Source: a virus
Direction: 5' to 3' (one strand)
Virus record (IMG/VR): IMGVR_UViG_3300023215_000884
Location: 1-35,205 of that record
DNA: 35,205 bases
Under the pieces are notes generated by a model. The model had not been told where the DNA came from. It saw only the letters and a list, made by a program, of their open reading frames with translations, and made no database searches. The position numbers were made by a program, and so were the translations under genes. Each line of letters opens with the position of its first letter. Positions within the stretch are counted from its first letter, which is position 1. Shown one piece after another: positions 1 through 35,205 of this stretch.

Positions 1-521
1 AGCCATTCTGCGGCCTCATCGTCCTCCTCGTAGAAGCCAAGGTCTGCAAGGTCGTTAAGCTCTCCATCTTCTAAGAAGCCATCATCAAGGTCGTTGTTAA
101 CCTCGAACGTAGCCTCGATAGCGCGTTGGAATGGATGAAGCTCGAACACGTAGTCACCAAGCGTACTAAGCACTTGAGCGTGTCCTTGATACTGTTTGAA
201 CAGCTCCTCAGCCCAATCAGCCACGCTGGTCACTGCGCTGCTCATCTTGCGTATTCTCTCGCTGTCTGCGTCCTTGATTGCCAATGCCATTGACGTTGCG
301 ATAGTGTTGTCCGCTTGGCGCACCATCTTGTTTAACTCTGACTTGATAGCCCATGCGATACCACGTACCACATAGTTCGTACGGTGGCCGTATACCGTTG
401 ATAGCTCATCTATTGCTAGCACTGCTTGTTTCGTTAGCTCTGAGGTTGACATGCTTAGCGCTGCTTGACCGTTAGCTGTGAAACCTTTAGTGTCTGCGTT
501 AGAGATAAGTACGTTTTTCAT
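1..521 (-). CDS. Hypothetical phage protein, 3' end cut by window edge
   Basis: The reading frame is open from an ATG at 521 leftwards through base 1, giving 173 codons with no stop, so the C-terminus lies outside the window. The start is supported by AAAGGT seven bases upstream on the minus strand. The product begins MKNVLISNADTKGFTANGQ. It is largely helical and hydrophilic and becomes strongly acidic near the visible end (LDDGFLEDGELNDLADLGFYEEDDEAAEW). I do not recognise a family. It is transcribed away from the packaging and virion genes, so it may be the first visible gene of the opposite (early, replication or regulatory) arm of the phage. That placement is inference from orientation only. 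Confidence 0.8.
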   Translation of the reverse strand, partial: MKNVLISNADTKGFTANGQAALSMSTSELTKQAVLAIDELSTVYGHRTNYVVRGIAWAIKSELNKMVRQADNTIATSMALAIKDADSERIRKMSSAVTSVADWAEELFKQYQGHAQVLSTLGDYVFELHPFQRAIEATFEVNNDLDDGFLEDGELNDLADLGFYEEDDEAAEW

Positions 522-763
522 AATGTTTACCTTTTATGTTGTTGGGACTCCTAAGTAGGTTCAATGTCCCGATTTATGAATGACTCGAATCAAACTCGAT
601 CCGAACCGACCGCGCCTTCTGAGAGAAAGCACATACATATGAACAACCAACCACAGACACAGAAAACGCGGCCTTCGACCTAGGACAAAAAACAAACAAG
701 GGGGGAGGGGCTTCACAGGACGATTTGCCCATATTTTTTTCTAATTTTTTTGCTGTAAAAATT
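522..763. other. Divergent intergenic region between left arm and packaging genes
   Basis: No plausible gene is seen on either strand in this gap between two divergently transcribed genes. It contains a G-rich stretch at about 700-710 and a short inverted repeat (GGGAC at 544-548, GTCCC at 566-570) that would lie in the 5' leader of the leftward gene. I could not identify a convincing sigma70 promoter for the leftward gene. Being just upstream of the terminase genes, it is a reasonable place for the phage packaging (pac or cos) site, but nothing in the sequence proves this. Confidence 0.4.
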
Positions 764-778
764 AACAGTGTTACTATT
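750..778 (+). promoter_or_regulatory. Putative late promoter A with palindromic operator
   Basis: The 15-base element AACAGTGTTACTATT lies at 764-778, one base from a perfect 6-3-6 palindrome. A possible sigma70 promoter is TTGCTG (750-755), 16 bases, TACTAT (772-777), with the element overlapping the -10 box. It precedes the gene starting at 807. The same element occurs before five other gene blocks in the window, which is the main support for function. The -10/-35 assignment is less certain here than at the portal block. Confidence 0.5.
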
Positions 779-806
779 AGGAAAAATAACGAAGAGGCTA
801 ATAATA

Positions 807-1130
807 ATGAAAAAAAACGCCATAGTTGAATCGTTGCGTAACACCGCCGTAGAGCTTATGAACACGGCCGATGAGCTTGAGGCTAAATACACTGTCACGC
901 CACGAAGCAACCCCCAAGAATTTACACTCGTTATCCCACTAGGCATGTTTGCTGGGACGGCGATTGACACGCTAAACTTAATAAAAGAACCAAATGTTGC
1001 GCATATCGGCGAGTGCCGTATGGGTGGCGTTGACTACAGCTCAGTGCGCATCCTCGTACGTGAACCTTTCGATATTGATATTGCTCAGTGGGAACTTGTT
1101 GGTGACAACACGTTAGTTTGGAGTGAGTAA
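807..1130 (+). CDS. Small hypothetical protein upstream of terminase
   Basis: This is a 107-residue product starting MKKNAIVESLRNTAVELMNTADELEAKY. I chose the ATG at 807 because GAAGAGG lies about nine bases upstream; an earlier in-frame GTG at 768 falls inside the promoter/operator element and has no ribosome site. The N-terminal 40 residues look like a helical, coiled-coil-prone segment, and the rest is a mixed alpha/beta stretch with no motif I recognise. The stop codon abuts the TerS start (TAAATG), so the two are almost certainly co-transcribed and possibly translationally coupled. A role in DNA packaging is suggested only by position. Confidence 0.8.
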   Translation: MKKNAIVESLRNTAVELMNTADELEAKYTVTPRSNPQEFTLVIPLGMFAGTAIDTLNLIKEPNVAHIGECRMGGVDYSSVRILVREPFDIDIAQWELVGDNTLVWSE

Positions 1131-1637
1131 ATGTCGGGGGAATATTCACTATCAACGCTTAGCGGGAGTTATGCGTCGCTTGGCATTGCCCGCCTAACAG
1201 CACAAGAAGAAACCTACGTTCAACGCCGTACTCAGGGGATCAATCCTTCTGCGGCGGCTCGTGCGGCTGGCTATAAGTACCCAGCAAGGGCGGTGGCTGA
1301 GCTATCTGAACGTGAGGACATAAACCTAGCAATCTCTTACATGCGCGAAATGCAAAGGCAAGTTGCAGTCCAAGCGGGGGCTATTGAGTTCACCAAGGAC
1401 GACGCAACAGCCCTATATCTTGAGGCGCATGCCAAGTCAGCGACAGCGATGGAAGAAATACGTGCGGTGGATTCGCTCGTTAAGCTGCATGGCCTAGCAA
1501 CACCTGAAAAAGTCGAAGTTAACATCACTAACCGTAGCCAGATGGAAACTATGGACGATGAGCAACTACTCAAAATGGCTGGACAAGATATTCAATTGTC
1601 GCCTGATGAGTATAAGGTGGCGCACGATGAGGACTGA
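1131..1637 (+). CDS. terS: Terminase small subunit (probable)
   Basis: The product has 168 residues and is encoded directly before the large terminase, where phages of this type place TerS. Residues about 20-60 (LTAQEETYVQRRTQGINPSAAARAAGYKYP) resemble the helix-turn-helix start of terminase small subunits, which recognises the packaging site. The central part is helical, matching the oligomerisation domain. The C-terminus is acidic (SPDEYKVAHDED) and would contact TerL. The start is supported by a GGAG ribosome site about nine bases upstream. TerS normally forms a ring that loads TerL on concatemeric DNA. Family assignment rests on motif style and gene order, not on a strict signature. Confidence 0.8.
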   Translation: MSGEYSLSTLSGSYASLGIARLTAQEETYVQRRTQGINPSAAARAAGYKYPARAVAELSEREDINLAISYMREMQRQVAVQAGAIEFTKDDATALYLEAHAKSATAMEEIRAVDSLVKLHGLATPEKVEVNITNRSQMETMDDEQLLKMAGQDIQLSPDEYKVAHDED

Positions 1638-3351
1638 GCATTGCCATGAATGTTTACGCACTGTTCCTCACTTTGAAATGTATGACCAAAAACACTGCCT
1701 AAGTTGCGCAAAGCAGCTGGGAACGTTTGTGAGGCCATCTAACAAAGAGTCAGTGCAACGAATCGAACATGAGTTCAAACGCGTCAGAGAGGAAGAAATA
1801 GAGGCGTTTAACGTAGAGCTTGAGGCTAGGAAAGAGCTTGCTGAACGTGAGCTGGTTCGTCGCCGTCTTTTACCCTTCATTAAGCGGCATAATGACGCTT
1901 ACATGCCCGGCTGGGTTCATGCCGATATTTGTATGCGGCTTGAGAAATTCGCGCAGGACATTGAGAACGGCCTATCGCCACGGCTGATGATTACGATGCC
2001 ACCGCGACACGGTAAGTCGGAAATAGGCTCTAAGACATTCCCTAGCTGGTACTTAGGCCGTAACCCTACGCATGAGGTTATCACCTGTTCGTACTCGGGC
2101 GACTTAGCGGAGGACTTTAGCCGTAAGTGTCGTGACCTACTGGACACCGACAAGTTCAAGGCGGCATTCAAAACACGTCTATCGCCAGACACCAAGAGCG
2201 TTAAAAAGTGGATGACTACAGAAGGTGGTGGCTTCACTGCGGCTGGTGTTGGTGGTCCGATAACGGGTCGTGGTGCGCACTTAGGTATCATTGACGATCC
2301 CGTAAAAAACCGTGAAGAAGCTGAGTCGGAAGTTACCCGCCAAAAGGTAAAAGATTGGTACTCATCGGCATTCTACACGCGTCTTGCACCAGGGGGCGGT
2401 GTGCTGATAATTCAGACTCGCTGGCACGATGATGACCTTGCGGGTTGGCTGCTAAACGTATTTGAGGAAGCGAAAAAAGAGGCTGAGGAGAAGGGCGAAC
2501 CTATCCCAGAGGACGTAGACCAATGGGATTTGGTTGAGTACCCAGCTATCGCGACACAGGACGAAAAGTACCGTAAGAAGGGCGAGGCGCTACACGAGGA
2601 ACGCTATCCGTTACCCGCACTACGTCGTATAAAACGTGCCATGATACCGCGAGATTGGGAGGCGCTTTACCAGCAAAGGCCAGTGTCTGAGGACGGTGAC
2701 TTCTTCACGCGTGATATGTTCCGCTACTACAAGATGGGCGAGCTACCACCGCTGGGGGACATGCGTCTGTATGCAGCGGCTGATTTGGCTATCTCTACAA
2801 AGCAAACGGCGGACTACAGTGTGTTTGTGGTAGTCGGTATCGACCGTAAGCAGAATATTTGGATTGTTGACCTGATACGTGGCCGATGGAACTCGTTGGG
2901 TATCATTGACCGTATGTTTGAGATTCAGACGAAGTATAACCCTGAGCTGTTTGGTATCGAGACAGGCCAGATTGAGCTGACGCTAGAGCCGTTCATTCAA
3001 AAGGCCGAGCAGGAACGGGGTATCTCACTTCGCTACGAGAAGCTTAGAACACGCGGCGCAGACAAAGGTACACGTGCTAGGCCGATACAGGGTCGTATGG
3101 AGCAGGGCAAGGTTATTTTCCCTACCATAGAGTCGACACCGTGGATGAGTTCGCTTCAGAACGAGCTGCTTAAGTTCCCGTTAGGCGCTAATGATGACCA
3201 AGTGGATGCGTTGGCTTGGATTGGTCAAATGCTCATGCTATTTGGTATTCGTAACGAGAAGAAGCCCAAACCTAAAAAGTCGTTTAAGGACAAATTGCGT
3301 AAGTTTGGCGGTGGCACTAGAGGCCGTCATAAAAGTGGTATGGCTGCTTAG
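1627..3351 (+). CDS. terL: Terminase large subunit (ATPase-nuclease)
   Basis: The product has 574 residues if it starts at 1627, where AAGGTGG lies seven bases upstream and the gene overlaps terS by 11 bases. A further upstream ATG (1558) would bury 80 bases in terS and is less likely. The ATPase domain has a Walker A loop MPPRHGKS (124-131) and Walker B LGIIDD (219-224). The C-terminal RNase H-like nuclease shows its acidic residues in AAADLAIS (D386), LFGIETG (E445) and NDDQVDA (523-524). It drives DNA into the prohead through the portal and cuts it to length. Unusually, the N-terminus carries C6-x2-C9-x14-C24-x2-C27, a likely zinc ribbon, followed by a charged helix (about 40-80). Confidence 0.97.
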   Translation: MRTEHCHECLRTVPHFEMYDQKHCLSCAKQLGTFVRPSNKESVQRIEHEFKRVREEEIEAFNVELEARKELAERELVRRRLLPFIKRHNDAYMPGWVHADICMRLEKFAQDIENGLSPRLMITMPPRHGKSEIGSKTFPSWYLGRNPTHEVITCSYSGDLAEDFSRKCRDLLDTDKFKAAFKTRLSPDTKSVKKWMTTEGGGFTAAGVGGPITGRGAHLGIIDDPVKNREEAESEVTRQKVKDWYSSAFYTRLAPGGGVLIIQTRWHDDDLAGWLLNVFEEAKKEAEEKGEPIPEDVDQWDLVEYPAIATQDEKYRKKGEALHEERYPLPALRRIKRAMIPRDWEALYQQRPVSEDGDFFTRDMFRYYKMGELPPLGDMRLYAAADLAISTKQTADYSVFVVVGIDRKQNIWIVDLIRGRWNSLGIIDRMFEIQTKYNPELFGIETGQIELTLEPFIQKAEQERGISLRYEKLRTRGADKGTRARPIQGRMEQGKVIFPTIESTPWMSSLQNELLKFPLGANDDQVDALAWIGQMLMLFGIRNEKKPKPKKSFKDKLRKFGGGTRGRHKSGMAA

Positions 3352-3357
3352 CGTTTA

Positions 3358-3397
3358 TTGAGAATTAACAGTGCTACTGTTATTATTGGCTAACAGT
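3358..3397 (+). promoter_or_regulatory. Late promoter B with perfect palindromic operator
   Basis: A good sigma70 promoter is visible: TTGAGA (3358-3363), 17 bases, TATTAT (3381-3386). The spacer is filled by a perfect 6-3-6 palindrome, AACAGTGCTACTGTT (3367-3381). A further half site TAACAGT lies at 3391-3397, near the expected start point. An operator placed between -35 and -10 usually implies repression, although spacer-binding activators exist. The promoter would drive the small membrane protein, portal, scaffold and the gene after it. Confidence 0.7.
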
Positions 3398-3431
3398 AAA
3401 TAATAATAATAATAACAACAGGTCGTGAAAC

Positions 3432-3653
3432 TTGGACGCTGAAACTATAAAACAGATAATCGCGTTAGGCTCGCTTTTTGTGGCCGTGATTGGCTTGTGG
3501 CATAAGCTAGTCATACTACCCATCAAAGAGGAGCTGAAACTCAACGCGACAAGTATCCGCACACTTGAAATTGACAGTGCTAAGCTGGATACAACGCTCA
3601 CAGCGCTTACTAACGCAATTGACCGACTAACCGATAGGTTGGACCGTGAATGA
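3432..3653 (+). CDS. Small membrane-anchored coiled-coil protein
   Basis: The product has 73 residues and a TTG start; no in-frame ATG or GTG is available upstream, and an AGG lies about nine bases before it. Residues about 7-30 (KQIIALGSLFVAVIGLWHKLVILP) form one membrane helix. The remainder is a heptad-patterned coiled coil (LNATSIRTLEIDSAKLDTTLTALTNAIDRLTDRLDRE). This one-helix-plus-coil plan resembles XhlA-type haemolysin/holin accessory proteins, but there is no decisive motif. It overlaps the portal start by four bases (ATGA), showing coupled translation. A role in lysis or membrane attachment during assembly is inference. Confidence 0.75.
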   Translation: MDAETIKQIIALGSLFVAVIGLWHKLVILPIKEELKLNATSIRTLEIDSAKLDTTLTALTNAIDRLTDRLDRE

Positions 3654-5779
3654 GTAGAAATAAGAAAAGAGACCCGAGGGTTGTTGCTCGTGATAATCAG
3701 ACCCGATTTGAGGAAGCTAACAACACCAAGCATAAGGACTTTATCAAACGCGCTGTGCGTAACAACAACTTTTACGCAGGTGATCAGTGGAACAAAGAGG
3801 ATAAAGCCCGCCTAGACCGTGAGGGCCGACCAGCCTTGACGCTTAATATGATCTTATCAACGGTGAACGCCATAATAGGTGAGCAGCTTGAGCGTAAGGT
3901 TGAAGTTGTCTACCGACCGCGTGACTACGGCGATGAGGGCACTGCGTTCGCGCTTAATGCCATCACCCGCAGTATTCTAGCGGTAACGCACTTCGACGAT
4001 ACCGAAGAAGATGTGTTTGCTGATGGCCTAATCACAGGCCGTGGGTACTATGACGTTCGCATGAGTTTCGAGAAGAACCTGCAAGGTGAGGTTGTTATCA
4101 CGTCTGAGGACCCTATTGACGTTATCCCTGATAGTGAGGCTAAAAGCGCAGACCCGTCTACATGGAACGAGGTGTTTATCTCACGTTGGCTAACGCTTGA
4201 CGAGATTGGTGCTTCATATGGCTGGGAGAAGGTCGAGGGCTTAGAGCGCCTAGTTGATACTAGCAGCTATAACACGGACGATAACTTCGAATACTTTGAA
4301 GGCACGTTTGGTGGCACAAGCCGCACGACAACGATGGACGAGAACGACAGCCGTCAGCTAAGACGTGTTCGCGTTATTGAGCGCCAGCACTTTGAGGTAG
4401 ATGAGCAGTACCACTTTGTCGATATGACTACGGGTAACATGCGACCTGTACCGTTCGGCACTGATAAAGAAGAAATGGAGGCGTTCGCAGAGCAGTATGG
4501 CCTTGAGCTAATTAAGCGTAAAGGTCGCCGAGTGCGAATGACTGTCACAGCGGATGACATTCTGCTGCATGATGATTGGTCTATCTACCGCTCATTTACT
4601 ATCGTGCCTTTCTTCCCGTACTTCCGCCGAGGTAATCCGTTTGGCCCTGTAGATAATCTAATCGACCCACAGAACCTACTGAACAAGACCAGCTCGCAAG
4701 AGTTGCACATTGTTAACACGACGGCTAACAGTGGCTGGGTGGTGCAGGAGGACTCACTGGTCGATATGGACGCTGAGGACTTAGAGGAACGCGGTGCTGA
4801 AACGGGCCTAGTGTTACAGTACAAACGTGGGTATGAGAAGCCGGATAAGATTCAGCCGAACCAGATACCAACGGGCATCGACCGTATCTCACAGAAGGCC
4901 GCTGCAACTATCCGTGAGATATCATCGGTTAATGCGTCAATGCTTGGTACGGCACGTGCTGACCAGTCAGGCCGTGCGCAGGAGGCCGCTGTAAGTCGTG
5001 GTCAGATTCAGGTGTCGGTAATCGTGAGTAACCTTAAACGTGCCCGCCGTATGGTTGGCCGTAAGGTGCTTGAGCTGGTTCAAGACTTCTACAGTGAGAC
5101 TCGCTACTTTAAAGTGACGGGTAGCAGTATCCTTCAGGGCGAGGAGCGCACGGAGGAGGTCGGCATTAATGTGCCAGATGAGGACGGGAACATAATCAAT
5201 GATGTGACCATTGGCGATTATGACGTTGAGGTAAGCTTTAGACCTTCGGGCGGTACAATGGCCGACCAAGAGTTTGAGGAAGCGTTGCGCTTGCGTGAAA
5301 TGGGCGTTGCTATCCCAGACCATGTTATTGTCCAGCACTCGAACCTTACTAAACGTGGTGAAATTGCCGAGTTCCTTAAAGAAAGCCAAGGCTTCGGTGA
5401 GCCGAGTGAAGAACAAGCAGCGCTTGAACAGATGCAGGTACAGCACCAAATCAACATGCTGCGTAAAGAGCTTGAAAAAGTTGATGCAGATATTGATGTG
5501 GCACTGGCGACGGCTAAAGAGAAAATGGCTAAGGCTGACTCGCTAAGTGGCTTCAACCAAGCGCAAATGGAGCTACGACGACTCGAACAAGAACGTGTGG
5601 CCAAAGAGCAGGAGCTATCACTTCGCATTGCTCTGGCGGCTAGAGGCCATCAGAATCAGAATGCTATGAACGATAAGCGTATTTCTAGCCAAATCGCTAT
5701 GAAATCTATGGATATGGCGTATAATGCGTCGAATAAAGATAACAGTAACACTAATAAAAACAATAACAGAGGTGACTAA
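3650..5779 (+). CDS. Portal protein, P22-like
   Basis: The product has 709 residues. The N-terminal region has the typical P22-type portal layout: a helical start, then FYAGDQWNKEDKARLDREGRPALTLNMILSTVNAIIGEQ, closely matching the 'QW...R...GRPALTLN' block of that family. The dodecameric portal ring forms the capsid vertex for DNA entry and exit and nucleates assembly with scaffold. The C-terminal third is a long helical/coiled segment (EEQAALEQMQVQHQINMLRKELEKV and onward), like the barrel of P22 gp1. It ends in an asparagine-rich tail (NASNKDNSNTNKNNNRGD). The last codons contain a copy of the late-regulon palindrome. It follows the membrane protein with a four-base overlap and precedes scaffold by two bases. 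Confidence 0.93.
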   Translation: MSRNKKRDPRVVARDNQTRFEEANNTKHKDFIKRAVRNNNFYAGDQWNKEDKARLDREGRPALTLNMILSTVNAIIGEQLERKVEVVYRPRDYGDEGTAFALNAITRSILAVTHFDDTEEDVFADGLITGRGYYDVRMSFEKNLQGEVVITSEDPIDVIPDSEAKSADPSTWNEVFISRWLTLDEIGASYGWEKVEGLERLVDTSSYNTDDNFEYFEGTFGGTSRTTTMDENDSRQLRRVRVIERQHFEVDEQYHFVDMTTGNMRPVPFGTDKEEMEAFAEQYGLELIKRKGRRVRMTVTADDILLHDDWSIYRSFTIVPFFPYFRRGNPFGPVDNLIDPQNLLNKTSSQELHIVNTTANSGWVVQEDSLVDMDAEDLEERGAETGLVLQYKRGYEKPDKIQPNQIPTGIDRISQKAAATIREISSVNASMLGTARADQSGRAQEAAVSRGQIQVSVIVSNLKRARRMVGRKVLELVQDFYSETRYFKVTGSSILQGEERTEEVGINVPDEDGNIINDVTIGDYDVEVSFRPSGGTMADQEFEEALRLREMGVAIPDHVIVQHSNLTKRGEIAEFLKESQGFGEPSEEQAALEQMQVQHQINMLRKELEKVDADIDVALATAKEKMAKADSLSGFNQAQMELRRLEQERVAKEQELSLRIALAARGHQNQNAMNDKRISSQIAMKSMDMAYNASNKDNSNTNKNNNRGD
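5741..5755. promoter_or_regulatory. Operator-like element inside the 3' end of the portal gene
   Basis: AACAGTAACACTAAT is, read on the other strand, ATTAGTGTTACTGTT, which differs at two positions from AACAGTGTTACTGTT. It lies in the asparagine-rich last codons of the portal gene, just before scaffold. No convincing -10 box is positioned as in the other copies, so this may be a regulator-binding site without a promoter, or a chance result of AT-rich Asn/Ser/Thr codons. Confidence 0.35.
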
Positions 5780-5781
5780 TA

Positions 5782-6801
5782 ATGGCTGCAAACCGTAACC
5801 TTGATGAACTTAACGCAACATCGGCAATTCTTGATGATTACACGCCACCTACGCCAGAGGAGCGTGGTGACTTCGTTGAGGACGATGAAGCCCCTGCGGA
5901 CGACGTTGTTGATGAGCTTGAGGACGAGGACGAAGATTCGAGCGAGCTTGAAGAAGAATCGGACGAAGATGAAGATGAGTCTGAGTCAGAGGGCGAGGGC
6001 GATGTGGATGGTGATGAAGGCGAGGAAGAAGAGCCTGCTGAAAAGCCTTCTAAGGGCGCTAAAGGCCGACGTGTACCACTCGAACGACTAAACAAGGAAA
6101 TTGAGAAACGCCGCAACCTTGAGTCTGTAGTACAAAGCCTCCGTACAGAGATCGACGCGTTGAAGGGTGCTGGAAGCCAAGAATCGCAAGGCGAACAGCA
6201 AGCCGATCCTGTTGGTTTCACCCGCGAGGAGTTTGAAGGTATGCAGGAGGCTATGCTTGACGGCGAGACTGATAAGGCTTTCGAGTTATTCGGCAAAATG
6301 ATGGCTAGCCAAACTCAAGCGGTACAGGCCAAAGCTGAGCAAGAAGTATCAGAACGCGTACGAAATGAGCTTAACCAAGACCGTGCAATGTCTGAGTTGC
6401 AACAAACGGCGCAGGCGTTAGCTGAAAAGTACCCAGAGCTTGATAGCGCTGGTGACGAGGCGGACGAAGGTCTGATCGAAGAAGTGGTGGAAATGCGTGA
6501 CCTGTATGTTGATCGTGGTCTATCACCAGCCGAAGCGCTTAAGAAGTCAGTTCGCTTAGTTGCCCTTGAAAATGATTTAGTTGACCGTACAGCTAAATCT
6601 AAAGCAGATATGGCTAAGCCTACGAAGAAAACTAACACCAAGGCCAAGCTAGCTGCGGCTAAGAAAGAGCGTGGCAAGTTGTCGGGCACTGGTGGTGGCA
6701 ATAGTCGCCCTGATATTGATATTTCACGTATGTCAGACGACGAGTTTGCGGGTCTTAGTGCTGAGGCTAAAGCTCGTGCAAGAGGAGACTACGTAGAGTG
6801 A
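5782..6801 (+). CDS. Scaffolding protein (capsid assembly)
   Basis: The product has 339 residues and lies between portal and major capsid, the normal place for scaffold. Residues about 30-90 are almost uninterrupted Asp/Glu with Ser. Next comes a basic link (KGAKGRRVPLERLNKEIEKRRN) and a coiled coil to about 130. A long helical middle follows, and then a Lys-rich C-terminal part (KPTKKTNTKAKLAAAKKERGK) of the sort that contacts coat protein. Scaffolds direct coat polymerisation and then leave the prohead. The start has GAGGTG about ten bases upstream. Sequence conservation in this family is low, so the call rests on composition, predicted helices and position. Confidence 0.85.
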   Translation: MAANRNLDELNATSAILDDYTPPTPEERGDFVEDDEAPADDVVDELEDEDEDSSELEEESDEDEDESESEGEGDVDGDEGEEEEPAEKPSKGAKGRRVPLERLNKEIEKRRNLESVVQSLRTEIDALKGAGSQESQGEQQADPVGFTREEFEGMQEAMLDGETDKAFELFGKMMASQTQAVQAKAEQEVSERVRNELNQDRAMSELQQTAQALAEKYPELDSAGDEADEGLIEEVVEMRDLYVDRGLSPAEALKKSVRLVALENDLVDRTAKSKADMAKPTKKTNTKAKLAAAKKERGKLSGTGGGNSRPDIDISRMSDDEFAGLSAEAKARARGDYVE

Positions 6802-6998
6802 TGTTCGAGCCAAACGAGACCCTATGGCTGACCTACATTTGGATCTTTATAGCGGCACCACTGATTGTCCGCTATTTAGACCCATCGGTCGATAGTTACC
6901 CGAAGCGAGTCATCATAGGCTCAATACTCTCGGGGTGCATGATTGCCGTGGTGTTCATTCTAGCTCTGGTTGTGTCCGTCATTGGACTTGTGGCCTAG
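6801..6998 (+). CDS. Two-helix small membrane protein
   Basis: The product has 65 residues, starting at an ATG that shares its A with the scaffold stop codon (TGATG). Two membrane helices are visible: TLWLTYIWIFIAAPLIVRYL (about 7-26) and VIIGSILSGCMIAVVFILALVVSVIGLVA (about 37-65), with a short polar loop between. The size and topology fit a phage holin, but placement after scaffold rather than beside the peptidase is not typical, and no holin family signature is evident. It is the last gene of the portal block; the bidirectional terminator follows directly. Confidence 0.75.
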   Translation: MFEPNETLWLTYIWIFIAAPLIVRYLDPSVDSYPKRVIIGSILSGCMIAVVFILALVVSVIGLVA

Positions 6999-7002
6999 CA
7001 GC

Positions 7003-7031
7003 AAAAAGCCGACTTAATCGTCGGCTTTTTT
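7003..7031. terminator. Bidirectional Rho-independent terminator
   Basis: The arms AAAAAGCCGAC (7003-7013) and GTCGGCTTTTT (7020-7030) enclose the loop TTAATC. The stem is flanked by an A tract on the left and a T tract on the right, so it works on both strands. It ends the rightward portal/scaffold transcript and the leftward 7685-7041 operon. Confidence 0.93.
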
Positions 7032-7040
7032 GTGGTAAAA

Positions 7041-7547
7041 CTAAGTCGGCTTGTAGGCTAGCCTGAACTCTTCGGCGTAGAACAGGTACGTTTCAACGTC
7101 GGTAGGGGTGTAGTATTCGTGAGCATCTTCTATTCCGTTTTCTGCGGTTAATAGGTCATGCACTAGTATATGTATATGGTTGGGAGTCACAAAGAAACCA
7201 GAGTATACTGCGGCGTACTTACTGGTACACCTCCACTGAGGTATCCCCTGTTCGGCCATAGATGGGTCTACGAAATGTAGATGCGCAAGTTTCTCGTACT
7301 CAATTTCTGCACGTAATCTTTCAGGGTAGTCAAAGACGCGATCACGCCCTACAGCTGGGTGTATGGATATATTCCGCATCTGTATGTTTTCGTTAGGCGT
7401 GATTATATTGGTCGGCCCTGCGTTAAATGATAACGTTTTGTACTCGTGTACGATGTTGAGGGCTGCTTGATTTGCTTCGTTGAGCTCTACGACTTCGGTG
7501 TCTAGGTCGATTGTGACCTTTATATCTTCCGTGATTTTATCAGTCAT
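7041..7547 (-). CDS. Hypothetical protein, second gene of leftward moron
   Basis: The product has 168 residues, starting immediately after the stop of the upstream 45-residue gene (TAAATG on the minus strand), so the pair is co-transcribed. It has an acidic N-terminus (MTDKITEDIKVTIDLDTEVVELNEANQ) and an aromatic-rich C-terminal half with PNHIHILVHDLLTAENG and EYYTPTDVETYLFYAEEFRLAYKPT. There is no membrane segment, signal peptide or familiar catalytic motif. It is inserted against the direction of all neighbouring late genes with its own promoter and terminator. That is the pattern of a moron, a gene often expressed in the lysogen to affect host fitness or phage exclusion. The function is unknown. 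Confidence 0.85.
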   Translation of the reverse strand: MTDKITEDIKVTIDLDTEVVELNEANQAALNIVHEYKTLSFNAGPTNIITPNENIQMRNISIHPAVGRDRVFDYPERLRAEIEYEKLAHLHFVDPSMAEQGIPQWRCTSKYAAVYSGFFVTPNHIHILVHDLLTAENGIEDAHEYYTPTDVETYLFYAEEFRLAYKPT

Positions 7548-7685
7548 TTAGCGCTGCTTTTTTGCTTGTCGCATTCTAGCTGCTCGCGCTTTGCGCTTCT
7601 CACGTGACTGCTCAATGGTATTAAAGCTACGCGCAAAGACAGCCATGTCGTTAGGCATAGTTAGTTTGTCATTTGATGTAGTCAT
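7548..7685 (-). CDS. Small basic protein, first gene of leftward moron
   Basis: The product has 45 residues: it starts MTTSNDKLTMPNDMAVFARS and ends in a highly basic run SREKRKARAARMRQAKKQR. The start at 7685 has AAGGA eight bases upstream, a good ribosome site. Its stop abuts the ATG of the next gene. The basic, helical C-terminus suggests nucleic-acid or acidic-partner binding, but there is no family match I can name. It could be a small regulator of the moron or a partner of the 168-residue protein; both are guesses. Confidence 0.7.
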   Translation of the reverse strand: MTTSNDKLTMPNDMAVFARSFNTIEQSREKRKARAARMRQAKKQR

Positions 7686-7748
7686 AACAGGATTCCTTAT
7701 GAAACCTTGTGGATTGTTGTTGTATTGACGGTAACGTCAATAGAGCGA

Positions 7749-7777
7749 ATATTAGACGGTCTGTAATGGGATTACAA
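7749..7777 (-). promoter_or_regulatory. Moron promoter with palindrome in spacer
   Basis: On the minus strand a sigma70 promoter reads TTGTAA (7777-7772), 17 bases, TAATAT (7754-7749). A perfect 6-3-6 palindrome TGTAATGGGATTACA (7762-7776, plus-strand reading) overlaps the -35 box and fills most of the spacer, as expected for a repressor operator. The sequence differs from the late-regulon palindrome, pointing to a different regulator. A second inverted repeat, ATTGACG-GTAA-CGTCAAT, lies at about 7727-7744, downstream in the leader. Confidence 0.6.
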
Positions 7778-7864
7778 CAAAAAACTTAAATTAACGCGTT
7801 ACAGTAGGGGTGCGAAACTCGACTAAAGGCAACAGTATAGCTGCACGTTTTCGCTCTCTGCTTT

Positions 7865-7914
7865 AGCAGTGTTACTGTTTACATTATATATTAGTAATTG
7901 CTATAATTACTGTT
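7865..7914 (+). promoter_or_regulatory. Late promoter C for the capsid block
   Basis: The element AGCAGTGTTACTGTT (7865-7879) is one base from the perfect palindrome. TATAAT lies at 7902-7907, and TTTACA at 7878-7883 could serve as a -35 with an 18-base spacer. The element ends 22 bases before the -10, exactly as at the 32.55-kb promoter. An ACTGTT half site lies at 7909-7914. Transcription would start near 7914, leaving a leader of about 175 bases before the capsid gene. Confidence 0.65.
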
Positions 7915-8031
7915 ATTCAAGGTGATACCTTGTAAATAAATCCTGCCCCACAGCTCAGTTATGCCGTGCATTCATTTCGATAGACCCACGTTACGGGACG
8001 ACTCAAAACATTTGGATTTAATAAGTCCACT

Positions 8032-8072
8032 GTTAGTCGTTTCGCGACAAAGCCAACGGCTCAGGGACTAAC
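8032..8072 (+). promoter_or_regulatory. Branched RNA hairpin in capsid mRNA leader
   Basis: GTTAGTC (8032-8038) pairs perfectly with GACTAAC (8066-8072). Inside are two further short hairpins, GTCG-TTTCG-CGAC (8036-8048) and AGCC-AAC-GGCT (8051-8061); the first competes for three bases of the outer stem. The fold is a small three-way junction or switchable pair ending just before the ribosome site AAGGG (8075-8078 region) of the capsid gene. It may tune translation or mRNA stability. No known riboswitch class is recognised. Confidence 0.5.
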
Positions 8073-8088
8073 GAAGGGTATGCTTTAA

Positions 8089-9228
8089 ATGGCAAAGACT
8101 AATTTCTCAGCGTTAGACGACGACGCTAAAAAAGTATGGTCACGTGATACGTGGCATCAGGCACGTGAAAAAATGTTCGTGTCGAAGTTCATGGGTTCAG
8201 GCCAGAACGCAATGATTCAACGCATTACCGAGCTAACTAAGTCAGAGCGCGGTACAGAAGCGATTGTGACATTAGTACCAGATATGCACGGTGACGGTAT
8301 CGTTGGCGACAACGAATTAACCGGAAACGAGGCAACGCTAACAGCTCACCAAGATAAGGTTGAGGTTGACCAACTTCGTAACGCGGTTAAAAACACCGGT
8401 AAATTAAACGACCAAAAAACGGTTGTTAACTTCCGTGAACAAGCTCGTGACCAGCTAGCTTACTGGCTATCAGACCGTATGGACCAAATGACGTTCCTAC
8501 AATTAGCGGGCTTAGACTTCGCACAAACTAACGATGGCCGAGTACGTCCTGGTCAGGGTGCGAATGACGACAACCTTTCAGACTTAGCGTTCAACACTGC
8601 GGGTGGTCTAGCACCGACTTCTGAGCGCCACTTAATGTGTCTTAAAGGCGGTCAAGTTGTTGATGCTGATACGACTGCGATCACCGCTGACGACAAGCTG
8701 GGCTATGACCACATTGTACGTCTACAAGCGATTGCTAAGACTCGCTATATTCGTGGTATCCGTGGTAACGGCGGTTCAGAGGTGTACCACTTATTCTTAC
8801 ACCCAATGGCATTAGCGACGTTGAAGCTAGACCCAGACTTCAAAGAGAACGCACGTCATGCAGGTGTTCGCGGTGATAGCAATACGCTATTTGCGGGTGG
8901 TGAGTCTTACATTGTTGACGGCCTACACATCCACGAGTTCCGCCATGTGCCAACTACTTTAGGTGCAGATAGTGGCTCTAAATGGGGTGCTGACGGTACT
9001 GTTGACGGCTGTATGGGTCTGTTATGTGGTGCTCAGGCGCTAGGTTTCATAGACCTAGATACTGCGTCTTGGGATGAGCGTGATCACTTCGACTACGGTA
9101 ACAACTACGGTATTGCTTACGGCAAAATCTTCGGTATGAAGAAAATGCAGTTTAAGGACGCTAAGAAATCAGCGGACCGCAATGTTAAGCAAGACTACGG
9201 TGTTTTACGTATCGACTTCGCTATCTAA
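8089..9228 (+). CDS. Major capsid protein, N4-gp56 type
   Basis: The product has 379 residues, the usual length. The N-terminus matches the N4-gp56/DUF4043 capsid family block by block: FMGSGQNAMIQRITELTK, then LVPDMHGDGIVGDNELTGNEATLTAHQDKVEVDQLRNAVKNTGKLNDQKTVVNFREQARDQLAYWLSDRMDQMTFLQLAG. This is an HK97-fold coat protein that builds the icosahedral shell with scaffold. It has its own promoter and a long structured leader, as expected for the most abundant virion protein. A hairpin follows the stop codon. Gene order differs slightly from usual because the leftward moron separates scaffold from capsid. Confidence 0.95.
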   Translation: MAKTNFSALDDDAKKVWSRDTWHQAREKMFVSKFMGSGQNAMIQRITELTKSERGTEAIVTLVPDMHGDGIVGDNELTGNEATLTAHQDKVEVDQLRNAVKNTGKLNDQKTVVNFREQARDQLAYWLSDRMDQMTFLQLAGLDFAQTNDGRVRPGQGANDDNLSDLAFNTAGGLAPTSERHLMCLKGGQVVDADTTAITADDKLGYDHIVRLQAIAKTRYIRGIRGNGGSEVYHLFLHPMALATLKLDPDFKENARHAGVRGDSNTLFAGGESYIVDGLHIHEFRHVPTTLGADSGSKWGADGTVDGCMGLLCGAQALGFIDLDTASWDERDHFDYGNNYGIAYGKIFGMKKMQFKDAKKSADRNVKQDYGVLRIDFAI

Positions 9229-9236
9229 GTTGGGTT

Positions 9237-9261
9237 AAGGGAGTGAGTCGACCGCTCCCTT
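9237..9261 (+). other. Strong hairpin after the capsid gene
   Basis: AAGGGAGTG (9237-9245) pairs with CGCTCCCTT (9253-9261), including one G-U pair, around a short loop. There is no T tract, so it is not a standard Rho-independent terminator. It more likely protects the 3' end of capsid mRNA or lets RNase processing give capsid a higher level than the genes downstream. Confidence 0.55.
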
Positions 9262-9282
9262 ACATATGCAAGAGAATTACAA

Positions 9283-9630
9283 ATGAAAGTTAAAAATTTT
9301 ACACGCCAAACAATCCGAGTAACAGCCCCGATTGGCGGCCACGTGCTACTTGTTAAATCAGGCCAAACTCGTGATGTTCCAGCGCACCTTGAAGATGCAG
9401 CTATCCGTGCTGGCTTAGTTCCGTTGGAAGATATTGAGCTGCAAGCAGAGCGCGAGGCAGCGATCCTAGCGGAAGAAAAAGCCAAAGCTGAGGCAAAGGC
9501 CAAAGAAGAAGCGAAAGCGGCTGAGGAGCAAGCAGCGGCGCTAGAAGAAGCGGCTCGCAAGGCGAAAGCAAGTGAAGCTGCAAAGAAAGCGGCTGCGACA
9601 CGCGCGGCAAACAAAGCGGCTGGTAAGTAA
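9283..9630 (+). CDS. Small head-associated protein with Ala/Lys/Glu-rich helix
   Basis: The product has 115 residues. Residues 1-50 form a small beta-rich domain (MKVKNFTRQTIRVTAPIGGHVLLVKSGQTRDVP). Residues about 55-115 are a single long helix of Ala, Lys and Glu. Proteins of this size and composition commonly follow the capsid gene in podoviruses, as a decoration or head-completion component, and the order here supports that. There is no defined catalytic motif. The ribosome site is AAGAGA about eight bases before the ATG. Function is inferred from position. Confidence 0.8.
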   Translation: MKVKNFTRQTIRVTAPIGGHVLLVKSGQTRDVPAHLEDAAIRAGLVPLEDIELQAEREAAILAEEKAKAEAKAKEEAKAAEEQAAALEEAARKAKASEAAKKAAATRAANKAAGK

Positions 9631-9645
9631 TAGAGGCATATTGTC

Positions 9646-10308
9646 ATGTTAACCGTAGGAACAATACTAACAAATCGCGTCCGTGTCCTTCTACGAGACA
9701 TTGACGAAGGCGGCGTACAGTGGCGTGACCCAGAGTTGATCCAATGGTTCAACGAGGCATGTGCTGAGGTCGCGAGAGTTCGCCCAGAAGCGTGTAGCAC
9801 TACAGGCTCGTTTCAGCTCCAAGCTGGCTCAAAACAGAGTGTGGCAACGCTAGGTGCGTCACGTGTGCTTGAGGTTATCTGCAACATGAAAAACGGCGAA
9901 GAAGGCCGTGCGGTTCGCCACGTCGAGCGCTCTACGTTGGATAATGAAGACCCTAATTGGATGGCGGGCAGCAAAACTGACACCGTATTTCGATACAGTG
10001 TTAGCCTGACAGACCCACGCTCATTCTACGTGTACCCACCTGCTGACGGCACAGGTAGCTTGTTGATGGTTACTGGCACAACGCCAAATGAGGTGGAATC
10101 GCTAACCGACCCATTCCCGCTACCGTCAATGTATGCTGCGTGTGTGGCTAACTACATTCTTCACCGTGCTTTCGCTAAGTTCACTGAGTCGGAGTCTATG
10201 CAGGCTCGGGCACAAAACTACTACAACGTGTTTGTGTCTCAGATTGGTGACACTCAAGCAAGCATGGAGAATGACAACGCCAAGACACGTGACCCAATAG
10301 GGGCGTAA
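9646..10308 (+). CDS. Head-tail adaptor protein (DUF6682-like)
   Basis: The product has 220 residues. The N-terminal block ILTNRVRVLLRDIDEGGVQWRDPELIQWFNEACAEVARVRPEA has the signature of phage adaptor proteins that dock on the portal: an 'L.D....RW.D.ELI.W.N.A...I...RP' pattern. The C-terminal half is helical (ANYILHRAFAKFTESESMQARAQNYYNVFVSQIG), as in P22 gp4-type connectors. Twelve copies normally form the ring between portal and tail hub. It is one base from the next gene, in a tight run of overlapping virion genes. The name of the domain family is from memory. Confidence 0.8.
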   Translation: MLTVGTILTNRVRVLLRDIDEGGVQWRDPELIQWFNEACAEVARVRPEACSTTGSFQLQAGSKQSVATLGASRVLEVICNMKNGEEGRAVRHVERSTLDNEDPNWMAGSKTDTVFRYSVSLTDPRSFYVYPPADGTGSLLMVTGTTPNEVESLTDPFPLPSMYAACVANYILHRAFAKFTESESMQARAQNYYNVFVSQIGDTQASMENDNAKTRDPIGA

Positions 10309-10309
10309 C

Positions 10310-10924
10310 ATGGCGTATGTTCAAGAATGGGTTGATAGCATCAGAATGGACGTACCCGAGCCGCTGGATTCTACAGTGGCTCGTCAAGTTAGGTACGCCA
10401 TTCAAGAGTTCTTCCGAGCTTCGGAGGCATGGCTGCATACAGAGCGTGTAGCGCTTGTTGATGACAACGCGCCTCTTGAGGGCATGCCTGATGAAACGTA
10501 CGTCGCTGCTACGAAGTACGCTTATTTCGAACCAGCTGACCGAGAAGGGCGCTATAAGCTCGTAAGTGAGCTGCCCCATAGGTTAATGCCCGCAAGGCGC
10601 ATAGGTTGCTTTGCGCACAGTGGTAACAGAATCCTGTTAGACGCATTCGAGGAAGGTACGCTTGAGGTGTCGGTTGTCGTGCAGCCCAACCGTAATATCG
10701 ACAGCGTACCTGACTCACTAGGCGACAAATGGTTTGATGTAATCCGCCGTGGTGCGATTGCCCGTCTGCTTTCTATGCCCGAAAAAGAGTGGTCTAACCC
10801 GCGTGCTGCTGCAACATATGAAGCGCATTTCCGCGAAGGTATAGCTAAGGCCAAACGTGAGGCGAGAGACGACCGAAGCAGGCCAAAGCGTTCGGTGAGA
10901 TTTAATAAGAGTTTCGCATGGTAA
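10310..10924 (+). CDS. Putative tail/connector protein
   Basis: The product has 204 residues. The first 45 residues (YVQEWVDSIRMDVPEPLDSTVARQVRYAIQEFFRASEAWLHTER) are helical and aromatic-rich, resembling the adaptor upstream. A beta-rich middle and a helical, strongly basic C-terminus follow (AKAKREARDDRSRPKRSVRFNKSFAW). The position after the adaptor is where podoviruses encode a tail-tube or second connector ring. I cannot assign a named family. It overlaps the next gene by seven bases. Virion role by context is likely; the exact role is open. Confidence 0.75.
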   Translation: MAYVQEWVDSIRMDVPEPLDSTVARQVRYAIQEFFRASEAWLHTERVALVDDNAPLEGMPDETYVAATKYAYFEPADREGRYKLVSELPHRLMPARRIGCFAHSGNRILLDAFEEGTLEVSVVVQPNRNIDSVPDSLGDKWFDVIRRGAIARLLSMPEKEWSNPRAAATYEAHFREGIAKAKREARDDRSRPKRSVRFNKSFAW

Positions 10925-11307
10925 CTGACCCTTTTGCAGTTGACGATATTGAATTGGTGTTCCCCACGATAGAGCCGTATATCGAACGGCTCTATCGTTG
11001 TTTCGGCGGATACCCAGTGGAGGAGGTTAAGCGCCTCCTTAAGATTCGAGCTGCAACACTCCACCTAGTAGGTGAGGACTCGTTTTTTATAGCCCAATGG
11101 GAAGAGGGCAAAGCGCATGTGTTGTGCGCCGCAGCAATGAGCGGCCATGTTAGTGATTGGTCGGAGATAATGACAAGTGTATCGGCTTACCTAAAAGAGC
11201 TGGGGTGCAAGAAGTTCACGTTCACAAGCCCGCGTAAGGGCTGGTCGAAGGTGGCGGAGCAGGTCGGTTTTAGTGTTGAGTCTGTAACGTATGTGAAGGA
11301 GCTTTAA
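10918..11307 (+). CDS. GNAT-like fold protein
   Basis: The product has 129 residues. The order of predicted strands and helices, with a hydrophobic strand HVLCAAAMSG, a helix SDWSEIMTSVSAYLKELGCKKFTFTSPRKGWSKVAEQVGFSVESVTYVKEL and the closing 'GF...V.Y.K' pattern, recalls the C-terminal half of GNAT acetyltransferases. Similar GNAT-like proteins sit beside internal-virion genes in other podoviruses. The canonical acetyl-CoA loop (Q/R-x-x-G-x-A/G) is not evident, so catalytic activity is doubtful. It overlaps the gene on each side, so expression is tightly coupled. Fold assignment is by eye. Confidence 0.65.
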   Translation: MVTDPFAVDDIELVFPTIEPYIERLYRCFGGYPVEEVKRLLKIRAATLHLVGEDSFFIAQWEEGKAHVLCAAAMSGHVSDWSEIMTSVSAYLKELGCKKFTFTSPRKGWSKVAEQVGFSVESVTYVKEL

Positions 11308-11870
11308 TGTCTAGCCCTGATAAGCCTAAAACATCAGAAGGTGAAAAATTACAGGTCGAGCTAGCGTCAAGAATGTTTGATGAGGGTTCAAAAGTTAAAG
11401 AGGCTACACGAGATTCGTTCATGGCCTCAAATAGACGTGACAACCGCTCGCAGCTTATGGCTCGTGTGGGTGCAGAGTCTGCTAAAGTCAGCAAGGAACG
11501 TCTACAGCAGAGCCGTCGACAGGGTTCATACAAGACTGTAGATGGCGGTGTTGATGTTAAGTCTGCGGGTATCGCAGCGACGGGCAAAGGTGGGCGTTCT
11601 TATGATGCAGAGGGCGATATTGTCCGCCGTGATACGTCAAGCACAGAGCGAGTTGCCCGTAGTATGGGGGCGGAAGGCCATCAGCGTTCAATGAGTGACT
11701 TCGTTGAGGACAACAAGAAAAAACAAGCAGTCTTTGATTTGATTGGCGCAGGCGCGCAGGTTTACATGTACGGCACGGATTCCGAAAAGAGTGGTAAAAG
11801 CGATAAAGGCAAAACGTCGGGAAATGACGCTAACGCGAGTGTCGCGGATATTTTAGGAGCGTTAGAATAA
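11307..11870 (+). CDS. Hypothetical internal-virion protein
   Basis: The product has 187 residues, hydrophilic, rich in Ser, Lys, Asp and Arg, with a helical middle and a flexible C-terminal tail (GTDSEKSGKSDKGKTSGNDANAS). There is no recognisable domain. It overlaps both neighbours by one base (TAATG) and lies between the GNAT-like protein and proteins of ejection type. By context it is probably a minor virion or assembly protein of the internal core. Confidence 0.75.
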   Translation: MSSPDKPKTSEGEKLQVELASRMFDEGSKVKEATRDSFMASNRRDNRSQLMARVGAESAKVSKERLQQSRRQGSYKTVDGGVDVKSAGIAATGKGGRSYDAEGDIVRRDTSSTERVARSMGAEGHQRSMSDFVEDNKKKQAVFDLIGAGAQVYMYGTDSEKSGKSDKGKTSGNDANASVADILGALE

Positions 11871-12568
11871 TGGCTACAACTACTAGCGACGCCAGCTCGA
11901 ACAATACCCAATATTCTGGTTTACCTTGGAGCATGAGCAGCATATCGCAGTCGTCTACAGCTTCGGTGGTCAATAACATGATCAACAAGGCGAAAACGGC
12001 GGCTGCTTCGGAGCTTGATTATGAGGCTGAGCTTGAGCGTATGTATCAGAACCAAATCACGGATTATGAGCAAAATACGCTACCTATCATTAAGGACTTA
12101 ATGGACGAGGCTGAGAGCACATCGATTGTTGATAGGTCACGCTCACTCAGCGAGAACCTAGATGCTAAAACAACTGAGGTAGCGAATAGGCAATTGGGTT
12201 ATAGCATGGGGGGTCAGCTTGCTTCGCAGCGTAATGCGATCAATAGAGGCCAAAACCGTACTGTTGCGGCTTCACGTTCGGCTACCATGACACAGGCGTA
12301 TGAGGACCAGCGCGTTAAGCAGCAGGCGGCACGTACGCAACTTATGTCTATCAGTGAGCAGTTACAGTCATCTGGTACGGCTTCAATGTCGCAAGCATAC
12401 CAAGCTAAAGAGCAGCGTGATGCGGCCTACAAAGCGGCTAAAGGTGGCTTCATGTCACAAGTTGGTGCCGTGGCCGGTGGTGTAATTGGCGGGGTATTTG
12501 GTGGCCCAGCGGGTGCGGCTGCGGGTGCGTCAATTGGTAGCGCAGCAGGCGGAATGATAGGAGGTTAA
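11870..12568 (+). CDS. Putative ejection protein with C-terminal glycine zipper
   Basis: The product has 232 residues. Residues about 35-190 are helical and charged (ELDYEAELERMYQNQITDYEQNTLPIIKDLMDEAES and onward). Residues about 200-232 form a glycine-zipper membrane segment (VGAVAGGVIGGVFGGPAGAAAGASIGSAAGGMIGG). The plan of a helical body plus Gly/Ala-rich membrane-active end, placed before two long internal proteins, matches podovirus ejection proteins such as T7 gp14 that insert in the host membrane as a DNA channel. There is no clear sequence identity to T7; the analogy is from layout. Confidence 0.75.
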   Translation: MATTTSDASSNNTQYSGLPWSMSSISQSSTASVVNNMINKAKTAAASELDYEAELERMYQNQITDYEQNTLPIIKDLMDEAESTSIVDRSRSLSENLDAKTTEVANRQLGYSMGGQLASQRNAINRGQNRTVAASRSATMTQAYEDQRVKQQAARTQLMSISEQLQSSGTASMSQAYQAKEQRDAAYKAAKGGFMSQVGAVAGGVIGGVFGGPAGAAAGASIGSAAGGMIGG

Positions 12569-12569
12569 A

Positions 12570-14363
12570 ATGGCAGGTTATGGAATGCGTGATGGCTCGG
12601 CTATTATTAATGCGATAGGCCAGTACGCACAATATGCGGAAAGACGCGAAGAACGTGAGTACCAGCGTGAGCGACAAGAACGCTTAGACGCAGAGAACAT
12701 GCGACGCCAGCGATTAGCTGAGGAGCGCAGTAGTGCCTTGTTTGAGCGCCAGATGAGCGAGTACGACCACAAAGAGGCTGAGCGCCAAAGAATAGCTGAT
12801 GAGCGCCAGCGATTAAGGGACGCACGACAAGGCTATGTTGATGATGTTACTGCTTCAATTGACGAGCAGGAACGGGCGGAGCTAAACAGGTTTAATCGTG
12901 CGTTAACGCGCGATGGCGGCGACATAGAAGTAGCCAGCAATGGTGATGGTACGGTGTCGTTTGGTGTGCTTAAGTCTAACGGCAAGCGAGCGCCATTAAC
13001 CGTAAACCCAAACGACAACACGAGTACGCCTTTGCGAGCCAAGGAGGAAGATCTAAGTCGCCTACAGGCTCACGCTGCTAAAAGCATTGAGGTCGCGGAG
13101 CAAAACGGCGTAGCCCCTGAGCACCATGCAGCTTATGTACGCGCGAGTTTTACTGCTGACGAGAACGGTGTTGTGCGCGAGGCTTCACGCGATGAGTTTA
13201 AGGAAAACCTCAAGCAGCAAGGTTTGCTAAATGTTGCGCAGGATAAGCAGGTCTCACCGGATGAGGATGTTCCTACCGAAGAAAACCTCAATCGTTCAGC
13301 CGCGAGGCAAGAGGCCGCGAATGAGGCTAAGCGGGAGGGCACTCGTCGTTTAGCTGGTGTTAGTGGCCGTGTTGCTGCGCTGGAAAAAGCTTTCGGTAAA
13401 AAGGCGCACGGCGACTCTACAAGGGTGTCGTTTAAGGGTGATGTTGCGAAAGTTACGCCGAGCAATAAGGTTAGCACTCCCGAGGGAGCTGAGGACTTAG
13501 CCAAGACTAAGGAGGCGATTGACCAATCGGGTGAAGCACCACCAAAGGTGAATCGTGCCCTAGAGCCAATTGCACAGGTTGAGGACGTTGAGCAGAAGAT
13601 GCAGGCCATTAAGGACAAGTATGCGGCTAAGCGCAAGCGCGCAGCTGTTGTCGGCGAGCTGTATCTAACGGGTAATATCAACGAAAAGCAAATGCGTAAC
13701 TACATGGATACGGGCGATATGCGTTTCAGTACGCATGATATTGAGAAGCACAGAGCCGATATCTATGAGGTGCAGGCGAACGCTAACGCTAAGGTAATTA
13801 AGGCGCGTAAAGAGCTGCTTAACGCTCAAGTGGCGGCGGCAAAGGCTACAACCACCAATGTAGAGTCACAACAAAAAGCGCTTAAAGATGCACGTAAGTA
13901 CCTTGGTGATGTTGGCGCGTCAGTCGCTGGTTATATCGGTAGCGCTAAAGGATACAAGTCTGACCAAATCAAAGGGCTTGAGTCACAAATTAATATCCTT
14001 GCTGACCGCTTTATGGCTAATGGCCGCTACAGTGTTGAGGCTATGAGTACGCCAGAATTTGCCGCAATGTGGTCGCATGGTATTGAGTCTTATCTTCGTG
14101 CTGAGCCAAATGCTGAGTTAACGGTGATGAGTGTTACGCCTTACATAACAGCGGTTGAGGCTAAGTATAAGCCCGAAACGGCTAATACAATCAAAGCTGT
14201 TAGCGCGTACTCAGGACTTGGCGTTAGTGAAGTCAGAGACGTTTATAACGACAGGTACAACGAGGATCGTGCGGAGTTCGAGCAAAAGGGCGGCCAGTGG
14301 AATGAAGTAGCCCAACGCGATTTCGACGAGCTATTCAAGGAAACGTACCTTTATAAAAATTAG
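12570..14363 (+). CDS. Long helical internal-virion protein
   Basis: The product has 597 residues. The N-terminal 80 residues are a highly charged coiled coil rich in Arg and Glu (AERREEREYQRERQERLDAENMRRQRLAEERSSALFERQ). Helical stretches return through the centre (IKDKYAAKRKRAAVVGELYLTGNINEKQ; VIKARKELLNAQVAAAKATTTNVESQQKALKDARKYLG). There are no enzymatic motifs and no membrane segment. Its size, composition and place before the giant protein suit an ejection or inner-core protein like T7 gp15 or a P22 ejection protein. The block ends here; a terminator-promoter element follows. Confidence 0.75.
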   Translation: MAGYGMRDGSAIINAIGQYAQYAERREEREYQRERQERLDAENMRRQRLAEERSSALFERQMSEYDHKEAERQRIADERQRLRDARQGYVDDVTASIDEQERAELNRFNRALTRDGGDIEVASNGDGTVSFGVLKSNGKRAPLTVNPNDNTSTPLRAKEEDLSRLQAHAAKSIEVAEQNGVAPEHHAAYVRASFTADENGVVREASRDEFKENLKQQGLLNVAQDKQVSPDEDVPTEENLNRSAARQEAANEAKREGTRRLAGVSGRVAALEKAFGKKAHGDSTRVSFKGDVAKVTPSNKVSTPEGAEDLAKTKEAIDQSGEAPPKVNRALEPIAQVEDVEQKMQAIKDKYAAKRKRAAVVGELYLTGNINEKQMRNYMDTGDMRFSTHDIEKHRADIYEVQANANAKVIKARKELLNAQVAAAKATTTNVESQQKALKDARKYLGDVGASVAGYIGSAKGYKSDQIKGLESQINILADRFMANGRYSVEAMSTPEFAAMWSHGIESYLRAEPNAELTVMSVTPYITAVEAKYKPETANTIKAVSAYSGLGVSEVRDVYNDRYNEDRAEFEQKGGQWNEVAQRDFDELFKETYLYKN

Positions 14364-14402
14364 TAACACTACTAAAAAACATAGTAGTAATGATGTTAAA
14401 AT
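14359..14402 (+). promoter_or_regulatory. Late promoter D before the giant ejection protein
   Basis: The reverse-oriented element ATTAGTAACACTACT (14359-14373) lies 23 bases before a -10 box TAAAAT (14397-14402). A second copy, AGTAGTAATGATGTT (14383-14397), abuts the -10 as at the 21.37-kb promoter. ACTACTA and TAGTAGT also form an inverted repeat around 14371-14388. There is no -35 box at the right distance (an A tract lies there), so an activator is probably needed. Confidence 0.6.
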
Positions 14403-14434
14403 CCCTATCACTTAATTGTGTTAGGGATTTTTTT
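14399..14434 (+). terminator. Rho-independent terminator overlapping promoter D
   Basis: AAATCCCTA (14399-14407) pairs with TAGGGATTT (14422-14430), and CAC (14409-14411) with GTG (14418-14420), followed by a T run to 14434. The left arm overlaps the -10 box of promoter D, and the predicted start (about 14409) lies after it. Only read-through RNA from upstream could fold the full hairpin. Confidence 0.85.
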
Positions 14435-14440
14435 ATAGGT

Positions 14441-17400
14441 ATGAGTGATTTCATAGATGAGTTGATCCGAAGGGGCGAGCGTAGGGGAGACTTTGCCAAG
14501 AACAAACCAGAGGATGCGATTGATGATGTTGAGCTACGGGATGGCGATAGTGGCGGTATTGGTGAGCCAAAAGATGCGCGTTTCGAGGGCTTTAACACTG
14601 TGGAAAAGCCGCATGATTGGCGTAATGACGACCACCCAAACGCAAGTGACGCGCAGGCCGTAACGCAGGGTGTGCTTGATGAAGGTGGCTACGTTGTAAA
14701 AGGCAATGAACGAGGTCGGTACAAGCGCCCACTGTCACGTATGTATGATAAGAATGGCAATGACATTGCGTCGCGTATGGTTGAGTCGGGTGCGGCTGCA
14801 CCAGATAGAAGTGTCGACGCTACGCAGGCTGAAATGCTCGGCATTGCCCGTCGAGCGTTGGGCTATGCTCCGTCAAGTGACGAGAAAATGAACGCAGTAG
14901 GCCAGAAAATCCGTGAGAGCAACGATGAGTTCAGGCCGTGGGAAAATGCGGTTTTAGAGTCTAAAGTGTACGACCGACGCTCAACGTTTGAACGTGCATT
15001 TGATCGTGGTACTGATGAAACAAAAGCAGCGCTAGGTGGCGCGCTTAACTATATCGGTGAAATGGTCGGCAATGAGGAATGGGCTGCCGAGGGTCGGGAG
15101 ATTGCGCGTAGGCACGGTGTTGATGCGGCTCTTAACAAGCGTAAATTCGAGTCTGTAGACAAGGTTGAGGGCTTTAGTGATGCTTTAGACTATGTGGTCG
15201 AAACTCTAGGCGAGGCCGCCCCTGGTCTTATAGTCGATGCGTTAGCTACTGCTGGTACTGTGGCAGTCGGTGCAGTGACAGGTGGTGCAGGTGCTGCTGC
15301 GGGTGTCGGGCTAATGGGGGCTATGCGAGCTACCGCTGGTCGAGCGCTCATGAAAGGTGCGAAAGCTGGCCTATACGCTGGCCCCGCGTTATCTGGGTTC
15401 GTACAGTCTGCGGGTGCTATGGAGAACCGTTTGGACAGCACAGGTGAGGGTGAGCACACAGAGGCCGCGACGCTATCGGGTGCTGCTGGCGCTGCGCTAA
15501 ATGCACTGCCTTTCGTTGCTGTGCTTGGTAAATCGCTCAAAGCTACTGGCCTGTCTGATGAGGCTGCAAAACCAGTGATGGATGCGCTATCGAAGCCGTC
15601 TGTTGCTAAGCGTTTAAAAGATGTTTTAGGTACTACGGCAATCGGTGCTGCGGCAGAGGGCGTTACTGAAACGGCGCAAGTTATAACTGATGAGATTATC
15701 GCCACAGAGGTAGGCGATGATGAGTGGAGACTAGAAACGCGCGACGCTGTTGAAGCGGGTATCCGAGCTGTTATCGGCGGTGGTGCTATGGGTGGTACCG
15801 CATCTACAGCGGGTAATGCTATTGGCTTCATGCGCGAGTACAACCAAGCTCGTCAGGGAGCAGATGCAGAGGGCGAACAAGTAAATGCTGATGGCTGGAG
15901 GGCTGACACTGTTGAGGAAGTAGAGGACGACGGCGTTCCATTTTCGAGTGACGACTCGCTGGAGCAGAGTGTTGAGCGAGCAGCTAAAAAACGCCCTAAG
16001 AGCAAACCGAACGCCAAGGTAGAAACAGATGATACGGGAGTCGTGGGCCAAGGCCAATTTGATTCGCTAACTGCCCGTGATGTGCCAAACCTAAGCAGTG
16101 ACCGCTACGATGAGCTACGCGAAATACTTGAACCAAAAGGTAAGCCGCTTAATGAGTCTCAGGTAGGAGCGCTTATTGATAACGGCACACTAACAAATGA
16201 GGAACTAGCGCGCTACGCCGCTGATAGTCACTATGGCGCAAGCACTCCGCTAAGTGGCGGGTATGACAAGGCTCGTGGTGATGAGGCACTTGCCCGTGTC
16301 TTTAAGCAAGTAGTTCGTCTGTCTCGTGATGGTAAACTCAAGCTGACTGAGCAAGAACGCAACCGTTTAACCGAGGCTGAGGAAGAAAGCACGGATACCG
16401 CATTAAGAGCGGCGTTAGGGTCTATCAACCCAGAGTTCAATAACATTGTGTATCGCAATGCTAACCAATTCGATGGTCGCGCTATGTTTCGTGACTACAG
16501 CAAAATCAAACGCGACCGAATAAAGAACCGTGAACGTATCAAGAAAGAAGCGCAAGTCGAGAAGTCAATTGAGAACGCGCCGACTGTTAAGATCCCAGAA
16601 GGTGAAGCGCCTAAAGAAAAGCCAAAAGGTGTCGTAAAAAGCGCCCCAGATTGGATCAAAGAAGGTCGCAAGCCAAGCAAAGAAGAAATCGACGAAGCGA
16701 TGGCTATGCTGGATAACGCGAAGGACAAGCTTAAAGTCCGCATCAGAAGTGTTATTCAGGGCAAAGGCAAGAATACACAGGCCGCTAGAGATATATTCGC
16801 TGTCGAGGTGGCTAAGAATGCAAAACAACTAGCAGAGGTAGGCCAACACTATGACTTCGAGTCGTCAGGTTCGCTTGAGGCCGACAAGCTTTCTCTGCTG
16901 AACAAGATTGTTGATAGCAGCATTGAAGGTACTAAGCCAGATAAACCCAAGGCGAAGAAGAAAGCGCAGAAGCCGACCACCACTGAGGGCAAGGTTGAGT
17001 ATCTTAAGCAAGAGCTTGGAACACGTACGGCCAGTGATGGTGATATGGGTAAATTGCTGGAATCGCATGACCAGTACCGCAAGTTCGTTAAAGATGGTGA
17101 CGCGGTTGATCCGTCTAAATTGTCCGATACTGCGCGTAACACGTTAAAACAGCGCGCTAAGTTCGCTGATAATAAAGATATAGTTAAGCAAATCGATGAG
17201 CTACAGGCGCGTGTTGATAAGTTCGAGTTCATTCAGTCGTTCCGCAAGGCGGTGGATTCTATGTACGAGGAGACCGCAGCAACGAAGTCTCAACGTGAAA
17301 TGGGTGAGCGTACAGACCAGCAAGTCGCGTACAGTGAGCGTGATGAGAACGGCGATGAGCGAAACGTTGGTGATGTTCAGAGTGTTGTGGACACCGGCGA

Positions 17401-20400
17401 TAATGACCTAGAGGTTGCGGCCAACTACACCCGCAGAACGCAAATGGCCGAGCGCGTCTATAAAGAGCTAAAGAAAATCAAGGGTATGAATAACGCGGCT
17501 CTTGTTAAGTTCATGCGCGAAACTGTAAAACCTACAGAGCGCGAAGCAGCCCTTGGAGACCGCCTGCCTAAGCGAACCCGCAAGCGCAAGGCTATTGATA
17601 ACCAGAAAACGACCAAGGACAACCAGTTTGACCAGTTCGATACGAGCAAACCATTGTTCACCTATGGCGACCAAGAAAAACGCCCAGATACTCGCCACTT
17701 ATCGAAAGGCACGGTTAACCGACTCAAAGAGCACTTGGAGAACGATGATTTAGAAGCGTTTGGCAAGCTGTTAGAAAAGACGGGGATTATGCCCAAAGAG
17801 GCGACAATTGGTGAAGTGAAAATGACACCTAGCGAGCGCCTAGCTTCGGCGGCGCGTAATTCGTTCGCGAACAACAAGCTATACAGGTCAGCTCGCGCAC
17901 GTTCAGGCGAGAAGCGAAGTGATCGCGGCCTTGTGGTACGTGACAATGAATCGGGTAAACCACTTAATGTTGACTTGGACGCTGTTACTCGATGGGCATT
18001 GCGTGAGGACAAAATTGACCTTAATGACGGCGACATAAATCTCAACGAAGAGCTTGCTACTGCGGTGCTAAGTGGTATTTCAGCGTTGGCCGACCTGCGC
18101 CTTGATGATGGCCGCCCAATGTTTAGCTTTAACCTAGATACTATTCGCGATAGCGCTGTAGTGTACCGTGTTGATGGCGATAAACTGGCATCTGTGACTA
18201 TGGGGTCTATCCGCAACGGCCTTAACTACAAAGGCAAAAAGCGCAGTACGAAAGTTGATGTTGTCCAGCCTAAGCATGTCGACAGAGATAAGCGCTCTCT
18301 GCTGCGTAGAATAGGCATTAAGCTGTCAGATAAGCCAGAGTTCAGTACGATCATTGCAGCGGCTGAGAACGCCGTAGCGGTGGGTGATTTACTGCCTAAA
18401 GAGCTGGTTTCTCTTACTTCGTCGATTGAGCGCAACTTGAGGTCGAGCCGAACGCTGTCGGACTTAATGCCAGAAGATATAGGCAACGTGTACCGTGATG
18501 AAGTGTCCTATGACGATATTGCTTCATTGGTCTCAAAGGCTGTGAACGAGGATAAAATCACTGAGGAACGCGGTGATGAGATACTACTCGATGCCAAAAA
18601 TAGAGTGTTTGATAAGGACTTCGAGCAAGCGGCCAAAGAAGGTGGGGAGCTAACTATCGACACGGCGCGTGTTGATGATGAGATAGCGAACCGCGATGAA
18701 GTCTCTACGGCTAACAGTACGCGAGGCGTGTTACGTAAGACCAAGCGCAAGGACAAAAGTGGTGGCGGCGAAGAGTCAATGACACGTAAAGGACTAGAGC
18801 AAGACGTAACCGAGGCTAAAGAGCGATTGGAACGAGCTGAAAGATGGGCTAGCGGTGATATGGACAAGCTTGTCGCCGAAGCTGAGAGCGGCCTCAAGGC
18901 CGCACGTAAGCAAATGGGCGAGGCTCTAGTTTCTGCTATCCGTCGAGGTGAGATAGAGGGCGTTACGGTAGCGCAGCTCAAAAAAGATGAGCAAAAGCTA
19001 CTTAGCCTACTTGAAACACCAACGGTGAAGGTTGAGGCTTCGACTAAAACGCCGACAAAACAAAGGGCAGAAAACATGGGTTCAACGGAGCGTGTGAAAA
19101 ATGGTCCTGTCGTTGTCAATGGCCGCTCACTAGAGGCTATCCGAAGTGCTATTCAGGACGGTGGCATTAAGGGCATAACTGTCGCAGAAATGCGTAATGC
19201 ACACGGCAATATTGATGGTGCTGACCCTTCACTTTTAAGGCGTGTGGCTGAGCGTGAGGTTCGTGAGTCTAAGCGTATGTTCGTCAATAAGGGTGATTTC
19301 GGTGAGTCTCAAAGTGCATATGTGCTCTTGCAGGACGCTAGGATGCGCGTCGATGAGGCTAAGGCTATCAAGGCGCGCTCTGTTGGCACAGACAAAGAGG
19401 CTGATGTACGAAGCGCATTAGTCGAGGAGGCACGTCGTAAGTTAGAGGTGGCTGAGTTAGCGCTTAAAAGCTACAAGGATACAGAAGTTGGAAAAGGCAC
19501 GGACTTGAGCAAAGGCCGCAAAATTCAGCTAAACCGCAAGCTAAAGAAAGTGGTTAAGCGCAACCGTGGCCTAGCTAGAAAGTCTATGTTCCGTTTCTTT
19601 GAAATGACGCGCACACGTCTAGCTCGCATTCACCCAGATGCGGCGGCGAGGGCGGACAGGTTCACTGCACTACAACGAAACGCTACGGAGTATTTCGCGT
19701 CACGTATTGGCAAGGAGGTAGGAGACAATAAGGCGATCCAGAAGGGCTACGAGGACTCTATTAACAAGGTTAAAAGTCCCGAGCGTGAGAAGTACGAGGC
19801 TTTCTTAGCACAGCTAAATGCGTACGTTAGAAAGCATGATAAAAACTTCAAGCCTGTAGCATCTAAGGTCCACCTAGATTTGCATGCTGTTGAACGAAAC
19901 AGAGCAGGTTTCTTGTCCATACTTCGTGAGGCGGGAGTTAAGAACCCAGAGGCCACGCTTGACTCAATACTGGACGGTCGAGGATACCCAGAGTACGCAA
20001 TTAGGCCGGAGCTTAGCAATCAACCAAGGTCGGGGCGTAGGGTGCTAGAGCCACTTTACGAGAAGCTAAAGGAAGGTGGCTACGTGGATACAGACGCACC
20101 GAGACACTTACTCCGCCTTGTTAACTCGTCAACTAGCTGGGCTGCATGGAATGAGACGCATGGCGGCGTTAAAAACGGTAAGTGGGATTCTAATGCAGAG
20201 TTCAATCGCATACAGAGCGAGGTGCATACGGGCAATCGTCAGGAGTTCGCTAAGTTGTATCAGGGCGTTACGGGGCGTTTAGGCATGAACATGTCGCCTA
20301 TACTACGTAACCTTAACTCCGCTGCTTTAGCTTTTCAGTCGGCTACGGTGCTGTGGTTCACTGGCCTAGCGAGTGTGCCAGAGGTAGCGGCAACATACTC

Positions 20401-21352
20401 TCGTATGCGTGGCGATACTAAAGGAATGCTGGACGACGCCAAGAGCGTTTTAACGGGGGTAGGGCGAGAGAAAATGTTTAAGGTCGCTCGCGATTTTGAC
20501 ATTATCACCGATGACGCTATCGAGCACTCGCTACAAGAAATGTACAACATGAACGACTTAACTATGGGTCGTATCTCACAAGGTATCCAAGCCTTTGTGT
20601 TCAAGTACAACGGCCAAAACTATGTGACCAAAATGACACGTGCAATAGCGACTAAGGCGGCTGAACGCTACCTTGTTCGTGCCGTGGAAGATGGGGCTGA
20701 TGGGGAGAAGCGCTTAAAAGAGCTAGGCGTAACTGCGGCAGACGTTAAAGCATTCGCATCGGACGCAGACTTAACAAGCCCTGCTGGTAAACGTTACCGT
20801 GATGCGGTTCACCAGTTCGTTAATGAGGCCGTGACTAACCCACGTTCTACGCAGCTACCGCTTGTGGCAAATGATCCGCGTTTCTTACTCGTGACTACCC
20901 TTAAAAAGTTCTTCTACGGGTTCTATGACAACGTACACAAGTCGTTGGCTAAAGGGTTTAAGGACAGAAGTTCAAGTGTCGATCCTTGGAAAGCAGTAGC
21001 CGTTACAACGGCGGTTGCCCTCCCATTGGCACTAATTGCGGAGCTTATACGCGAGCAGATTAGATATCCGTTTGGCCGCCCTAAGTGGCAGGGTGAGCGT
21101 GACTTGGTGGATTGGGGCGGCAGTGTTCTCGCGGCTACTGGCCTACTCGGACCCGCAACGATGGCCGAATCTATCTACGCTGGTACAACCTATGGTAATC
21201 ACCCTGTCGTGGCCGCTATGGGACCAACCGCTCAGTTTGCTGTTGATGTGGCGACACTTGAAATGCAGCCGAGCCGTGTTGTGCCGCTGGCTAACCAGAT
21301 ACCTTGGATGGCTAAGCCTATCAACGAGTCGGTCAAGAATTTAATTAAATAA
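14441..21352 (+). CDS. Giant ejection/internal-virion protein with N-terminal SNase-like domain
   Basis: The product has 2303 residues from the ATG at 14441. An in-frame ATG at 14390 would encode the terminator itself and is rejected. Residues about 28-122 match the staphylococcal nuclease fold in order: VELRDGDS (30-37), ARFEGFNTVE (46-55) and a 'RGR...L.RMYDKNGNDIASRMVESGAA' end (91-120). Arg47, Thr53, Glu55 and Arg93 fit the catalytic set, but the second calcium Asp appears as Asn52. Gly/Ala-rich membrane-like segments lie near 255-325 and 341-366, and hydrophobic helices near 1962-1984 and 2183-2207. Between them is a long charged helical region. Giant proteins in this position are injected into the cell with the DNA. 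No lysozyme-type catalytic motif was found. Confidence 0.85.
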   Translation: MSDFIDELIRRGERRGDFAKNKPEDAIDDVELRDGDSGGIGEPKDARFEGFNTVEKPHDWRNDDHPNASDAQAVTQGVLDEGGYVVKGNERGRYKRPLSRMYDKNGNDIASRMVESGAAAPDRSVDATQAEMLGIARRALGYAPSSDEKMNAVGQKIRESNDEFRPWENAVLESKVYDRRSTFERAFDRGTDETKAALGGALNYIGEMVGNEEWAAEGREIARRHGVDAALNKRKFESVDKVEGFSDALDYVVETLGEAAPGLIVDALATAGTVAVGAVTGGAGAAAGVGLMGAMRATAGRALMKGAKAGLYAGPALSGFVQSAGAMENRLDSTGEGEHTEAATLSGAAGAALNALPFVAVLGKSLKATGLSDEAAKPVMDALSKPSVAKRLKDVLGTTAIGAAAEGVTETAQVITDEIIATEVGDDEWRLETRDAVEAGIRAVIGGGAMGGTASTAGNAIGFMREYNQARQGADAEGEQVNADGWRADTVEEVEDDGVPFSSDDSLEQSVERAAKKRPKSKPNAKVETDDTGVVGQGQFDSLTARDVPNLSSDRYDELREILEPKGKPLNESQVGALIDNGTLTNEELARYAADSHYGASTPLSGGYDKARGDEALARVFKQVVRLSRDGKLKLTEQERNRLTEAEEESTDTALRAALGSINPEFNNIVYRNANQFDGRAMFRDYSKIKRDRIKNRERIKKEAQVEKSIENAPTVKIPEGEAPKEKPKGVVKSAPDWIKEGRKPSKEEIDEAMAMLDNAKDKLKVRIRSVIQGKGKNTQAARDIFAVEVAKNAKQLAEVGQHYDFESSGSLEADKLSLLNKIVDSSIEGTKPDKPKAKKKAQKPTTTEGKVEYLKQELGTRTASDGDMGKLLESHDQYRKFVKDGDAVDPSKLSDTARNTLKQRAKFADNKDIVKQIDELQARVDKFEFIQSFRKAVDSMYEETAATKSQREMGERTDQQVAYSERDENGDERNVGDVQSVVDTGDNDLEVAANYTRRTQMAERVYKELKKIKGMNNAALVKFMRETVKPTEREAALGDRLPKRTRKRKAIDNQKTTKDNQFDQFDTSKPLFTYGDQEKRPDTRHLSKGTVNRLKEHLENDDLEAFGKLLEKTGIMPKEATIGEVKMTPSERLASAARNSFANNKLYRSARARSGEKRSDRGLVVRDNESGKPLNVDLDAVTRWALREDKIDLNDGDINLNEELATAVLSGISALADLRLDDGRPMFSFNLDTIRDSAVVYRVDGDKLASVTMGSIRNGLNYKGKKRSTKVDVVQPKHVDRDKRSLLRRIGIKLSDKPEFSTIIAAAENAVAVGDLLPKELVSLTSSIERNLRSSRTLSDLMPEDIGNVYRDEVSYDDIASLVSKAVNEDKITEERGDEILLDAKNRVFDKDFEQAAKEGGELTIDTARVDDEIANRDEVSTANSTRGVLRKTKRKDKSGGGEESMTRKGLEQDVTEAKERLERAERWASGDMDKLVAEAESGLKAARKQMGEALVSAIRRGEIEGVTVAQLKKDEQKLLSLLETPTVKVEASTKTPTKQRAENMGSTERVKNGPVVVNGRSLEAIRSAIQDGGIKGITVAEMRNAHGNIDGADPSLLRRVAEREVRESKRMFVNKGDFGESQSAYVLLQDARMRVDEAKAIKARSVGTDKEADVRSALVEEARRKLEVAELALKSYKDTEVGKGTDLSKGRKIQLNRKLKKVVKRNRGLARKSMFRFFEMTRTRLARIHPDAAARADRFTALQRNATEYFASRIGKEVGDNKAIQKGYEDSINKVKSPEREKYEAFLAQLNAYVRKHDKNFKPVASKVHLDLHAVERNRAGFLSILREAGVKNPEATLDSILDGRGYPEYAIRPELSNQPRSGRRVLEPLYEKLKEGGYVDTDAPRHLLRLVNSSTSWAAWNETHGGVKNGKWDSNAEFNRIQSEVHTGNRQEFAKLYQGVTGRLGMNMSPILRNLNSAALAFQSATVLWFTGLASVPEVAATYSRMRGDTKGMLDDAKSVLTGVGREKMFKVARDFDIITDDAIEHSLQEMYNMNDLTMGRISQGIQAFVFKYNGQNYVTKMTRAIATKAAERYLVRAVEDGADGEKRLKELGVTAADVKAFASDADLTSPAGKRYRDAVHQFVNEAVTNPRSTQLPLVANDPRFLLVTTLKKFFYGFYDNVHKSLAKGFKDRSSSVDPWKAVAVTTAVALPLALIAELIREQIRYPFGRPKWQGERDLVDWGGSVLAATGLLGPATMAESIYAGTTYGNHPVVAAMGPTAQFAVDVATLEMQPSRVVPLANQIPWMAKPINESVKNLIK

Positions 21353-21372
21353 AACAGTAATGCTGTTATAAT
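21345..21372 (+). promoter_or_regulatory. Late promoter E before peptidase/tail block
   Basis: AACAGTAATGCTGTT (21353-21367), one base off the palindrome, shares its last T with a perfect -10 TATAAT (21367-21372), the same geometry as the portal promoter. The -35 is weak (TTAAAT, 21345-21350, 16-base spacer). Another core AGTAACACT lies at 21381-21389, in the loop of the terminator that follows. Confidence 0.7.
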
Positions 21373-21408
21373 GCCCCATAAGTAACACTAATATTTATGG
21401 GGCTTTTT
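21373..21408 (+). terminator. Rho-independent terminator fused to promoter E
   Basis: GCCCCATAA (21373-21381) pairs perfectly with TTATGGGGC (21395-21403), followed by TTTTT. The left arm begins directly after the -10 of promoter E, so RNA starting near 21379 lacks most of that arm. It stops transcripts coming from the giant gene. The right arm contains GGGG seven bases before the next ATG, so the hairpin would also hide a weak ribosome site. Confidence 0.88.
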
Positions 21409-21409
21409 C

Positions 21410-21784
21410 ATGGCAGAACCAAGAACAAAAAACTTCAAGCCTTCGGAGCTACGCTGTAAATGTGACTTCTGCAAAGGTGAAGTGGAGAACGAATGTGATC
21501 CATATGCGCTGCGGATGCTTCAAAAAATTCGTGATGAGGTTGGTCCTCTTGCGTTAACGAGCGCCTACCGCTGTGCTAGACACCCCGAAGAGGCGGAAAA
21601 AGAACAACCAGGTCAACACTTCAAAGGTGTCGCTTTTGATATTTATGTGCCGTGGGGCGTAAAACGAATGCAGATTGTTGAGCTTGCGTTAAAGCTGGGC
21701 GCAAAGGGCTTCGGCTTTGCTAACTCGTTCCTGCATATCGACTGGCGCGTGTCGAGCGAACCTGTTAGTTGGACGTATCATTAA
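21410..21784 (+). CDS. M15-family peptidase (endolysin or tail-associated)
   Basis: The product has 124 residues, a complete compact peptidase M15 (D-Ala-D-Ala carboxypeptidase-like) domain. The motifs are SAYRCARHPE (51-60), GQHFKGVAFDI (68-78) and LHIDWR (108-113). These give the expected zinc ligands His70, Asp77 and His109. The N-terminus carries the cysteine cluster C16-x-C18-x2-C21 common in small phage members. It cuts stem-peptide bonds of peptidoglycan. There is no signal peptide, so as an endolysin it would need a holin; the candidates in this window are the small membrane proteins at 3432, 6801 and 33174. Being first in the tail block, it might instead act during entry. Confidence 0.9.
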   Translation: MAEPRTKNFKPSELRCKCDFCKGEVENECDPYALRMLQKIRDEVGPLALTSAYRCARHPEEAEKEQPGQHFKGVAFDIYVPWGVKRMQIVELALKLGAKGFGFANSFLHIDWRVSSEPVSWTYH

Positions 21785-23574
21785 TGAAAATTCTGTTTAA
21801 TGCTTTTCTAGGCACTGCGCCTAAGTTCGACGATGAGCAATTGCCAGATGGCTACGCTACGTTGTCGAACAACACTAAGTCAGAGCGGGGAATCTTAGAA
21901 CCGTGGGCGCTCCCTACGTCATTGGGCAGCTTTGGTCGTAGTGATACTAAGTCTATGCACAAGTACCGTGACCAATGGTTTACATGGCCTGAGATTACGT
22001 ATGCTGTTAATGCGCCACTCAAGAATGACGCTTACGACTACGCACTGCTTGCTTCGGCCAATAGTGAACCACGGGTCGTGTATAACCTAAATGCAGAGGA
22101 GGGCAGTGGTCCTTATCCTGCGGTTACGTACCCGTTGAATGTACCAGTTCCTGACAAAATCGACTCTGTTATCACTGGTGATGCTGAGCATTGGTACTAC
22201 GAACCCCAAGAGGAGGGCGTAGACTCAACGGGTGACACTGATGGCGATGGCATCGTCGCCCTGAAGCCTTACCAAGACCCAGAGGACAGTGAGTATGACT
22301 ACTCAGAAGTTGCATACTCTTACTGCTATGTTGACGCTTGGGGGCGTTTGAGCGCGTTGGCAGACCCTACGGATATAGTAAAAATCCGAGAATGGGAGTA
22401 CGTAAATACAACGGCGGTTACGCTCACTTTCCCTACGCCGCCAGATAGTCTTTTGCTTACTGACCCATTGCGCGGAACAAACGCAAAAATTCGCATATTC
22501 AGAACGAACCTAGCGAGTTCAGGTACGGCTGTCTACCAGTTCGTTGCTGAAATTCCAGCGACACAGAACACATACACAGACACAACGTACAGCGGTGACT
22601 TATTGGACTCGCCTATCAACGAAGATTGGGTGGGCGCGCCAGACTTGGACACTGAGCTTTACCCGAATGGCCCTATGCAAAAGGTCGTTGTTATGGGTTC
22701 AGATATTCTTGTGGGGCACAATAAACGTATCTTGTGCTTTGCTGAGCCAGACGCTTTCTACGCGTGGCCTGTCAAGTATTACAAGGTATTCCAAGAGGAC
22801 ATTGTGACAATTGAGACTTCGGGTTCAAACCTTGTTGTGCTAACGACGGGTGTGCCTTATGTGGTTCAAGGTGTTCACCCTGAGTCGATGGACGCGGCAC
22901 GTCTTTCAGACCCCGTTCCTTGCTCAAGCCCACAAGGTTCGACTGAGGTCGCGGGCGCTGTCTACTTTACTAGTGAAACAGGGCTGCACCGTATCGAGGG
23001 CTACGCGATTGCTAACGTGAGTACAGGTTTTATAGACAATGACTCGTGGCGCAAGCTTGACCCAAGCACAATGATACTTGGTAACTACGACAACAAGGTT
23101 TTTGTTCGCTGCCCGACGGTGGATAAAACGCTCGTGTTTGATGCGCTAGACCCAAATGCGGGTATTAGAACGGTAGACCTAAGAGCTGAGTCCTTCGTTG
23201 AGCTAGAGGAGACAAATGACCTAGCTTACGTTGATAGTGATACCCGTGAGTTGATGCTTTTTGATTCGTCAGAAGATGGGTTCATGGAATTAGGCTGGGA
23301 GTCAAAAACATACCTGTTCAATGACCCTGTTTGCTTCAATATCGCGAAGGTACGAGCCAACACGTACCCCGTTAAAGTGCGTGTGGAGTATGATCATGCC
23401 ACAACGGGTGAGACCGTGGCCTATACGAAGCTTGTTGAAAGCCCATCGTTTTTCTATCTGCCGTTTAACAGTCGTGCCTTTAGATGGCGAACGGCTGTCG
23501 AACCAATAAGCCAAGCGGCTAAGTTAGAGGTTCGTGACATTCAGCTTGCGCAATCACCGGAGGAGCTTGTATGA
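21784..23574 (+). CDS. Tail hub/nozzle protein (putative)
   Basis: The product has 596 residues, starting at an ATG overlapping the peptidase stop (TAATG). It is beta-rich throughout, with repeating short strands and turns and many Tyr, Asp and Pro. Examples are EVAYSYCYVDAWGRLSALADPTDIV (about 170-195) and an FN3-like stretch KIRIFRTNLASSGTAVYQFVAEIPATQNTYTDTTYSGD. This matches the all-beta platform/propeller style of podovirus tail-tube distal proteins (T7 gp12 or P22 gp10 role). A named family cannot be fixed by eye. It overlaps the tip protein by four bases (ATGA), as expected if they assemble together. Confidence 0.75.
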   Translation: MKILFNAFLGTAPKFDDEQLPDGYATLSNNTKSERGILEPWALPTSLGSFGRSDTKSMHKYRDQWFTWPEITYAVNAPLKNDAYDYALLASANSEPRVVYNLNAEEGSGPYPAVTYPLNVPVPDKIDSVITGDAEHWYYEPQEEGVDSTGDTDGDGIVALKPYQDPEDSEYDYSEVAYSYCYVDAWGRLSALADPTDIVKIREWEYVNTTAVTLTFPTPPDSLLLTDPLRGTNAKIRIFRTNLASSGTAVYQFVAEIPATQNTYTDTTYSGDLLDSPINEDWVGAPDLDTELYPNGPMQKVVVMGSDILVGHNKRILCFAEPDAFYAWPVKYYKVFQEDIVTIETSGSNLVVLTTGVPYVVQGVHPESMDAARLSDPVPCSSPQGSTEVAGAVYFTSETGLHRIEGYAIANVSTGFIDNDSWRKLDPSTMILGNYDNKVFVRCPTVDKTLVFDALDPNAGIRTVDLRAESFVELEETNDLAYVDSDTRELMLFDSSEDGFMELGWESKTYLFNDPVCFNIAKVRANTYPVKVRVEYDHATTGETVAYTKLVESPSFFYLPFNSRAFRWRTAVEPISQAAKLEVRDIQLAQSPEELV

Positions 23575-25502
23575 GTCGAGCTTTACCACCTGTTCCTAAA
23601 GACGTATCTCGCTCTGTTTCGCAGTTCCTTAACTCGTTACGTGAAACTGTCCAAATACAGGCGGGTATGGGGCGTGGTAACACGCTAGATCGAGCTGTAA
23701 CGTTCAGAGATTTAAAGAAAGCGATAGGTACTGATGATTTATCGTCTGTCGCTACAAAATCCGCTACAGGTGTTGTTACGGCGTTTAATGACCCTATGCC
23801 GACGAAGCCAACTAACTTTGCGGCATTCGGTATGTTCAACATGGTAGGTCTTGAGTGGGATAGGCCAAAGGCCGATTGGTACGCGGCTACAGAGATTTAT
23901 CGCGTTGATGTGACTGATGACCTTACGGCTACGCCAGTGTTCAGCGAGGCTGAATACGTTGGTACGTCGGCAACGGGTTTCTTCTCTGACTTGGTTGAGC
24001 CAGCTAGAACTTTTGTTTATTGGGCTAGGCACTTAAACCGTGATTACCAAGCGGGTGATATAAGCTCGCCAGAGGGTACACGTGCTAGTACGTCTGAAAG
24101 CCCAGAGCAAGTGCTGGTTAAGTTCAGCGAGGAAGTCGCGGACAGCAACAACTTTAAGTGGCTGCGCAGTGACCTGAGCATAATGGACACCATAAACCGA
24201 ACGCTCCAAGGCAGCAGTTTAGGTGACTCAGGGCTTGCTGATTTGATCAACGGAAGCGCTACGCTCAGCGATATGCTGGCCGAGCAAGCTATGAGCGAGG
24301 CATTGTCGAAGCACACGCAGACAGAGAGCATTCAGCAGCAATTCGCTAAAAACTATGCTCGCCTGTCGGGGGGCATACATGCGGCGGTCAACGCGGACGA
24401 AGCTTATGTGCTGCGTATCCAAGAGCTTGAATCCAAGTGGGAGAATGACCTCGGTAAAATAGTTGACGCTAAAATAACTGAGTTCGATACGGTGCTTAGT
24501 AGCTCGGAAGGGGCTATTGCACAGGCTATTAGAAACTTCACTGTTGACTACGACGGCACAAACGTAAGCCTTCAGCAATTGGCTAGCACTACCGCATCAC
24601 AAGGTGGAATCTATGAAGCGCAATGGGGTGTAAAAACAAGTGTCGCTGGCCTCCAAGGTGGCGTGGGTTTCCTAAACGACGGCACTCAAACGAGCTTTGT
24701 TGTCGACGCGCAGACCTTCGCGGTAACGGGGGGCAATGAAAATGTGTTCCCGTTCATCATCAAAGACGGCAAAACGGTTATAGACAAAGCGTTTATTCAA
24801 GATGCAGAGATATACAACTTGCTGGCCGCTAACATCGTAGCGGAGCGCGTTAAAGTGGGTCTTTCATTCTCATCACCTAGCATTACTGGTGGTTCGATTG
24901 ACGGTGCTACGTTGACAATTGGCGACAGGTTCTCAGTTAGCCAAGATGGGATCATGCGAACCCGTGACGGCTTCTTCGAGGGTAACGTAGCGGCCAAGAG
25001 TGGATACCTTGAAAATGTGCGGATTGACGAGTCTTGCACGATAGAGGGTACGTTATACGCGCAGAATATTGAGGGCGATATTGTTGACCGAACGGTAATC
25101 GTTGTTGATCGCGAGATTGAGGTTGGTCCTAGAGAGGTTTACATCCTGATCCAAGGAACAATCAGCCCTGGTCTTTTAGGTGCGACCGAAGAACGCGTAC
25201 TTGTGATTAGTGGTATTGCGCTAGACCACCAAGGCGGCGGTGGCTCTACGAGTAACTTTGACGTTTATCTAAGGCTCGATGGCTCTGTTGTGCAGAAGTT
25301 CCATTCGCACAACGTTGAGGAAGAAGGGTCGGTGACAGTGCAAATGGGCTGTCATATTCCTAAAGGCACTGCGGAACATACATTTGCCGTAGAGCTTAGG
25401 CCAGACGTAAACGATAACATTTTAGTGCAGCAATCAGCGATTGTTGCGGACGTATTTAAGACAGGCAGCACGTTCAAAGGTGTGTCTGGCCTTCACTACT
25501 AG
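23571..25502 (+). CDS. Tail tip protein with lambda J-like C-terminal region
   Basis: The product has 643 residues. Residues about 65-165 look like a fibronectin type III domain (LEWDRPKADWYAATEIYRVDV ... FVYWARHLNRDYQAGDISSPEGTRAST). A helical segment (about 175-320) follows. Then comes the DUF1983/GpJ C-terminal signature: EAQWGVKTSVAGLQGGVGFLNDGTQTSFVVDAQTFAV ... FPFIIKDGKTVIDKAFIQDAEIYNLLAANI, with SPSITGGSIDGATLTIGDRFSVSQDG after it. A C-terminal beta domain ends the protein. In siphoviruses this region is the host-recognition tip; here it is attached to a podovirus tail. It follows the hub protein with a four-base overlap. Confidence 0.85.
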   Translation: MSRALPPVPKDVSRSVSQFLNSLRETVQIQAGMGRGNTLDRAVTFRDLKKAIGTDDLSSVATKSATGVVTAFNDPMPTKPTNFAAFGMFNMVGLEWDRPKADWYAATEIYRVDVTDDLTATPVFSEAEYVGTSATGFFSDLVEPARTFVYWARHLNRDYQAGDISSPEGTRASTSESPEQVLVKFSEEVADSNNFKWLRSDLSIMDTINRTLQGSSLGDSGLADLINGSATLSDMLAEQAMSEALSKHTQTESIQQQFAKNYARLSGGIHAAVNADEAYVLRIQELESKWENDLGKIVDAKITEFDTVLSSSEGAIAQAIRNFTVDYDGTNVSLQQLASTTASQGGIYEAQWGVKTSVAGLQGGVGFLNDGTQTSFVVDAQTFAVTGGNENVFPFIIKDGKTVIDKAFIQDAEIYNLLAANIVAERVKVGLSFSSPSITGGSIDGATLTIGDRFSVSQDGIMRTRDGFFEGNVAAKSGYLENVRIDESCTIEGTLYAQNIEGDIVDRTVIVVDREIEVGPREVYILIQGTISPGLLGATEERVLVISGIALDHQGGGGSTSNFDVYLRLDGSVVQKFHSHNVEEEGSVTVQMGCHIPKGTAEHTFAVELRPDVNDNILVQQSAIVADVFKTGSTFKGVSGLHY

Positions 25503-25513
25503 AGGTAAAATTA

Positions 25514-25891
25514 ATGAGTAAATGGTACAGAACGGGTGTTGTTAATCTAACTAAAGATAGTGACATTGTTGAGGGCATCGGTACGTATTGGGCATCGGCC
25601 GCAAACAAGCCCGCTGAGGGAGATATGTTCGTACTTGATACCCGTGTTTATGAGGTAATGGAGGTTATTGATGACTCGACAATTCGCATCGATAAACCAT
25701 ACAACTTAACTACAAAAAACAATGTGTTATATGGTATTATGCGCAGCGTGTCAGCAACCACAAACACACGTCTTGCAGCGCAAGTCAGTGATACATTAGA
25801 GAAGCTAGGTAATCGCGTTACTGTCTCAACCACAGCCCCAAGCGCGGGGCAGGGTAAAGACGGTGACATTTGGATTGTCGCAGCCCCCTAA
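25514..25891 (+). CDS. Small tail-fibre-associated protein
   Basis: The product has 125 residues. The start MSKWYRTGVVNLTKDSDIVEGIGTYW is a clear version of the 'W.TGTV.V..GS..V.GTGT.W' module found at the N-terminus of many phage fibres and fibre-adaptor proteins. The rest is beta-rich with a short helical C-terminus. The ribosome site AGAGG is eight bases upstream. It lies between tip and main fibre, so it probably caps or links the fibre to the tail. Confidence 0.8.
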   Translation: MSKWYRTGVVNLTKDSDIVEGIGTYWASAANKPAEGDMFVLDTRVYEVMEVIDDSTIRIDKPYNLTTKNNVLYGIMRSVSATTNTRLAAQVSDTLEKLGNRVTVSTTAPSAGQGKDGDIWIVAAP

Positions 25892-25903
25892 TGGAAAACC
25901 GCA

Positions 25904-28900
25904 ATGTCGGCTATAAAAATAAACGGGACTTGGCAACGAGTCTCGTCAATAAAGATAAAACAAAACGGGGTGTGGAACGACCACACCGCGCTGTATGCGA
26001 GGTTAGACGGTGCTTGGCACCTGATAGACCTAGCTGCCGAGGCTCAAGGCCCAGCTTACCATGTTTGGAAGGCATACGCTGATGATGCGTTCGGCAATGG
26101 TATTAGTCTTTCCCCAGAAGGCAAAGAATACATAGGCTTCGCTGTAGGCCAACGAGTTGAAGAACCCGACCTATCAGACCCGTCGCTTTACGATTGGTCT
26201 CTAATCAAAGGTGCAGACGGTAAAGACGTAGACCCCGAAGTCTTAGCAGAAATACTAGAGAAACAGGACGGGTACAATAGTTCGTTATATGATGTTAATG
26301 ATGGCCTGTATACAGTCGAGCAAGCTTTGGCGGACGCTGATTCTCGCTTAAAAGCTGCTGATGTGGCGCTCAGCCAAGCCCTCCAAACCGCACAAGTAGA
26401 CTTCTCAAGCTCAGTGGATTCGTTAAATGAGTCTATTAGCGAGGTCGAGAATGACCTGCTAAATCTAGTTAGCCTAAGTGGTGAGCAAGGTTCGTCTATC
26501 ACGCAGCTTGAAAATACTACTGATGAACAAGCGCAAAAAATCGCTGTGCTTGAGACTAATGACGGCAGCACTCGCTCACGCGTAGCTTCGTTAGAGTCAA
26601 CGTCGGGCGAACAGGCTACACGCTTGTCTAGTCTTGGTGTTTGGGACGGTGAATCGTTCGCTACTATTAAAACGCTGGAAGAAGCCGATGCTGAGAATGC
26701 TAGCTTGATCCGAACACTTGAAACACGAGGTGAAGAAGCGGATTCTAAGATAGCATCACTTGAGTCTACGTCGTCAAGCCATGCTTCAAGGCTATCTACT
26801 GTAGAGACGAGGTCTACCAATGCTCAGAACCGTGCGGCTGCTCTTGAGGTGACAACGCGAACTCACGCTACTCGGCTTACGAACGTTGAAACGAAAGCGG
26901 ACGATATCGAGTCTAAGGTATCTACGTTAGAGCAAACGAGCGAAGGCCATGCTTCACGTTTAACGAACGTAGAAACCAAAGCTGCAACGGGTATCAATAA
27001 AGCGAATGCTGCCCAAGCGTCTGCTGATGCAGCGAATAGCGGTGTGAGTGAAGTAACTAACCGTGTTTCAACTTTAGAAGAAACTAGTGAAGGTCATGCG
27101 TCACGTTTAACAAATGTGGAGACGAAGGCGACTACCGCTGTATCAAAAGCAAATGCAGCTCAAAATACAGCGAATAGTGGTATATCAAAGGCTAATGCTG
27201 CACAAACTGCGGCGGATAACGCTCAGGAAACGGCGGACAGCGCGAATACGAAGGTTACAGAGGTAACTAACCGTGTCTCTACACTGGAAGAAACTAGCGA
27301 AGGTCATGCGTCACGTCTAACGAATGTTGAAACTAAAGCCACGTCAGCGGTCAATAAAGCCAATAACGCGCAGAGCACGGCGAATAGTGGCGTTAGCAAG
27401 GCGAACGCAGCGCAGGAGTCTGCAAACGAAGCAAATACGAAGGTTACGAATGTCACTAACCGTGTCACAAAGCTTGAAGAAACCAGCGAAGGCCATGCTT
27501 CACGCTTGAGCACTGTTGAAACAACTGCGACAAGTGGGGTTAATAAAGCGAATGCAGCACAAAGTACGGCTAACTCCGCAACCACTAAGGCTAACAACGC
27601 CCAAAACACCGCAAATAGTGGTGTGAGCAAAGCAAATACTGCACAGGCTAAGGCTGATTCGGCTTATAGCAAAGTTACTGCGGTTACGTCGCGTGTCAGC
27701 ACCCTTGAAAGCACAACAGAGGCAATGGCTACAAAAGTAGATGAGGTTAGCTTTAGCCGTGCGAACCTTGTGACCCGTGGCGTGTTCGGCTCTAACCTAA
27801 GCCGTGGTGGTTGGACTTCTGGTAGTGTCGTTTCAACGCAGGCCGTTGGAATCCCTACATTGTCGGGTCGCCCGTACGTCCTAAAACTTACGTCTCGTGA
27901 TTGCTATGACTACAACGCTAAGTTCCCGATAAGTGTCGGAGACAAGGTGTATATATCAGCGTGGGTATATACTACGGACACTAATGTTTCGTTTAACATT
28001 GGTTTTAGGCAAGTTCTTGACGGCGTGGAGCAGTCAAGTTGGCCTACGATTATCCGCACGTCTGACCGCTCAGGTAAGTGGGTATACGTAGAAGGAACGT
28101 ACACGCATACAGCCAGTGGCTACAATGGTCTAGCTCCGTTCTTGCAACTTGGTGGTAGCGGTACTATGCCACCGGTATATATTAGCGACATTGTTTACAG
28201 TCGTAGTAGCCATAGTGGTGCGCTAGCTGCTGTCACTGATGAGTCTAAAGCCTATGTTGACCAACAAACAGGTGAGCTAAAGGCTGAACGTGTGATCAAG
28301 GCCGACGCTAACGGTAAGGTTTCGGGTGTCCACCTTCTAGCCAATGGCAGCGGCGCGGAGGCAGGCGGCAAGCTGTACTTCCAAGCCGACGAAATAGCGA
28401 TAGTACCGCCTAACTGGAACGGTAGCTCAGAGCTTAATAAGCGTAAGTTCCCTTTCTACTTCTCAGAAGATAGAAACTACATGTACTTGGACGAAGCGAC
28501 TATCCAACGTTTGTCAGCGGAAACGATTGACAGTGGTAGCTTAGCTGTTGATGGCCTAACGCTACTAACAGATAATCTGTCTCTACCAGCGGGTTCGGTT
28601 CGTGAGCATATGATTGACCCGGCGTTTTCAGACGGTATTGTTCGAGTTAACCCTGATGCTGAGGTCTTGGGCGGTACTAAGTCGGTGTCGTCAACTGGTA
28701 TAGGCCAAGGCAAGAAAATCACCGTGCCTGCGTTGAAGTCCGGTGGTAGCGCGCAAAAGATGACTATTAGCGTGGTAGGCCCGAATGCGTCAAACCGCAA
28801 GGACGTGCGATTCGACCTAGAAATGAAGGTAAACGGCGCGGCGCACAACTTTAGCTCGGGCACGGCCAAGATAAGGCTAGCGTCGACTATTTCGTACTCA

Positions 28901-31297
28901 GAAGAAGATGAAGGGTTTAGAATATATCGAACATCGTTCAAGTTCGAGGACGAGGTTATTCTACCTGCGCCAACGAAGGGCAATCAGTACACCTATGAGT
29001 TCATCATTACCAACATGAGCTTTAGCCCAGCTAGTACGTCAACGTATAACTATGCGGACAAACTTAAATTCTCAATCTCTGTCTCGGAGCCTACGGTATC
29101 TAGCGGTGGCTTCATAACTGATGTTCGGTGGTCTGAGGTTAAAGATCAGCCTAGTTTTGTTGCGCTTGATACGTCGGGCGATTCTGATTACCCCCGCATG
29201 CTGGCTGGGAACAATCCTGCGAGTTCTAATGCTTGGCTGCGAGTGCCAACGTCAAGCGGTGGATTGCTGCCCTACAGCAATGGCAATAGTAGGCTGGGGA
29301 CGAGCGCATGGAAGTTTAAAGAAATGCACTCGGTTAACTTCTACGAGAATGGCGTAGCGTTGTCATCTAAGTACTTAGGTAAGAGCGCTACAGCAGTCAA
29401 CGCGAGTAATGCTGATAAGCTAGATGGACTTAACTCAAGTCAATTCCTGCGGAGTGACCAAGGGGGGGCAATTGAGGGGCCGCTGAGTATTAGGCACACT
29501 AATGTTCAGTTAAATCTTGTAGATACTACTTACAGCGATCACTACTGGCAGTTTGACCACCAAAACGGTGTACTAGGGTTTAGATATGATGGTGGTTCTA
29601 TAGCTTTCCAACTGAATAGAACAGGGGAAGCTGTGTTTAACCACAACGTGTCTGCGCCTAGTATCACTGAAGGCGGTACAACATTGTCGTCTAAATATCT
29701 TGGTAAGACGGCTACCGCAGTCAACGCGAGTAATGCTGATAAGCTAGATGGCCTTCACGCCTCCTCATTCTCGCGTAGTAATCATGGTCATACTGGGCTA
29801 GGGGCTAACACGTGGGGTGGTATACGTTCAATCAACCAATATGGTTATATCGATTTCGGCCCCGCAAACGAGTCATATGCGCATATCTACACAGACCGCC
29901 CAAGTTTCTACTTCAATAAGGACTTGGACGTTAACGGCAATCGTGTTTGGCATAACGGCAACACAGGCTCGGTTGCTAAAAAGTCTAGCGCAAACGTGTT
30001 CACCACAGGGCAAAAAATAGACGCAACAGGTACGGTTCTTACGCTTGGCGGTTCTACTAAGCAAAATAGCGCCGACGTTAGCATGTACATAGGTAACTCC
30101 ATAGGTGACTACGGGTTCTACTTCGTGTACCAAGGCTCTAAGGGCGGAAACGATAATGCGCTACTCATACAGTCGACTAATCAGGGCGCACCTAAGAGTA
30201 TATTTAGCGCAAAGCAGGACGGTTCAACAACCCTGTACAGCACCACAACCTTTAATTCATCTACTGTGTTCCTTGGGTCTATGTACGTTAGAAACATCAT
30301 ACGTATATTTTCTAGCAATGGCGCTAATCAGCGAGTAGACACACGGGACGAGGGGGACGAAGGTAGAGCGCATTGGTACGGCCAAACTACATCGGGAGGG
30401 ACAAGGGCATTCAAACATGCTTGGTACGATGGTTCTGATTACGTGAACGTGGACGTAAGTGGTCAAACTGTTAAGTTCTCAGGCGCTGTGGACGCCCAAG
30501 GAGGGCTGAAACAGGACGGCCATACCATACTAAATGGTAGCGATACTTGGGTGCGCACTAAAGGTGATCAAGGTATCTACTTTAGTTCCTACGGTGGTGG
30601 CTGGCGCATGACGGACACTAACTGGATACGCGCATACGGCAATAAAATGCTGTACATCACTAATGGCAGCACATCGTCTATCCGCACCACAGGTGGAGTC
30701 CATGCCAACCAAGGATTCCGTAGGGATAACAACGGTAGCTCATGGATTTCTCAGCGTGACAGTACCCAAGTGGCTGTCTACAACTCTGACGCGGTTAAAA
30801 CGGACTCGTATGCTGCCGCGATAAGACAGAGGCACGCTAGCTATACATGGTCAGTAGGCGGGTTGGGCAACCGTTATTTCGGTTTCTTTTCGTACACCAA
30901 TTCGCGGACTAGCAATGGTACTGATGGCTATTTCCGCATGGATTATAAAGGTAACTGCACAGCGAGCGGTAAGATGTATGCACCTGACTTCGTAGCGACT
31001 TCTGACAAACGAGTTAAGGACAACATCAAAGTTATCCCTGACGCCCTAGAGAAAGTCTGCAAGTTGACAGGCAACACGTACACTCGTAATGACCTAGAAG
31101 ATAAACCGTCTGCGGGTATCATTGCGCAGGAAGTGCAGAAAGTGCTACCAGAGGCAGTAACAGAGGCAGAGGGCAGATTACAGGTCGCGCATAATGGCGT
31201 CATTGGTCTACTGGTCGAGGCTGTAAAGGAACTTAAACAGCAGCTCGGTACGGCCTTAACGGAGATAGACGGTCTAAAGGAGGCTAACAATGGCTGA
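25904..31297 (+). CDS. Giant tail fibre with S74 self-cleaving chaperone
   Basis: The product has 1797 residues. The N-terminus (MSAIKINGTWQRVSSIKIKQNGVWNDHTALY) is a short attachment module. Residues about 170-610 form a trimeric coiled-coil shaft of repeated units such as LEETSEGHASRLTNVETKA followed by KANAAQ/TANSG runs. Residues about 617-770 look like a carbohydrate-binding beta-sandwich. Later come receptor-binding repeats, including two copies of SSKYLGK(S/T)ATAVNASNADKLDGL. The end is a Peptidase_S74 intramolecular chaperone starting at S1700 in SDKRVKDNI. Ser1700 and Lys1705 fit the Ser-Lys pair known for self-cleavage. About 98 residues would be released after trimer folding. Confidence 0.92.
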   Translation: MSAIKINGTWQRVSSIKIKQNGVWNDHTALYARLDGAWHLIDLAAEAQGPAYHVWKAYADDAFGNGISLSPEGKEYIGFAVGQRVEEPDLSDPSLYDWSLIKGADGKDVDPEVLAEILEKQDGYNSSLYDVNDGLYTVEQALADADSRLKAADVALSQALQTAQVDFSSSVDSLNESISEVENDLLNLVSLSGEQGSSITQLENTTDEQAQKIAVLETNDGSTRSRVASLESTSGEQATRLSSLGVWDGESFATIKTLEEADAENASLIRTLETRGEEADSKIASLESTSSSHASRLSTVETRSTNAQNRAAALEVTTRTHATRLTNVETKADDIESKVSTLEQTSEGHASRLTNVETKAATGINKANAAQASADAANSGVSEVTNRVSTLEETSEGHASRLTNVETKATTAVSKANAAQNTANSGISKANAAQTAADNAQETADSANTKVTEVTNRVSTLEETSEGHASRLTNVETKATSAVNKANNAQSTANSGVSKANAAQESANEANTKVTNVTNRVTKLEETSEGHASRLSTVETTATSGVNKANAAQSTANSATTKANNAQNTANSGVSKANTAQAKADSAYSKVTAVTSRVSTLESTTEAMATKVDEVSFSRANLVTRGVFGSNLSRGGWTSGSVVSTQAVGIPTLSGRPYVLKLTSRDCYDYNAKFPISVGDKVYISAWVYTTDTNVSFNIGFRQVLDGVEQSSWPTIIRTSDRSGKWVYVEGTYTHTASGYNGLAPFLQLGGSGTMPPVYISDIVYSRSSHSGALAAVTDESKAYVDQQTGELKAERVIKADANGKVSGVHLLANGSGAEAGGKLYFQADEIAIVPPNWNGSSELNKRKFPFYFSEDRNYMYLDEATIQRLSAETIDSGSLAVDGLTLLTDNLSLPAGSVREHMIDPAFSDGIVRVNPDAEVLGGTKSVSSTGIGQGKKITVPALKSGGSAQKMTISVVGPNASNRKDVRFDLEMKVNGAAHNFSSGTAKIRLASTISYSEEDEGFRIYRTSFKFEDEVILPAPTKGNQYTYEFIITNMSFSPASTSTYNYADKLKFSISVSEPTVSSGGFITDVRWSEVKDQPSFVALDTSGDSDYPRMLAGNNPASSNAWLRVPTSSGGLLPYSNGNSRLGTSAWKFKEMHSVNFYENGVALSSKYLGKSATAVNASNADKLDGLNSSQFLRSDQGGAIEGPLSIRHTNVQLNLVDTTYSDHYWQFDHQNGVLGFRYDGGSIAFQLNRTGEAVFNHNVSAPSITEGGTTLSSKYLGKTATAVNASNADKLDGLHASSFSRSNHGHTGLGANTWGGIRSINQYGYIDFGPANESYAHIYTDRPSFYFNKDLDVNGNRVWHNGNTGSVAKKSSANVFTTGQKIDATGTVLTLGGSTKQNSADVSMYIGNSIGDYGFYFVYQGSKGGNDNALLIQSTNQGAPKSIFSAKQDGSTTLYSTTTFNSSTVFLGSMYVRNIIRIFSSNGANQRVDTRDEGDEGRAHWYGQTTSGGTRAFKHAWYDGSDYVNVDVSGQTVKFSGAVDAQGGLKQDGHTILNGSDTWVRTKGDQGIYFSSYGGGWRMTDTNWIRAYGNKMLYITNGSTSSIRTTGGVHANQGFRRDNNGSSWISQRDSTQVAVYNSDAVKTDSYAAAIRQRHASYTWSVGGLGNRYFGFFSYTNSRTSNGTDGYFRMDYKGNCTASGKMYAPDFVATSDKRVKDNIKVIPDALEKVCKLTGNTYTRNDLEDKPSAGIIAQEVQKVLPEAVTEAEGRLQVAHNGVIGLLVEAVKELKQQLGTALTEIDGLKEANNG
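26870..27720 (+). repeat. Coding repeats of the fibre shaft
   Basis: At least four units of the pattern LE(E/Q)TSEGHASRL-(T/S)-x-VET occur (near 26930, 27075, 27290 and 27475), separated by Ala/Asn-rich heptad linkers with KANAAQ and TANSG. The protein units are nearly identical, but the DNA uses different synonymous codons in each copy. A fifth, weaker copy starts near 27700. Confidence 0.85.
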
Positions 31298-32543
31298 TAC
31301 CATTGAAATTGAAATTGATAGAGGGCGTCTGAACGACGTCCCCTATACCATAAATGTCGAGCGCGGCACTATTGTTAGGTTTGCCAATATTAGCAGCCTA
31401 ACGGCGCTGCATGTTCGTGGGTTCGCTAGCAGCTATTGGACCAGCACGGCCACGGCCGTAGTGGAGAATGGTTCACCAAAGGTGTACCAAGTCAAAAGCA
31501 ATGCTCCCCTAAGCACTGACCAATTGGAGGTGTATGACCCGTCGAATAAGTCAACACGAAGTTTCACAATACAGGTCGTTTCGTCTATCGACAAACCCAA
31601 CCCTTATTGGATGTCACCAAGCACCATAGACACTTCATACTCGGGTCTTAACGCAAACGAGTTCGTTGTAAGCCAAACCTACAGGCTTGCAACAGAGAGT
31701 AGGACAGTGGTGCACTTGCGCAGTGATAACCCCGAAGTTCGTTTCAGGCTTATAGATGGTGATTTTGAGGGGAATTGGGTGACAGACTTGTTCATGAACT
31801 CCGTCTATCGGCGAGACTTCCAGATTGCGTATAGAGCGCCGACAGAAGCTTTGACAAGCAAGACAGTAATAGTTCGGATAGGCAGCCGCACGTACACTGT
31901 CAGCTTAACTACCGACCGCGAGCTTGTCCCTTCAAGCCATCATGCTATAAGCCTTGGACGCACGTCGGGTAATATATCTCTACTTAATATTAAAAACTTC
32001 TTCGGGGGCGGCAGCAATCTTAGGGACTATTTCAGGAAGGGGCGTAATGTCCCTGATATGGCTGCTAATTCAGGTATCCCAACGTCAGGGGATTTGCGTA
32101 TTACTGACTTTAGGGGGGCGGCCACCGCGTTTTTTATTGCTGTCCACCCGTCTGATAAGCCTTTCCGCCAGCTGAGCACTTCTTATGGCACAAGGAGTGT
32201 GGGCGTAGGTTGGAACATATGGAGCGGTGAGGTTGACGATTGGGACTTAGGGTATAGTAAGTTCATCAAGGACAACGCGGAGTTTAGGTACACACTGAGC
32301 TATCAGTTCGGCAGTGGCTATGGAACGACTAACCCCGCTGTAAAACCCAAGTTATCGTCAAATACTGGTAGCCCAGGTACTTGGTCATCATCGAACAAGT
32401 CGGTGAGTGTCACAGTTACAGCGCAAAAACGTGAAGAATTTAGGGTTATTTGCACAGTGACAATGTACGCTAGGCACAAGAATTACCCTGATAAGACGCT
32501 GAGCACTTCTGCCAGAGTTACCGTACGCGCCGTTGGAACGTAG
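31290..32543 (+). CDS. Fibre-associated structural protein
   Basis: The product has 417 residues, starting after a perfect AAAGGAGG ribosome site and overlapping the fibre gene by eight bases. Residues 1-110 form a beta domain (IEIEIDRGRLNDVPYTINVERGTIVRF). Around residues 235-280 is the phage structural motif NFFGGGSNLRDYFRKGRNVPDMAANSGIPTSGDLRITDFRGA, known from many tail and fibre proteins ('YY.GG..VP....N..IPTSG.I.LSDF'). An immunoglobulin-like C-terminus follows (SVTVTAQKREEFRVICTVTMYARHK). It is probably a second receptor-binding or fibre-capping protein. The strong ribosome site suggests high expression relative to the fibre. Confidence 0.8.
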   Translation: MADTIEIEIDRGRLNDVPYTINVERGTIVRFANISSLTALHVRGFASSYWTSTATAVVENGSPKVYQVKSNAPLSTDQLEVYDPSNKSTRSFTIQVVSSIDKPNPYWMSPSTIDTSYSGLNANEFVVSQTYRLATESRTVVHLRSDNPEVRFRLIDGDFEGNWVTDLFMNSVYRRDFQIAYRAPTEALTSKTVIVRIGSRTYTVSLTTDRELVPSSHHAISLGRTSGNISLLNIKNFFGGGSNLRDYFRKGRNVPDMAANSGIPTSGDLRITDFRGAATAFFIAVHPSDKPFRQLSTSYGTRSVGVGWNIWSGEVDDWDLGYSKFIKDNAEFRYTLSYQFGSGYGTTNPAVKPKLSSNTGSPGTWSSSNKSVSVTVTAQKREEFRVICTVTMYARHKNYPDKTLSTSARVTVRAVGT

Positions 32544-32554
32544 CTAAATTTTTT

Positions 32555-32597
32555 AACAGTGCTACTACTTTTTTAATGAGTAGTAGCGCGTTATAAT
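32555..32597 (+). promoter_or_regulatory. Late promoter F for the end genes
   Basis: AACAGTGCTACTACT (32555-32569) ends 22 bases before a perfect TATAAT (32592-32597), the same distance as at the capsid promoter. A shorter copy AGTAGTAGCGCGTT (32579-32592) abuts the -10. GCTACTACT and AGTAGTAGC form a nine-base inverted repeat around the T/A-rich centre. There is no -35 box, so an activator centred near -42 is a reasonable model. Confidence 0.65.
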
Positions 32598-32627
32598 CGG
32601 GACTCACTAATAATAAGAGGCTTAAAA

Positions 32628-32981
32628 ATGTTTACAGCAGCATTTACAGACCCACAGGGTACTGAGTTCGAGGCAGCCGTGTTTCAGGTTCTTCGCTCAG
32701 ATTTTACGGCAAATACAAGCGAAGCTTATGTATATGACATTCGTGAGGGCAGTGGTGAGATTGAGTCAGAAACGGCCAGCTTCTCGCTTAACTACCGCAT
32801 TGGCTACTGGCCGTCGCAGACAGCCAAGGACAATGGCGCAGCGCCTTATATCCTTATCGATACCGAAACGTACAACGCAGATTTTGCCAGCTACGCGTTA
32901 CTCGCAGAGCAGTACAGCGGACTGAGCGCAGAAGAGGCGGCAGAGCTTCATTGTAAGACTGAAGTAATCGGGGTCGAATAA
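32628..32981 (+). CDS. Hypothetical protein, first of the end genes
   Basis: The product has 117 residues: MFTAAFTDPQGTEFEAAVFQVLRSDFTANTSEAYVYDIREG and onward, a small acidic beta-rich protein with many aromatics. AAGAGG lies seven bases upstream. There is no membrane segment or named domain. It starts the third group after the fibre genes and may be a small tail-fibre assembly or cap protein; the sequence does not show which. It overlaps the next gene by one base. Confidence 0.75.
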   Translation: MFTAAFTDPQGTEFEAAVFQVLRSDFTANTSEAYVYDIREGSGEIESETASFSLNYRIGYWPSQTAKDNGAAPYILIDTETYNADFASYALLAEQYSGLSAEEAAELHCKTEVIGVE

Positions 32982-33181
32982 TGGGTGACGACAAGGTAAA
33001 CGAACTACAGGCTCAGGTCATTCGCCTAAAAGCCCGTGTACTCGATGCCCAAGATGAAAGTAAGGGGCTTAGCGAAGTATTAGGCCAGATTGCGCAGCGT
33101 GTTGGCTTCAAAGGCCAAAGCCTAGCTGAACTCGTAGAAGCTGTGCCACTAGTAGATAAAAAGGAAGAAGCTGATGCTTAG
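32981..33181 (+). CDS. Small coiled-coil protein
   Basis: The product has 66 residues. The first 45 form an amphipathic helix (VNELQAQVIRLKARVLDAQDESKGLSEVLGQIAQRVG), with an acidic tail (PLVDKKEEADA). Overlaps with both neighbours (one base before, eight after) show a translationally coupled trio. Small coiled-coil proteins in this position are often fibre-assembly or tail accessory proteins. There is no signal peptide or lipobox, which argues against a spanin. Confidence 0.75.
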   Translation: MGDDKVNELQAQVIRLKARVLDAQDESKGLSEVLGQIAQRVGFKGQSLAELVEAVPLVDKKEEADA

Positions 33182-33332
33182 AAAACTACTTTCGTTCTTA
33201 GCTACTAAGCTTTTTACGACAAAGTTTTTTATAAAGTTTGTACTTTTTGTCTCAGGTAAACTCGTCAAGAGCACAAAGCCAAAGTGGGATGATGAGTTGC
33301 ATGCGATGATCAAAGAGGCGTTAGAGAGCTAG
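33174..33332 (+). CDS. 52-residue membrane-associated protein, holin-like
   Basis: The ATG at 33174 overlaps the previous stop by eight bases, and AAGGAAGAA lies just upstream as ribosome site. The product starts MLRKLLSFLATKLFTTKFFI, continues with a hydrophobic stretch and ends WDDELHAMIKEALES. The first 32 residues are Lys/Phe/Leu-rich and likely membrane-bound; the rest is a short amphipathic helix. Similar small proteins with a 'KWDD.L' end occur in other phages, but I know no proven function. A pinholin- or superinfection-type role is possible. It is followed by a strong terminator. Confidence 0.7.
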   Translation: MLRKLLSFLATKLFTTKFFIKFVLFVSGKLVKSTKPKWDDELHAMIKEALES

Positions 33333-33350
33333 CAGCCCATAAACGAAAAA

Positions 33351-33384
33351 CCCCGCCTAGTAGCATTCTAGGCGGGGCTTTTTT
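33351..33384 (+). terminator. Strong Rho-independent terminator at end of late region
   Basis: CCCCGCCTAG (33351-33360) pairs perfectly with CTAGGCGGGG (33368-33377) around a seven-base loop, followed by a T run (33379-33384) and preceded by five A. It closes the late transcription unit before the integrase gene and might also act on the other strand. Confidence 0.95.
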
Positions 33385-33396
33385 ATGTCAAAAACG

Positions 33397-33438
33397 TAGA
33401 CACACAGATCCCCGTACTTTAATCTAAATAGCGGGGGG
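33397..33438 (+). promoter_or_regulatory. Possible integrase promoter with flanking inverted repeat
   Basis: TAGACA (33397-33402), 17 bases, TAATCT (33420-33425) is a modest sigma70 candidate. CCCCG (33410-33414) and CGGGG (33432-33436) flank the -10 symmetrically and could be an operator or a hairpin at the RNA start. The integrase ribosome site AGGAG follows, nine bases before the ATG. Confidence 0.4.
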
Positions 33439-33463
33439 TAATCACTGTCAGGAGTATAGCCAT

Positions 33464-34645
33464 ATGAGTGATTTAGAATTACCCAAGGGTATTACAATAC
33501 ACAGAGACAAGCTGCGTATTGCATTTCGCCCACCGAATGAAAAGAATCAGTGGAAACGATCATTAGGAATACCACCGACTAAAGCAAATATCAAGGCCGC
33601 AGAGCAAATGTTGAATGCCATAAGGCGGGATATTAGCTTAGGCCAGTTTGATTTAGCGCAGTATTTCCCAAACGATCCAAGTTTAAAAAAAGACGAGCGA
33701 ACGCTGGGTGCTGTTATCCAAGAGCACTTCATCAAAGCTAAAAAAGGTAGGGTTAAAGGCTCAACCCATAATACCTATACAATACGCGCAGAATGGGTCA
33801 TAGAGAATTACGGCCATATAGATGCGGCGAACGTTACACCAAAAGAGGCTATGGAACTTAGGGAGGGTATTATTAGTAAGTCGCCCTCACCAGAGTTGGC
33901 ATCTTTTAGACTGTGGCTTATACGTTTTGCTGTGACTCGCGCCGTGAGAGCACTTGTTCTTGAGGAGGACAGATTTGGTCCTATGCTAGATTCCGTTGAG
34001 TCGAAGTCAAAAGCGCTAACGCTCGAAGGTCTACATAAAGGTATAGAGTCCAATGAGGTGTTCACGATTGACGAAGCAGAGCGAATTGTAAAAGCTTGTA
34101 CCAGTGAGAGCCGTAAACGCTTAGTTACATTTCTTTTCTGGTCTGGTTTAAGACCAGGGGAGGCAGCAGCATTAAGGAGAGAGGACATATGTTTACCCTA
34201 CATCATTGTGAAACGCACTTTAACCCAGAACGGAGAAGAACAATCGCCGAAGAGTGGCCGAGCAAGAAAGATATACCTTCCGTCCTCCGCGAGATTGGCC
34301 TTAGAACAAGAATTGCGGACTCACGATTCAGACAGGGCTTGGGTGACGAGCATGGGGAAACCTTACACGTCGTCAAGGCTGTTCACGACCAAACATTGGA
34401 GGGGGATACTTAACAAGGCAGGCTTAGCCTACCTAGCGCCTTACACTACTCGACATAGCTTCGCCAGTTGGATGCTAAAAGCTGGTGAACCGGAGTCGAC
34501 AGTTGCAGCCCATTTAGGGCATACTGATACCGCAATGATCCGTAAGGTGTATGGGAAATTCATTCCAGATGCTAAGCCAGTTTGGACCCTTGATGACCCC
34601 ACTAAAATTGAAATTGTTAAAAACTCAATGATTTCAATGTCCTAG
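33464..34645 (+). CDS. int: Tyrosine-family phage integrase
   Basis: The product has 393 residues. The N-terminus (MSDLELPKGITIHRDKLRIAFRPPNEKNQWKRSLGIPPTKANI) is an arm-type DNA-binding domain. A core-binding SAM-like domain follows (about 75-165), then the catalytic domain. Visible active-site residues are Arg230 in SGLRPGEAA, a basic KSGRARKIYL strand, Arg330 in YTTRHSFAS, His353 in HLGHTD and the nucleophile Tyr363 in RKVYGKF. The HxxR His is Tyr327, a known variation. It cuts and joins attP and attB. Its place next to the host junction is classic. It reads in the same direction as the late genes but behind a terminator, with its own weak promoter. Confidence 0.96.
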   Translation: MSDLELPKGITIHRDKLRIAFRPPNEKNQWKRSLGIPPTKANIKAAEQMLNAIRRDISLGQFDLAQYFPNDPSLKKDERTLGAVIQEHFIKAKKGRVKGSTHNTYTIRAEWVIENYGHIDAANVTPKEAMELREGIISKSPSPELASFRLWLIRFAVTRAVRALVLEEDRFGPMLDSVESKSKALTLEGLHKGIESNEVFTIDEAERIVKACTSESRKRLVTFLFWSGLRPGEAAALRREDICLPYIIVKRTLTQNGEEQSPKSGRARKIYLPSSARLALEQELRTHDSDRAWVTSMGKPYTSSRLFTTKHWRGILNKAGLAYLAPYTTRHSFASWMLKAGEPESTVAAHLGHTDTAMIRKVYGKFIPDAKPVWTLDDPTKIEIVKNSMISMS

Positions 34646-34693
34646 CGGAACTGCTCCTAAAAAGATATGTTTTAAGCACACATACTTGAATCC

Positions 34694-34720
34694 AAAGGCG
34701 CTGTTTAAAGCGCCTTTTTT
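34694..34720 (+). terminator. Rho-independent terminator after integrase
   Basis: AAAGGCGC (34694-34701) pairs with GCGCCTTT (34710-34717), followed by more T residues. It ends integrase transcription. It may be phage DNA or the terminator of a host gene reconstituted at the attachment site. Confidence 0.85.
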
Positions 34721-34755
34721 TATGCCTATGATTTTTTATTATAAAAGCCATGATA

Positions 34756-34912
34756 ATACCAATCCGTAAAACTCAATCATTTTGCGCGGCTAAACATGTC
34801 GCTACAAGCGTTAAAATTCTCAATTAGATTAATTAAATAGCGAATTTTTTACCTAGCTACAAACACGTTTTTCCAGCCTCATAATAGCTCACTTAATAAA
34901 GCAGATTGGTAT
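34756..34912. mobile_element. MITE-like repeat, 157 bases
   Basis: The ends form a perfect nine-base inverted repeat, ATACCAATC (34756-34764) and GATTGGTAT (34904-34912), with partial matches beyond. There is no coding capacity. Repeats with TACCAATC-type ends are, from general recollection, frequent in Alteromonadales genomes, which supports a non-autonomous element. Target-site duplication is unclear. Confidence 0.5.
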
Positions 34913-35011
34913 AAAGTTGATTAAAAAATGACGTGTTTTTTATGGATTAACTTGCATTTATGGAGTCCCTTTGTTTTTATAATAGAAACATAATCTAGGA
35001 TGGATCTATCG

Positions 35012-35205
35012 ATGAAAAAACTTTTACTAGCCCTTTCTCTCGCTTCCACCTTTACTCACCTATCAATTTCCGCAGATGATTTTGTAGCTGCTGAAATTAT
35101 TAATAAAAATTACGACCAGCTCGCTAATACCTCGCCGCGTGCATCAAGGTTAGAAGGAATTAATTTAAGTAGCTACGTGGTTGATGAAAACGGCCAGGTG
35201 AGTGA
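35012..35205 (+). CDS. Host secreted protein, 5' part only
   Basis: The frame is open from the ATG at 35012 to the window end (64 codons). AGGATGG lies shortly upstream. Residues 1-21 (MKKLLLALSLASTFTHLSISA) are a classic Sec signal peptide, with cleavage expected after SISA. The mature start DDFVAAEIINKNYDQLANTSPRASRLEGINLSSYVVDENGQVS is not enough to name a family. Lower GC and codon use unlike the phage genes mark it as chromosomal. Confidence 0.85.
   Translation, partial: MKKLLLALSLASTFTHLSISADDFVAAEIINKNYDQLANTSPRASRLEGINLSSYVVDENGQVS

Follow-up and report, generated by a model that had tools for sequence, protein, structure and literature searches.

Dispersed palindromes as probable operators of a lambda-CI-like repressor in a podovirus-like prophage lineage

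Which protein reads the palindrome AACAGT-N3-ACTGTT that recurs before rightward genes in a 35,205-base virus record, and does it serve late promoters in particular? A sequence-only reading of this record (G000; hereafter the window, meaning the whole stretch analysed) had taken six copies as the mark of late promoters under an undescribed late regulator. Our comparison with related prophages suggests that the palindromes are probably dispersed, often paired operators of the prophage's repressor and not sites of an undescribed late activator.

Family searches found terminase, portal, head, internal virion, endolysin, tail-fibre and integrase genes in the window, and on this gene content we regard the window as the late half of a temperate prophage, podovirus-like to judge by these gene families. 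The terminase large subunit gene terL (1558-3351, phrog_38), the genes for the portal protein (3650-5779, phrog_156) and major head protein (8089-9228, phrog_334), the endolysin gene used here as the lysis gene (21410-21784, phrog_894) and the integrase gene (33464-34645, phrog_1), from which the phage is probably temperate, all lie on the plus strand. Two genes are very large (14390-21352, 2320 aa; 25904-31297, 1797 aa), the second being tail-fibre-like and strongly divergent between otherwise near-identical prophages, and no tRNA was found within the window. The comparison covered five viral records of 55-66 kb each (G001, G003, G004, G005 and G006), the 62-kb contig G007 of a Bermanella MAG and G008, a prophage of Shewanella gaetbuli; all seven were taken as full-length from their gene content, although G001 is without the leftmost genes. 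G260, an additional collinear prophage, came from a search with the repressor described below. In most of their genes G005, G007, G001 and the window are near-identical; G003 and G004 stand close to them, G008, G006 and G260 at a distance. Given the near-identity of the first four, the set amounts to about six independent lineages.

Palindromic sites and promoter boxes in the window

All six places lie before rightward genes, as had been described, but their fit to AACAGT-N3-ACTGTT is uneven: the copy at 3367-3381 is indeed perfect, those at 764, 7865 and 21353 carry one mismatch each and that at 32555 two, while 14359-14373 (ATTAGTAACACTACT) has four by direct count and fits a broader consensus only. 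A further good site, absent from the earlier list, lies at 5741-5755. At up to 0, 1 and 2 mismatches the window holds 1, 4 and 6 copies, against means of 0.01, 0.09 and 1.54 and maxima of 1, 2 and 5 in 150 simulations of a first-order Markov background; the pattern read backwards matched 3 times in the window at up to 2 mismatches, and no excess was seen there at up to 3 mismatches (22 observed, 17.1 expected).

The first putative operator, the strong site AACAGTGTTACTATT at 764-778, stands where the rightward late region begins, before a weakly terS-like gene that is followed by terL, and has a very degenerate possible partner, AACAGTGAGGCTAAT, at 788-802, a place that scores 11.9 in G005. 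A weak LexA-box-like match (751-770, 14/20) overlaps the 764 site, possibly by chance. The perfect palindrome at 3367-3381 precedes the portal operon and shares its last T with the first base of the -10 box TATTAT (3381-3386), and a half-site AACAGT follows at 3392, 25 bp beyond the operator. The site AACAGTAACACTAAT at 5741-5755 falls at the 3' end of the portal gene, before a 339-aa gene at 5782, and occurs in relatives too. Before the major head protein gene, AGCAGTGTTACTGTT at 7865-7879 overlaps, by eye, a -35-like TTTACA (7878-7883), and a possible degenerate partner 25 bp from it (ATTAGTAATTGCTAT, 7890-7904; score ~0, which could be chance) overlaps the -10 box TATAAT at 7902-7907. The ATTAGTAACACTACT site (score 19.3) precedes the 2320-aa gene and is followed 24 bp on by AGTAGTAATGATGTT at 14383-14397 (score 12.0), whose final T opens the box TAAAAT (14397-14402). 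Before the lysis gene, AACAGTAATGCTGTT at 21353-21367 ends on the first base of TATAAT (21367-21372), and its partner ATAAGTAACACTAAT 25 bp on (21378-21392, score 14.4) lies over the inferred start point. The last site, AACAGTGCTACTACT at 32555-32569, stands before a 117-aa gene and a tail-fibre-chaperone-like gene; 24 bp on, the weak partner AGTAGTAGCGCGTTA (32579-32593, score 1.3) overlaps TATAAT at 32592-32597, and its counterparts at the same promoter score 6.9 in G003 and 3.4 in G004.

The -10 spacings that had been claimed are thus correct, with the 3367 and 21353 sites abutting the box and the 7865 and 32555 sites ending 22 bases before it; at 14359 the gap to TAAAAT is 23. Among 65 site orientations in four records, 13 had a -10-like hexamer whose first base was the last base of the operator (offset +7), where genome-wide rates predict 0.2 and a fairer chance level, estimated by hand to allow for the operator's terminal T, is ~0.7. 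In 10 of the 65 a -35-like hexamer opened with the operator's last two bases (offset +6); the corresponding values are 0.3 and ~2, the operator's terminal TT in itself imposing part of this register. For both boxes the base tables were entered by hand, and the sites are partly homologous. The earlier notion of a phage regulon whose dispersed members share one operator at promoter boxes of sigma70-like type is supported.

The motif across related prophages and their hosts

With up to 2 mismatches allowed, the strict motif occurred 15, 18, 15, 13, 8 and 4 times in G005, G007, G001, G003, G004 and G006 and 15 times in a 95-kb stretch of G008; in the same order, simulated means were 3.2, 3.6, 3.0, 4.5, 3.3, 1.3 and 5.8, and the largest of 30 simulations gave 8, 10, 7, 10, 7, 4 and 15, so that G006 and G008 did not exceed their largest simulation and stand out with the broader consensus only. 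Counting four-base palindromic arms proved only partly useful. A/T runs ranked top in the window and G005 and TAAT-N1-ATTA in G008, the core-like AGTA-N4-TACT ranked top in G003 and G004, and CAGT-N3-ACTG ranked top in G006, with 10 intergenic copies and 1 genic.

The refined consensus ANYAGTRNYACTRNT came from an alignment of 48 core sites (G005, G003, G004 and G008) that had been chosen by their positions 3-13. Position 1 was A (15 was T) in 96% of these sites, which provides an independent check because positions 1, 2, 14 and 15 lay outside the selection. A purine-N-pyrimidine centre, imposed in the 48-site alignment, was found in 55 of 62 intergenic core sites from six records when the centre was left free, where a quarter would be expected. 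The refined consensus matched 6 times in the window and 14, 14, 13, 15 and 0 times in G001, G003, G004, G005 and G006, its reversed control giving a single match in G003 and none in the window or the other four. Each of the five closest relatives (56-66 kb) carries 13-15 refined sites across early and late arms, a density some 80-150 times that of two host genomes, and of the distant relatives G008 carries 11, G260 4 and G006 none, the last keeping the core with other flanks.

The regulon reading had named an equal frequency of the motif across the host genome as an outcome that would speak against it; we found the motif concentrated in the prophage in both hosts. The 3.2-Mb Bermanella MAG holds 20 refined sites, 15 of them on the 62-kb prophage contig and 5 elsewhere (control 12), and the 4.0-Mb S. 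gaetbuli genome likewise holds 20, with 11 in the presumed prophage stretch of ~59 kb and 9 elsewhere (control 14 genome-wide). The genome that carries G260 has 5 refined sites, 4 of them in the prophage (control 10). The sigma70-type look of the promoter boxes would suit sites of a host transcription factor tapped by the phage, but the absence of an excess beyond the prophages in these two hosts, and a motif that follows the phage through several hosts, make that origin highly improbable.

Refined sites in G005 extend from 5.6 to 61 kb, and 9 of the 15 belong to the leftward early arm, at coordinates below 26.9 kb. The label of late promoters therefore fails, since many sites in the relatives lie in the early left arm, and candidate repressor sites are found genome-wide, beyond a single immunity region. 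Strict core sites are mostly intergenic in several records (window 5/8, G005 14/18, G007 14/18, G001 13/18, G003 10/14, G004 7/14, G008 12/14, G006 7/8, G260 5/8), where intergenic DNA makes up 10-13% of the records with genes called by a simple ORF script. Strong operator-like sites also occur inside genes, at 13477 in G005, 38426 in G003 (oriented) and 38039 in G004, the latter two sharing the same 15 letters. Simple promoter occlusion leaves such intragenic sites unexplained. Some sites, among them 5741 and the intragenic ones, might instead halt elongation and not initiation, an action that excerpts of PMC9283540 describe as proposed for L5-type repressors. We consider this quite improbable: their positions inside genes or at gene ends fit such a role, but the sites are palindromic, match equally on both strands where L5-type stoperators would be asymmetric and oriented, and show no reported stoperator orientation, and most strict sites are intergenic.

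A candidate repressor and its link to the palindrome

The candidate regulator is a 200-aa protein encoded in the left arm of G005 (L020 6271-6873, minus strand). It lies outside the window, and a tblastn search found no relative of it encoded there, in line with the earlier statement that the regulator gene is absent from this stretch. Its Pfam matches (HTH_31, HTH_3 and Peptidase_S24, that is S24) all score below cut-off, and it matches the phage repressor family phrog_4 (E 5e-6). Homologues are present in all seven prophages (G001 and G003 to G008; 100% to 34% identity) and in G260 (34%), so that the repressor and the palindromic core co-occur. At the N terminus, profile matches to 3kz3 (E 0.0012) and 3bdn (E 0.0073) point to a lambda-CI-type helix-turn-helix, and the first domain of the model superposes on 1lmb at 2.1 A over 72 alignment columns; at the C terminus, a match to 2hnf (Z 12.5, 112 aligned, 2.8 A), beside the sub-threshold Peptidase_S24 hit, points to a LexA/CI-type domain. 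Foldseek, profile and hhalign searches pointed to lambda CI and phage 186 CI as the nearest solved structures, the hhalign alignment to lambda CI covering 182 columns (E 6e-9). The first structure model was poor (pLDDT 62) and the second, built from 8 sequences, reached pLDDT 83; whole-chain TM to lambda CI stays at ~0.4, and the Foldseek list also held phosphonate enzymes.

The residues needed for autocleavage appear to be lost. On the hhalign output, other residues stand at what we take to be the positions of lambda's catalytic Ser-Lys dyad, in an alignment that has a gap beside the Ser, and because these places hold other residues, RecA-driven self-cleavage seems unlikely for this protein.

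Ten early genes of G005 are common to the other six prophages. Upon scanning these ten with Pfam, we found a helix-turn-helix in the repressor only, below the curated cut-off; two of the ten were without any Pfam match and could still bind DNA. One of the ten is a DnaJ/anti-TRAP-type zinc protein (L021:4719-5156; G005 24719-25156), the second gene of the leftward arm and present in all seven prophages, which has weak Pfam matches and, in a PHROGs scan of two of the genes, a weak Q-like match (E 8e-4); we note it as a candidate late regulator.

Further genes near the left end attracted attention. A UmuD-like S24 gene occupies the left end in G005 (L020:1713-2078), G007 and G003, and LexA-box-like sites occur at G005 1644 (15/20), just upstream of it, at G007 C84 5484 (20/20) and at G003 (oriented) 4640 (15/20); the gene could possibly be SOS-controlled cargo with a link to induction. 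Near the left end of G005 as well (L020:2479-4576), a DNA methyltransferase-like gene adjoins a restriction-enzyme-like 249-aa gene, and because the region is absent from most relatives it is probably a cargo hotspot.

The palindrome is tied to the repressor gene by its position. In G005, G007, G001, G003 and G004 the repressor promoter consists of TTGACA, a 17-bp spacer that holds the operator (with one departure in G004) and a -10 box; G008 and G006 carry a site upstream of the gene, and no site was found within 200 bp upstream of the G260 gene. Aeromonas phage phiA008, which shares the terminase, polymerase and helicase, had no detectable repressor (E limit 1e-3) and no strict core site, one looser core site being genic.

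The same sites thus occur in the leftward early arm and at the promoter of the lambda-CI-like protein, and their frequent overlap with -35 or -10 boxes is what one sees with operators of repressors, which argues against an undescribed late regulator. A phage-encoded activator, possibly the CI-like protein itself, might still switch on late promoters without a good -35 box from a site near -42: three late promoters have their stronger site (7865, 14359 and 32555) centred 42-43 bases before the start point that the -10 box implies by a hand count, and the -35 hexamers at 14359 and 32555 look poor by eye. But sites that fill the spacer of the repressor promoter or abut the -10 box at 3367 and 21353 should block polymerase, early promoters with good -35 boxes carry sites too, and Pfam gives no second helix-turn-helix protein among the ten shared early genes, and so we regard activation as unlikely.

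Repressor scans set the distribution of the protein in context. Among 390 genomes of the Bermanella order the known MAG alone matched; among 394 of the Shewanella order 7 matched, namely G008 itself, three over longer stretches (G144, G207 and G260) and three over the helix-turn-helix only. The G144 homologue (L060:10414-11058) is an orphan that adjoins an acyl-CoA ligase-like gene, without podovirus genes, and the same palindrome lies upstream of it, at 11218. Its recognition-helix letters are the same (NQSAFSQYLRG), and one of the 6 refined sites in this 4.4-Mb genome stands 192 bp upstream of it, the genome as a whole having no excess (control 16). In G207, where the helix is changed, there is no refined site on the homologue's contig, and the genome holds 15 (control 13).

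Helix and flanks may vary together. Lineages with an NQSA helix (G005, G003, G004 and G008) have A as the outer base in 85 of 86 half-sites, G006 (GTSG) has T in 9 of 14 and G260 (STSA) has A in 7 of 10, a covariation that is suggestive, not decisive. G260 weakens the idea that the outer-base switch results from a Q-to-T change in the helix.

Operator pairs and the proposed switch

Sites are often paired at a fixed distance. At a distance of 25 bp, 10 of the 48 core sites had a second site on their left and 9 had one on their right, with ~0.04 expected per side; at looser thresholds (119 sites), distance counts that include strong pairs from both ends reached 32 for 25 bp and 13 for 24 bp, with 0.73 expected per distance. 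Counted once, pairs at 24-25 bp numbered 7 in G005 (one intragenic), 8 in G003, 9 in G004 and 5 in G008, a total of 29, many of them homologous among G005, G003 and G004; pairs at 23 and 26 bp numbered 3 and 2, all in G008. G008 has 25-bp pairs at 42981/43006, 46241/46266 and 59526/59551, and the distant lineages G006 (6542/6566) and G260 (44813/44837) show a 24-bp spacing. The 48-site set had 10 and 8 partners at -3 and +3 bp as well, and the 119-site set further peaks at 28, 31 and 22 bp, which we read as shifted readings of AGTAGT sites.

Within the window, 14359+14383 and 21353+21378 are the only two operator pairs above the pair threshold, a third pair that passes it being intragenic (28181/28205), and 7865 and 32555 have the weak second members described above. 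At these same two promoters G003 and G004 carry clear pairs above threshold (35120/35145, 34729/34754, 61722/61746 and 60684/60708), which suggests that the two promoter classes distinguished earlier, with the element abutting the -10 box or 22 bases upstream, are one module whose stronger site is either upstream or abutting.

Taken on sequence evidence, the palindrome is likely the operator of the prophage's own lambda-CI-like repressor, which would occlude early, late and its own promoters through often-paired dimers. One dimer would bind each 15-bp site, and at many promoters two dimers would occupy neighbouring sites 24-25 bp apart, the dimer on the stronger site cooperatively recruiting another to the weaker. 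Repressor over the -35 box, the -10 box or both would exclude host RNA polymerase and so silence the leftward early promoters, the rightward late promoters and the repressor's own promoter (negative autoregulation), maintaining lysogeny; induction would then release all these operons jointly. A bolder possibility, which we put forward tentatively and hold to be somewhat doubtful, is a flat single-tier switch in which one non-cleavable CI-type repressor acts directly on essentially every early and late promoter. Such a phage would do without a dedicated late activator or antiterminator, its timing would depend solely on how strong each promoter is and how tightly its operator is bound, and its induction would require an antirepressor or some other signal.

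The predicted fold and helix-turn-helix resemble those of lambda CI, and the arrangement of sites recalls lambda as well: the annotated OR operators are 23 and 24 bp apart, compared with 24-25 here, and both palindromes are of odd length (17 bases in lambda, 15 here). Unlike in lambda, the operators extend across the whole phage, no divergent cro-type gene stands beside the repressor gene of G005 (the record inspected), where both neighbouring genes lie on the repressor's strand, and the autocleavage Ser and Lys are not conserved.

Dispersed repressor sites are already known from phiC31, L5 and BPs. Excerpts of PMC4557955 give 18-30 dispersed repressor sites per genome for phiC31 and L5, and for gp33 of mycobacteriophage BPs they describe regulatory regions dispersed over several places (five in all), an operator that sits between the -35 and -10 boxes of a promoter, and a strong palindrome paired with a variable second half. 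The dispersed regions, the spacer operator and the pairing resemble what we observed, whereas palindrome and host differ. The L5 sites are asymmetric and, in excerpts of PMC9283540, thought to be monomer-bound, in contrast to the palindromic and often paired sites here. The present case differs in its lambda-CI-type repressor, in the lambda-like spacing, in that early and late promoters are both covered, and in the phage lineage, for whose operators no account was found in the portions of the open-licence literature covered.

Overall, a temperate podovirus-like prophage lineage now has a candidate regulator together with an operator code and promoters that can be tested. The analysis also suggests that dispersed, often paired operators, in place of one immunity region, can let a lambda-CI-type repressor control a phage as a whole. 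As several lineages share the core and differ in recognition helix and outer bases, the family may be used for studying the drift of operator specificity.
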